From Verpa conica (taxonomy: Eukaryota; Ascomycota; Pezizomycetes; Pezizales; Morchellaceae), in the NCBI GenBank assembly GCA_033030425.1, contig JAUFSD010000012.1, positions 1,240,001 to 1,304,000 of the forward strand: a stretch of DNA of 64,000 nt, in the 5' to 3' direction. The position numbers were made by a program, and so were the translations under genes. The notes beneath the pieces are model-generated. The model was given only the letters and a program-made list of their open reading frames with translations. It was not told where the DNA came from and did not search any database. Positions 1-64,000 of the stretch are shown one piece after another (position 1 is the stretch's first letter; the number at the start of each line of letters is the position of its first letter).

Positions 1-1131
1 ACCGTGCGAGAAATCATCAGCCATGTCAGGTCAAAGAGAGATCTCCAAAACCTACGGCTCGTACAGCACTCATTCGCCAACATCACGACCGAGTTCCTAT
101 TCCACACCATCAACATCGAGCCATCACATAGATCCCTTTCGTTATCCCGTGAGCTATCCAACAAGCACGACTTTTCACGGTACGTAAAAGAGATCACCGT
201 CCACACCTATACACAGGGCTACTCCAACTGGGCAGAAAACCACCCTATCACAATCCCTCAAAAGCAGCAAGCCATACACAAAACCAACTGGACCCCATCC
301 ACCCCAGATGAAGAGGAGAAACCCTACGGACTGCTGAACTCACCCAAGTACATACGCCTCCTCTCAGAAATACTCCAGAGCTTCCCATCCCTCGACTCGA
401 TCCAAACAAGCCACGACAGGACCACCCTAGGACTTGAGCTATTCCAACAATCACTCCTAAACCGCACCCCTCTCCTCCCGAACAGCGAGCAAGACATCTC
501 CACCACATTCGTCACACTCATCAACGCAGCATACGTCTCTGGCATAACATTCACTTCCATAGCCGGCGCAGTACTCGCGTGTGAGTTTGATGACTTGGGG
601 TTCCTGTACCGCGCTATCAAGGTACTCAAGAGCTGTAAAATAGTCGATTTGGAAGTCCTCGGTAGGTCTTTGAGCTCTGTGCGAGACGGGAGGTTTTTCG
701 ATCTGCTTTCTCCGGCGGTGGGGTTGCAGGTGTTGAAGCTTACGCGGACGTATTGTCGAGGGCTGGTTTTGGACTTTTTGAGGGCTCCGGTGACAAAGTA
801 CCTTGGTGGTGGTGGTGGTGGTGGTGGTGGTGGTGGTAGTGGTGGTGGAAAACACATATGGCCGTGTTTGAGGTCTCTTGATGTGAGTGGTATGGATTGT
901 TATGAAAAAGACTATATGGAGTTTTCATACCGCCATAGAAAGACGCTGAGAAGGGTTGCGTTGGCGAATCCTTTGATTTGTACTTCTTTGGTGGATCTGG
1001 CGCGGTTTATGAAGGAGGCGCTTGAGCTTAATGAGCTTGTGTTATGTGCGCCGTTTGGGATTAGGGATGGGTATCGTAGATATAGTAAGGAGGATTTACA
1101 GACGATGGCGGGTTTTGTTTTTAAACAATAG
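1..1131 (+). CDS. F-box-type protein, 5' partial, 3' end altered by a Copia insertion
   Basis: The frame is open from the window edge with no ATG at its head, so the start lies upstream. The first 35 or so residues read like the second half of a fungal F-box (REIISH, then DLQNLRLVQHSFA, then FLF), the module that ties a substrate receptor to Skp1 in SCF ubiquitin ligases. The rest is a mixed helix/strand receptor-like region without clear leucine-rich repeats. A GGT microsatellite encodes a run of about 12 glycines near residue 270. The reading frame enters the retrotransposon LTR at base 1119 and stops at TAG 1129-1131, so the last three residues are LTR-encoded. The native ending survives beyond the element (6314-6376). 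Family assignment is by motif; the target is unknown. Confidence 0.7.
   Translation, partial: TVREIISHVRSKRDLQNLRLVQHSFANITTEFLFHTINIEPSHRSLSLSRELSNKHDFSRYVKEITVHTYTQGYSNWAENHPITIPQKQQAIHKTNWTPSTPDEEEKPYGLLNSPKYIRLLSEILQSFPSLDSIQTSHDRTTLGLELFQQSLLNRTPLLPNSEQDISTTFVTLINAAYVSGITFTSIAGAVLACEFDDLGFLYRAIKVLKSCKIVDLEVLGRSLSSVRDGRFFDLLSPAVGLQVLKLTRTYCRGLVLDFLRAPVTKYLGGGGGGGGGGGSGGGKHIWPCLRSLDVSGMDCYEKDYMEFSYRHRKTLRRVALANPLICTSLVDLARFMKEALELNELVLCAPFGIRDGYRRYSKEDLQTMAGFVFKQ
805..849 (+). repeat. GGT trinucleotide microsatellite inside the F-box gene
   Basis: About eleven uninterrupted GGT units followed by AGT and two more GGT. It is in frame and encodes a glycine run with one serine. It is probably length-variable between strains. 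Confidence 0.9.
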
Positions 1132-1444
1132 GCTAAGAGTAAACTGAAGGACAGATATAACTAAAGAACAAACTTGATTGATACCTAAAGAAAGACGCAG
1201 GAGGAGCCTGCTTATATAGTTACAAATCCGCTAACATAAAAAACATTTCGTAATCTCAATACAAAGTAAAAAACCAATCCGTTACCATACAATTCTTCCG
1301 ATGCTCGGATAGAATTTCCTTCCGTCGGTTATACTATTCCCCCGCTTGGTTACCCTGCCGGACCATCCGGGATTCTATTCCTCCGGTGTTGCCACACCCC
1401 GTATTCGCCACACTTAACTTCACAGAGTGTCATTTATTCCAACA
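1119..1444 (-). repeat. 3' LTR of the Copia element
   Basis: Read on the minus strand it begins TGTTGGAATAAATG and ends CCTATTGTTTAAAA, so the 5' end has the canonical TG but the 3' end lacks CA. The boundaries are set by the second copy and by the TTTGT duplication. The polyprotein stop codon (1434-1436) lies inside this LTR. Confidence 0.95.
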
Positions 1445-3444
1445 CCCTCCCTTGCTCAAGACAGTTAAGTTGTTTAAGAAAAGTTACATGTTTCAAACGC
1501 CCCAGTCCCTTAGTAAATAAATCCGCTGCATTGTCCGCAGTTGGTACATATGAAAGTAAAAAATCCCCGGCTAAATACCTTTCTCGAATATAGTGAAAAT
1601 GTGTTTCAATGTGTTTCGAACGACGATGAAAGACTGGATTTCTGGTGAGGGCTAGTGACCCGGTGTTATCGCCGAATAGTTCGTAAACGCGTTTTTGTTC
1701 TGACCAGAGTGCTAGTTCGTTGAGTCCTCTTTTTAGCCACACCATCTGTCTGGCAGCCTCCGATAATGCCATGTATTCCGCTTCTGTTGACGAGATGGCT
1801 ACTGATTTTTGTTTCTCGGTTTTCCATGTGATCAGGCAGTTGTTGAGTACAAAACAGTTGCCAGAGAAAGATCTTCGGGAGTCCATGTCGGAGGCGTGAC
1901 TTGCATCAGCGAATCCTTTTAGCATCATGTCCTGGCTGGGTGTTCGTGGATATACTAGCGCTTGATGAATAGTCCCTCGCAAATAGCGGAGTACTCTTTG
2001 CAGTGCTACTGTGTGTTCGGGTCCTGGATTAGATGAGAACTGTGACAGAAAGGTTACCGCAAATGCTATGTCTGGTCGAGTGCCTAGTGCGGCGTACATT
2101 AACGACCCTACTACTGCCTGATAGTGTGCTATTTCCAGGCTGGTTGCTGTTCCTGGTTCTGACGCTACTAAGCCATGGTTCTCGAAGGGAGTAGTGACCG
2201 TTCGGCATTCCATCATATCAAACCGTTCGAGGACTTGTTGGATGTAGGCTGACTGGCTCAGAGCTATTTGTTGTTCGGAAATCGTTACTTTTATCCCAAC
2301 TATCCAGCTTATTTTTCCCCCATCCGTCATTCGAAATGTTTTGGCTAAGTGCGAGGCCACTCGCTTGTCTTCTGCCACGTCGCAGAAAAAGGTCCCTAGG
2401 TCATCGACGAAGGCGGCTATAATTAGGGTTCCGTTTTGATTTATGAACACGCTTGGGTCGAAGGAACTTCGTTTCAATCCTAAAATTTCGAGTTCTTTGA
2501 ATAGCACGGCGTGCCATTCTCGAGGTGACTGTTTTAATCCGTAAAGGGTTTTTCGAAGTTTTAGTACTTGTCCCCCCTTTACTTCGTACCCTAGTGGTTG
2601 TTCGACATATACTTCTTCTTTTAGTTTTCCATTTAAGAAGGCATTTTTTACGTCGCTTTGTCGTGTGTCCCACTTTGCTGAATGGGATGCCATAATTGCG
2701 AATAGCATTCTTAGGGACTCATACCGAAACACCGGAGAGAAGGTTTCTTCGTAGTCGATTCCGTGTATTTGAGAGAATCCTTTGGCCACAAACCGTGCCT
2801 TGTATCGAGTAACCTCTCCGTGTGGTCCCAATTTTTGGGTATACACCCATCTGCTCTTGACTACCTTTTTTGGTTGAGGGGGTCTTGGAACCACTTCCCA
2901 TACTTCGTTGAGGATTAATGCCTCGTATTCTTCCTCCATAGCTTGTTTCCATTCCTTTTTATTTTCGCCGTTTGTGGCTTCTTTGAAGGTCGTAGGGCAG
3001 GAGGTAACTGTCAAGAGTTCTTCCACTAGCCGGGCAGGTTTCCTGACTTCTCTTTGTCCTTTTCTTCTGACTAAGGGAATATCGGCATCTTTGGGTTTAA
3101 CCCATTCGTTCGGGTGACTTGGTGCGCTTGGTGGTTCCGATCCGAGCGGCCATCGTGGGGGAGTGGAGGGTCCTTGTCCCATATCTTCCATATCTTCATC
3201 TTCGAAGGTCATGGTTATTTCCCCTTCTTCTTCTCCTTTGTCACTTTCGGAGGATTCGTCTGACGTTTCTTGTCTTTCCCTAAAATTTCCTGGAAAGTTG
3301 ACGGGTTTTACCAATGGTAAAGGTGGTAGTTCTTGATCAGAGAGCTGAGGGGAGTTTACTAATTCTTCTTCCCTTGGTCTGGTTTCTTCTTTTTCTTTTT
3401 CCGAGTCTGACGACGATTCGGATGATGATGAGGAGGAGGAGGAG

Positions 3445-3477
<33 letters not shown>

Positions 3478-5885
3478 AAAGGTCGTGCTGGAAAGAAACC
3501 ATTTGTGATTTCTCTGTTTTTGGCCGTGGGTTTCTCAAAACGAACGTCTCTGCTCCGAATTATCTGTTTTCTGGTAGGTATATAGACTCTATACTCTTGT
3601 TGGCTTTCTCCAAACCCACAGATTTTTCCTTCTTCTGCTCTTGGAGATAATTTGGTCCCTGGTTTCCTTGTTTCTGGTGGACAAAAGACATAGGCCGTTT
3701 CTCCGAAGTAGCGAAGGTGTCCTATCGTTGGTTTCCGTTTGTAGTACGCTTCGAAGGGGGTTTGTTTTTCCAGTGACGAATGTGGTAGGCGATTTTTTAC
3801 ATGAGTTAGCATTGCCACTGCTTCCCCCCATAGGCTTGGTGGTAATCCCGAGCTGACTCCCGCGGTTCGAACTAGGTCTTGTATGGTCCGATTGAATCTT
3901 TCTGCTACTCCATTTGACTCATGGGAGTAGGGAACAGTTGTTTCGTGTTTAATGCCCTTTTGACTGAACACTTCTTTGAGGGTAGTATTAACATACTCTC
4001 CACCATTGTCCGTTCGAAATCTCTGTACGGTTAGGCCTGTTTGCGTTTCTACCGCTAGGATATACTTTCTGATGGCTTCTGGTGCATCACTTTTGTTTTT
4101 GAGTAGAACAACCATGGTGAACCGTGAGAAATCATCAATTAGGGACATGAAGTAGTGATACCCTCCTGGTGCCTGAGTTGATTGCTTTCCACTGAGATCT
4201 GAATGGACTAGCTCCAGTATCCTGGACGTTTTGGACGTACTAGGGGCTCGAGGTAATTTGGTCGCTTTTCCTAGCTGACAGGCTGTGCATCCTTCGAATT
4301 TATCGGGTAGGAGTTGAGGGTCTTGTACCATTCTTTTTATCTTTCTTAGCCCGTCTGATGGGAGGTGGCCGAGTCGTTGGTGCCATAGTGAGGATTTGTT
4401 GACTGTTAGTGCCGTTGCCGTGGTCTTGGCTTGATCCAATATATACAGACGGCTTTGTTCGTCTAGAGTTACTTTTCCTTGGACTACTCCGTCCTTTATT
4501 ATGCGTATTTCTTTCCCTTTTCCTTCCATTGTGAACCCTTTTTCAGCTAACCTTCTCCATGATATAAGATTGGTGTTGCCAAGTTTGGGTACGTGGAGCA
4601 CTTTGGTTAGTACTATTGGCATTATGGATCCCTCAATACGAGCCGTGCTGTTTCCGGAAATTGGAATATTGTGTCCTGCCGCGTTGACTATTCCTGTTTG
4701 TGTTGTTACTGGTCCAAAGGTTCTTCCTGACATATGGTCGGTGGCTCCTGTATCGAAAATCCACTGATCTTGTCTTCCAGTGGTTGTTGTGAGGCAGTGA
4801 TTGTTTTGTTTGGTGACCATTAAGGGGTCGGCAGGTCTTTCCCAGTTCATGTTTGTCCATTCATCGGCGTATTCCGGTGCGCTTATTTTGGGGGAGAATT
4901 CGGGGTATTCGGTGTCAATAAAGCATTGATCTATGAAGGAGACGTATGGTACAGTAGTAACCCAACACGCTACTGTTATTTCGCTTATATTGGCTGAATT
5001 TTGCTTGGCTTCCTTCTTTGCCTTTTTCTTTTTGTTACACTCCTTCGTAGTGTGATTTTTGTAATAGTCCCCATTCTTCTTGCAGAAACCGCATTCTTTG
5101 GTGGGGTCCCTACTTGGTGGTTTTCCTCCTGCCGGTTTTTGACCATTCTTGATGTTAAAAGATCCTGCATCCGGGCCTGAGATTTCCCGATTCTGGGCAA
5201 TAGCCATGAGTTTGTCGTGTATTTCAGCGAACGTGATGGACTCTTTACTGAGGACGTTTTCGACTACGTTTGCAAGGCTTTCGTGTCTGAGAGTTTGTAG
5301 CAAGAAATTCTTTTTGGACATGTTAGACTTGGTCATATTCTTCAGATGCCAGGCAAAATCGTCCGCGTCGTCCTTCTGGGCTCCCGCACATTGTTGTACG
5401 ACTGTCCGCCATATATTGGCAAAGGTGGTGAGGTGGTCTTTGAGCGAAATCTCGGGTGAGTATTGTAGACTCGTGAGGTTGGCAAACGTCATGAAGAGTG
5501 TGGTGACAGTTTGAAGATCAAACTGTTCTTCCAGTGCTTTCCATAGGACTGCCGGGTTCCCATCTTGGGGGATCACATCTTTGACTTCTTCGTCAATGTT
5601 GTTAAGAATGAAGGAGACTGCCCAGTTGGTTTTGTCTTCCCACTTCCGGTACGCCTTTTTGTAGGCTTTCTGACTTGCTAAGTGATCCGCCGCGGATGTT
5701 TCGGAGGTGGAGTCATATGTTCCTGGGTCGACTGGTTCTTTGGCGGTACCTTTGACAAGGTCGATCGTACGGTAGTATTTGAGTGCGACTTCGGCTTCGA
5801 ACCTCCATTTGCGATAGTTGTCTTTGCCAGTGAGTTTTTTGGCAAGAGTTGGGATACGGCTGGGGTTGCTTTCGTTGTCGGACAT
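1434..5885 (-). CDS. Copia gag-pol polyprotein
   Basis: 1483 aa in one frame. In order: Copia-type Gag (about 1-250); a zinc knuckle of form C-x2-C-x9-H-x4-C near residue 265 (longer spacing than the usual CX2CX4HX4C); aspartic protease with DTGATDHMSG near 380; integrase with an HHCC zinc module (WHQRLGHLPSDGL...CTACQLGK) and the D-D-E core (HSDLSG, RTDNGGEY, ESNGVAERFN); a low-complexity linker with about 20 serines followed by Glu-rich sequence; reverse transcriptase (SRWVYTQKLG, YGLKQSPREW, AAFVDDLGTFF, i.e. FVDD for the usual YVDD); RNase H (GFADASHASD, SSTEAEYMAL). All catalytic blocks are present. ATG at 5885 lies 99 bp inside the 5' LTR. There is no separate gag frame, so gag:pol ratio control is not visible. 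Confidence 0.97.
1445..1456 (-). other. Copia polypurine tract
   Basis: On the minus strand GCAAGGGAGGG immediately precedes the 3' LTR, the expected position of the plus-strand DNA primer. It lies inside the last codons of the polyprotein. Confidence 0.75.
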
Positions 5886-5952
5886 CGTTTCGAAGTGTTT
5901 TCAAACGGTATGGATCAAAGAGATATTCTTGTTGCTTATTGTTTTGTGGGTA

Positions 5953-5984
5953 GTGGAAGCTTTTATCGAGCCGGGCTCATAACC
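5953..5984 (-). other. Copia primer-binding site (internal initiator tRNA-Met)
   Basis: Directly next to the 5' LTR the plus strand reads GGGCTCATAACC (5973-5984). This is the anticodon-arm sequence of eukaryotic initiator tRNA-Met, with the CAT anticodon. GTGGAAGC, a D-arm sequence of the same tRNA, lies at 5953-5960. The element RNA is complementary to both. Priming from an internal, cleaved initiator tRNA is known for Drosophila copia, and extra D-arm pairing is known for yeast Ty1. That it works this way here is inference. Confidence 0.75.
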
Positions 5985-6310
5985 TTTTAAACAATAGGCT
6001 AAGAGTAAACTGAAGGACAGATATAACTAAAGAACAAACTTGATTGATACCTAAAGAAAGACGCAGGAGGAGCCTGCTTATATAGTTACAAATCCGCTAA
6101 CATAAAAAACATTTCGTAATCTCAATACAAAGTAAAAAACCAATCCGTTACCATACAATTCTTCCGATGCTCGGATAGAATTTCCTTCCGTCGGTTATAC
6201 TATTCCCCCGCTTGGTTACCCTGCCGGACCATCCGGGATTCTATTCCTCCGGTGTTGCCACACCCCGTATTCGCCACACTTAACTTCACAGAGTGTCATT
6301 TATTCCAACA
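5985..6310 (-). repeat. 5' LTR of the Copia element
   Basis: Second 326-bp copy, apparently identical to the one at 1119-1444. It should carry the element promoter reading leftwards. Base 6311 begins the TTTGT target duplication. Confidence 0.95.
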
Positions 6311-6313
6311 TTT

Positions 6314-6376
6314 GTTACTAATCGTATAGAAGATCTCCCTCAGATAGGTGTATTTTATGAAACATATGTAAACTAG
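6314..6376 (+). pseudogene. Displaced native 3' end of the F-box gene
   Basis: If the Copia element and one TTTGT copy are removed in silico, the F-box frame continues after GGT TTT GTT for 19 further codons (TNRIEDLPQIGVF...) to TAG at 6374-6376. This stretch is now downstream of the element and separated from its gene. The continuity of the frame supports the placement of both element ends. Confidence 0.75.
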
Positions 6377-6868
6377 ATGGCTAGAATAAATAATGTATAT
6401 TACTATAGACGTGAATAACAACTATGGCTATCGTGTCTACAGACTACAAATCTAATATATAAAAACCCATTATACCTACTACGGATCCATAATATCACCA
6501 GAGCTCCAGCCTCTAATGGACGGTAGAGTCCCAAGGTCTAGTAGATATTAAGACATACCTAGAAAGCATCTCCCGTATATTACTACTTTCATAATTACAT
6601 CCGCCCCCACCCTCGTCGAGTGATCACCCGTGATTATACCTATCAGCTAAACAATCCATCCGTACTATACTACCCAATAGACGCAGAGTTATTGGCACCA
6701 AAAACAACCTCACGATATAATTCACAAAATTCGACATGCCTAATTTTATATTCCATTATTCGCACGCTATTATAAACCATAAAAAAGGCTATGCACACCA
6801 TAGATCGCTAAAAGGAAAAAGGAAGAAAAAAGCCCAATTACGCCCAAACCCCACAGCAATGACATGAA
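6377..6868. other. Intergenic, convergent 3' ends
   Basis: AT-rich spacer between the original end of the F-box gene and the end of the ankyrin gene. No gene or repeat seen. Confidence 0.6.
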
Positions 6869-9073
6869 TTACCGTCCGTAAAAGTCACCTAGTGCCTGAA
6901 ACCGCTTCCACAACTCCTTATCCTCTGGTCCCATCCCCTCTACAATCGCATCTTCCCTCCTTTGTTCGTCATCCTCATCACTGTCCTCATCATCGTCCTC
7001 TTCCTCCTCCCCTTCTTGTCCTGCTGCCCCCTCGCCTGAATCTCCACCCCCTGACTCTGCTGGCGCTTCTAGTACAAGATTATACCTCGTCCAACTACTC
7101 CCAGTCCCAAGATCTTTACTCTTTTCCGCCCCCCTCTCAGCTAAAACTGCCACAGCTTCCTCGCCCCCGCCCGCAGCGGCGATATGCATTGCTGTCCGCC
7201 CCTCACTATCACGTGCCTCTATCTCACATCCTGCATCAAGAAGGGTTTCAACTACATCTCGGGGAGTATTCCACCAGTGTGCCAGCACTGCATGGAGCGG
7301 CGTCTGCGCTTTACTATCTTTCGCGTTAACGTTGGCCCCATGTTCGATGAGAAGTTTGATAGTCTCCAGAGAAACCGGAGGTGTATTGGCGGCTTCGTGG
7401 AGGGGTGTTCTACCGGGGGTAGGGTGTCTAGAAGTTGTGACTGCGTTTATATCTGCACCTTTTGCGATAAGGAGAGGAATGAGCGCGATGTTCGCATTTT
7501 TGGCAGCAAGGTGGAGGGGAGTAACGCCGTGATTGTCTGCGGCATCCGCAGGTGCGTTATGGGATAATAGGAGTGATGAAATGGAGATAATGCTGGAGGT
7601 ATAGTTTGTGTAATGTAGAGGCTGCCTCCCCCTTTTGTCTGCCGCTGTGATGTCTGCGTTGTGTGCGAGGAGGGTGGTGATAATGTTAGCGTGTACATAG
7701 ATAACCGCATAGTGAAGCGGTGTCTTGCCCGAGTTATCGCGTTTATTAACATCAGTACCATGGGCGAGAAGAAGGGCAATTGATGATTCGTGGCCATGAA
7801 TAACGGCAAAGTGTAGAGGGGTTTTCCCGTCGTCTGCGGAGGCATGTACGTCGGCGCCCTTTGAGAGGAGGATGGTGATTGTTTCTTGTCCATAGAGCTG
7901 AGAGGCTGCTTCATGGAGAGGCTGTCGGCCTTCCTTATCTGCTGCAGCAATATCTGCACCGGATTCAAGTAGAAGAGCGGCGGTGTGGGCGTTCATGTGT
8001 CGTGCAGAGATATGGAGTGGGGTGATGCCATTGTTATCTTTAACCGTGACACCTGCACCAGATTCAAGTAGGAGTGAAATCATTGGAATAGGACTATTAG
8101 AGTAGCCCGCCCAGTGGAGTGGTGTTCTATGGACGTCATCCCGATGTGACATAGAAGCACCCTTTGAAAGAAGTAGCTTCACAACCGCCAGTCTCCCAGA
8201 GGCAGCGCAGGAATGAAGAGGTGTTTTCAGCGCTGTATCATGAGCATTGATATCGGCGCCTTTCTCAAGCAATATAGATACCGTCGCCTCATGCCCATGC
8301 ACCGCCGCCAGATACAATGGCGTCTTTCCACCCTCATCACGAGAATGAATATCAGCCCCTCGCTCAACAAGAAGCCTAACCAGCGTCTCCCGCCCACTAA
8401 TCGCAACCCAATGCAATGCAGTCCGACTATGATTATCAGTACCCTTAACATCCGCGCCCCGCTCCAAAAGCAAAATCACCGCGTCTTCATGGCCACACAT
8501 AGCCGCCCAATGCAGCGCAGTCTTATCATCACGGTCCTTTACGGCGACATCGCTCCCCTTATCGAGCAAGAACCTAAGCACCGAATCGTGGCCGTTCCGC
8601 GCCGCCCAGTGAAGCGGGGTCTGCTCGTTTGCACCAGTACTATCGATATCCGCGCCTGCTTCCAACAGCAACCCAACGAGCGGAACATGTCCACTCATAG
8701 TAGCCCACTGCAGCGGCGTCTTGTGATCGTAATCCTGCGCAGCGATATCGGCCCCCTTGTCAAGAACTAACCGTGCAACCGATTCATGCCCTAGCATGGC
8801 AGCCCAGTGTAGCGAAGTCCTTCCATGCTCTTGGTCCTTTGCGGTGATGGCTGCGGCTCCCTTCTCGAGGATGAGACGTGCAAGTGGTGTGTTTCCGCGG
8901 CGGGCGGCCCAGATGAGGAGGTTGTCCTCGGTGGTGGTGAGGCGACCGTAGAGGAGCGGGTTAAGGAGCTGGGAGAGGCGAGTGTTTGAGCGGAGGAATG
9001 AATTGAGGTCCCGGGGGGAGAGAGAGGACGCAAGGAGAAGAAAGAGCTCATTGGGAAGGGCGAGGAGTGGCAT
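6869..9073 (-). CDS. F-box plus ankyrin-repeat protein
   Basis: 734 aa from the ATG at 9073. The frame is open 73 codons further upstream, but that stretch is Pro/Ser/His-rich, and this ATG directly precedes the F-box (LPNELFLLLASSLSPRDLNSFLRSN, residues 6-30). Residues 50-640 hold about 18 ankyrin repeats of the TPLHWAAxxGH type with strong consensus matches. The tail is Glu/Asp-rich (EGEEEEDDDEDSDEDDEQ) and ends FQALGDFYGR. Likely role by family: F-box binds Skp1, ankyrin stack binds the client in an SCF ubiquitin ligase; client unknown. No intron in the coding part. A possible 5'-UTR intron is suggested by CCTGTAAGTAC just upstream. A decayed relative with the same architecture lies at 24460-25690. 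Confidence 0.85.
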   Translation of the reverse strand: MPLLALPNELFLLLASSLSPRDLNSFLRSNTRLSQLLNPLLYGRLTTTEDNLLIWAARRGNTPLARLILEKGAAAITAKDQEHGRTSLHWAAMLGHESVARLVLDKGADIAAQDYDHKTPLQWATMSGHVPLVGLLLEAGADIDSTGANEQTPLHWAARNGHDSVLRFLLDKGSDVAVKDRDDKTALHWAAMCGHEDAVILLLERGADVKGTDNHSRTALHWVAISGRETLVRLLVERGADIHSRDEGGKTPLYLAAVHGHEATVSILLEKGADINAHDTALKTPLHSCAASGRLAVVKLLLSKGASMSHRDDVHRTPLHWAGYSNSPIPMISLLLESGAGVTVKDNNGITPLHISARHMNAHTAALLLESGADIAAADKEGRQPLHEAASQLYGQETITILLSKGADVHASADDGKTPLHFAVIHGHESSIALLLAHGTDVNKRDNSGKTPLHYAVIYVHANIITTLLAHNADITAADKRGRQPLHYTNYTSSIISISSLLLSHNAPADAADNHGVTPLHLAAKNANIALIPLLIAKGADINAVTTSRHPTPGRTPLHEAANTPPVSLETIKLLIEHGANVNAKDSKAQTPLHAVLAHWWNTPRDVVETLLDAGCEIEARDSEGRTAMHIAAAGGGEEAVAVLAERGAEKSKDLGTGSSWTRYNLVLEAPAESGGGDSGEGAAGQEGEEEEDDDEDSDEDDEQRREDAIVEGMGPEDKELWKRFQALGDFYGR

Positions 9074-9699
9074 AGTGGGGTAGATCGGGAAGATGTTAGC
9101 TAGGGAGCGAGAAGGGTTGAGATGTGTACTTACAGGGTGTTGTGGGATGGAGATGGGGGGTTTTAGATGGGATGGAGATAGATTAGTGATTATATCACAG
9201 TTACATGAGATGGTGAAGTTGAAGTGAGGAGAGGGGAGGAGAGGTGATGTGAGAGGTGAGAGGTGAGGACTTGTCCGGTGTTGGATGTTCACCGACGGAG
9301 GCTCAGATTAGGTGCTTAGGTACGCGCGTGCTTTGTGTCACTTCCCCCCACTACAGCCAATATAATCACTGTATCAAGTATACCGGATTTGTTCACACAG
9401 AATCACTCGTTAATGATTACATACTCTGCATGAGCAATCTCTTTTTTGTCTACGATGTAACTACATGTACCCGTATTAACCGCGAAAGAGCCATACATAC
9501 ATCAAGTACCGCTAGACATAGGAATAGTCATTCGGCGAAAGAGAAAAAGGATAGAAAAAATCCAAAAGTACAAAGTTTCCCACAAATAAACAATCCCACT
9601 GATTCACAAAACTCGGAAAATAAACATAGAATTAAAATTCCAAAGTATATAACCCAACCCATTCCAATAAACAAAACTCAAGGCTAAACTCCAAGCACT
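9074..9699. other. Intergenic and 5' leader of the ankyrin gene
   Basis: Contains the likely 5' leader and promoter of the ankyrin gene, including a GTAAGT donor near 9133 on the minus strand. The rest is AT-rich with no supported gene. Confidence 0.5.
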
Positions 9700-12285
9700 C
9701 TATTGACCCTCAATACTCCTAACTGCACTCTGCAACGCCCCATCAATATCTGGGTGGAAAAACGGCCTCTTCACACTTCCCAACACCTTTCTCTTCGGTT
9801 CTGAGTTGTTCGTGATCCTGGCCGGCACCGGTTCAACCTCATTGCTACTCCTTGTGGAGTTATCCCCCTCAGTCAATGGGCGGTTCGCCTCCTCATCAAA
9901 GCCCTTCTTTTCATCCAGATCTTCACCATTCCCCAGAACCTCCACAGACTCAGCAACACTAAACACTGGTGTCCATCCCTTCTTCCCAGCTGTAAAGTCC
10001 TCAGTCGGGTATCCAAACCCTCCCGCTGCAAGAGCACGTTTAGTCCACCTGTTGCTAATGGCCGCAAAATGCCATTCGACCTTTTCAGGAGATGCATGGC
10101 GATCGAGCTGGTTGCGCACGTCAATGAGGTTCTGCACAGATGTGATGTCGACGTTATTGACGGAAGAAAAGTCGATAATAATCGCCTTGAGAGTGGGTCG
10201 GTTGTCGGTTGTGTCGGCGCCCTTTTTCGGGCCAGGGTCATTCCATGGGCGGTCACCAGCGTCGAGCATGAGTGTGGGGTTTGTAGGGCGGGTGACATTG
10301 AAGATGTAGGAAACAAGGTACTCAGTATAGTGGGATGCGTTCGAGTAGACAAAACCTATAGATGTTAGTACATAAGTATAGTAAACAGGATTAGGGTAGA
10401 TTTACCTTCTGAGAAACGGTAGATGAATACACCTGGATACGGGCTAACGACTTCGATGCCAGGATTGGAGCCATCCTTATGATCCAATGGCAGGAAAACA
10501 TTGCGAGAGCTAGTAAGATCAAGGCTCCTCCCAAGACTATTTTTGGTACGCCCCGAAACATCAGTGGGCGAACCCCTGGGTGAATCACCGCTCCCTCTTC
10601 GAGTATCATCACTAGCGATAAGGCGATCTCCAGCAACCGAGTGGATCTTGACACGCCCCAAGAAGTGTCCCCTTGCCTTTGCGATCCGGAACAACAAAAC
10701 TGCGGCAGAAACAGCAACAGTGACGTAGATACCATTCTCGATATTAGTGAAGATGGTAACAAAGACACCAGCAAAGAAGATGACAACCTCCAGCGGGGAA
10801 ACGAGCCAGAACTTGTAGACGGTATTCGGGGGGGTGATCAAGTCACCAACAGCGTGGATGATGACCGCAGAAAGACTAGAGTTCGGGATATAGTAAAAGA
10901 CAGTGGTGAGAAGGTAGAGAGCCAAGAGAACAACAACCCCGGTAATAACACCAGCAAAAGGTGTACGAACACCAGCCTTCGATTTGATAGCGGTACGGGA
11001 GAAGGAGCCAGTTGCAGGGTATCCACCGAAAAATGGACCAAAAATGTTGGTGATTCCAATGGCAATCATTTCTTGCGAAGGGTTGATTGTGTAGTTGTTG
11101 ATCCTACCGAAAGACTTTGAAATAGCGATATGTTCAATCAACAGGACAATTACTGTTGCTGGAAGCTCTGACTGGAAAGCCCCGAAAATTTCCCCATCGA
11201 TCCTCGGAACCCCCATATGCTGGAATCCACTAGGCACAGTCTGCAAGATCTTGAAAAGCGGCTTCTTCTTTCGGTGGCGGTTGACCAACCACGAAATCAT
11301 AGTATAAAGCAAAATAACGAAGGCAGTTCTTAGAGTCGCCAAAAAGAACCAGGTCTTCTTGTGGCGAGGGAACTTCTTGGTCAAAAAGCCGGTTGTGAAC
11401 CATCTCAACAGATACAACATGAAGAGCGCCGTCAATCCCATGGCAGCATCAATCTTAGTAGAGGGAAGATGTTTGAAGCTGTTGATAATGACGAGATATG
11501 TCGGTCCACGTGTGTTGAACCCAGACATTCCCATCAAACTAGAAACTTGGCCAGCAGCAATGCTGATTGCGGAACCAGTCATGAACGCGGCAATTGCTGT
11601 GAGTGGGATATATTCAACGATGAAACCAAGACGTAGCAAGCCCAGCGCGGTTACAATTCCTCCAGCAACTAGTGCTAGTCCTGAGGCCACAGCTTGTGCA
11701 GGCAGATCTGGTGATTTTGCGACAATGTTACCGACAAGTGTTGACATGACCGCAACAGGCCCAATTGTGATATCCTTGGAAGTTGCAAAGAACCAATAGA
11801 TCATGACACCGACAAAAGATGAGTAAAGTCCGAATTCAACAGGGAGATTAGCAAGCTTTGCATATGCCACTATAATACACAATTAGTCCCAATTCCTAAT
11901 CTCAGACTAGCTTAGTATAAAGAAGAAACTTACTTCCTTGAGGAATGACGACACATCCAACAGTGATACCAGCGACCAGATCCCCGTAAAGCCATTTCAA
12001 ATTGTATCTATGAATCCAACTAACGAAAGGGAAAAGACTCAAGGTATATTCAACAGCCCCCGGTAAAGTTGGCTTGAATTCACTTATCCACTCAATTACT
12101 GTGGGCTCTTCCTCAATGTACGCGTCCGAAGACGTTGAGCGGATAGATCCAGGTCGGGCAGTTTCAGCTCCAGTTGGGATATTAATTGGAGGATTCTGAG
12201 CCAGAATAGCTGGGGTGAGATCGATCCCGAGAACCTTTGCTAGACCATGACCGATTTTTGCCGAGGCAGACTTTGGTTCCGCCAT
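9700..12285 (-). CDS. SulP-family sulfate permease with STAS domain
   Basis: Three exons: 12285-11934, 11869-10406 and 10355-9700, giving 823 aa. Introns are 64 bp (GTAAGT..TATAG) and 50 bp (GTAAAT..TATAG). The first junction rebuilds CVVIPQG-MAYAKLANLPVEFG and the second FIYRFSEG-FVYSNASHYTEY, so the splicing is well determined. The N-terminus is cytosolic; a SulP transmembrane core follows (GDLVAGITVG, ATSKDITIGPVAVMS, GFNTRGPTYLV, PATGSFSRTA), then a C-terminal STAS domain with IIIDFSSVNNVDITSVQNL near residue 670. Family role: proton-coupled sulfate uptake at the plasma membrane, feeding sulfur assimilation. ATG at 12285 was preferred over an upstream one at 12342. It could carry a related oxyanion, but sulfate is the usual substrate. 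Confidence 0.93.
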
Positions 12286-15200
12286 TGTTTGCGTTGAAGA
12301 GTGTTCAGAAACCCGTGAGAGGTTTGATATGAACAGCAACAACGGGCAAACAGATGAGAGGTGCGAAGAGGAGAGATAAAGAAGGGATGGAAGGTGGATG
12401 TCAAGGACTTTTGACGGTGAGGTGGGAGAATCGGATGAACTAAGGACGGGGGGGCCCTTGAATTTGTAATTTTGTAGTCAAGACCCTAATATCGGTGATG
12501 GGTGGGGAGCTAAAGTTCGTGATATTGCAGAATTCTCCCGTGCAGTGTTGCCACTAGTGGTCCTTTGTCCCGATCTTACCTGCAGGCGTCTAATCCTGCT
12601 GCTGCTGCTGCCTATGATGCTGCTGATGTAGATCTTGGGAAGGGACCGCCTCGTGCACCCTTTTTATTTAGCCATAATAATACTTCCATTCTGGACCAGT
12701 TTTTTTTTTCTGGGGACCCAGGATTTGGAGGCGAAGAGAAGACTCGGGTTAGTGGGGGTGTTGTGGGGGAGGGTTGGTTTTGGCCCTGTCGCTAATTCGA
12801 CGTCGAGGCTGCCCAATCAGCGTACCGAGGGAAGGCGACATTGCGGAGCTCCATGTCGCAACTACGGCACAAGCCACAAAAGCCTGGGCGTTAATCTCCG
12901 CGTATTCTTCATCACTACCCCCATCTGCCCATTATCAACTGGCCTTCCCAAAGCGGTTTCCAACACAATACTTGGAAAAAGTAATCTGAGAGGGGAGGGG
13001 GGGGGACAGAATGTTTCTAGAGAAGCCTTAGAACACGAATTGTTTGTTTTTTTCTGCTTGAATTCGGTGCACCCGATTGGTGATCCTTAACTCTGGAGAC
13101 GAAGGTAAGCTTTTGCGCAGCTGGAGAGGGAACATGCAGTGTAACCACAACCTCTCAAGCGGCGAGCTGCCACCGTCGAGTCAAACCAGCACGTTCTCTT
13201 GCATGTTACCAGCCAACCACCATCTGCGGGGAAGCTTGTTCGCTTTTGTCCACGCGGATACAGCGTGTAACAGCTTGTACCTAATTGCGACTGGCGTAAC
13301 AGCGCTGCATAAGTAAATGGCAGAAACATTGTCCTAGCGGGGAGAGTGGAGGGGGAAGGGGGGCTATAGGAGTTTCGCATATGTGCGATAAACCATTGAG
13401 AACCGAGCGGGGGAACTGATTGCTGTAGAGAAGCGAGTACCAGGATCTAGTATACCAGTACCTAAGCCGCATCAACCCAAGCAAATTACTACCGATGGGT
13501 GGGGGGAACGTAGACGACGATGCCGCCAGTCACTTCTCACTATCGATGGCGTGCTTAGGCCAGTATTTGGACAGATATTGCACCATAAATATTCCACACA
13601 ATACCTAGCTCTAACAGCTCGCAAGCTTTACTGTAAGGCACGGGAGATTTGCTTTGTTTAAACAGAATTCATCTTCACTTGGCAAAGCTATCAGTCATAT
13701 TGAAAAGCTCAAATTTTCACTCTCACTATCGGTTTCCCTGCCGTTGTAATGACGGTTTTAGAAAATGCCTTGATGTGCTGTTGATCCTTCAGATGTCTTT
13801 CTGCAAGCTGCAATATACAGGGGAGGAGGAGAGGGGGGGGGATCCAACACAAAACCTAAACACTCGTCCACGTACAACAAATACTGCAAATACTAAGACT
13901 CAAAGACCAGAGAAAGACCCCAAAGCTACCTATCACAAAGCTCCCCCCGATCGACAACCACATTTCGGCTGAGTCCGCATAGCTAAAGGCTCTTTTTGAA
14001 AACCTCAAACAAAACCTCAAGCTACACCTAGCTAGTGGCTGACCTGATTCAAGATCCAATAAACCCCCCACTCCGCGATCCGTGACTCCAACTACCGCGA
14101 AAAGCCGCCAAAAATAAAAAACTAGGGGGAAAAAAAAAACCAAATCAGTGGCAAGGGCTTCCCTTTCCTTTTCAGCCAATACTTTTTCTTTTTTCCTCAC
14201 CCTCCCCCCCAAGACCCGCCCGAGCGGTACAACTACCTTTCTTTCTTTTCTAGGTGTCATACAGCACGCGAGCCTTGCATCTTTGGGAGGGGTGTATTAA
14301 TCTATCGAACTATCAAACTATCTTAAATATATCTTACCCTGGTACAAGGGGGGGGGGACCCCAATAACCCAATTAAGCCTGACAATTTCCGATGGTTTAC
14401 TATGCTCTTGTGACTTCTTACCTACTTCAAGAACCGGTCTAGCAAACCTGCTAGCTAGCTAGCTGTGAGGATTATCATGTGCCTAGCTAGTCGGCGATTC
14501 CCGATCCAAGGTGCATGGGTAGTATAGCTTTTTTTTTTTTTTTTTTTTTTTTCAATACCGGCCCCGTATCCAGGTTAAGATACTTTATGATTCCCGAGGG
14601 CTATAACCCACACGTGTCAAACGCTACTCGAGGGCGAATATACATGAATGGTGTGTGGGGGGTATATAACGATAATATGTCTTGGCGGGGAAGTGATGAT
14701 AATCCGAGAAACTCTAGAACTTTTATCCGTTAGTCCGTAGATAGATAGTTTTTTTTTTTTTAATCTATTTAAGTTTTTATATCTGTGTGTGTGTGTTATG
14801 CACGACACTCATAGGCTGTTTGATAGATTAGCGAGAAACAAAAATAAATAATAAAAAAAACTATAAAAATAAAAATAAAAATAAAAATAAAAACCAGGTT
14901 TGCATAAGGACGGTACCCACGGGAAGGGAGGGAGGGGAGAGTTTTTTTTTTTTTTTACCAAGAGCCTGGAACCTGGAATTTGTAAGTTCTGGGGTCTAGA
15001 CGATCGAAGCTTTAGTGAGCTGGAACAGTTGTCAAAATCCAGCGATATGTCAAAAAAACAAAAAAACAAAAAACGATAGAAGGGTGGAAGATTTGATAGG
15101 GGAGGGAGGGATGGAGGGGTGGCATGTAAACACATTAGTGGTGTTGTAAAAATCCTCCAATCTCTTGCCATATTCTTCTCCCCTCCAATCCAAATCATAA

Positions 15201-17767
15201 AAATCCCCCCTGGTAAGCATTTTAATCCCACGTTTCTATATCCTGGTAATTAGAAGTTGTGGTAGATGATAGCCCCAATATCAACGGACTTATCCGGATT
15301 GCGTGATTTGTACGGTTTCACTCGCCTTTGCATGCGGTTATTGAGTACTGGACTAAGCACTCCGTATATATGAACGGCGAATTCCCCAAATCTCTCAACA
15401 ACGCCACTTCGCCGCAACAAGGGGGGGGGAGGGAGGGAAGGCTTGGTGTGGATGCTTGTTCTCATTACGGTACGATAAGTGCGAAGAGTTAGATCTGCGT
15501 GGGGAATATTGAGTTTTTTTTTTTTTTTTCTTCTTTGATCTTTGGGGTTTTGACAGAGTTGCCACTGGGGGGGCACGCGACACAGGTAAGCAAGATGAGG
15601 TCTAGTGTTTCTCAAACAGGGCTTTTGCAAAAAACGGGAATTTGGGACTTGTGGTGCAGGTTTTTTGGGAGATCGGTTCATGGGTGATCACTCGGAGTTG
15701 ATGGGGAGATGGAAACTTCCGGTCCTTGGTTTGGGTCTTGCTTCTTTACTATGGTTGAGATATATCATTATTACAGAATACTTACGAGGTGGCTCTGTGG
15801 TTGTCGCGCTGATCTAGGTGTGCTCCAGGTTTTAGGGGGGGAGGTTGTGCGCCGGTGTTTGTGGGCAATTCTTGGAACTGACGGGGGGAAAAGGCGAGGA
15901 ACTTGCAGTTGACGTTAATCTGGTCAAGTCGAGGATTTCTTTAGGATCTTTGGTTGATATCAGGGCTCTCGTTGTGGTTGATGGGCATTTCTTGTAACAC
16001 ATTCATCGTCAAGATCCTTTGCTTCATAGCCCAGTTTTGGTTCAACCGCCCTCAACTTCATCGAGAAGCACCATTCTGCTTGCTGGACTTACTACTATCG
16101 CTTAACCAGGTGGATACTTAATTTTTGGACTCTATTTACTTCGTTAATTCAAGTCTACTCCTCTTACTACGTCGAAACGAACCCCTAACCTACCCTTTGA
16201 TGCTTGACCTTTGACATCCAACACCGACTCGACTCGACTCCTTAACCACCACTCTAATTCAAAAGAATCTAGCCTATCATACGCTTCCAAGACCCTAGAT
16301 TTCTCAATACTTTCTGTACTCCACGGAAAAAGGTCCACGATATCCATTCGACGCGTCGCAGCTTTCAGTCCACAGAACCCCTGATTCTGGCCCATCTTCA
16401 CAACACACTTTATCAAACCAGAATATTTACAGCTTCTAGTTCTAATAATTGTTTTTATGCCTCTTTACTCTCAGATACTCCGGTGTTTGTCGAACTTGCT
16501 GGACAATTTCTCACTCTCGAATGCTCTCAACCCCCTTTCACGAACCCAAATAAGGCCTCAGTCATGAAAACCACCATAGACCTCTTACTACATGACCTTT
16601 CATGGTACTCTGACTCTAGAACAATAGGGTTTATGGGAATCCTACTCCCTAACCTTCAAAAAAAACACCGCGTTTCAATAACCACCAGTACACAAAAGTT
16701 AACCGTCAGCGAAGCTACCGCCTTACAACCACCGAGTCCATACCCTATCACATTATTCTCCTCAAAGGTGGCCATCTCCCCATACTTATTTTCTGTAGTG
16801 GCACCTACGACAACGAAACTCGGTCAATGAGTAGATTCTGGCTCTGCTCTGCTCTAGCTGAACATAAATACAAAAACCTCAGTATCAACGACTTCCGTGG
16901 GGGGATCCTACTCTTACTTCAGGATTACACATGAGCACAAAGTCCCATTCTTTAATTCAAGAGATTCTAGGCTGTTATCACGCACAGAATGGCAAAGAGG
17001 GACACCAGCACCACTCTCCATCTCGTATTTACGATTAACTAATCCGTTCATTCATCTCACTCTCCACTTAGAAAACTAACTCCTTAATTCACCTATATAG
17101 TCTTCACCTATCTAACAAATACCAGCCCAATCTACACTTCTACATTTTACTCCCCCCCCCCCATCCATTCACCACTAGACTCCATAACGAGTAAAATGTA
17201 CAGATCACCCCCGGGAAAATATTACTCCGACCCATCCTAGCCCATCCTAACCCATCTCAGCCGAACCGGCACTTCTACCGACATCACTAACCTCCCCCCC
17301 AATATATCACATTAGATATTCAAAAAAAAAAAAAGAGCAGTAAAATTGAGCGCTAATGAATAGGAGGGAACAAAAACCCTGCTTTGAATACGCGTACGAT
17401 CGCGGATCTAGATCTGACCCCGCAAATCGCCCAAATAGGCTTACGTTACCTTTATACCCCCTACCAATTCGTCTCTCTTCCCCCCTCCCTAATGTATGTA
17501 CCTTGAAACACGGCGTGAGAAATGAATATTATACATGTTTGAAGCGACAGGAAGGGGTTTTGTTTTTTCTCCTCTTTCTTCCTGCTCTTTTTCTTTTTAC
17601 TGTACTATGGATTACTGGAAACGTGTATATTGAATATATCTATAAAACTCGGGAAGGGAGAAAAGGAAAGACCAAGTTAAAACAAAAAAAAAAATCTATA
17701 ATATTGGCACGTTATAAAAAGCAAAGAGAAACAGTACATTACAGTACAGTAATCACACACTTCATCG
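12286..17767. other. Long gene-poor, homopolymer-rich region
   Basis: No reading frame here has recognisable domains, splice support or sensible composition. Contents: a short CTG-rich patch near 12600; many poly-G/C runs (for example 13000-13010, 14349-14357, 17153-17162); poly-T tracts at 14529-14552, 14751-14761, 14943-14956 and 15515-15529; an AAAAT pentanucleotide array around 14865-14893. The longest sober frame is 90 codons on the minus strand at 16144-16416 (MDIVDLFPWSTES...), which I cannot support as a gene. The region may hold promoters or non-coding RNA; sequence alone does not show it. Confidence 0.6.
14865..14893. repeat. AAAAT pentanucleotide microsatellite
   Basis: About five consecutive AAAAT units directly after an A-rich stretch, in non-coding DNA. 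Confidence 0.85.
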
Positions 17768-18238
17768 TTATGTAGAATAATCCAAAACCACACTTTCAAC
17801 CCCACGCCTGACACCACCAGCCCACCCCGCAACACCCCTCTCCCTCATCATGAAAGCAACCACTGCTTCCTTCGCCTCTTTCTGGCCGATAGACCTCTCC
17901 AAGACCAGACTCCTCAAGATCTGGGCAACCTCTCTTTTCTGGTGGACAGTGATTGTCGGAAGACACTTGACCACCTTCTCATGCAGTAGCTTGCGCTCGC
18001 GCTCCGGGAGGGTTGTTGGGGTTCCTGAGAAGAGTGTTTCTAACAGGGTTGGGAAATCTTCGACTTCATCGTCGCTGGGTGAGGGGGGGAGTGGTGTTGA
18101 TGTGAGGGACCGCGTTGGCGGTGTCACCATGTGTGCTGGGAGGTCGTTCCAGTGCTCTTTGATGGTCCCCGACTGATGGGATGTCGCCGAGGACGACGAT
18201 GAGACGGCGCGGGATAGAGGGGTGCGTGTTGGGAGCAT
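17768..18238 (-). CDS. Small hypothetical protein
   Basis: 156 aa, not recognised. The N-terminal half is Ser/Thr/Pro-rich with HWNDLPAHMVTPP near 28-40. The C-terminal half is an ordered, helical, charged region (ERKLLHEKVVKCLPTITVHQKREVAQILRSL, then IGQKEAKEAVVAFMM). The frame stays open for about 35 codons upstream of the ATG at 18238 without another ATG. A first exon joined at an AG near 18363 is therefore possible. Composition and the ordered C-terminus favour a real gene; function unknown. Confidence 0.5.
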   Translation of the reverse strand: MLPTRTPLSRAVSSSSSATSHQSGTIKEHWNDLPAHMVTPPTRSLTSTPLPPSPSDDEVEDFPTLLETLFSGTPTTLPERERKLLHEKVVKCLPTITVHQKREVAQILRSLVLERSIGQKEAKEAVVAFMMRERGVAGWAGGVRRGVESVVLDYST

Positions 18239-19433
18239 TTTTCTTCTCGTGGAGGGTTAGCCGGAATGAGCGTAGGGTTGGTGTTGGGGGACGGGTCTCA
18301 GGGGAGAGTTGTGTGAAGACTCGTTGCCGGGTGTGGGCTGCGCTAGCCGGAGTTAACTGTCATCGTTTATCACTCGGTGTGGATATATCTTCTATGAGCA
18401 CTTCCTCTGGGATGCTTCTCTAGTTGCCTCATCTACAGCTGTATTGCTTAAATGATATACAGCGTCTTTGGATCTATGGCACTATGGCTTTCTAGACATT
18501 AACCCCTCATAGTTGGGCTTTACGGCTGGCCGGCATAAGGCGTGGTCTAGCAAATGTATTTCTACGATGAATTACTACGCATATGATAATCTACTACCCA
18601 TAAACTTAGACCAAAGTCATATCCTATTTGAGGAACGCTATATGTATGGGGAGACAAAAATATAACCAACAGCCTGTAGATCATGACGCTTCAACGTCTT
18701 AAGATGGGCATCAAAACGGAAACTACACCCCTATATTAACAATATCTATACTTGCTAAAAAAATAAAAACGACGATCCCATTATGTAAGACTGCAATATC
18801 TCGGCGATACCGAACGAGACCAGGTCGTGGGCGTTGGCAATTGGCCTAAGCCGATCGATATCGAGATATCAAGATCAGGGTTAGGGTTCCCTGTTACAGC
18901 GCTGTGAAAGACAATGCTGTGTCTCAATAACAGATACCCCTAAATTAGTGATAATTTGTAGGTATTTCCCTTTGTACAATTTGTTAATGAAGCCGGTATC
19001 GTTACCTGGAATTCATGAGATATATATGGCCAATGTTTTTGATCATGGTCGCTGTAAGTATACAGTAACCCGTGAGTATCCTAAAACTTGATGTTTACTT
19101 GACATGCCAACACCCACAGCCAGGACTCATTCGGCATCGCCGAGATATTAAAGTATAATAGCGGAATTTACACACAAGATCACAAATCCAAGTAGTCTTC
19201 GCCCTTTACCGAGGCGTTAGGTGTGAATTCCAGCATATTTCCAGTTTTCGAGTAATGCTCGCATTGATTACTCTCGCATATACAGATCTTCAGAGTTGAT
19301 TCTCCGGCAAGTCCGTGATTCCATGATAATGTATAGTAAACTTCTACTCGTAGTTGTGGCTTATGCACAATAGCCCGTATAAAGCACCGCTTAGGCCAAG
19401 TGTTTTTTCCCCACCAAAGCAACAACCACAACA
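18239..19433. other. Intergenic
   Basis: AT-rich spacer between divergent genes. Carries a two-unit TTAGGG-like stretch near 18876 and no supported gene. Confidence 0.5.
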
Positions 19434-20856
19434 ATGTCCGCGAAATTTATTCTCCCAACGATAGCAATTTCAATCGGTTAGTCCAGCCCAGGAGTACTCT
19501 ACAAAATCAATTGACCCCATTGCTAATCTCAAATCAGGTCTCATCCAAGTTCTAGTCCCCCACTTATCACGGTCTGCCACCTTACTTGGCTACCGCCGCG
19601 ATGAAGCCTACCTCACCTCCCCGGCCTACACGAGCACCTTCGACGAGCTCTGCAAAGTCCAGCACGCAGACAAGTTCTACGGTTGCGAGGACCTAAACCT
19701 CGTGAACCTCAATGACGGGAGCACGGTGATATTCGCAGCGTGTCTGAGCGACTATGCGAACCGCAAACGAGTACTCTCCGGCGAGCGCATCCAAGACACA
19801 GCATCCAGAATTGAGTCTGGAGATAACGTTCCAGGAGATAAGATATACAGATGGGACCTTGATAGCGATGAGGTGGTTGAGCTAGAGCTCCAGGGTATGC
19901 CAGGGGGTGATAATGGTGGGGATAGAGGCTTCCATGGGATGGATGTGAATCAACTTCCGGATGGCTCGCTAAGCATCTACGTAATCAACCACCGCCTCAA
20001 CGGTAGTGTTGTAGAGAAGTTCTCGCATAATCCGAAAACTACCTCCTTGACGCATATAGTAACGATTCCAACCGCCGACGGGGGACTCAAGACTCCGAAT
20101 GATATCTACGCTATACCTCATCTTGATGATATCAACGCGTTCTACATCACCGATGAACACCGTTATATGGGCGGGGTTCTTAGAACAATTGAGGATTGGA
20201 CAAGGAGACCTTGGACTAATGTTCACTATCACTCTACCGGCGGATGGAGAGTTGCGCTCTCGGGTATAGCTGGAGTGAATGGTATCACTGGGGATAACAA
20301 GGCCGGTGGAAGAGTCTACGTAGTCTCCTTGCTCAACGGCGAAATCATCGTTGCAGACCAAGACGAAAAAAATCCAGGAGTCCTCAAAGAGCTACAGAGG
20401 ATCCCAACAAGCTTCATGGGCGATAACCCGACTCTGACTTCCTCGGGCGCGGATATATTCATAGCTGGATACACTCGTCCACAGAACCACGCAAACTATC
20501 TTGAGACCCGAGGGGGTCCCGTGCCTGGCTCGATTGTGGCGAGAATCAGCACGAAGCAGCTGGGCTCCGCGTTTTTCGGCGAGGAGGGTGGGTATACGAG
20601 TACGCCGACTGTAGAGGAGTTGTTTGTAGACATTCAGGGACGGTGGATCAACTCAAGTTCTACAGCGGCCTATAGGGAGAGGGCAGTACCTGAGGACAAA
20701 GTCGAGGTTGACGCAGATGAAGAGAGTTCGACTGAGGAAGAGGAGGGTGGAGTGGCAAAGGCTCTTGGTGACTTATACATAACTGGGTTATTCGATAGAG
20801 GTGAGCTATATATTCCGTCCTTTTTGAAACAGAGGTCGATCTCTCGAAAGATTTAG
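19434..20856 (+). CDS. Paraoxonase/arylesterase-like six-bladed propeller protein
   Basis: Two exons: 19434-19476 and 19538-20856, giving 453 aa. The 61-bp intron has GTTAGT, a CTAAT branch site and CAG. The joined N-terminus (SAKFILPTIAISIGLIQVLVPHL) is a hydrophobic signal or signal-anchor as in paraoxonases. Family blocks follow in order: YGCEDLNL near 60, RGFHGMDVNQLPDGSLSIYVINHR near 145-165, LKTPNDIYAIP near 195 and FYITDEH near 210. The Asn/Asp of PND and TDEH match the calcium-binding positions of serum paraoxonase. Family role: calcium-dependent hydrolysis of lactones or aryl esters, extracellular or in the secretory pathway. The substrate is not predictable. A Glu-rich insert lies near residue 415. 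Confidence 0.8.
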
Positions 20857-23205
20857 CAACCCCCCGATGGTCATCGGAGTATACCCCCCCGATTTGATTC
20901 TTAATAGAAAAAAAAACCTTGCCTTAGTTCAGTTCCTACAAAACCGAAAGACCTCCCCTACCCTGCATAGTATATTTTACTTTCGGGGAATTTGCTTTTT
21001 TTTATTAAACTGACTTTTGAATACGTGTCTCCAACAGGGATCCTAAAGTGCAGAGATATATGATGGCGTATGAGATAGGAGCTGGACAGTCGAATCGGGT
21101 TATGATAGCTATTGCTTGTAATGAATAATGAAATGAAAAACTATAGGGGGGGGAGGGAGGCTTGAGAACGAATTGTATTAGTGAGGAAATCAAAAAAAAA
21201 TGTGTAGTCCGCTGACGCCAGTCGAGAATATGAGGTTTTAGCTATCGTTCTATAGGAGAGATAGAACTTCGTAATCTTGATCTATACTACAGAGAATCAA
21301 CGTTTTCTACCCCCCGAGCAACTATGAAGTTTAATTACATTCCTACCCACACCTTGGAAAACCTATTGTGCTCAGGCCTTAGAGCTCTATGTATTTATGA
21401 TTAATTCATTCGTTCCTACTGTACTCACAAAACCAAGACAAAACCAATATTAAGGGCACTTATTTGGAACGAGTCGTCCAGAAAGAGAGAAGTAGAGGGA
21501 AAAGGGGGGGAGAAACCCACGAAAGACGGAGATAAAATTGTGGGGGGATGGGAAGGTCATTAAAGAAGAAAACAAGTAAGGGGGGGGGGAAATTTCAGTT
21601 ACTTTTTATTTCACCTTTTATTTCTTTTTATCTCTCCTATGGTTTGCCCCTTGAGTTTGTTGGTCTGAATACCTACCTACCTTAGAAATGTATTCATTCA
21701 TTCATTCAGGACAACTCGAAAGTATTACACAAAACCGAGTGATATTTTATGAAATACGACGAGACGAGATTACCTGTAGAACCCCTCCCCCCCCCGACCA
21801 TGTATCTACAAAGTACATTCATAATCCTTTACTCGATTACTGACATGGCTGTTTTCTAAACTAGCTCTGAATTAATACATATGCGCCCAACAAGTAGTTA
21901 CTCTGTCCACCTTTCCCACCCCTCCCCCTGCAATGAGCCTAGAAGGAACCCCCCCCCCTGACCGTGCGGTTACTTACATACGTAACTGTAGCCGCCGCCA
22001 CCACCTGATTCTCCGCGATACGCTTCCGATGATGTACGTGTATTTCTCTATGCGTACGCTTATCATTCTAGTTCAAGATGGTTATTATGAGCGGTTTTTT
22101 TTATTGAGCTGGTTTATATTTATGTACATAGAGTATTCTTACGCTATGCTTGTAACCCACCTTAGTGAGAACTACACCAATATTTCTTTGCATTATAGCT
22201 ACTTTATCTAGCCTTGTTTTATTCTCTTCTTCAAAGCGTAAAGATAGCCATAAGTAGTACTATAGGGTAGAAAAAAACGTTAAGATCAAGGAATGGAATG
22301 ATTATTACATTTGAAACAACCCTCATAACCGAAAAGTAGTCGCTTACAGGACTCGGCGATTCTACCAGAACTAGTTCTCGCTAAGGAGAAGAGGAAGAAA
22401 AATGCTCTTATCTCATCACTACGGGGATACGGTTAGGGGGATCTTTAGAAGCACTGTACTGTATTGTATCAATAGGAGGCGAGCTGGTTGTAACGAGTGA
22501 TGTTTCATGATCGCGATATACCCTAGTACAAGCGGGGGAAGCCCAACCAAGATATACCATGTCTGCCGAGTCCCCCGAAATGTGGATACAAACAACAGAG
22601 AATATGTGTGTGCTATTCAATAGTTATGAAAAAACAAGTACTCTACTACATATATGTAGCTCACTAATCCTGCACGTTTCACAGAAAGCTCCAGCCAATC
22701 TATCTGAGGTTTTGAAACGCGCGACTTTCCACTGAGAGCGGCGTTGAACTTTTGAAACGTACTAGGATCGCGAGGGCGACGCGTCACATCCTTTTTTTAA
22801 TAATGTTTTTTAATGTGGAGGATCTTGACTAGGGGAGGGTATTGCCGAACAGTAATAATCTATGGGTGTAACGAAAATATCCATGGTTCCATGGAAGTTT
22901 ACTGGATTTCTGGATTTTCCTCCGAACATACCAGTGCCACGCACAGATGATCCCAGGATCCAGGCCGCTCTGGATATGCGTACGCCTTGTTCCTGGTTAT
23001 TCAACTTATAGCGCCCCCAGGGGCCCAAGAGTCGCTAGTATATAGCGAAAGCTTGTCAACATATACGCGTCCTGCCAGGGGTGGTACAAGGCAGCGGTAA
23101 CTTTGGTTTATTGCACTATATCGTTTCCGGAAATTGATACTCAAAGTATCTATCAAATAATGAATATGTGGAGTTGTAGTGAACGATAAGTGGAGCTGGA
23201 TGATG
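20857..23205. other. Intergenic, homopolymer-rich
   Basis: Many C and G runs and an ATTC tetranucleotide stretch near 21691-21707. Short frames only, none with domain or splice support. Confidence 0.6.
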
Positions 23206-23212
23206 TATAAAA
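23206..23212 (+). promoter_or_regulatory. TATA box of the Pro/Ser/Gly repeat gene
   Basis: TATAAAA followed by a C/T-rich stretch that is a plausible transcription start, about 100 bp before the 5'-UTR intron. Confidence 0.65.
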
Positions 23213-23316
23213 CCACCATTCTTTCCCCCCATCTTCGGTTCATCAGCCAGCTCTCATTCACTTCATTCCACTGCATCTTCAACACTCTTTCTTCTCTTTT
23301 TAATTCAATCATTCAA

Positions 23317-23370
23317 GTAAGTGTTCAATTCTTCACACCAATTAGCCTTTCAGTACTAACCTCCTCATAG
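23317..23370 (+). other. 5'-UTR intron of the repeat-protein gene
   Basis: GTAAGT donor, perfect TACTAAC branch site at 23354-23360 and CATAG acceptor, 54 bp, between TATA box and ATG. Confidence 0.8.
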
Positions 23371-23412
23371 AGACTGTGCCAGTTCACGTCCATTCATTTC
23401 CTCACATTCAAA

Positions 23413-24069
23413 ATGCAATTCTTCAACTTCGCCATCACTGCTTCCGTCCTCGCCGCCCTTGCCGGTGCCGCTCCCCTTCCTCAGGAGGAAGCCCCAACTG
23501 GTACCTTCTCAGGATTCCCATCCGGCGTTGCGCCCACTGGTAGCTTCCCATCCGGCGTTGCCCCCACTGGTAGCTTCCCATCCGGCGCTGCCCCCACTGG
23601 TAGCTTCCCATCAGGAGTCGCTCCATCCGGCGCTCTGCCTTCCGGCGCTGCTCCTTCCGGTGGCTTCGGCGGTCCCGGCCGTGGCGGCCGTCAATCTGGC
23701 ATGATCCCCTCCGGTGCCGCTCCCTCCGGCCCAATTCCATCTGGTGGCTTCGGCGGTCCTTCCGGCGTCGCTCCTTCCGGCGAGGCCCCCGCCCCTACTG
23801 GTACAGCTGTTGCCTCCGAAGCTGCTTTCAACGTTGCCGCTGTTGGATCTGAGGCCCCGGCTCCTACTGCTATTCCCACTGGTGTTGCTCCTTCCGGTGT
23901 CTTCCCAAGCGGATCTGCTGGCCCGGCCCCTACTGGCGGTGCTGGCTTCGGCGGTCACCATGGCGGTCATCATGGTGGTCATGTGTCTGGTATCCCATCT
24001 GGTGCTATCCCATCTGGTGCCGCTCCCTCTGGTGCCGCTCCTTCTGGTGCCGCTCCCTCTGGCATTTAA
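23413..24069 (+). CDS. Secreted Pro/Ser/Gly/Ala-rich repeat protein
   Basis: 218 aa. A signal peptide (MQFFNFAITASVLAALAGAAPL, cleavage after AGA or so) precedes low-complexity sequence of PSGVAPTGSF and PSGAAPSG repeats. A His/Gly patch (GHHGGHHGGH) lies near residue 180. No cysteines and no GPI-type hydrophobic tail, so probably a soluble or wall-trapped extracellular protein. The TATA box, C/T-rich start, UTR intron and A-rich ATG context suggest strong expression. Not assigned to a named family. The coding minisatellite makes length polymorphism likely. Confidence 0.8.
   Translation: MQFFNFAITASVLAALAGAAPLPQEEAPTGTFSGFPSGVAPTGSFPSGVAPTGSFPSGAAPTGSFPSGVAPSGALPSGAAPSGGFGGPGRGGRQSGMIPSGAAPSGPIPSGGFGGPSGVAPSGEAPAPTGTAVASEAAFNVAAVGSEAPAPTAIPTGVAPSGVFPSGSAGPAPTGGAGFGGHHGGHHGGHVSGIPSGAIPSGAAPSGAAPSGAAPSGI
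23515..23604 (+). repeat. 30-bp coding minisatellite, three units
   Basis: Three near-identical 30-bp units starting TTCCCATCCGGCG and ending CCCACTGGTAGC, followed by a diverged fourth. They encode the PSGVAPTGSF decapeptide in frame. Confidence 0.85.
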
Positions 24070-24459
24070 GTAGCCACTAGCATTTATCTATGGTATGAAG
24101 CACCATCTCCTTTCACATCATTCAGTAACTAAAATTTTTCTTCTAGGTCTGTATACGCCATTTGAAAAACAGTTGGAGGATAGTTTTTAGTGTTTGCGGG
24201 TTTTAGTCTTGTTTGTAACTTTTTTTCTTTCTTTATAAAGAGCAGTGGAAAGATTGGCTGGGCCTTTCACTTTGTATATTGTGCTTTTGTATAGTTTGGC
24301 TTTACTGGCCGACAATAAAATAGAGATATTCTTCTCGAAACCGTGGTTCAATCGTCCCAATACTCTCCCATCTATAATTTCACTTGGCTTCAACCCATTT
24401 CGTCTCGATGTTAAGAATTCGCCCCTCGATCCTTTAAGATCCCGATAAATTCTGTTTGC

Positions 24460-25690
24460 GGTCCCCTGTACGCCAAGTGAAGTGGCATGTATTCATGCAC
24501 ATCTTGAGCATCTATATCCGTACAACTTTCTAGCAAAGAATCAGTAACTCGAGACTGAGAAATTTCCTCTGCACTAGGAGATAGAGCGGTAAGCGTTTAT
24601 CCAGATCCCAAGCATTGATATCCGCACTATTTTCCAACAGCACCTTTACCACACCAACAGAAATCCTCAATGCTGCATAATGAAGCCCTGATATCAAGCG
24701 GATAAAGATCTGCACATTTATATCTGCTCCATTCTCTAGTAAAAGATTGACCATTTCTCCAGAACTCGTACATACAGCCATTTGGAGGGTGTTGCTGATC
24801 CCTTTGTAAAGGCGGTATCGGCCTCAACCTCCTCGGGCTGTGAGGGGTTCGACCCAATTTATCTGGTACCTTGCAGAAGCAGGATGCTATGGAGAATACT
24901 ATGCTCTGTCAACATTAACACTGTATTAACATCGTCCATTCTATTGACAAGACTGAGTGGTGTTTCTTTGGTGATAGTTGTATATATCTCAATATTTCCG
25001 GTGGTGTGGATGCTGGCCCGTTCTTTAGTAGCACTCTGACTACCTTGTCCTAGCACTTTCTTGTTGCTATAATCAGGGACTTAGAACCATCACAGCAACC
25101 ATCAGGGCTAAACCCATGGCTTAGTAACGCTCCAACTGCTATCCCACCACCATGTTCCACTGCTGGTGAAAGTGCGAGTTGCGGGGAACAACTTTCCAGA
25201 AAAGGGTACCTCTTTAATTCTGGGGTCCTCGAGTCAAAGGATGGGTTGTGATATTGCTCGAGCGCTAACCTAAGCAAACCATGATGCCACTGCTCTATCG
25301 CCCATACAATCGGAGATACTGGATGGCCTCTGGGTTTATCTATCAGAGCTAGAATCGCTACTTGATTTGTAATCCACTTCCAGGCCCTTTATGGAAGATT
25401 TTAGTGTTTCTGTCGGTGACGATATGACCTCTTTCTGTATTGAGCTTAAATACAGCTACGTTCCCCTTTTCAAGAAAATATCGAGCCAGGCATCTATCTC
25501 CACACAATACTGCCTAGTGGAAGATTTGGATCATCTGATCCTACGACAGTGGCGTGGAGGAGTGGTGTAAGTATGGCGGCGAAACGGCGGCTGACTCGGA
25601 TGAGGGAGCAGAGATCTTTATGCTTGAGGTTTTTGACAATAGTTATTATGAGCTCGCTAGGGACACAGGTGATGATGCTCTCGTGATGCT
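24460..25690 (-). pseudogene. Decayed F-box/ankyrin gene
   Basis: On the minus strand an F-box is readable at about 25690-25560 (VPSELIITIVKNLKHKDL, then RVSRRFAAILTPLLH). Broken ankyrin pieces follow in shifting frames: LALSPAVEHGGGIAVGALLSH near 25150, KETPLSLVNRMDDVNTVL near 24930, MVNLLLENGADINVQ and VVKVLLENSADINAWD at 24750-24600, and a last piece with MPLHLAY near 24480. Stops and frameshifts separate every block and no ATG precedes the F-box. The order matches the intact gene at 6869-9073, so this is a dead relative. Confidence 0.75.
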
Positions 25691-25699
25691 CTTGGTGGA

Positions 25700-26560
25700 T
25701 TCATCGTGATGTAGTTTAAGTGTAGTGAGTAACGAGGGATTGATATAAGGCCTTTGGAGTGTTATCAGCTTACGCATGCTACCGGCTTGGCACGAGATGT
25801 CCAATAGCTACCTTGGCAACGCCACAGCAGTTGATATGGTTCTCAATTCATCTGCCACCTCGAGTATTTGTTAGGACATTAGCAAGATTGTATTTAAGTT
25901 TAGTGTAACTCGCTACCGACCGACCGCGCCACTCACCGGTTCTCACTCGCTACCGGTGGAGTGGCTGCAACAGCCACCGGAGATCAGCATATAGAGCCAA
26001 AATGTGATCATGTTCAGTGAATATAGTTCCAACTGACCTTATTCACGATCTAAATTTTTTAGTTACAATCATTCCAGCAGTTATTTTGGTGCACACCACA
26101 GCATTTTGATCTCCCAGTCCCGATTGTAGGTTACTAAAAATAAGCGACTATATATATGACGCGATCAACCACTAAGAACTGCAACCACCTCGATGAAGCT
26201 GCAGCCCTAGAATGAAGTAATAGAAAAGAGAGCTATGATACCGGTACTCACTGAAACTAATTCTAAGTTACGGGCGCAATAATTCCGGTCTAGAGACTCG
26301 GTTACAATCAGCGAGATTCCATTTTTTAGCTACATGTTAGTACCCATGTTGGCTCTTCATGTGGCTCGTTAAGCGGTATCTGGGTGTGGAGCGTATCTGC
26401 GGCTCCCACGTTGCAACGTCATACCGTGGGTGGCTGAGCTTGGGGTAATCATACAAGTCCAAGAATTTGTCATTGCAGAACGTCGGGTTATTTACTGTGT
26501 TGCCAGTTATAGCTTTTTGTAATTGGTGAATACTCTAAACTGAGTGGGTTTGATCTTTGG
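25700..26560. other. Intergenic
   Basis: No gene seen. A near-perfect inverted repeat (CCACTCACCGGT against ACCGGTGGAGTGG) lies at about 25930-25970. Confidence 0.5.
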
Positions 26561-26565
26561 CCTTT

Positions 26566-26571
26566 TATAAG
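26566..26571 (+). promoter_or_regulatory. TATA-like box of the DUF3455 gene
   Basis: TATAAG followed 30-40 bp later by a C/T-rich start-like stretch. A 5'-UTR intron is likely at 26681-26850 (GTAAGT..TTCTAG), just before the ATG. Confidence 0.55.
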
Positions 26572-26861
26572 TAGTCGAGGGATCTTCCTGCTGCCAGTAC
26601 CCTTTCTCTCAACATAAAATCAATATCACAATCTTTCCTTGTACACATCTAGGCCAATAGCACAATAGGTTCTTTGACTGGTAAGTTGATTTTTCGCTTG
26701 TTTTTCTTTTCTTTTTCTTTTCTTTCTCTCGGTCAATATATATATTCCCTACAAGTCAGTCTACGGATACCACTTTTATATCAATAGCATTACCGGCACA
26801 CTTCGATTCTCTCTTTTCATATCTTTAGACCTCAACTCTTTTTGTTCTAGTTTTTGCCACC

Positions 26862-27710
26862 ATGCAGCTCCTCCAATCTGTTGCCATCTTTACTGGCCTG
26901 TTATCTACGGCTATCGTCAGCGCACTGCCCACTGCCTCTCCACAGAGTGGCCCGATAGTCACCAGCTGCGACCTTCTAGAGGCCATTCTCCCAACCAGTA
27001 ATGGTAACTATCCTACTGACTACTTTCTCACTCCATTTCTGAAAAAAAAAAAAAACTAACACCACCTCCAGGAACCAATGCGCTCACAGCTCCCGACGCA
27101 GGGCTCAAACTGACCCGAGTTGTTCTCGGCCGGGGCACACAAAACTACACCTGCGCCGATTCCACCGCCTCCACCATCCCCATCACTGCCGGCGCCGTAG
27201 CAACCCTATACGACGCATCCTGTCTCGCCGTCAACAGCCCCGAGCTCCTCCACCAGCTCCCCGACGTGATCGTCTCACTCACTCAATCCTTCACCCACGA
27301 CCTCCTCAGCGGACTCGACGGCAATGTCAACATTGTAGGTCGTCACTACTTTGCCCCAGACTATGCCACCCCGGTCTTCGACTTCCGCTTGAACCCCGGT
27401 CAGACAAAGATCTTCACAGGGACTAGGAAGGAGTCACTTAATGCCCCGTCGTTTGCGGCGAAGGGTGCTAATTCGAATGAGCAGTTTGGGGCGGTCAGTT
27501 GGTTGAGTCTGAAGGCCCTGCCGGATATGAGTGTGGGTTATAAGTTGGTGTATAGGGTTAAGACTGCTGGTGGTATGGCGCCGGCTACGTGTTATGGCCG
27601 TCCCGAGGAGTTTGGGATTCAGTATGCTACTGAGTACTGTAAGTACTTTTCCGGGTTCCTAGTTTTTTGGTGATTATAGGCTAATCTTCGTTTTAGGGTT
27701 TTATGATTAG
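26862..27710 (+). CDS. Secreted DUF3455-family protein
   Basis: Three exons: 26862-27003, 27072-27638 and 27697-27710, giving 240 aa. The 68-bp intron (GTAACT, CTAAC branch, CCAG) contains a poly-A run. The 58-bp second intron (GTAAGT..TTTTAG) leaves a last exon of only five codons, which restores the family's EYWFYD ending. Signal peptide at 1-21. Family hallmarks: LGRGTQNYTCAD, AGAVATLYDASC, VGRHYFAP, VSWLSLKAL, YRVKTAGGMAPATC. These proteins are often labelled malate dehydrogenase in fungal databases, but nothing here resembles a dehydrogenase; the function is unknown. Four cysteines fit disulfides in an extracellular protein. Confidence 0.88.
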
Positions 27711-29170
27711 AATGTCTGCTTCTCGGTTTGTTGTAGTCATAATCTAGGTGTTTTTTTGTTTTTTTTTGGGAGGGGGTGGTTTGGATTTGTCGTTCTTTTG
27801 GGATTTCCTTTTGTACATGTATGATAGTACACAATATATAGATTCGTTTCTCATGAATAATCACTCGTACAGTTTGTTAGCAGTGGTTATGTAACTAGTG
27901 ATAGTAAAAAGACCCAGTACCTCAAGAATTAGGAAACGGGGCAAGAAAAAAAATTCTATGAATAGTTCCTTGAGTACGACAACACCTTTTACCCCCAACC
28001 CATAGTATACCTCATCAATCAAGTTTCCATCCCCCCACTTCACAGAGAGCATCGTCTATCCCCATGACACAAGGTATCTAAAATTTGCGCACCTGCCAAC
28101 ATCGTACCCATAACTAAGCCTAGTGGGGGAAAGGAAAAGAGAAAGAAAAAAGAAAAAAAGGATAAAGTGCACTCACAAGACCCTCGCAGGAAGATGGGGG
28201 TTGCTTTACATATAAGACATGATCACAATTTAGAGTAGAGTAAAATTCCCATCCAGCCACGTGGGACCCCAACAGTTCGTCTAGATCAGTGCGCTCTTTG
28301 ACTATCTCTAACTGCTGTTAGCTAGTATATTAGTGAATCACAAGGCGATGACTTTTACCACCCCTCTAAAAATATGTACTGTGTCGGGCGATATAATATA
28401 TACAGTCCTAATGTGCGGAAATGCCTAAACTCCCCCTCGCTGATCAAGTTTTGATACGAGGCTCTAGACTGCATCACGAGAACTAGGATTTTTTTCCCTT
28501 TTTTTTCGCACTTTTTCTTGCCTCATCAGTACGTGCAATTTTATTCTAAGAAAGAGGCTCTTTAGCCAAAGACGTGGAATGGGGTAGATAGTTAGCTATA
28601 ATTAAACTCGGTTGGTATGCAAGGTAAGCCTGTGTTACCATCGCTAACCCCATTAGGGTAACCGGAAGCTGGGCCTTGACATCAGATATCGACGAATCCT
28701 TTAGTAAACGTGTATATGTCCATGCGCTTTATAGTACGAGGAAGGTAGCAGGTAATAGAGCCCCAAGCTTAAAATCGCCCCCATTCTAGATTACCCGGTA
28801 GCCCACAATGTTGTTCTCTTACAGATATCAGTCGATGTTGTTGATTACCTTCCCGCGCCTTGCCGACTGTGCTGGTACAGATAGCCTGAGTCGGTTCTTC
28901 TACGCTATGAAGAAATAACGAGGTAAGCTTTTCACCGAAGCTTCGGTTATAATTCAAAATATCCAGAGAAGTAATAATAATAACCGGAAGTAAGTTCTTG
29001 ATTATTTAAATATTTTTTTACGGAAGTCCGATGCGTAGATGCGGCTAAGTAGCGGAAGTGTTTGGTTACTCAACACAACCCCAGTACTACTGATAGTATA
29101 CTCTGTGATTAGCTTGGTGATAGGAAAGATCTCGCGGTTTTTGATATCTCTAATAATTTCTCCAAAAGCC
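27711..29170. other. Intergenic
   Basis: AT-rich with purine and pyrimidine runs. No supported gene or element. Confidence 0.6.
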
Positions 29171-29177
29171 TATAAAA
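29171..29177 (+). promoter_or_regulatory. TATA box of the cysteine-rich protein gene
   Basis: TATAAAA about 105 bp upstream of the ATG, in the usual position for highly expressed fungal secreted-protein genes. Confidence 0.65.
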
Positions 29178-29276
29178 GCCCTTTATGAAGAGCACCAATC
29201 CTATTTCTCAACTCGCCACCATCATTCAACTCCTATCAACCAAATAAACTCCAATCCTTCCAACACAGCCCCCAAA

Positions 29277-29780
29277 ATGAAGCTATCCACCAGCCTAATT
29301 TCTTTCATCTCCTTGATCACTATCGTCAATGCTGCTCCCGGCAATCTTTTCGCCCGTGATAATGCGTTGTGCGAAAGTTGCCAGACGGATTGTCATACTT
29401 CCTGCAATGCCCTCACGAATGAAGTGGCGAAAGCAACCTGTAACAGCACTTGCTGTAAGTACCCATAAACTACTAGGTCAAGTTTTGAGGTCTCGACTGA
29501 TAATTATCGTTGTATAATAGGTACTGGTGCGTGTAGAAGCTCCGGTGCCTGCGCAGAATGGCCATCATATATCTGCCCAGGCGAGGTAGACTTGTGCACA
29601 AGCTGCCAGAATGATTGTCATACATCTTGTGACAAGATTTCCAATGCAGCTGGAAAGGCGGCCTGCAATTCTTCCTGCTGTTAGTTCCCATCTTATAATA
29701 CTTTTGATCGATACTAACATGGCATATTTGTTTGCTTAGGTGCTGCTTGTATAAGTGCTTCCGCTTGCACCACCTGTTAA
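29277..29780 (+). CDS. Small secreted cysteine-rich protein with two duplicated modules
   Basis: Three exons: 29277-29454, 29521-29679 and 29740-29780, giving 125 aa with about 20 cysteines. Signal peptide (MKLSTSLISFISLITIVNA), then a possible Kex2-like site (LFAR). Module 1 (LCESCQTDCHTSC...CNSTCC) and module 2 (LCTSCQNDCHTSC...CNSSCC) are clear duplicates. Both introns are phase 1 and interrupt the second cysteine codon of the CC pair at the same place; the second has a perfect ATACTAAC branch site. The protein looks like a fungal effector or wall-associated small secreted protein. I recognise no named family and make no claim about activity. Confidence 0.85.
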
Positions 29781-30257
29781 AAATGTGTTTTCAGTATTTC
29801 GGGTGGAGGAGTATATATTATGTAATTGTCTAAGGTCTTATTTGTAGTTGTCACCATAGATAAATTTCAGTATACGTGTTAGAAAGCTTTCAAACTCTTA
29901 GTCAAGCAGTGGATCTGGGAAATAAATTTATCCGTCCAAATCGAGTGATAGCTTATGATAAAACCGTATATTCCTCGTCCTAGAATATCACTCGGTAGCT
30001 CTGTTAGACTGCAACTCCAGCCATTCGGCACAAAGGAAACACTTAGTGGCCCCCAAGCGCGTTGACGCGTAATCACGTTATCAAACAGATCTGCAGGGGT
30101 GAACGATAAACTAAGACAGGGATACGAGACTCACCTTCAGGCATCTCATCGGTGACAAACCTCACAACAATAACAACGAAGACACGTCATATCCTATGCG
30201 ATAGACGAAACAATCCTTACTTTCCTCTGAAGCACAAAAAAAGAAGGGGCTTTCATC
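29781..30257. other. Intergenic
   Basis: Terminator side of the cysteine-rich gene and promoter side of the membrane-protein gene. No further feature seen. Confidence 0.5.
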
Positions 30258-31437
30258 ATGACAATCAAAACAGAGTTTGACACGGAGGATAACCGTTCCC
30301 TTGCCATCTTCGGCTCCTATTTCGCCCTCTGCGCAGGGCTTCTTTCCCTTGTTCTCTCCGGTGTACGCTTCCGTAACTTTTCTAAAGCGTCAGGATCATG
30401 GACATTCACGCTTCTCACGCTGGCATCGCTGGGAACGACGTGGTTTTATATGGTCTCGTTCTTCATGAAGTCTTACAACGACTGGGAGGTATTGCAGGCG
30501 CCGGGCATTGATGGAGAGATTCGCTTAGGGCCATGGCTTAAAGACGTCAAGCTATTCCAAGAGGCCTGGGGAACTGTTGTCGAGGAGCCTACCAGGTGGT
30601 GGTGGAGCCAGCAGATCTTCCTCTCGACGTGTGGGTGGACTGTATTTTTGGCTTCAGAAGGTCAGTATTGTTTCTTCCTCCTCCGGCGACGTGTATACTT
30701 ACTCTCACGAAGGTTCTCGCCGCGGAATCAAACACCTCTGGGCGTTCATGCTCCTCGGCCAAGTGGTCGCAATGTCCTTCGTCATGAACCTCTTTTTCTT
30801 GACCATCCTTTTGCATGATGCCTCTCCGGCCCCCCCTGCAAATCCGGAACCCAAAATCGACGCGGCAGAGAAAAAGGCAAAGAGGCTTCCGAACTGGTTA
30901 TACTTTGCAGTCACGGTGCCTTTGGTAGTTTCTTACCTCTTTAGCTTCATGACCCCTAGAACTATAAACACTAGTGCCTTTCTCCCATTCTTGCTTGTCC
31001 CGCACGTTCTACTTGTTTTGATCCCATTGGTATTTGGGCGTCTTGCAGCTCGTGGTGTGTTGAACGTGCATATCCCAGCGAACCGGTGGAAAGGCTTTTG
31101 GAAGCCACAGTATCGCCTTTGTGCCTTTGTATCTGTTGTTTGCCATGCGCACGCGATCTCTAATGTCGCTGTGTCTGGTATGACTGTTAGGGATGTTGTA
31201 ATGGGTACTCTTACCTCGTTGTATGACCACCCTGCCGTGTCTTCCGTTGGTTGGGATGTTATCATGGTTGGTATTAGTGTTGGTACCTGGGTCGGCGTGC
31301 GTGGGCTTGATTTTGGAGTTCAGCCGGAGAAGAGGCGTGAGGGTGGGGACTGGGTGAATGCCATTTCTGGATGGATTTATATGGCATTGGGATCTGTTGG
31401 ATTGAATGCGTTGGCATTTGCAGGAGAACTGGAATAG
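30258..31437 (+). CDS. Multi-pass integral membrane protein, unknown family
   Basis: Two exons: 30258-30660 and 30713-31437, joined across a 52-bp intron (GTCAGT, CTTAC branch, GAAG), giving 375 aa. The splice turns two out-of-phase frames into one and joins VFLASEG to SRRGIKHLW. About eight hydrophobic helices are visible, for example near 17-37, 47-70, 118-136, 147-172, 193-213, 220-242 and 262-285, with a final pair at 300-365. A charged cytosolic-type loop (KIDAAEKKAKR) follows the fourth. There is no signal peptide or known transporter motif. Similar uncharacterised membrane proteins occur in filamentous ascomycetes; the role is unknown. Confidence 0.75.
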
Positions 31438-31662
31438 TGCTTGTAGGGAGATTAATTGTCGATGGAATAGTGTGATGTTTGAGATGGATTGGTTAAAGAT
31501 AGATTGAGTAGAGCCTGAATTTACATATCGGCGGTGCATACCCTCGAATACATATTTCTGTGAACATCAACCTAACCACAGAGTTGACAAGTACTTCAAG
31601 GAAAGGGAAAATAGAGTCCACTCGCTAATAGGAGTGTACTAGTCGCCGTAACTCTTGAAACC

Positions 31663-32543
31663 TCAGAAAATGACGGTGATTTCTGACTCTGGGATACTCC
31701 CAGCCAGCTCCATGATATGGCACCAACCTTTCTCCCTATCTCGTCCAAGTACTACACGGTACTCACCAAGCTTCGCAATAGAAACCTTGACTTCAGTATT
31801 ATCAGAGCTCATCAGCTCACTCTGTTCGATCCCCCAAGCCTCGCAAAAACACCCGAAGAAACACCGAAAGCTAATCGTTAGCGGGGCGAAAACAGGTATG
31901 ATTATGTTTTCCGGGCCTAATCGAGTTTTGAAGGCGTGGTTAACCTCTTTAGAGTCTGAGGGGAATAAGAGGAGGTTGCTTCTGCGTGTAGTGACAGTAC
32001 TGAGTTCATTCTCTGGATTAGAAGGCTGAGTACTTGTTCCACGAAGGCTTTTTTGGCTGAAAGGGCTTGCACCAGGCAACAGGCCCCTCATCCCTTCATC
32101 CAAATCCCCACCTTCATGCCCAACGCCTCTAGCCTGCTCCAGAGAAGCCATTTTAGGTTTTCTCCCCTTTCTTCTCCGCTGTCGCTCGTTCTTTGCTCGA
32201 TTCATCACAAGTGCTCTAAAATATCCTATGATACTGATATCCTTGTTATTATGACATTCAAATATCTGGGATAGATAAAACCTCACTTGTCCCTATCATC
32301 AGCCATCCTCCACTTCCCCTGAGCTCCTTGACCCCAAAACTGCTGCCCGATGCCATTATCGAAGTATCCAATGACCCAGGATTGAAAGGCCTCTTTGTCC
32401 CTCAATGGACCGGCTACCCCGATCGAGTTCTCAGGCTCGTTTTGAATATGTTGTGTCACAATTTCCCAGATTTTTCGAAAGGCTGGGTTTGAGAGTCCGC
32501 TGAGCTGTTGGAACTGGCATTTCTTGATTTCGTGAAGGGCCAT
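31663..32543 (-). CDS. Array family member A: two-domain protein of unknown function
   Basis: Exons 32543-32287 and 32233-31663 (intron 53 bp, GTGAGG..ATCAG, phase 2), giving 275 aa. N-terminal domain: LSNPAFRKIWEIV, then EPENSIGVAGP and GYFDNGIGQQFWG. Exon 2 opens with IIGYFRALVMNRAKNERQRRRKGRK (amphipathic helix plus Arg/Lys patch). A Ser/Gly-rich linker follows. The C-terminal domain runs from FKTRLGPENIIIPVFAPL to PESEITVIF. Leftmost member of the array; it lies tail-to-tail with the membrane-protein gene. The acceptor was chosen by comparison with its paralogues. Unlike the others, its linker lacks a clear SPKR motif. No known family recognised; the basic patch suggests a nuclear protein (inference). 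Confidence 0.75.
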
Positions 32544-33032
32544 TATGCGCTGCTGAGGGATAGAGGATATGTGTTATTGAGTGTATCAAGGTATGATGTC
32601 CTGTTAGTGTAGGAAGCTTAAATCACGCTAGTATACAGGTCAATGTTGGCTTCGATGTCCACTACTTCGTTAAAACGGTTTTCTAAGTAGGAAATATGAG
32701 TATTCAAGAACATTCGTTTAACTTCTCGATTTTATCATCATAGCACTATTGCTATCATTCTAGAGGTTGGACATGGGTTAAACGAAATTTATATTATTAC
32801 TAGAGCTTGCTATAATGAGGATTGAAGCACACTAGGGCCAAATTCATGCCTGAGACTTAGGATCCTATCTAAGGCGCTATAGACTATGAGTTTCGAGCTC
32901 TAATGGCCTTTTAAGATTTTACTAGATTTACTCCTAGGTTATTAAGACTACAAATTACTCAAGATCGTACTCTATGCACTAGAATCTCCCATAGAACGTC
33001 CACATATAAAGAACGTTTTTGAGAAAGCGCCC
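32544..33032. other. Spacer between members A and B
   Basis: AT-rich. No gene; presumed promoter of A and 3' flank of B. Confidence 0.5.
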
Positions 33033-34082
33033 CTACTCATTCCAAAACTCGATCATGATCTCGGACTCTGGCATGTCTACAACCCGTTTCATGACACAGG
33101 ACCAGCCTCTCTCCCTACTCCGCCCAAACCCGATCCGAAACTCTCCCAGCCCAGAGACAAAGACCTTAACCTTAGTCTCTTCAACATTAACCACGTCACT
33201 CTCAGCCCCCCAAGCCTCACGGAAATACTCAAAGAAGCTTTGAAAACTGACTGTCAGAGGTGCAAAAACATGGTTCATTGCATTCTCAGGACATATCCGT
33301 GTAATGAAAACACGATCATCTTGATAGGGGTCTGGAGTATTTGAGGGAGACCTTTCACTACTTGAAGTCTCAGAATCAGACCCCTCAAGGCCATCTAGAA
33401 AAGAGGTGAGCCTGATACGTTTTGGGGGACTTGAGGTTCGTGCTTCATCCTCATGTGTGTGTTTCTTTGGCGATGGATGTTCGGGGAGGGAGCTCGCCGG
33501 AGGATCAATAGTATTGGAGTTATTGATAGGCTCAGAGTTGTCGTGAGGTTTTTTCTGCTGAGAGCTAGAGGAGCGCGTACTAACTGGTAGAGCTGATGAA
33601 TGGTACTGTATCATGCCTGGAGGAATCTCGTACTCTTCGTCCTCACTCTCCTCAGCCTTTTTACACCCACGCCTCCGGCGTCTAAGCTCTGTTGACGCCT
33701 GATTAATTACTAGTTGGGTAAAGAATTCTGCAATTCTGCAATCCGTTTATTCAGCCTTGTCATATTCTCCTAGGAACGAAAGACTAAAGAAAGAAAGTAA
33801 GTATACATACTCATCACCATGCTCATCAAGATTCCACTTTGAAAATGTTCCAGGACCCCAGAAGCGTTCCGAAATTCCATTACCAAGTAAGGTATTTGTC
33901 CATGTCCGGAATCCTTGTTTTACCGTCGAATTCTGCCCTTGCCATGGACTAGATAACCCGATGGAGTTGTCGGGTTCTTTTTGGAGATGCTGTCTCACGA
34001 TTTCACGGAGCTTTGCAAGAGACTTTACGGGAAGTTGGCACTGTTGTTTGAGCTGTTGAGATTTGCAGATAATATTAGGCAT
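33033..34082 (-). CDS. Array family member B
   Basis: Exons 34082-33811 and 33735-33033 (75-bp intron, GTATGT..TGCAG, phase 2), giving 324 aa. An ATG 11 codons upstream is possible, but MPNIICKSQQL aligns with the other starts. N-domain: LREIVRQHLQKEPDNSIGLSSP and NGISERFWGPGTFSKW, with a longer insert between motifs. Exon 2 begins IAEFFTQLVINQASTELRRRRRG. The long Ser/Pro/Glu linker carries SSPPKRIRL (nuclear-signal-like). C-domain: FITRICPENAMNHVFAPL to SEIMIEFWNE. A TTATTAA-type box lies about 45 bp upstream of the start. Function unknown. Confidence 0.8.
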
Positions 34083-35585
34083 GGTGATTATAGTGATGGC
34101 AGTATGTAAATACAAGGCGTGCCATTAATAAGGGAGGGGGAGGCACGCGTATACCGGCAACCCCCGATATAAGGCATCCAGTCTGACGCGTGACGTGTTT
34201 GCATAAAGTGTAAACAAGTGTTCGGCCAGGATCTAAGGGTCAAAGCTTAGACAACCATCTACAGTGACCAGTCAAGGTTATTTGTGGAATAGGTCACAAA
34301 TGGCGAGGTATGACTTGCATGTGGTAAAAAAAAAGCCTGGAAAATCATTGAAGGATGGCGCAAATTTTAAAGTTCTCACTCAAGGTATGCTTTAAGTTAG
34401 GGAGCTCATATTAAAAGGGAATTTAATCCAGCTCCTTGTATATCGTGCCTGGTTATTTTAATTATTGAGAAAGTAGCGAGGGGAGAAATATGACTTTATG
34501 TGGCGTTTAGAAACATGTCTCACAAAGGGTCCTAACTAGTCGTTGTAAAACAATTAAGCCCACATGTACATGAGTGATACACATGGCTCTTAACAACTCA
34601 CAAAGCCTGTGTTCCCAGCTTTCAGCCATTACTCCTCTTATCTAAATAGATTTTCGAGTCTCTAATGCATGCCCCACGACGGAGTCATAACAGGAAAAAC
34701 AACGGTATAAATGCGGGCTGTGTCAGGTGAGTACCTGATACAAATGATAAGGACTGGTTTGGATTGTCAGGCTTCGATAAAAGTTTTCCCTAAAAAACTT
34801 ATAGCACCAAAGAGTGTTCGCTTAAAGATGATTTTAGGGGAAAAAGGCAATAAACCCTGCGACTGAAATGACCTATATTACCACTGTTACTGCTAGGCTC
34901 TGCCATAATAAGGATTATAAGATGTACCATATGCACGCCACGTTTCTATGGGCGGTGGTAGGTTTGGGGTTTAGATACGGTTTGTCTCTAAAGATTCCTT
35001 ATACTTTATTTTTGTTGATGGTTGGTAAACAAAGTAATCCTAGACCTAGAGATATCTAGCTAGAGAACAAAGTAACATCCCTGCTCTACACGTAGGAGTA
35101 CGTAAAATTAACCTCTAAAACACTTTCGATAATTTAGACCTATCATTCTTGTAAAAAATTTCTGTTGTTTACCCCCGGAAAACAACTATGGTTGGGGGGA
35201 ATCTTGGCAAAACAAATGGCACCCTCTTATCATTCCGACAACAGGTATAAGACGTTTATGAAGCTTGATGTCCAAGAGGAGGTACATAACACTCAAAGGA
35301 AATGAGATACAAGTAGAAAGATTGTAGTTCTTATTCCTAATCACGATTTAAGGGAAGTATAGAAGTTTTATTTTATCTGAAACGGGGGTGCCCAAACATC
35401 TCTAGTTTTTTTTCCATATGAATTCCACCCTGAAGGAGCATTAGAATCCCCTCGAAGCGAATCTATTAATACAACTTAGGTAGTACCTACGACGGACCTT
35501 CCACACTCAACAATGTCCTCAGTCTGGATCCGTGTGCTGAACCCATGAGAGATTACAAACAGCTCAAACATCCTAATCTACGCCC
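34083..35585. other. Spacer, no gene supported
   Basis: Promoter side of member B, then AT-rich DNA with a 63-codon frame at 34868-35059 that has no support. No element boundaries found. Confidence 0.5.
34121..34135 (-). promoter_or_regulatory. TTATTAA-type core promoter box upstream of member B
   Basis: On the minus strand CCTTATTAATGG lies about 45 bp before the start codon. The same box precedes members F and G. Confidence 0.4.
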
Positions 35586-36140
35586 TTAGACACTCTTATG
35601 GCCCTGCTGTAGCGCATGACAGTTTTTGCGAGGTACGTCAGCTGCCAGTGCAAGGCTCCATTCAATGCCTGCCAAATCACCCAAGACGTGGTTGAAATTT
35701 TCACTATATGAACCGGCTCGCGCTTCAGCGCTTGTTTCTCCTTGTTCTCGTGGTATCTTTAGCCATGCAAGGAACAATAGATTCTGAAGAGCACCTCTCT
35801 TAGTAGTAGGGTGAGACTCGGTAGTTTCTACGTTGTCTCTCGTATCATCTAAAGGTTCTGTACCGAAAACATTCTGAGTTCGTGTCTCGGCAGACGTGAG
35901 CTGGCCAGGTGACTTTGATCTCCCGCGTACCCCCGCGCGCTTCCTTCTTGGTTTTTCAGAAAGCACGAAACATTGTGCCTCGCCTAATTCCCTCATTTGC
36001 TGGTTACTATCGCCCGCTCCATCACGCCCACAGACAAGATAAATGCAAGGAGCATCGATTGAACCCTCCAATCGAGCTTGTACATTGTCCGTGACACGCT
36101 CAATATGAGTATATACGGCATCGAGCCCCGATCTTTGGTC
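35586..36140 (-). CDS. Possible terminal exon of an unrecognised gene
   Basis: The frame runs 185 codons from a plausible acceptor (TATAG before 36140) to the stop. It begins DQRSGLDAVYTHIERVTDNV and continues SIDAPCIYLVCGRDGAG, which looks like an ordered alpha/beta segment. A basic stretch (KPRRKRAGVRGRSKSP) and a helical tail follow. No ATG lies in the ordered part, so an upstream exon is required; a donor-like GTAGGC near 36196 is a candidate. It may equally be a gene remnant. I do not recognise the protein. Confidence 0.3.
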   Translation of the reverse strand, partial: DQRSGLDAVYTHIERVTDNVQARLEGSIDAPCIYLVCGRDGAGDSNQQMRELGEAQCFVLSEKPRRKRAGVRGRSKSPGQLTSAETRTQNVFGTEPLDDTRDNVETTESHPTTKRGALQNLLFLAWLKIPREQGETSAEARAGSYSENFNHVLGDLAGIEWSLALAADVPRKNCHALQQGHKSV

Positions 36141-36829
36141 CTATATGCCAAATTTATGATCAGTAATGGGGAATATAGCATGGTATCTATTCGTGCCTAC
36201 TTTATAGATGTTTTGCGGGGCTTTCCCAAGCCCTCTTAACGCTATCTAAGCCAGTCAGGTCTTCTAATGGGCCGACCCACATTTGAGCTTGCCCGCACTG
36301 TATTTGGCCTTAAACATCATTACAAGAGGCTTGTCCCGAAGGTACCACCAGTGGGTACCGGTTTGGGGTGGGCTCTAGGGAAATAAGAGTAATATTAGTT
36401 CTTACTTGGGCTTGCCTAGGCTCCCATCAGCTAAGTTAGGCTGGGCTGGGCTGTGCCGGGCCAGCCCGGCACCTTTTTTGCCTGGGCTTGCTCATTGGAA
36501 AGCCTCAAGTCAGTGCATCTGGCATTGTCTGCAGGAGTTTGCCGCTCACGTTTCATGGAACGCAGTTAGTGCCAGAAGCAGTATTCGAGCTCCGTTCTTG
36601 ATGAAGGAGACTAGTAATTTCGTTATCATAAAATGCTCTAGAGGGGTTTGTGGTTGATTCTAGAGTCTCCTCGACCCGCGGATTGCTTTTCCCAGCCTTC
36701 TTACTCAATCTTTCCGACATGTTTCTGAAAGTGATAGTAAGATACGTTCAGTTAATGGACAGTAGAAATTTCAATACATGAATCTAATTAAGAGGAATTG
36801 GGGGGGTTTTGGTACCCACCCACTTGTTG
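36141..36829. other. Spacer with a GC-rich patch
   Basis: Contains an imperfect GGGCTGGGCTG-type GC-rich stretch near 36410-36470. No supported gene. Confidence 0.5.
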
Positions 36830-37017
36830 ATCTGTGTATCGCTTATTGAGTATGCCAAGAACGAATCATGAGACTTCACTCGTAGTGCCGCCGGTCGCAA
36901 CAGTTAGAGCAATGGCCACAATAGCATAGTAAACTGTGTCGGCACTTCGAGACTCCTCATTTTGATTGAACTCACTGATTCTTCGCCTAGTACCGCTACC
37001 ATCTTCAAGTGAGGAGT
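36830..37017. repeat. Left part of a duplicated segment split by the LINE
   Basis: From GAGTATGCCAAGAAC onward this DNA matches 46357-46520 with moderate divergence (shared GACTTCACTCGTAGT, CATAGTAAACTGTGTCGG). It continues on the other side of the LINE at about 44170-44230 (AACCAACTCTGAAG), matched at 46590-46628. It holds a remnant minus-strand frame (TVYYAIVAIALTVATGG). Confidence 0.65.
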
Positions 37018-37501
37018 CAGAGACAACGACCCCAACGAAACGAGTTTTTGGAAATAAAAGAACAACCAACAAGATATTATTTGAGAAAAGTGCATATTTG
37101 GAATCAGAAGAGAGAGAAGTATCTACCCTACAAGTTTGAGAAAAATCAGAGTTCTATTGTGGAAGTTCCTGTTTTCACATAGGAAAGTTTGGTTGCCACC
37201 TCCAATAGGAGTGCTGGGAGCAGGAGGAGAGCAGCTCTACCAGCTGTTTTATCAAATAACTTTTTAACCAGTACAGCTATTATCAAAAGGATTTCAGATT
37301 CGGAATCGTGGAGTTCTGTTTGTGCAGATAAAGTTCTTTCCGTAAGAATTAAACTCACCTTACGAGGCCCTTTTGGGTAAAACGCCCCCAAGAGAGAAGC
37401 GGAGAAGCGACACGTATACAAGTCTTGGCAAGAGGCTTGGCAGAGAACGATAGAAACTGGTAGAAGCCGTATTAGATAAGACAGGGTAACAGCATACAGG
37501 G

Positions 37502-40036
37502 ATGGAGGTAGTGGTGGAAAACAATGTTATTGTTAACAGGCAGGGAGTCAGGTGTTGGTATCCAGTGGGAGAAAGGAAGGTAGAGAAACATAGGAAGTTG
37601 GTGTACTTGCGGGAGGGCGGAGGTGTTACAGGAGAAAAGCAGAGATTTAGTGCAGTAACGTGGGATATGGAAGACAGAGAAGTGCTCGAGGCGTGGTGGA
37701 ATGGGAGATTGTTTATCAGACAGCTGAACAAGATTACTAGGAAAATGGAGTATGTTACTCTTCCGGGGGTGGATAGAGGACAGATAGAAGGACCCTGGGG
37801 GGCGAACGAATGGAACGCCTTTGTTGCATCCAAGGTGGATCAAGAAGTAAGCGAGGTGGGTATTGTGATGAAGATGGTTACGAAGGCAAAGAGGACAGCA
37901 GAAGCATGGGGAGAGAGCGATAAACACCTGGTAAGAAAAGACGGAGAAGGAAATGTTGAGATGGATGATTATCGAAGGGAGGTCGCGGAATTGCTGGGAG
38001 AAATTTTGGAAGAGAAAAAGAAGACAGTATATGTGCCAGGTGTAGGGGCCACGGTGGAGGTGGTGGATTTGACTAAGGATATTTGTATGGAAGATTTGCA
38101 GCGTGAGGTCGAGGGTGGGGAGGATGTAGAAATGGAAGATGAGGAGGATTATCGGGTGAACAGCGCTCAGAAGGAAGAGATGCGAAGAAACGTGGAGGTA
38201 GTGGAGTGCGTGGAGGCTTTTAAAACGAGTGAGGCAAGAGTGGAAATTGAGGAGGCAATTGAGGAGTTTAGGAGGGCAGTTAGTGAGAATTCAGATGTGA
38301 GGGAAGTGAGGGAGATGATTGAGAAAAGAGAAAAGAGGATTAGGGAGGAGGAGGAGAGGGCAGGAGTGAAGGCCGGGAAAAGAAGAGTGGTGAAGAGCGT
38401 TGCAAGCGGATTGTTGGCATCGGTACATGCCACTCATATGGGGAGGAATATTGATGAAAGAAGGGTGAGAGAAGAAAAAGACAGGAGGGCGAGGGCGAGG
38501 AGTGAGGAGGAAGCGGCAGAGAGAGAGAAAATTGAGAGAGAAGGGAATAAGGTTGTAAGTATTACCGTGAGTATGTGGAAGGAGATGGTGGAGACGGTTA
38601 AACAGTTGAGGGAAAAGGTTGATATGCTAGAAAAGAAAGTCGAGGGAGGAGAGAGAGTTAGAGGAAAGAAGGCAAGTGTTGCTCCAGTTTTTCCCCTTGT
38701 ACAGTATAAGAGCCCAGTTAGGGCAAGGGGGGGAACACCTGACGTGCCGAGGGAATTACTAGGAGGGAGCTCTGGGAAAGAGGAAACGATGGGGAAAGGG
38801 AAAGGGAAAGACACGGGGAGGGACAGGCGTGAGAGCGGTGAAGGTATTAGGAAGGAATTGGTGGAGAAGACGGTTAGAGAGAGAAAGAGAAGGGAGGAGG
38901 AGGCGGCGGAAAAAGTTAAAGGCGTTATCAGGATTAAGCTGGGAGAGGAAGGAGAAGGAGGGTGCGGAGTAAAAGAAATTTTGGAAAGAGTTGGAATTGA
39001 AGAGGAAGAGGTAGAGAAGGTGGTTAAGGATGGAAAGGGGACGGAAGTTGGCATGAAAGTGTTTTTGAAAGATGCTAACAGGGAGGACGCGGTGCTGGAA
39101 AAAGCGTGGAAACGGGTAGACAATAAGAAGGTGGCGTCTATGGAGAAGTGGGCAGGAATTGTTGTGGGGGGGATCTCAACTAAGTGGAAGGACAGAATGG
39201 GGGAGCTAGGAAGGTGGATTGAGGAGAAAATCGGCCATAAGTTGATGAAGGAACCTAGGTGGCTGATACATCAGGATAAGTGGCTGAATGAGGGTATTTG
39301 GGGGAAATACATTAATGCGAGAAGTGTAGTTGCAGTTCCGGATTACCAGTCGATCGTTATTCATGTGGCGAGGGCAGGCGTTCGTAGCGAAATTTTAACC
39401 AAGCAGTTTATACGGTTCGTGGACAGCGAGGGGTATAACAACGCACATGCAGCAGAGAGGTGGATTAGTCTGGTGAGGGGGGACAAGGAAGGAGCGGCTC
39501 GAGGCACAAAGGTGTGGATGAAGGAGTACGTGGATAGGAAGAGTTTGTGGTGCTCTAAGTGCCAGAGGGAGGGACACGAGTGGTTTAAGTGCAAAAATAG
39601 GGAGAGATGCGAGTGTGGAAAAGAGGGGCACACTTCGAGGACACATAGGTTTTGTTTTGAGAGTTGCAAGAGTAAAGGAAAAGTGGGGGTGTGTAGACAC
39701 CACAAGCTCGATAGGAAGATTGGAAGTGAGTGGAAAGAAGAAGAATTTGAGTGTTTGAGGTGCAGAGGTAGGCATTCTTTTAAAGTGTGTCCTGAGAAGA
39801 ATAGCAGAAAAGAAGGCAGTGCTGCGAAAGTAGGCAGCGTAAGGGGGGGAAAAGGGAGTGATACGGGCGAAAGAAAGGGCAGCGGGAATGAAGTGGTAGA
39901 AGTTCCTGATAGTCAAGAGGAGGGAGGAGAGAGTGCAGACAGTGAGAGCGGCGGAGAGGGGAACGCTATGCGAGGAGTTGTTGAGGTACCTGATAGTCAG
40001 GATGGAGATCATAGTGACAGTGAGGGGGAGAAATGA
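37502..40036 (+). CDS. LINE ORF1, nucleic-acid-binding protein
   Basis: 844 aa, very rich in Glu, Lys and Arg. Residues about 200-400 form long charged helices likely to coil (EEAIEEFRRAVSENSDV, REMIEKREKRIREEEERA, VKQLREKVDMLEKKVEGG). The C-terminal third has a knuckle cluster: CSKCQREGHEWFKC (C-x2-C-x4-H-x4-C, near 683), a second Cys/His module (CECGKEGHTSRTHRFC) and CLRCRGRHSFKVC with shortened spacing. The tail repeats VVEVPDSQ. Role by family: RNA-binding partner in the retrotransposition particle. Its TGA stop is part of the ATGA shared with ORF2. Confidence 0.9.
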   Translation: MEVVVENNVIVNRQGVRCWYPVGERKVEKHRKLVYLREGGGVTGEKQRFSAVTWDMEDREVLEAWWNGRLFIRQLNKITRKMEYVTLPGVDRGQIEGPWGANEWNAFVASKVDQEVSEVGIVMKMVTKAKRTAEAWGESDKHLVRKDGEGNVEMDDYRREVAELLGEILEEKKKTVYVPGVGATVEVVDLTKDICMEDLQREVEGGEDVEMEDEEDYRVNSAQKEEMRRNVEVVECVEAFKTSEARVEIEEAIEEFRRAVSENSDVREVREMIEKREKRIREEEERAGVKAGKRRVVKSVASGLLASVHATHMGRNIDERRVREEKDRRARARSEEEAAEREKIEREGNKVVSITVSMWKEMVETVKQLREKVDMLEKKVEGGERVRGKKASVAPVFPLVQYKSPVRARGGTPDVPRELLGGSSGKEETMGKGKGKDTGRDRRESGEGIRKELVEKTVRERKRREEEAAEKVKGVIRIKLGEEGEGGCGVKEILERVGIEEEEVEKVVKDGKGTEVGMKVFLKDANREDAVLEKAWKRVDNKKVASMEKWAGIVVGGISTKWKDRMGELGRWIEEKIGHKLMKEPRWLIHQDKWLNEGIWGKYINARSVVAVPDYQSIVIHVARAGVRSEILTKQFIRFVDSEGYNNAHAAERWISLVRGDKEGAARGTKVWMKEYVDRKSLWCSKCQREGHEWFKCKNRERCECGKEGHTSRTHRFCFESCKSKGKVGVCRHHKLDRKIGSEWKEEEFECLRCRGRHSFKVCPEKNSRKEGSAAKVGSVRGGKGSDTGERKGSGNEVVEVPDSQEEGGESADSESGGEGNAMRGVVEVPDSQDGDHSDSEGEK

Positions 40037-43000
40037 TAGGACAGCTAATTGTGTTACAGCATAATTGCATGCGGTCCACTAACGCAATGCAAGGGCTAAT
40101 GGAGAGTGGGAAAGAAGCGGATGTGTTATTAATTCAAGAACCGTGGATCGGAAGAGAGAAGAAGGGAAGGAGAGTTGAAGGGCAAGTGAGCGTAGGGGGA
40201 GGCTATATTACGGTGGGAAGTGGTAATTTTGATATTATATTTAAACAGGATGGTGAGAAGAGAGCAAGGGTAATGGCAATGGTGAGAAAAGATAAAGGAA
40301 TAAGGTACAGAGTGAGAACCGATGTTTGGGACGGGGAAGATTGCATGGTGGTGGACGTGGTGACCACGAGAGGAAGGATAAGATTGGTAAATGTGTACAA
40401 TCAGAGGGATTTTAGGGGAGAGGGAGGCTGGGTGATGAGAAGTATACCTGATGAGGCGGTACAAGGGGAGAAGGTATTGCTGATCGGAGATTTTAATGCT
40501 AAATCGAATAGGTGGGAGCCGGGGGTGGACGAGATTAGAAGTGAGATGGTACTGGATGTGGTGGAGAAGCACAGTATGGTGCTGTTAAATGAGATTGGGA
40601 GAGCAACTTGGTTCCGGGGACAGAAGAAGTCGGTGCTGGATTTGGCGTGGACGAGTCCTGAGCTTGAGGGAATGGTTAACTGGGAAATTATTGACGAAAC
40701 AGGATCGGATCATGAAGTGGTAAAAATAGAGATTAGACTAGAGAGAGAAGTGGTGGTTAACGAGGGAGAGAGATGGGATTTTAGGAGAGCAGATTGGGAA
40801 AAGGTGCGGGAAGAGTGGAGGAGAGTGGATAGTGAGAGAGGAGAGGAGTGGAAGAGGTGTCAAGATGAAAAGAATTTGGATGGTATGGCGAGGGAGGTAG
40901 AAATAAGAGTGGGAAGAGCAGTTGCAGCCGGTGTGCCGGTGGCGAGACCGTGTTGGAGAAGTAAAGGGTGGTTTGATGAGGAAGTTAAAGAGGCGAGGAA
41001 GAGAATGAGTAGGGAGCGAAATTGGGAACGGAGAAGTAAAGTGTTTAGAGGAGGGGGTACAGAGTGGAAGAAGAGTAGGAATGAGTATTTTCGGTTGATA
41101 AAAAGGAAGAAGAAGGAGTGCTGGGAGAAGTATATTGAACAAGCGAAAGGTAAGGATATGTGGGGTGTTTGGAAGCTGATAAATAGGAAGAGGCAAGCAA
41201 AAACACCGAATATAAGGTGGGAAGGGAGAGAAGTAGTGGAGTTTGAAGAAAAGGAAAAAATATTTAGGGAGGTTATGTTCCCTAAAGCTCCCGAAGACAG
41301 AGAAGTGAGAATAGGGCGTGAGATTGAGGAAGGGGCAGAAGGGGGAAGAGTGGAAGAGGAAGAGGTTAAAAGAGCAATTTTTAGTCAAGGGTCATATAAG
41401 GCGCCAGGAGGGGATCAAATTGTGTTTAAAGTATTGAAAGAGGTGTGGCAGGTAGGGAGCGACAAGTTGGTGGAAATGTACAGGGAAATGTTGGAAAGAG
41501 GGTATCACGCAAAGGAGTGGAGGAAAGCAGTGGGGGTGATTATACCGAAGCCGGGAAAAGGGGATTACAAGCAAGTTAAGAGTCATAGACCAATCTCGCT
41601 GCTTCCGGTAACAGGTAAGGTGCTGGAGAAGATCGTTGCTAATAGATTGAGTAGGTTGGGGGAGAGGCGGGGTTTTAGTGACTGCCAGTGGGGAGGCAGA
41701 GAACAGAGGTCGGCTGAAGAGTGTGTAGTGCATACGTTGTGGTGGTGTGAAGAGAAGAAGAAAGAAGGAAAGAAAGTTGCACTGATAGCTATGGATATAG
41801 GACAAGCCTTCCCCAACACGTCGAAAGTTGCCGTTGCGAATACGATTAGACGGGAAGGAGGCAGTGAAAGGATAGCTAGGTGGGTGGAAAGTTTTATGAC
41901 GGAAAGAAAAGTTCAGTTGAGGTTTGATGGAGAAAGAGGAGAATGGGCGGGAGTTGAGACTGGTATACCTCAGGGAAGCCCGGTATCACCAGTTTTGTTT
42001 AATTTGCATATGGCACCGGTTTTGAAGGAGATTGAAAAGTATGTGGAAAGGAATATGGAAGGTGAGGTTATTTGCCCCACCTTTATTGACGATGTGACGT
42101 TAGCGGTGGCCGGTGATGACTGGGAGGAGGTAATGGCGAGAGCGAGCAGAGTAATAGAAGTGGCGTATGAGGAAGCTGGGAAGAGAGATATGAAGTGGGA
42201 TAGTGATAAAATGGAGTGGATTAGGTTGTGGAAGAAGAAGGGGGAGTGGGAACAAGGAAATGAAGAAGTTCTGGAGCTGCCAGATCAGACAAATAAAAAG
42301 GAAAGTAGGTGCATGAGATGGCTAGGAGTGTGGGTGGATGATGAGTTGAAGTGGAAAAAACATGTGGAAATAAAAATTGAGGCGGCAAAAAAGGCGGGAG
42401 TTAAGATATGTGGGCTTGCAAAAGGGCTGAAAGGAATGGGAGTAGGGAGTTTGAGGAGTATGTATGTGGGGTGTGCGAGGCAGGTGATGGAGTACGGAAT
42501 GTTGGTGTGGTGGAAGGGACAGGAGGGGTTGGCGAAGAAAATGGATAAGGAAAATGAAAAGGCAATGAGGAGAATAGGAGGACATTTGAGGACAGCGCCG
42601 GGAGCAGCAGTTGAAGTAGAAAGTGATATGATACCGGTTGGAGTTAGGGCGGAAGCGAGAGGGGAGAAAGCCTTGTTGAGAATTATGCAAAAAAGAAATA
42701 AGGAACATCCCTTGAGGAGGGTAGTAGATATTGAGGAAGAAAAGATGAGAGAGGAGAGTTGGACAGAAAGGCGAGGCAGAGGGAAGATGAGGGCGAGTTG
42801 CATTGGAGAACGTATGAGGAGAATGAAGAATAAGGGGTGGGGATGGGGGAAAGGGAAGATAGAGAGTTGGAAGAAGTTTTATGAAGGAGAGCAGAGGTGG
42901 GAGAGAAAGGCGTTGGAGCATGTGGAGATAGTGGTGAACGAGTTTAGGGATAGTGAAGAGCAGAGGCAGAGGGAGAGGAAAGAGGAGAAAGAAGAAGTGT

Positions 43001-43908
43001 TGATATATGTGGACGGGTCGAAGGTGGACGAGCGAGTAGGTGCAGGCGCCTGTCGAATGGGGGGAGATTTTTGGAATCAGAGTTGGTATTTGGGGAAGTG
43101 TATGGAAGTGGTAGATGCTGAGATGCTGGCAATAGAGAAAGCAATGGAGAGAGGATTGAAGGAGTGCAGAGAAGGAGAGGAGAGAAGAGTTACCGTTGTA
43201 TGCGACTCCCAGCAAGCCATTCGACGGGCCAGTCAACGGTCAGCAACGAAAGGTGAACAAATTGCCTATCGCATACGATATTTAGCAGACGCGTACAGAC
43301 AAAGAAATATTGCGTTAAGGATAGAGTGGTGCAAGGCACACGTTGGTATTGGAGGCAATGAAAGGGCAGATAAGTTAGCTAAAGAAGGCACACAGAAGAG
43401 GCATAAAAATGGGAAAGCCTTTGTGTCCTTTAGCTATGTTGAACGAAGAATGAGAGTGGAGACTATTGAGGAGTGGGAGAGGAGATTTCAGAGTAGTCTT
43501 AACAGGGGAAAGAAATATGAAGCGACCCCGATGAGTAGGCATGCAGTGAGGCACCAACCCTCTGTGAGGTATGAGAAGGTGCTTCTAAGCAGGCTGAGAA
43601 CTGAGCATATTGGGTTAAGAGCATATTTGAAACGGATTGGGAAGGTAGAGAGTAGTGAGTGTCAGTGTGGAGGTGGAGTGCAGGATGTACAACATGTGCT
43701 GGAAAAGTGTGTATTGGGGAGTGAGACGAGAAGTAAGGCGAGGGAAAAAGGAATAGAGACGAGAGAAACAATGTTGTATAGTCAGGAGGGGGCAGAGTGG
43801 GCAGTAGAGATTTTTAAAGAATTTGTTAAGAAAGGGGGAATGAGAGAGGAAGAAGATATAAATTGGCAGGAATGGGGGTGGGGAGGGTTAGAGAGAGAAA
43901 TTGTATAG
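40033..43908 (+). CDS. LINE ORF2: endonuclease, reverse transcriptase, RNase H
   Basis: 1291 aa. Residues 1-230: AP-like endonuclease (LQHNCMRSTNAM, LIQEPWIG, LIGDFNAKSNRW, ETGSDHE). Residues about 450-740: reverse transcriptase (SYKAPGGDQI, ALIAMDIGQAFPN, TGIPQGSPVSPVLFNL, FIDDVTLAV with the catalytic Asp pair). Residues about 990-1120: RNase H (LIYVDGSKVD, VDAEMLAIEKAME, VVCDSQQAI, GNERADKLAKEG). A Cys/His motif (CQCGGGVQDVQHVLEKC) closes the protein. All catalytic residues appear present. The ATG at 40033 overlaps the ORF1 stop, implying termination-reinitiation. Confidence 0.95.
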   Translation: MIGQLIVLQHNCMRSTNAMQGLMESGKEADVLLIQEPWIGREKKGRRVEGQVSVGGGYITVGSGNFDIIFKQDGEKRARVMAMVRKDKGIRYRVRTDVWDGEDCMVVDVVTTRGRIRLVNVYNQRDFRGEGGWVMRSIPDEAVQGEKVLLIGDFNAKSNRWEPGVDEIRSEMVLDVVEKHSMVLLNEIGRATWFRGQKKSVLDLAWTSPELEGMVNWEIIDETGSDHEVVKIEIRLEREVVVNEGERWDFRRADWEKVREEWRRVDSERGEEWKRCQDEKNLDGMAREVEIRVGRAVAAGVPVARPCWRSKGWFDEEVKEARKRMSRERNWERRSKVFRGGGTEWKKSRNEYFRLIKRKKKECWEKYIEQAKGKDMWGVWKLINRKRQAKTPNIRWEGREVVEFEEKEKIFREVMFPKAPEDREVRIGREIEEGAEGGRVEEEEVKRAIFSQGSYKAPGGDQIVFKVLKEVWQVGSDKLVEMYREMLERGYHAKEWRKAVGVIIPKPGKGDYKQVKSHRPISLLPVTGKVLEKIVANRLSRLGERRGFSDCQWGGREQRSAEECVVHTLWWCEEKKKEGKKVALIAMDIGQAFPNTSKVAVANTIRREGGSERIARWVESFMTERKVQLRFDGERGEWAGVETGIPQGSPVSPVLFNLHMAPVLKEIEKYVERNMEGEVICPTFIDDVTLAVAGDDWEEVMARASRVIEVAYEEAGKRDMKWDSDKMEWIRLWKKKGEWEQGNEEVLELPDQTNKKESRCMRWLGVWVDDELKWKKHVEIKIEAAKKAGVKICGLAKGLKGMGVGSLRSMYVGCARQVMEYGMLVWWKGQEGLAKKMDKENEKAMRRIGGHLRTAPGAAVEVESDMIPVGVRAEARGEKALLRIMQKRNKEHPLRRVVDIEEEKMREESWTERRGRGKMRASCIGERMRRMKNKGWGWGKGKIESWKKFYEGEQRWERKALEHVEIVVNEFRDSEEQRQRERKEEKEEVLIYVDGSKVDERVGAGACRMGGDFWNQSWYLGKCMEVVDAEMLAIEKAMERGLKECREGEERRVTVVCDSQQAIRRASQRSATKGEQIAYRIRYLADAYRQRNIALRIEWCKAHVGIGGNERADKLAKEGTQKRHKNGKAFVSFSYVERRMRVETIEEWERRFQSSLNRGKKYEATPMSRHAVRHQPSVRYEKVLLSRLRTEHIGLRAYLKRIGKVESSECQCGGGVQDVQHVLEKCVLGSETRSKAREKGIETRETMLYSQEGAEWAVEIFKEFVKKGGMREEEDINWQEWGWGGLEREIV

Positions 43909-43989
43909 ATTAGGATGGTTATTGCTTGAGCATTAGGCTGGAGTGGAGGATTACCATAACCGAAAGGTTCATGTAATTAATGAATAAAA

Positions 43990-44006
43990 CAAAAAAAAAA
44001 AAAAAA
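43990..44006 (+). repeat. A-rich tail of the LINE
   Basis: A run of 16 A after AATAAAAC, directly before the right target duplication. Confidence 0.85.
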
Positions 44007-44019
44007 TCAAGTGAGGAGT

Positions 44020-44736
44020 TGATCATTGTCATTGTTGTGGGAGGTGGAGGAGAACTAAGGGCAAGGTATGAAATATAGGTCTTGGCGGGGCTAGCCCGTC
44101 AGTTATAACGCCTCCGGGCATGTAAGATAGAACAACAACCTTCCCAGACAAGAAAGAATACCCCCACATTGTCATTGTCACTCAAATCTAACATGTAACG
44201 CTAATCCATAACAGCACAACCAACTCTGAAGCAAGATTTCTCAACCGGCCCAGGTAACCGAACTAGTACGAATTAGGTTATGATAATGCGACCCACACGT
44301 ATTCTGAGATGAAACATCTCACTTGGGTTCACAATACCTTTCCACCCTATCATCATAGTAATAAACAATTCCACACTTGGGGCCAAGCTATCTAAGCTCT
44401 GCATGAAACCTGAAGAACTTTTGGCCCTTAGAAATGACCCCTATTACTATATATACTATCTAGATATTATATTACATTTATTTATTTTTCCGTGAAAGGA
44501 AGTAACGCCTATTTTAGTCTATAAACCTCTCAACCTAACTGCTTTGACTCTTAGGACCAGCCCCCTCAACACTAAAGAAATCCCATAATAGATGTAAGAT
44601 TTTTCTACTGTTTTACCCCGTAAAATGACTTTGGATATTGCTTGACCGTAACGCTCATGTAAGGCCTCCAACTGTGTTTTGAATCCATCAGTATATATTC
44701 CCTAGTGTCTCCGTGAGAAACATACCTACGAAAGAA
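44020..44736. other. Spacer, duplicated 3' flank of member C
   Basis: After the LINE the duplicated segment resumes. 44270-44540 is a diverged copy of 47975-48240 (shared CGACCC, TGAAGAAC, TTGGCCCTTAG and AGTAACGCCT blocks in the same order), so flanks of C and D were duplicated with the genes. Confidence 0.6.
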
Positions 44737-45888
44737 CTAACCCGCAGAAGTGCCCCTAGGATTAGGGGCCCAAAAGTCCAAGCAGGGCTTGGTGGATAGT
44801 GGATTCTTTTCCACCTCCTTCATGGCATTTGACCAGATAATCTCCCTATGCTTCCCATGGCCGATCTGGTGATTATATCCCCCAGGGATGATGACCTTTG
44901 CATTGACGGTTTTAGGGTCAATTATATAGCCTAATTCGTCTCCCCAAGCTATACGACACTCTTTACAAATTTCCTCGAAGCTGGCGGTTGTGGAGAGTGG
45001 CATCTCAATCACCGAGTCCCCCGGCACCATTCGTGTTATGAACGAACGGGTCCTGTCATGTGGTGTAGGGTGGGGGGCTTCCACGTTGTCTGAAGGTCTA
45101 GAGTGCCGCACCCGTTTTGAGGGACTCAAGTCCCGACTTTCGACCCCAAATATGCGCTTACCGAGGGCTGAGGGTAAAGGTGAGCTCAGAGGTATACTAT
45201 TGGGACCTCCGTCCCTGGCTCCAGCAGACTCGTAGTTTTGGCTCTGTGGGGATGAGCCTGCAAAGCCTGAAGAAGAGGGCCGGGGGTGTATATTTTCGGC
45301 AGGAATTCCTTCCTCCCTATCTTGCTGCTGCTGCCCCTGTATTCCTAGTTGTTCTCTCTCACCTAGTTGTTCTCTCTCAGGCTCTTGATCATCCTCGTCG
45401 AGTGCTTCCTCCTCCTCAAGATCTCGACCCTCCTCTTCGAGTCCTTCCTCTTCAAGATCTTGGTCCTCCTCTTCAAGCTCCGGAGTCCCCATCCGTATCG
45501 ATTCCCGTATCGACTCTCTCCACCTACGTAGGCATTCTTTAGACGCCAGACCAATCACAGTCTCTATAAAGTATTCTGAAATCCTAATATCCCTTGAGCA
45601 CTATAGAAAGAAAAAATCTTAAACAGGTACTAGAAAGGAAACATACTTATTTCTCTCATCCATATTCACACCCTGAAGTTCCCCCCAGAATTTTTGCCTC
45701 ATTCCCGAATCTGACATGAGAGCAATGGCCCATTTCCGGTATTCTTCTTTAATTTTGGATCCCTCCCATGGACTAGCTAGACATATAGAATTATCGTGTT
45801 CTTTTTTGAGGTGCTTTTCGATACTTCTTCGGAGTCTTTGTTTATCTGTTTTTGCAAGACACCAGATCTCTTCGGGTTTGCTAGGCAT
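44737..45888 (-). CDS. Array family member C, divergent
   Basis: Exons 45888-45647 and 45583-44737 (63-bp intron, GTATGT..ATTAG, phase 2), giving 362 aa, the longest member. N-domain: RLRRSIEKHLKKEHDNSICLASP and DSGMRQKFWGELQG. Exon 2 opens ISEYFIETVIGLASKECLRRWRE, then an unusually long Glu/Leu repeat (LEEEDQDLEEEGLEEEGRDLEEEE), a Gln/Pro/Ser linker and LSPSKRVRHS. The C-domain (FITRMVPGDSVIEMPL, QIGHGKHREIIWSNAM) keeps the family layout but lacks the FAPLTI and ESEI motifs. It has drifted or changed role. Function unknown. Confidence 0.75.
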
Positions 45889-46349
45889 ATTTGTAGGAAA
45901 AAAAATATGAGTATAAAGATAGTAACTAATAGGTAGAGAATGATATCGAGTGTTTTTGTCTCTGTTCTAGCTCATGTAGTCGAAGAAGACAGAAATGTGC
46001 GGGTTAGTCCTGATATAAGACCTCTTGTTTTGCAATGCGTAATGGTGTGTTTCCAAAAAAATTGTCAGTCAGAACTCAATGGTCGGCTATTGGGCAAGGA
46101 CTTACATGCAGATGTATTAGGATGGCTTTTGCGGGCGGTAGGCATGAGACAAATAGTTGAAACCTTTTGAAAATGTATCTACAGCTAGTGGAACCCTGAT
46201 ATAGCTCATGCACTTGGAGACATATAGGCCATACGTTTGCGCTGGGGGCAGTCTGTTGAGATAGATCTTATGAGCAGACAGAGCCCCAGCTCATATACAT
46301 ACCTGTATTGGAAGTATCGAAGATGTTACATGGGGTTCGGTTTTATTGG
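45889..46349. other. Spacer upstream of member C
   Basis: No gene supported; promoter of C is expected at its left edge. Confidence 0.5.
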
Positions 46350-46628
46350 GAGTATACATTATTTAGAGTATGCCAAGAACCAATCATGGGACTTCACTCG
46401 TAGTACTTGCGCCACCGGCCGCAACAACCGAATCTAGACTACAGAAATTGGTTAAAACGGTTATGGCCGCAGTGTAGTAAACTGTATCGGTACTTAAAAT
46501 TCCTCTGCTTCATTAACTTTGCTCTCTTTTTTTTACCTAGCGGTGCTACTGCTTTCGGTATTGCCAAATTTAGCAATACTTAATTCTGGTGATAACGCTA
46601 ACCTATAATAGCATAGCCAACTCTGAAG
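46350..46628. repeat. Diverged copy of the segment split by the LINE
   Basis: Paralogous to 36830-37017 plus 44170-44230 and lacking the LINE, so it serves as an empty-site comparison. Carries short frame remnants only. Confidence 0.6.
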
Positions 46629-48510
46629 AAAAAAAAGGACCGGAAAATGTAGGCATTAGGCTGTAACATCAGGAGGCACGAATGTATTGGACGCCGTTGC
46701 CGGCAAGATGAATCAGGGCGCCGGAGCATCGGGCAAGATTCATTTTTGTTTTCCCAGGGTACTCAGAGCGAAGAAGCGTCTAGGCATATAAATTTATTCC
46801 AATGAGGGACCAGAGACTTGCGTTTTTGAGGACTCAACGCTTCTGACTCATATGCGGGTGAGACGTGCAGATTTTCCGAATCAAAGTGTGGCATAGTGAC
46901 TTTGCCATGCCACTGCGCCACTATGCATACTCTTTATTCCAGACAGATCTGAATACAGCAGCTTCCGTCCCCCGTCCTCAATTCCTCCCTATTACCTCTC
47001 CCTTCTTGAGAGTCCTATCCTCGCTAATTAGAGATACACTTTGCGTACTGAATGCTGTCACATTCAGTGGTCACGCCCGAGTACAAATATGGCTTACCTA
47101 TTATATTATTACGCATATGCAGTTATGTTATAAGAAAAACAAGGCGTAACAACTAATCCTCCCATATGACCCGCGTACCAACCGTCAAAAACAAGTATAA
47201 TAAAAAAAAAGTATCTCCATTTAGCACACGGACGCGTTTGTTCCTTTTTACGACTTGTCCCACCCTTTACGTTCCTTATTTTTTTTTTAATTGGTTAACG
47301 GTCTGCAAGATCTCCATATCCCTACTTCGATTCTTTTACCACTCTGGTTTTACTTCTCTATTTGCTGCTCTTCTCAAGCCCCAAACGCGTACCCCGCTAT
47401 AGCTCCGCTGATAAGAGAGGGGAGATGGTATACGTATAAACGCGAGTCGAGACGTGTCTGGTATCTGGCGGTTGGAAAAAGAAAGAAAAAGACAAGTAGA
47501 CTGAATACGTGGTCACATGTAAAGAAAACCCGAGTGTACCTGATAAGTAAAAAAAAAAAGAAACGTTGTCAACAACAGCGTCCGATTAACTGGCCGTCCA
47601 GTCTTATCCTAGTAAGGATCTTAAGTAATCTACTGTTGCTTACGGGGATGGATGTTGACGCACCAGAGAGATTGAGGCAATAAATAACCGTAATTGTATA
47701 CCCTGTTTACAATTGAGATTGCAGCAGTTATTCTTACCAAATAATTCATGCGCATCAACACCGTATACGGCCGTACTTCCCCCTCATCCAGAAAAATCCG
47801 GCCCAATCAGAACAGCCAAACGCTACAGCCTAGAAAGGTCCATCATATACCAGGTATAGTAACAGCTGCTATACTAGTACGGGTGGCGGTTATGAAATCT
47901 CAAGGAATTTCCACCCTGATAATTGATTGAATAATCCGCTTTAGAAGTCGTAAAATGATCAGATAGCGATAAAAAGGTATGATGATCCGACCCATGCGCA
48001 TTTTCACAGAGATAAAGCATCCCACCTGGCCGGGTTACTCGTAAAAGCTTTAATAATTTTAATTAATAAAATAATATCACTTGGAGCAAAGATAGACTCT
48101 GCGCGCAGTTTGAAGAACGCTTGGCCCTTAGGAGTAGCCTCGTTATCTCACATCTTTCTGAGGAAGTGATTCTTTAGGCTAGGTTTTTCCCCCTCAGACG
48201 CACCTAGTAACGCCTCTTTTAGTTCATAAATCACTCAGCCTATTGAAAGCCTAGATCTAATCGTGCCCTTTAGCAGAGGGGGGGCCGGTTCATTCTCCTA
48301 TCAACACGATATGGCCCTCGTACCCTCTTACAAGATCCGGACAATGAGTCCGGGAAGTCTTTACAGCGGTATAAATGTTGATTTCATTTCACTACTTAGC
48401 CTAGATGTATGAACGAATGAACGAGGTAATCATAAATATCAGTCTAAATTTACCCTAGAGGCACTGTAATAAACCCGGCTAAAAATATATGAAGAAACAC
48501 CATGTAAATC
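46629..48510. other. Spacer between C and D
   Basis: No gene supported. 47975-48240 is the paralogue of 44270-44540. Confidence 0.55.
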
Positions 48511-49485
48511 TTAGAACTCCACCATGATATCTGATTCTGGAAAGCCTTTAGCTAGCTCCATGATATAAGACCAGCTTCTCTCTCTGCTCCGTCCAAAACC
48601 AACATTATACTCTCCTAACCCAGATATCAAAACTTTGGCTTTAACATCCTCAAAACACATTGCTCCACCCTCCTGGGTCCTTGAAGCCTCATAGAAATAC
48701 TCAAGGAAGTCTCGAAATCCAATTGACAGCGGAGCGAAAACAAGAGTGATAGTATTGTCAGGTCCTACACGTGTTTTAAAAACACGATCGGCCCTTTCAT
48801 TTGATTCTGGGGTGTGTCGAGAAGAGGAAGGTTGGTAATCGCTTACAGATCTAGTATAGCTAGGCTCTCTTGTTTCTCTTAACACAGAGGAACTCGTTCG
48901 TTTTGAAGGGGGCAGTGTCTCATCCTCAGAAGTGTATTGACTGGTTGAAGAATCTACATAATGGATAACGGGAATAGCTGTGAATATACCAGAGCAAAGA
49001 TAGTCAGTTCTGTATTTTACATAGTAGGGGATAACTGAGACCATATTTGGCTCATGAGAAAGCTACCTCTCACCGACCTCCTAAGCCCCTCCACTTTCGC
49101 TGGTCTTTTCCTGCTCTTAGAAGCCACATAGGCTCGTCTTGTACTTGCTAGATGGGCAACAAGTCTTTTGAAAAACAGATGAATACTAGAGTTCCAGCTA
49201 TTGTTAGTACCTAAAAGAATATTAAAAGAGGGGAAAGATATACTTTGCCTCGTTCTCATCAAATTTCCACTTTCCTCGGGTTCTGTGGCCCCAAAACTGT
49301 TGCCCAATCCCACTTCTAAAGTAGTTTAGAGTCCACTCGTGGAATCTTACAGCGTTCTTTGCTGGGCCAGCTAGTCCAATAGAGGTTTCGGGTTCATGCT
49401 TAAGGCACTCCGAAACAGTGCTCCAGAGTTTTGCAAAGTCGGGTTTTGAAAGTCGGGATTGCCTCTGTAGCGTTATGCTAGTCAT
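48511..49485 (-). CDS. Array family member D, three-exon type
   Basis: Exons 49485-49244, 49185-49067 and 48977-48511, giving 275 aa. Intron 1 (58 bp, GTATAT..TCTAG) is phase 2 as in all members; intron 2 (89 bp, GTAGCT..CACAG) is phase 1 and is shared only with member E. N-domain: FAKLWSTVSECLKHEPETSIGLAGP and NYFRSGIGQQFWGHRTRGKW. Exon 2: HLFFKRLVAHLASTRRAYVASKSRKR. Linker: YTSEDETLPPSKRTSSS. C-domain: FKTRVGPDNTITLVFAPL to ESDIMVEF. Spliced frames join cleanly at both junctions. Function unknown; likely nuclear by its basic patches (inference). Confidence 0.8.
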
Positions 49486-49613
49486 AGTACTATAAACACG
49501 GTGAGAATGATGTATAGATGGTAACATGTGGTGTAGAGATTTAGGGAGGGGGCGTGACTAAATCCCCTTCAACCTGCGCTTCCTACTTCCACTAATATGA
49601 GACAAATTTAATA

Positions 49614-49840
49614 CCGTATAATCTGATTAAATTCGACCCGCTGTGGCCGGGGGTAACATGCGTTTTTGCGCAATATTCAACACAAAAAAACAAAAAACAA
49701 CACAGTTTTACTCTATATCAGTGTAAGTACATACCTTTCTTGTCCTAGTACCAGGAATTTCCGTGGCCTCAACTGTTCCAGCGCCTATTAACACGCACTC
49801 ACCCCTGCTACAGCGGGTCGAATTTAATCAGATTATACGG
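49614..49840. mobile_element. TIR element 1 (MITE-like), perfect 31-bp ends
   Basis: 227 bp with perfect 31-bp inverted repeats beginning CCGTATAATCTGATT (49614-49644 against 49810-49840), flanked by TA on both sides. No coding capacity. The paralogous upstream region of member E (near 52641-52685) reads straight through the same flanks, giving an empty site. Confidence 0.9.
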
Positions 49841-49959
49841 TAAGTCTACCGCCCTGACCTACTTCTGTCCCGCAGTGTTTTATTACAGAGCTTAGGCCAA
49901 GCGCCAAATCCAGAATACAACTTATTAAGTTCAGATATATCAGAATTGGTTAACAGATA

Positions 49960-50220
49960 TATACTCGCGTCAAGGCTAAAGTATTGGGACATACCAGGGT
50001 GTCATGAATCTGAGCGGCCAGTATTCTACTGTTGCTACCACTGTGTTTTATTATAGAGTTTAGGCCAAGCACAACAGTTTGTTAAGCCCAGATCAAAATA
50101 TATACTGTCTTTTAAGTCGTAATTCCAGAAATTGCTGTTCTGTATTGCGTCACAAGCCTATCTCGCCGTGGTATGTCCTTTTTTGGAGTGTCCCAATACT
50201 TTAGCCCTGACCCGAGTATA
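49960..50220. mobile_element. TIR element 2 (MITE-like)
   Basis: Ends TATACTCGSGTCARGGCTAA form 32-bp inverted repeats with two differences, flanked by TA (49958-49959, 50221-50222). TA target and TIR type fit Tc1/mariner-related non-autonomous elements. Its right half (50108-50220) recurs in diverged form at 50468-50585. Confidence 0.8.
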
Positions 50221-50467
50221 TAATTGTGCTTCTGGGTAAGAGCAAAAAAGAAGGGAGGTCCATAGAGACACAGCCAGGAGGAGGGAATAGTTGCTAAAGC
50301 GCGTATTCATTATTATCTCTGGTAATAGAAGCTTGCCAAACCTCTAAAATAGTGGGAACCGGTTATTATATGCCTTATTTTGGGAGTTTGCACTTCTGAG
50401 ACACCTCCGTGCCTATTCTACATCCCATGTTTTCTGGCCCTTATCCAGGGACAGAAGTACACCGTGA

Positions 50468-50585
50468 CTGTCTTGCAAGTCGTAATTCTTGAAATTGCTG
50501 TACTGTATTGCGCTATGAAGCTATATTGTCGTTATATTTCCCATTTCAGGTGTCCCCAGCGCTTTAGCCCTGACCCAAATATGCC
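50468..50585. repeat. Diverged partial copy of TIR element 2
   Basis: Matches 50108-50220 in order (AAGTCGTAATTC, GAAATTGCTGT, CTGTATTGCG, CTTTAGCCCTGACCC). I could not find a left end, so it is probably truncated. Confidence 0.65.
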
Positions 50586-50977
50586 CATGCTTAGGATAAG
50601 CATAAATTAACTCTAATCCTGTGACATATATCACATTTCTAGAAGCAAAAACATAAGTATACCTGATAGATTTGTTATGCAGACGTCCTCTATTCAAAGT
50701 GTCCACTAGACTGCTTTAGGCTTTAGCTGAACCGATTAAGGCTAGCTTAAGGTAGTAACCCTTATAATCAGAGTCACTATATGTTTAATAGTGTGTAACG
50801 GGGATGTCCGTATAGCTAATTGATTAAGTCAATATGGTATTCTTTTATCTCTTTACCTCGACTGAAAATTTTGGTACATAAATATAGTAATACAATCGCC
50901 ACAATTTTCGTATCGAGTTATATCACACATATAGGCATAATAAGACAAAGAGGAAATTACATACCACAGCCGGACCC

Positions 50978-51123
50978 TTAAAAATCAAGATCAGCCGTAA
51001 TCTCGGACTCTGGCGTATTCTGGAACCATATAATGTAAGATTAAGCCCTTTCTCTGCTTTTCTTTGCTTGATGGGATCAAATGCACATAAGGCCTTCGCT
51101 TTGACTTCTTTGTAATTGATTCC
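50978..51123 (-). pseudogene. Remnant of an eighth array family member
   Basis: The last part of a C-terminal domain is readable on the minus strand: YKEVKAKA near 51110, then after a frame break SYIIWFQNTPESEITADLDF ending at a stop (50978-50980). The PESEIT signature and the conserved 3' flank (50878-50940, like 52985-53045) tie it to the family. The N-domain, linker and most of the C-domain are gone. Confidence 0.75.
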
Positions 51124-51421
51124 TGCCATTCCCGTGTATGATCGCTACTAGGATCCGTGGCCTCCCGACTAATTTTGTTACGATTATTATTGGGGGACTC
51201 ACCTTGAAGAAAGTATGGGCTGGCTGTGACAAGTATGTTGTATTTGTAATGATTCTAGCTCGAAAAGCTCGAATAAGCACCTTAGGCTAGAATTCTACCT
51301 CCATTTATAACGATATAAGTATTTTGTATTTCACTACTCAAGTTGGATATATCTCAGGGGCACCGTGATAACCTCGATTAATAATATATATTTGACTTCG
51401 AAAGCCAGAGAAGTACAAATC

Positions 51422-52325
51422 TTAGGGCCCCACCATGATCTCTAGTTCTGACAGATTCTCGGCCAACTTCATTATATAAGACCAGCTTCTCTCTCTGCTT
51501 CGTCCCAGCGCAACATTATACTCTCCTAGCCCAGGTACCGAAACCTTGACTTTAATACCTTCAAAATCCATCACTCCATCCCCCTGAACCCCCAAAGCTT
51601 CATGGAAGTACTCGAGGAAGCCTTGAAAGTTAATTGTCGGAGGTGCGAAAACGGGCATGATTACATTGTCAGGTCCCTGGCGCGTTTTAAAGACACGATC
51701 GGCTTCGCCCAAATCCGGAGTACATGAAGCGGAGGAAGGAGGCTCTTCTATGTCTTCTGACATAGAACGTTTGATTTGTTTTGGAGTCACTGCCTCATCC
51801 TCAGATGTATATCCGCTGGTCTCGAGGTCTACGGAAGAGATACCTATTAGCACATTAGAAGAAAGAAGAACTCGCAATAGTTGGGGCAGTGGTTAGGTCA
51901 TAAGAACGTTACCTCGTATAGTTCCGCCAGCCCTGCTACCATTTATATCTCTTGACCTTATCCTACGCCTCCTGTATCGTTTCTTATTCGCCTGGTAAAT
52001 AATAAGTCTCTTGAAAAACTCAAAAATGCTAGTACTCTAACCGTCAACACTATGACGTTTAGGAAAGAGATGGGGGGGCATACTCTGTCTCATCCTTAGC
52101 AAGCGTCCATTCTCCTTGGGTCGTAGGGCCCCAGAACCGTTGCCCAACCCCACTCCTAAGATAATCCAGAGTCCATTGGTTGAAAGATGTTGGGGCCTTA
52201 CTTGGACCAGCTAGTCCGACGGAACCATCAGGCTCGCGTAGAAGATGAGTTGAGACAGTATCCCAAAGTCTCCTAAACTCTGACGTAGAGAGTCGCGATA
52301 GTTTTTGTAAGTGTTCACTATTCAT
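51422..52325 (-). CDS. Array family member E, three-exon type
   Basis: Exons 52325-52084, 52028-51913 and 51843-51422, giving 259 aa, the shortest member. Intron 1 is phase 2 (GTATGC..ACTAG, 55 bp), intron 2 phase 1 (GTAACG..AATAG, 69 bp). N-domain: FRRLWDTVSTHLLREPDGSVGLAGP and DYLRSGVGQRFWGPTTQGEW. Exon 2: IFEFFKRLIIYQANKKRYRRRRIRSR. Exon 3 linker: YTSEDEAVTPKQIKRS, close to that of D. C-domain: FKTRQGPDNVIMPVFAPP to ELEIMVGP. D and E are sister copies. Function unknown. Confidence 0.8.
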
Positions 52326-53083
52326 AGGAGATATTTTAGGAAGCTAAACGCGTAGTGTAGAAATTTTTTGGGGGGGATGGTGGGTATTGGTTTTTTGTTT
52401 GCTTTCAGGGAATTGGCCTTGTGTTTGGTTTTGGTTTTGGGGGGGCTGGGACGCGTGTGTTTGGTGCTTGTCCAGGTCCTTTTGGCGTGAATGTATCCTA
52501 TTTTATCTCGTATCCAGTCCACTGATGATAAGGCTACATAAAAAAGCCACGTAGATTATCAAGTAAGATGAGGTTCTAGTATGATAGTGGGATAATGTAG
52601 ACGATGGGTGCGGCTATATCTCTCTGGTGTGTTTGCCATTCTTAATATGAGACAAGTTTGGTACTCTGCCGCCCGGACCTACCACCATGTTATAAGCTCA
52701 TGATTCAACAGATTGCAATAGATTAATCTATATGGTAATTTAGACATACAGTGGAATTACATTATAGATATAAGATCCGGCAGCCCCAGTTTTCACCGCT
52801 TGTAGAAACCTACATTGATACAAGTATAACCTGATATAAGCATACACCCTTTATTCCCGCACGTGTATGCTTATATCGGGGTCCATATGTATATAGATAG
52901 AGTAAGAATTCTAAAGATTTACCTTTTAGGTATCTAAGTACTTACTACGTTATACCGGCCGGCTATTTGCCGGTACGCATACTAAGTCTAGTAGTTTAGA
53001 AATTTCCACAATTTTGGTATCCGTATCATAGCTACACATATCATAAAACAAAAGAAAAAATTATAGCTGTCGGCCCTCAAACA
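52326..53083. other. Spacer between E and F
   Basis: Holds the promoter side of E (empty site for TIR element 1 near 52641-52685), a hairpin, and the conserved 3' flank of F. Confidence 0.5.
52833..52877. repeat. Perfect 14-bp inverted repeat (hairpin)
   Basis: GATATAAGCATACA (52833-52846) and its exact complement (52864-52877) around a 17-nt loop. It could be a transcript terminator structure or a relic of a small element; I cannot tell. Confidence 0.7.
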
Positions 53084-54029
53084 TCACAGATCCACCATAA
53101 TCTCAGACTCTGGCATGCTTTCTGCTAATTTCATGATATAAGACCAGCCTTTCCCCCTGCTTCGGCCTAATCCAATCTGATACTGTCCTAATCCAGATAT
53201 GGAGATCTTAACTTTCACGTTTTCAGCATCCATCTCTCTATTCTCTACCCCCCAACCCTCGCGGCAGTATTCAACAAAGCCTTTGAAATCAATTGTCAAA
53301 GGGGCAAAAATGGGTGTGATTATATTGTTGTCTCCAAGGCGTGTCCTAAAGATACGGCCATCTTCTTCTGGTTCTGGAGTAGGTGAAAATAGCTCGCTAC
53401 TTGAAGGTCTAGAACCAGTGTCTGTTGACGTGGAGAATTTGATACGCTTCGGGGAAGCTTGTGTCCTATCCTCGAAAGCACGTATTCTGGTGGGAGAACT
53501 CTGCCGGGACGGGCCCGCAACGGTTTGTATAGATGACTGATACTGTATATCATCTATATAATCACCCTCGTCATCCTCATCATCTTCATCCCCCTCTGCT
53601 TCCGACCCTTCGTCCTCTCTCGAGTGTGTCGCCTTGTATATCCTCTTCCTACGACCTCGCTCTATCATTGCCACTAAAGTCACGAGCCGTTTAAAGAAAT
53701 CCAAAACTCTGGTATCTCACCTGTCAGGACTGTAATACAACCATCAAGAGTAGGGAGAAAACATACACCGCACTATTCTCAGTAAGATTTAATTTCCCAT
53801 CTGCTCCATGACCCCAGAATTGCTGCCCAATCCCACTATCAAGATAGTCAATAGTCCATGACAGGAAGCGTGTATTCTTTTCTGAAGGCGAGCAACCGGG
53901 GCCAGCTAGTCCGATAGAGTTGTTGGGCTCGTCCTGAAGATGTTTCTTTACGGTATTCCAGAGTCTTGCAAATGTGGATTCGGGGAGTTGAGATAGCTCT
54001 TGGAGCTTTCGAGATGTCAAACTAGCCAT
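53084..54029 (-). CDS. Array family member F
   Basis: Exons 54029-53767 and 53708-53084 (58-bp intron, GTATGT..ACCAG, phase 2), giving 295 aa. N-domain: FARLWNTVKKHLQDEPNNSIGLAGP and DYLDSGIGQQFWGHGADGKL. Exon 2: LDFFKRLVTLVAMIERGRRKRIYK, an acidic run (GSEAEGDEDDEDDEGDY), QASPKRIKFSTS and a Pro/Ser stretch. C-domain: FRTRLGDNNIITPIFAPL, ENVKVKISISGLGQYQIGLG, GWSYIMKLAESMPESEIMVDL. This copy is closest to the apparent family consensus and a good reference. Function unknown. Confidence 0.82.
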
Positions 54030-54090
54030 TGTGGTATGTAGTGGGTGCAGGGTGCAGATGTTATGGACGAGGCTCTTGTGGTGTGTTCTG

Positions 54091-54117
54091 GCTTAATAAG
54101 CCTACCGCTCGGACCTT
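54091..54117 (-). promoter_or_regulatory. Conserved upstream block of member F
   Basis: Plus-strand CTTAATAAGCCTACCGCTCG recurs with few changes upstream of G (57159-57180) and partly upstream of D and E. Read on the minus strand it gives a TTATTAAG box about 65 bp before the ATG, a plausible TATA-like core promoter. Confidence 0.5.
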
Positions 54118-55448
54118 TACTTCAGTCCGCGTTAATATATCACTTTTTGGAGTCCCGGGACTGGGTTGTGAATGTAATGAGCAAGAGGAGTTGACTTCGT
54201 GTAGATGATATTGATTAGTGTCTCCATAGTCTCTATACGTATGCCATTACCTAAGCTATGAAGAATCCTTCTAAATAATTTTTTTTTTTCAATTTATATC
54301 AAGTGATTTTATTGTTCTGGGTACAGAATCTGGTATGCAGTAAAAACTATGACCTGAAAAACACCCTTCCCCTTCCTAAAAAATAAAACGTGTCCCCTGG
54401 CAAAATTCCAAATAAAATAATAATGACAAAGGGAAAAGTAAAAGAGAACGAGTATAACTGCGATATCCTTCTTCCCCTAGTGGCTTGTGGCCGATTTGCC
54501 TGAGTACTAGGGCTTGATTGTGTGACGGCTCGCTAATCGGAGCGATTACTTGAAAGTGAAGTGAGAGGAGGCGGATGAAAAGGACTCCTTCTAAACCTTT
54601 GCCTCTGGTGTTATTATAAAAAATAATAATATGCTATTGCTGATAAGAATATATATCTTGACTAAGTTTCGCAGCGATATTTACAATCTAATCACATTCA
54701 GAGCACCTAATGCTTTGCTACTGAAATCTACATCGATTCTAAATATTTTTTTTGGTATGCTAGGCTGAATACTTAGAGGGGAGCTATAAAATATTTACCG
54801 TTACCAGTAGTTTCCGTTCAACGTTAGTACCAAAGCCCAGGGTCATCTCTTAGCTATACTTTACAGTAGCTCGCTGATATAAAGGACTTTTTGCCTACTA
54901 ATTCTGATCGAGTGATTTGGTTTATTCCGCGATCCTTTAGACTGGCTCTTATTAGCCCAAATCTCATTTTTATAAGCAAGAGATTATGCGAGTGACACCT
55001 TATGATACAAAGTACCCTTTCTCTCCTAGCCATTTCCTCCTAACCAGCAAGGTTATTCCCTCTGATTTACGCTTCTAGATGAGTATAAATCCCTAAACTG
55101 GTTGCTTAGGTATAATGTAATAGCTTTTATACGAGGAACAAATGATAGGAGCCCTAAACCTATTCATCATACTTGCTGTTGTTTTGAAGTCTATCGCCAC
55201 CTTAGGCGCTATGAACTAATGTTATAACGTGTATTAGCTATTAGGAGTCTGTATTGAGACATACGTTAATAGAATAAGAAATACATAATTTATAACTTTC
55301 TTCAAGTATAGCACTTTCTATCTAGCCTCTTAATTTTTATCTCACCACCCCGGATAAGGCATGTATGAGTATTATTGGGTTCCTATACCTTGCGTAGTAA
55401 GTCTGGTAGTCTATAATTTCTACAATTGTCATCCCATTGTATCACATA
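54118..55448. other. Spacer between F and G
   Basis: AT-rich, no gene. The family 3'-flank motif (TCTACAATTGTCATCCC...GTATCACA) appears at 55405-55448, interrupted there by TIR element 3. Confidence 0.5.
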
Positions 55449-55929
55449 TGGTGCGCACGGCCATAAAGGTGTACCGGCAAATTTGGCATGTGGAACACCC
55501 CTATTAGGCCTAAGCGTGCCCCAAGCATGCCCAAGTATGCCAATTTTTTTGGCTGCTTCATCCTCTAAAAAAAAATATTTAGATATCTATGCTAAAAGTA
55601 CTTTTAGTAGTATAATAAAGCACCCAGATACTTTCAATACACAAGATACCTCTCTTATGTATAATTTTTAGAAATTTCTGCCTAAGTATATATGATCATG
55701 TACAGTGTATAATGGAGAACGTTCCACATGGCCCCTTTTCACACCCAAAAGTGAGGTTTTATTCCACAACAACCATAGCTCTGGTTAGGCTATAAAAAGT
55801 TGGAGACCTTTAAAAGTACAATATAAACCTTTCCAACTTTTCTTGGGGGGTTCTGGCAATTATTGGTGTTGGAATATCGGCTTCAAATCGGCTTCAAATC
55901 GCGGTACACCTTTATAACCGTGTGCACCA
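55449..55929. mobile_element. TIR element 3 in the 3' flank of member G
   Basis: 481 bp bounded by inverted ends TGGTGCGCACGGCCATAAAG and its near-complement (about 25 of 28 bp), with TA at 55447-55448 and 55930-55931. Paralogous flanks downstream of F (near 53030-53045) and of the remnant (near 50925-50945) run through this point without it. No coding capacity. Confidence 0.85.
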
Positions 55930-55965
55930 TATATAGTGAAAAAGGGAGAAAGTAGTAGCAATCCA

Positions 55966-57097
55966 TTAAATATCAAGATCCACCGTAATCTCGGACTCTG
56001 GCGCGTCCCGAGCCAACCCAATTAAATAAGACCAAATTCTTTCCCTGGTTTTCCCTACTATAATCCGATACATTAACCCACATATCAAGACTTTGACTTT
56101 AACCGTTTCAGAATCGATTTTTCCATTCTCAAATCCCAGGCCCTCGCAGAAGTACTCGATAAAGCCTCGAAAATCAATCGTCAAAGGAACGAAAATAGGT
56201 GTGATTATGTAATCAGGTCCGAGACGTACTTTGATAATATGATCGGTTCCTTCCGTGTCTGGAGCGCGTGGGGATTGCTCGTTGTTTGTAGGTTTAGGAT
56301 CAATGTTCTCTGGTATTGATTCTTTGATACGATTCGCGGGGGAGGCTTGTAATTCAGTCCTAGGAATACTATTCCGAGGTGACAAGCGTATGGTCGAGGG
56401 ATGCCAGGCTGGCCCAGGCACCTGGTACTGTATATCCCCCTCCGGCTCCTCAGGGCTCTCTATCTCTGAGGTAACCTTAAATAACCCTGAATCGGTGTCC
56501 GCTGAGGTAGAAAGTTTAATACGCTTCTGAGAAGCTTGTGCTCCGGAAGCACGCCTCCTAGTCAGCAGAGAACCCTGCCAGGAGGTGCCCGCAACGGTTC
56601 TTAGAGATGACTGATACTGAGTATCGTCTGGATATTCCTCATCGTCCCCATCATCATCCTCCTCCCACTCTTCTAAGTCTTCGTCCTCCCTTTGATACGT
56701 TTTCTTGGACCTCTTCCTGTGGTCTCGTTCATTCATTGCTACTATCATCACGAGTCGTCTAAAAAAGTCCACAATTCTAGCGTTTTGCTTGTTAGCACTA
56801 TAATATACCCAATGAGAATAGGGAGAGAGCATACTCTGCTCTATTATCAACAAGATTCAATTTTCTACCCGTCTCTAGGCCCCAGAACCGCTCCCCAATC
56901 CCACTTTCAAGGTAGTTAATAGTCCATAAGGAGAAGCTTGCTCCGTTTCCTGAAGGCGGGTGACCAGGACCACCTACTCCGATGGAGTTTTCGGGCTCGT
57001 TTCGAAGATGCTGCTTTACAGTTTCCCAGAGCTTATCAAAGGCGGCCGCGGGGAGTTGAGATCGCTCTTGCAGTCTTTCCCGTCGTAAATTGGGCAT
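55966..57097 (-). CDS. Array family member G, duplicated linker
   Basis: Exons 57097-56835 and 56776-55966 (58-bp intron, GTATGC..GCTAG, phase 2), giving 357 aa. N-domain: FDKLWETVKQHLRNEPENSIGVGGP and NYLESGIGERFWGLETGRKL. Exon 2: IVDFFRRLVMIVAMNERDHRKR, an acidic run, then two copies of the linker module. The first is IQYQSSLRTVAG..QASQKRIKLSTS-like and the second IQYQVPGPAWHP..LQASPANRIKES; F has one. C-domain: IKVRLGPDYIITPIFVPL to PESEITVDLDI. The ATG at 57097 was preferred over upstream in-frame ATGs because it aligns with the other members. Function unknown. Confidence 0.8.
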
Positions 57098-57771
57098 CGT
57101 GGTGTGTAGATGGGTGTCGGTGTTTGCACGAAGGCAGATCCTATAGACGCGACTCACGCTTAATAAGCCTCCCGCTTGGGCCCAACCCGCGTTAATGTAT
57201 CTTTTGTTTAGGGTTCTGAGACCGAGGTGTAATAAGTATACAGAGGAATCAGCCTTGTTTAAATTGTATTTATCCTCTACAGTCTTTATATGCATGATGT
57301 TACTTGAAGGCTGCCAAGAATCCACTTGAAACCTTTAAGAGTGAATTTGATCATATATTAGCCAAGGGAGAATTGATAGTTTTGAGATTTATTTTACTAC
57401 GTCACGAAGGGATAGTACTGCGGGTCTTTATTCTTTATTAATCTAAGCGCAACATTTTGCAAGAAAGTAATTATATGAGTGACACCGGTGCATAATACCT
57501 CCTCCACCCCCTCCACCCCCATCCCTCTAGCTATTTTCTATAGATTGTGCGAGAAGGGGCTACTTTATACTTCATCATCAGTATTAATTATACCAATTTC
57601 GCCCATCGCCTTGCAGGTGCCTGCTAAGTAGGAAGTATTATTCGCTCTACTGTACGCTTGTAGACAGCAAATAGATGAATTTGATGATGATTTGTTTAGA
57701 GGGTTGCGCCTCCATTACATCTATACTGCATGCTAGTCTGGTTCTTACTAAGCTACGGCGGCTCATAGCTA
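57098..57771. other. Promoter side of member G and spacer
   Basis: Contains the conserved CTTAATAAGCCTCCCGC block at 57159-57180, about 65 bp upstream of the G start. No gene. Confidence 0.5.
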
Positions 57772-58090
57772 CAGTCGTTCACCCGGTGACGACGAGTACT
57801 GTGGCACGTCATTAGCGTACGTGGCTAGTGTATGTTATATAAACATAGATATGTGACCCTAGGTCACCAACGGAATACATCCTCGGTTTCGACATCACAC
57901 GTTGTCGGTTAGATAACAGTCAACGGAACACTTCACAGCCTACAGTACCGCCTGGCGACGAACAGGGGTCATATCTAGTATAATGTAAGTAAAGAAAAAA
58001 GCCAAGCTGAGGAGATACCTTGTCGCCTATTGGCTCCAAACCCCCTTGTTCGTTGCCAGACGGTACTCGTCGTCACCGGGTGAACGACTG
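57772..58090. mobile_element. TIR element 4a (CAGTCGTTCAC family)
   Basis: 319 bp with perfect 28-bp inverted ends starting CAGTCGTTCACCCGGTGACG, TA at 57770-57771 and 58091-58092. The subterminal GTACCGYCTGGCRACGAACA sequence is present again internally near 57944. Ends beginning CAGT with a TA target resemble Tc1/mariner-pogo elements; this copy is non-coding. Confidence 0.9.
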
Positions 58091-59063
58091 TACCAAAGTC
58101 CGATCGGGCGTTTTAGCTGTAGCGATTACCGCCCACATAAACATGCATGCTCTAAGTGAAGATACAAGAATATATTTTCGCTTTGCTAGCTATTACATAG
58201 ACTAGACTAAATGTATTATAAAGAGAAATATTATTATAGGGTTTAAACATTTTACTGGTCATACAGAAGACCTGCAATTGCGGGTGTGGGTGTAGGCTTT
58301 TACAGTTTTTTCTATTCTCCACAACCACACCTTTGCGTTCCCAACTACCTATTACGCAACAAACTGCCCCATGACGAACACTACTCGGATTACTAGGTTA
58401 CGTGCAAGGGAGTGAATTTTTCTCTTATCTTTTTCCCTTTTATATTCGTTTTCTTTAGTACTTTTATATTTTCTTTTGTATAATGATTAAAAGAAAATAA
58501 TATACATTTTTATGTAAAAAGTTTTTATATATAGTCGATGGTTGCTACAGCTAAATTTTCAGATCAGACTTTGGTAGCTATAAGCCGCCGTACTAAGCCT
58601 TGATTAGCGTTCTCTGCACTTCTAGAGAACATCATATGTAAAGATACAGAGAGAAGGTATTATTTATTGAAATTACTGAGATCTAGAAAGACATAAACAC
58701 GCTTACTGACCGATATATATGTAGATGTATAAGTAATTTTCAAGTAACGATGTTTTTCCCAGCCTGAACCAACGTAGCACCATGCTCACAAATCCTCAAT
58801 TCAACCATGAGAAGATGTTTTGAGAACGTTTTACAAGCGAACATCTCAGAATACTCTCTCGTGACACTCTTGCCACGACTCATTTTATTGAATATACGTA
58901 TCCTAAGTTTAGATAAAAAGCCCAAACTTTCTGACAGCCGATGGCAACTACCAACTTTTTTTTCTCAGCACGATAACATTGAAGTATTTTCATTTGCTAA
59001 ATCTTCTATCCAAAAGGTTTCTAAAAAAAATCATTCATAATCTCAGCTGGCTACTAGCTCACG
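58091..59063. other. Spacer
   Basis: AT-rich, with an imperfect TATTTTCTTTT/AAAAGAAAATA inverted repeat near 58468-58503. No supported gene. Confidence 0.5.
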
Positions 59064-59990
59064 ATGGCTTATTTCGGAACAAGCTCTTGGTTTGAACTCA
59101 AGGGTATCATCCTCATTGCCTCAACTGAACCAGCGTGGACCGACCACAGCAGGTCAGCGGAACGTCGCAAAAAGTTCAGAACATGGTCTCATGTTTCTCT
59201 ATGGGCTCGTGTGGTTGGGGGTCGTTTTTGCTTGCGAGTTAAGCTGAAGAATGAGATTAGTGGTGAACCTAATGGGTTCTATGAAGATTTGGAGTGGAAT
59301 ATCAACGGTGTGGATGATTACGGTAGCAGCGGAATGATTGAGTTAAGAGTAGGGTCGGGACGAATTCATAAGTGCAAGTTTGGAGATCGCGATGCTCCGG
59401 AGTCATGGCAGACTCAAATAATCCGGTGTGTGTCAAAGGATATTTTTTCTAGGGTCTTTAAAGAGTTGGCTAAAAAGACATTGGCTGTGATCAAGTTTAA
59501 ATTGATGAATGAAGAGCAAGTTCAGACTTTTATAAGATTCTTGACACTGGAGTCTCTGGTTGTCTCTCCGGTAACATCTCCGGATGTCTCCCCAGATGTT
59601 CGTCAAGATGTCCTCCGAGACTTTTTTGCGGGTGTCTCTCCCAATATTTCTCCGGACACTTCTTCAGCCGTCTTACCAAATAACGTGGAGTTTCCACCAG
59701 ACAAAACCACCCCTGAAAGACCATATTTTAGAAATATAATTACTGACGAGTTCATATTAAAGTACTGCTACGGCTTTCATACTGGTTCAGCTGCTAAGAA
59801 TAAGAATAAGCCTGATGTGTCTAGGAAGGCCACGCTACTAGAGCGGAGACAGAGGCAGAAGCAGAGGGAAGGAACCAGTACCCAAATGGAGTGTACGGGT
59901 AGCGATAAAAAACGAGAAGGAAGTGTTAATACGGTCGAAATAAAAGGTATTATGTTCTATAGGGCCCACCCTCGTTTCACTATGGCATAA
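59064..59990 (+). CDS. Lineage-specific hypothetical protein
   Basis: 308 aa in one uninterrupted frame, not recognised. Residues 1-160 look folded (WFELKGIILIASTEPAW, RTWSHVSLWARVVGG, YEDLEWNINGVDDYG, AVIKFKLMNEEQVQTFI). Residues 170-205 carry irregular SPDVSPDV-type repeats. The C-terminal third is basic (KNKNKPDVSRKATLLERRQRQKQRE) and suggests nucleic-acid contact or nuclear location. No intron or TATA box evident. It lies between two elements of the CAGTCGTTCAC family but outside both. Could be a degenerate gene. Confidence 0.5.
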   Translation: MAYFGTSSWFELKGIILIASTEPAWTDHSRSAERRKKFRTWSHVSLWARVVGGRFCLRVKLKNEISGEPNGFYEDLEWNINGVDDYGSSGMIELRVGSGRIHKCKFGDRDAPESWQTQIIRCVSKDIFSRVFKELAKKTLAVIKFKLMNEEQVQTFIRFLTLESLVVSPVTSPDVSPDVRQDVLRDFFAGVSPNISPDTSSAVLPNNVEFPPDKTTPERPYFRNIITDEFILKYCYGFHTGSAAKNKNKPDVSRKATLLERRQRQKQREGTSTQMECTGSDKKREGSVNTVEIKGIMFYRAHPRFTMA

Positions 59991-60604
59991 TTGACGGTAG
60001 AGTGCAGAAACACTTACATTTATCAAAGAAGCTGCTCAAGACGTTCTCATCGAGGGAGCAGAAAAGTGGTGACCGCAGAGGGAACAGGATTATCAAGTCT
60101 CTTGATACTAGGTTTTCAGAAGAGAGTCACTGGGAGATACACTCTTGATTATTAGTAAATTAGTAAGAGTATATTATTCGGTAAAGATCGACTTGGTAGT
60201 GTTTGTAGATTAAGATTAATTCTCTGTATTAGAATTCGGGTGATCGTGCAAGCCCTGTTTATAGGGAAAAAATTCATTATAAAAGAATTTGTATATCTCA
60301 GTGTTAAAGGTTGTGTATATGTAAGAACGACCTTCATATGAAGAAGTATTATTGAAATAGGTACCAGGTCCCGCGTACTCAGAGAGTGAATCTATGTGCT
60401 TTTAGATATCATGACCTTATAGAATCCTAGCTCTACTATAGAATTGTCGGACTAAGGTCTTGGCATGTCTCATTACTTTTTCAAAGGCTTATGTACTTCG
60501 GGGATGGACATAAGTGACGAAAACTACGGCAGTGTAATTAAGCTGACCTTTTCCCATCATTCGCCCCGCCATAGATCTCATCACTTTCCTTCACCCTCGA
60601 AGTA
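59991..60604. other. Spacer
   Basis: No supported gene or repeat. Confidence 0.5.
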
Positions 60605-60748
60605 CAGTCGTTCACATTTATGGCGGATACCCTCGGACCAACGGAGTCACCAGCCTTCGCCGGCAACTTTGCGGCTCGTGCTCAAATATACCATGGGTGG
60701 CCCGTGTTTGCTATTAAGCAGTATTCGCCATAACCCCGTGAACGACTG
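60605..60748. mobile_element. TIR element 4b (CAGTCGTTCAC family)
   Basis: 144 bp. The first 11 bp of each end are identical to element 4a (CAGTCGTTCAC), followed by a weaker inverted match (TTATGGCGRATAC). TA at 60603-60604 and 60749-60750. A short deletion derivative or relative. Confidence 0.8.
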
Positions 60749-60750
60749 TA

Positions 60751-62193
60751 ATAGTCTAAGTGGCGGTCGCACAGGTGGTCACGATAAAGTTTGGGCGTTC
60801 TGGATCACCCACCAAAGGCTTCATTATGTGCTACCACCCTATATGTCGCTCCGACTGAGGCTTCAGAACACCAACTTTATTGTGACGTCTGTGTGACCAT
60901 CTACTTACCCAAGAGTGTTTTTAGGAGAGGGATTCGGGTGTTTAGGAGTCTTGAAACATCTTTAAAGGTTTTGGCAAAGTATTAGAAGTACTCTTAGGTG
61001 AGTTACACACCCCGGGGGCTAACGATGACACATTCATCACCCCTTCAGATGGTCTGAGCCGGTTATATATACCCCTCAAGCTAACATCATACTACAGTCT
61101 CCGGAAAGCTTTAATTAGTAAGGGTTGCGTGCGAGTAGCGAGCGGTTTTTTCGAGAAATCTCTAAAAGCTGATGATCCGGGCTGGCAACTATCCTAGATT
61201 TCATCGGCAAGGCAGAGAATTATCGATGCGGCGGCACGCCGATTCGTCGCATCGGTATGTCCACATCACCACGGCACTGTGGAGTGAGCCTTTGGATTCC
61301 AACTTCCGATCCCCATATAGCCCGAGCTGACCGAATTCCTGTTTACTAGTACCGTGGAATGGTCGAAGAAAGAGCTCAAGAGCATTTGAGAACGGGCCGG
61401 TGGCGCTGTAGTATCTATATGCGCGCATCATTGGCTGTGCTATAACGAGATTCCCCGATACACAGTGGGTGGTGCACTACTACCGGAACCCGGTACTGCC
61501 CGCCGGACTTGTTACTAGGAGAACAATGGGTTTTGAAAAACAACATGGCGTGATTTCTCTGTCGGGGCCATTGACCAGTCAGGGAGGGAAACAAGTGTTC
61601 TCCGGGACAGGGGTTGGACTAGGGGAAGAAGCGAGGTTTGCGTGTCTAAACATCACCCCATAAGCTGGTGCATCACGTTACAGGATGAGCCCCGACTCGC
61701 GGATGTGATTTGTTCCCAGGGGATGGCATGATTCTTGGGCTGTGGGAGGCTGTGACAGGAATCAACGAATGCAGGCACATCTGGCCCACCAGATCTGGTG
61801 TGGTTCGCTTACACGCACCAGCCAAGCCTGGCTTTCTGTAGGGCAGGAGATAGGCATTTAACATTTGCATTTTGATTGAGCCTCAATCAATCAATCAGTC
61901 AATCTGGTTTTTTATACCCTTAGCGCAATAATGCGGAAAGTCTCGCTTTCTGTCCGTGAGATTTTCGTGATGGACATTCTTGGAAGCCCGTTGGATATTA
62001 TGCTATATGCACGGGATCAGAGAATCGAATATAAAGATTTCGGTGTCGCCGTGGTTGAGGGGGTTCTTACTCTAGTCCAGGATTTAACATTCAGGTTCTT
62101 TATCAACCACTAATCTACCTACTATCCATCATCAATTCAATTCAATTACATCTTCAAGTTCGATCCTTCTTCGGGCTTTACAGTTCTTCAATC
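60751..62193. other. Intergenic upstream of the MFS gene
   Basis: No supported gene. A CGATGCG/CGCATCG hairpin lies near 61222-61252, and a TCAATCAATCAATCAG run near 61883-61898. The promoter of the transporter should be at the right edge. Confidence 0.5.
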
Positions 62194-63827
62194 ATGGTCG
62201 AAAAAGAAATCATCAAGCAGGATACCGAGCCTGCAGCTTCAGCTCCCGACCCCGAAAAGCCTGGTCAATCCGGTTCCATCATTACTACGAGTAAAATCCT
62301 CCGCCGTGTGGATGTTCGCCTAGTTCCTATTCTATCCACACTGTATCTACTGTGCTTCCTGTGTCGTCAGAATATCGGGAATGCAAAGACCTATCATATG
62401 TCACAGGACCTTCCATTGACAACCAAAGAGTATCAAATTGCGTTGACGGTATTCTTCCTGACGTATTCAACGTTTGATATTCCTTGTAATATCCTGCTGA
62501 AGAAGCTGAGGCCGTCTGTTTGGCTACCGCTGATCACGTTTCTGAGTGGAGTTGTGACAACCTGTATGGGGGTCGTCAAGAGTGCGGACGGGTTAATTGT
62601 TGTTCGTTTGATTCTTGGAATGACTGAGGTAGGTTTACTGGCTTTTGTGATCTTAGAAAGAGAATAGTAGATTCTAATTATTTGGCCCGATAGTGTGGTT
62701 TATTTCCCGGTGTTGCCTACGTTATCACTATGTGGTACTGCAAAAAAGAAGCCCAATTCCGCCAGGCACTCTTTTTCTGTGCCGCTAGTATGGCTGGAGC
62801 ATTCTCCGGTCTCCTCGCAGTTGGCCTCAGTCAAATGGACGGGCTTGGCGGGTTGGAAGGATGGCGGTGGATCCTTATCATTGAAGGTCTCCTCACCACC
62901 GTTGTTGCTTGTGCAGCCTTCTTCCTCGTTCTCGACTATCCCGAAAAAGCCAAGTTCCTCACACCACAAGAGAAACAGTTCCTAGTCCACAGGCTGGAAG
63001 TAGATGAATTTGGCGAGGAAGAGGATGAACTAGACAAGGAGGAGAAGGAGAAGATTCATGCAGAGATTCCAAAGCGCAAGATCTTTGCTGCTGTGTTTAA
63101 GGATTGGCACATCTTTGCACACATCTTTGTGTTCTGGGGGATCACATGCCCGCTTTATTCAATCAGTCTATGTCTTCCGTCGATTGTACAGGAGCTTGGA
63201 TACACGTCTACGCAAGCCAATTTACTCACAATTCCGATCTACATCACGGCTTGTCTGTTCTCTTTAATCACGGCGTTCTTCTCCGACCGCACAGGGAAGC
63301 GGGCTTTGTTCATTTCGATTTCGTACATAGTTATGTTCATAGGCTTCCTCATCGCTGCTGTACGTCCAGCTTCTACACCAGGACTCGCATACGCTGGTGT
63401 CTTTATCGCTGCTTGTGGTATCTACCCAGCCTTCCCGGGCATGATCACATGGGCAACAAACAACCTTGCTTCTTCTGGCAAACGTGCAATCGGAATGGCT
63501 CTACACATCGGTATGGGATCTTTCGGTGGTGCAATGGGCGCGAATTTCTATAGGGTCCAAGATGCACCTATGTACCGTCTTGGGCACTGTCTCAATCTGG
63601 CATTCGTGGCTCTTGGGGGTATCGCAATTGCGGTGATATATTGGAGTTATGGGAGGGAGAATGCGGCAAGAGAGGTGAAGTGTAATGAGGCTTTGGCGGA
63701 GCTGGAGAGAATGATAGGAGAGCAAAGGGGAGAGGAGGAGAGGTTGAGGAAGGAGTTTCTGGTGAAGAAGGAGGAGAGTTTGGCACATGAAGGAGATGCG
63801 AGTATGTGGTTTAGGTATACTCTATAA
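62194..63827 (+). CDS. MFS transporter, Dal5-like anion:cation symporter family
   Basis: Exons 62194-62628 and 62694-63827 (65-bp intron, GTAGGT, CTAAT branch, GATAG, phase 0), giving 522 aa. The junction rebuilds LILGMTE-CGLFPGVAYVITMWY, the family signature after helix 4. The N-terminus is cytosolic, with RRVDVRLVPIL before helix 1 and QNIGNAK after it, as in allantoate/nicotinate-type permeases. About 12 helices are visible, with a charged central loop (EEEDELDKEEKEKIHAEI) and late motifs FYRVQDAPMYRLGH and VALGGIAIAV. Family role: proton-driven uptake of small organic anions or vitamins at the plasma membrane; the substrate cannot be told from sequence. Confidence 0.9.
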
Positions 63828-64000
63828 CGAGGGGGTTTTTTTTTTCAAAAGAAACATAGACGATATAGTTGATGTGTTATGAGTGTATGAATGGCGTCTT
63901 TGGGGGTTTTCTTAGTTTCTAGCTTTCTTTATTTCGTAGGTGGAGAACACACAAGTGTTATAAGTAGCATTAATCTAAGCTTGTTCAATAATTAAATAAT

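Follow-up and report, generated by a model that had tools for sequence, protein, structure and literature searches.

Seven minus-strand genes (A to G) in the 64,000-nucleotide stretch of Verpa conica DNA that we analysed (the window; bases 1,240,001-1,304,000 of contig 12) belong to an undescribed fungal family; they are genuine protein-coding genes under selection, and the array that they form arose through local tandem duplication of one member. The family has at least 15 copies in the 45.8 Mb genome of 25 contigs, these seven and eight diverged loci on six other contigs, and for its C-terminal domain structure prediction points to a known fold that sequence comparison does not recognise. 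An earlier note on this DNA had described a tandem array of one family; the array is real and a single clade, but the family extends to the eight loci elsewhere. New here are the second introns in two of the genes, the genome-wide family, the single origin of the array, a C-terminal domain predicted to be PB1-like but without the acidic motif, and an enrichment of motifs resembling nuclear-import signals.

All seven genes were rebuilt from the DNA, and every start and stop given in the earlier note proved exact. Gene A (31663-32543) encodes 275 residues in exons 32543-32287 and 32233-31663, separated by a 53-nt intron, with its C-domain at 31956-31666; gene B (33033-34082; 324 residues) has exons 34082-33811 and 33735-33033, a 75-nt intron and a C-domain at 33332-33036; and gene C (44737-45888; 362 residues) has exons 45888-45647 and 45583-44737, a 63-nt intron and a long acidic linker. 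Genes D (48511-49485; 275 residues; exons 49485-49244, 49185-49067 and 48977-48511) and E (51422-52325; 259 residues; exons 52325-52084, 52028-51913 and 51843-51422) have two introns each, and an intron of 58 nt is present both in gene F (53084-54029; 295 residues; exons 54029-53767 and 53708-53084; modelled C-domain 53374-53087) and in gene G (55966-57097; 357 residues; exons 57097-56835 and 56776-55966). Splice sites were set by hand, guided by alignment of the genes. The common first intron proposed earlier is present in all seven, GT-AG, in phase 2, 53 to 75 nt long and at an identical position, following the part of the N-domain that carries FWG. All seven spliced frames are open, as had been claimed, but D and E each need a second intron that had been missed (49066-48978, 89 nt, and 51912-51844, 69 nt, respectively), GT-AG, in phase 1 and at matching places in the linker; both frames stop without it, gene E at an internal TAA.

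The plan common to the family is an N-domain of about 110 residues with a conserved helix and an Arg/Lys patch at its end, a variable Ser/acidic linker that is presumably disordered, and a C-terminal domain. The shared motifs listed in the earlier note hold as a consensus but are not strictly invariant; 18 residues are the same in all seven proteins (M1, L15, E34, S38, P44, W58, G66, F71, W72, G73, F93, A101, R211, F229, K255, G269, R272 and W276, numbered as in F). Overall identity to F is 30-55%, with C as the outlier at 30%. Profiles built from the seven and compared with the six frames of the window score 95-124 bits (exon-1 N-domain) and 120-149 bits (C-domain) at these genes, which are the training sequences themselves, and the only remaining matches are the exon-2 ends of the N-domain in the same genes (4-16 bits) and a remnant (E 0.67).

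This remnant (50978-51131, minus strand) derives from the 3' end of a copy resembling G and had been correctly recognised as a relic of the family: it aligns with G by blastn at 68% over 161 bp (E 1e-13; tblastn E 0.003), with gaps that break the reading frame. A tblastn search of the masked window for more remnants found none, the other rows having E-values of 0.42 and 0.47. The DNA between the genes has mostly decayed, as the note had it, but not everywhere: a comparison of the gene flanks, taken as 500 bp upstream and 300 bp downstream, gives one long similarity between genes, 181 bp at 64% upstream of F and G, the others being short (33-62 bp) apart from a 234-bp self-similarity upstream of D. 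RIP-type mutation was considered as a source of this decay and is at most mild, with a TA/AT index of 1.02-1.16 between the genes versus 0.78 in the coding DNA of the array, and a substrate index of 0.93-1.11. An Rfam scan of the window gave no match.

The dispersed loci (C1:3401k, C7:1155k, C8:1507k, C11:396k, C16:1160k, C16:1204k, C16:1294k and C23:350k) were found by genome searches from the array and then from the dispersed members, whose counts are lower bounds. Queries with B, C (both E ≤ 1) and F exon 2 (E ≤ 0.001) recovered the array alone, and A and D (E ≤ 10) picked out five further contigs by weak similarity to the N-domain (best E 1.2e-5). Repeat searches from the dispersed members added three more loci and then no further ones, and all 21 matches of a consensus query fall at the dispersed loci or the array. 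Two weak matches, C6:851244 (E 2.1) and C22:584512 (E 0.15), were left out of the family. The N-domain is present at seven of the eight loci; C8:1507k has no C-domain that we could find, C11:396k has only a C-domain, and C16:1204k has two N-domains in one gene. The C-only frame on C11 (L056:2949-3383) adjoins a divergent long frame (L056:411-2846), which we take to be a MutS homologue (MSH6-like), and the roughly 100 bases that separate these open frames leave scant room for an N-domain.

Five dispersed proteins were modelled in full (all loci but C16:1160k, C16:1294k and C11:396k), giving 12 copies with open spliced models; each has the N-domain, the phase-2 intron and a variable linker, and four of the five have the C-domain. 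All six modelled introns of dispersed genes lie in phase 2 at the array position, although the array guided the manual choice of their splice sites, so that the common phase is not blind evidence; the intron of the C1 member is 208 nt long, with alternative ends possible. Comparing profiles shows array and dispersed C-domains to be homologous (E 9.3e-6, probability 83%); the dispersed ones share 11-20% identity with F and 19-33% with the C1 member. In the trees of both domains the array forms a single clade (support 97/97 for N and 96/100 for C), in which D pairs with E and B with C (support 84-94; D+E 94/90 and 85/88), and gene C, the most diverged member of the array, has a long branch in both. 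The bootstrap of the N-domain tree is unsettled, and long branches make the branching order among the dispersed genes unreliable.

Searches by sequence agree with the earlier statement that no named family has these features. Against Pfam, the seven full array proteins give sub-threshold noise only (best E 0.19) and their C-domains nothing; NCBIfam offers no credible family (best E 0.17), and profile searches of PDB sequences give E 0.28 or worse. No protein in a set of 5.77 billion matches the full array proteins at E ≤ 10 among 7,990 candidates. The linker was dropped from a second search because acidic low-complexity words may have swamped the first, and the N- and C-domains together again match nothing at E ≤ 10 among 1,107 candidates. 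As a control, this set contains proteins of Morchella importuna and Tuber aestivum, which match a nearby SMP-30-like frame (19465-20856; 12 protein matches, M. importuna 57%, T. aestivum 43%, with unnamed metagenome proteins closest at 61-63%). The array proteins being the family queries of these searches, it is for them that no match outside the V. conica genome was found. An IMG/VR scan with the same linker-free query gave four pattern matches, none of them confirmed. In the open-licence literature we found nothing on PB1 domains in Pezizomycetes or Pezizales and, by title, nothing on tandem orphan genes of Pezizomycetes.

At the level of predicted structure the C-domain is no longer nameless, and here the earlier note needs amending. 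The model of the F C-domain (pLDDT 85) is a predicted ubiquitin-like beta-grasp of order b-b-a-b-b-a-b, and modelling places it firmly in this fold, closest to PB1. Foldseek ranks the RalGDS Ras-binding domain first (2rgf; E 1.9e-3, TMq 0.62), with the PB1 domain of Cdc24 beside it (E 4.4e-3, TMq 0.63), and no C-domain match beats 1e-3. The PB1 profile PF00564 finds four PB1 stretches above cut-off elsewhere in the same genome and matches none of the seven array or seven dispersed C-domains at a maximum E of 10, a setting at which HMMER filters still drop most matches above about 0.1. Alignment by hhalign with those four PB1 domains gives probabilities of 15% (dispersed) and 8% (array), over one strand-helix only. 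OPCA, described in PMC2121648, is the acidic motif of PB1 domains. Where the four PB1 domains of this genome carry an OPCA-type acidic cluster (DEDGD-like), wholly or partly, the array C-domains have instead a basic stretch that opens helix 2; the acidic motif (type I) is absent between strands 3 and 4 of all seven, whose turns there read SGLGQ, CGLMY, AKLGE, SGLGE, PGGYN, SGLGE and PGLGE. An Arg in strand 1, at the FxTR position, is present in all seven array members and three of the seven dispersed ones, and might correspond to the conserved basic residue, a lysine, of type II PB1 domains.

These structural matches could also be read as those of a Ras-association-like (RA/RBD) domain, making the proteins effectors of small GTPases and not adaptors that self-assemble in the manner of PB1. 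The RalGDS domain has the best Foldseek E-value, level with Cdc24 PB1, and both are beta-grasps; the Arg that is invariant across the array also lies in strand 1, from which basic residues could make contact with a GTPase. The RalGDS type shares the beta-grasp, but its VIA-align Z is lower (8.2) and it has no sequence match, and we regard a GTPase effector as unlikely. For the N-domain, the exon-1 model, which lacks the third helix because exon 2 encodes it, is of poor quality (pLDDT 65) and weakly suggests an alpha-helical fold; it has no Foldseek match at E < 1, and Pfam gives no credible DNA-binding domain in the seven array and five dispersed proteins.

In each of the N-domain, linker and C-domain, synonymous differences per site exceed non-synonymous ones (pS > pN) in all 21 pairs of array genes. 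In the least saturated pairs dN/dS is about 0.3-0.5 per domain, and omega of the N- and C-domains together is 0.37 for F/G (bootstrap 0.25-0.51) and 0.35 for D/E (0.23-0.52). With pS at 0.4-0.9 in these domains, many deeper pairs are saturated (about 0.7 or more) and their omega values are not to be taken closely. Constraint on the linker is weaker, with omega 0.65 for D/E (0.32-1.37) and 0.48 for A/F (0.15-1.14). These comparisons clearly indicate purifying selection on the N- and C-domains, which has kept all seven genes intact; dN/dS is well below 1 in both domains, in agreement with the selection that the earlier note argued for.

Constraint of this kind bears on whether the genes serve self/non-self recognition or genome defence as a birth-and-death family, whose fast turnover would explain why the array proteins have no homologue that we found outside their own genome. 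Tandem duplication with a remnant, the long-branched gene C and the double N-domain at C16:1204k would fit such a history. The conserved domains are nevertheless under purifying and not diversifying selection, and neither NACHT nor HET domains occur in the ten non-array frames of the window scanned with Pfam (74 frames are listed; an ankyrin-like frame at 6869-9307 lies outside the ten), and we consider a defence family improbable.

Mobile DNA is present in the array itself. A non-LTR retrotransposon (LINE) outside the family lies on the plus strand between B and C (37018-44006), with two long open frames at 37490-40036 and 40024-43908, a poly-A stretch, and flanking copies of a 13-bp target-site duplication (37005-37017 and 44007-44019); Pfam finds RVT_1, endonuclease and RNase H in the second frame, and a Copia frame lies about 26 kb away. 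The apparently complete LINE, the Copia frame and copies on seven contigs, that of the array included, might suggest that the family consists of gag-like transposon proteins, domesticated or still mobile, that spread through the genome. The seven array and five dispersed proteins have no transposon domain in Pfam, however, and the dispersed copies retain the intron at the same place, so were not copied via spliced RNA; their C-domains are old by their low identities to F and the C1 member, blastn of the genes with their near flanks (500/300 bp) shows no common element ends in the array, and there are some 15 copies and not hundreds, leaving a transposon origin very improbable. That the array genes are decaying, non-functional copies open by chance is hardly credible, since one clear wreck and weakly constrained linkers are outweighed by seven spliced frames that stay open over 259-362 residues, a pS of 0.4-0.9 and the excess of pS over pN in every pair.

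A function for these selected genes is suggested by their linkers. The motif K[KR]x[KR] occurs in the linkers of 8 of 13 genes, namely B (SPPKRIRLTS), C (SPSKRVRHSR), F (ASPKRIKFST) and G (ASQKRIKLST) and the dispersed members P13 (C7:1155k), P16 (C23:350k), P17 (C1:3401k) and L054 (C16:1294k), and is absent from those of A, D, E, P14 and P15; C16:1160k and C11:396k are not in this count. Shuffled linkers give an expectation of 1.76, and none of 1,000 shuffles reaches 8, although B, C, F and G may have inherited the motif by descent and are then not independent. Its core fits the KRXR class 2 nuclear-import signals, as given in PMC6360766, and the proline that the complete class 2 consensus requires three residues upstream is present in L054 only. 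From this enrichment we infer that the family proteins are probably nuclear.

The second clue is charge. At the start of helix 2, net charge over the eight residues that precede the conserved Trp is +1 to +3 in all seven array members and -2 to -4 in all seven dispersed ones, for a segment picked after the alignment was seen and in a contrast that is probably one evolutionary event, the array being one clade. Net charge over the whole C-domain does not differ (0 to -6 across the array, with all seven members computed, and +1 to -8 for the four of seven dispersed ones computed). The local pattern, basic in the array and acidic in the dispersed members, suggests complementary surfaces.

Taken together, we give about even chances to these being nuclear adaptor proteins, with a helical N-domain that has no found relative and a PB1-like C-terminal interaction domain. 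Such proteins would enter the nucleus and serve as adaptors or regulators, the N-domain might bind DNA or a protein partner, and the C-domain could link the proteins to each other or to a partner through its surface charge. A further step, which we advance as a long shot, is a combinatorial network of nuclear regulators peculiar to this lineage, in which acidic-face dispersed members would pair with the basic-face duplicated array by opposite charge, in the manner of PB1 but separately evolved.

A family of at least 15 copies is unnamed in the annotation libraries searched, with an N-domain lacking a found relative, and it offers a well-defined group of proteins open to testing. It would illustrate how lineage-specific regulators of fungi can arise by tandem duplication and a change of charge in an interaction domain and, if the C-domains do pair by charge, an independent route to PB1-like assembly. 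The nearest known parallel in layout is the plant ARF, Aux/IAA and NLP proteins, which are nuclear and have an N-terminal functional domain, a variable middle and a C-terminal PB1 domain. Those proteins combine a known DNA-binding domain with PB1, whereas Pfam recognises no such domain in the array and modelled dispersed proteins; they belong to another kingdom with no evidence of common descent, and the likeness to the V. conica family is one of layout only.

A LINE (37005-44019) with two long open frames and a poly-A tail is inserted between genes B and C of the array; its target-site duplication is 13 bp long (TCAAGTGAGGAGT). The GC skew is strongly positive over the whole of the element, which is apparently complete. 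Upstream of gene D, inverted self-similarity extends over approximately 230 bp at 60% (49612-49842), and this segment is possibly an old mobile-element remnant. The window also contains a Copia-type LTR retrotransposon polyprotein frame (1434-5900), which is uninterrupted over 1488 aa and includes gag, integrase and reverse transcriptase domains.

Two further frames were noted in the window. The first, at 6869-9307, is a long frame of 812 aa, apparently a single exon, and from its repeat pattern we presume it to be ankyrin-type. The second lies past the array at 59058-59990 and is an open frame of 310 aa for which a Pfam scan gave no match.

Two family loci elsewhere in the genome were also noted. 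The gene on contig 16 at ∼1204 kb (positions 2948-4401 of the locus sequence) has two consecutive N-domains followed by a C-domain, and its second N-domain likewise ends at a phase-2 intron. On contig 11 at ∼396 kb, a C-domain frame stands alone (locus positions 2949-3383), adjoining a divergent frame that we take to be MutS-like; this lone C-domain may be the family's older unit.

In gene C, an imperfect 39-bp tandem repeat at 45374-45474 encodes the acidic linker, which has LEEEG-type units. The linker of the dispersed member on contig 1 at ∼3401 kb contains the sequence RRGPGRPRKK (locus positions 3440-3490), which in our judgement resembles an AT-hook.
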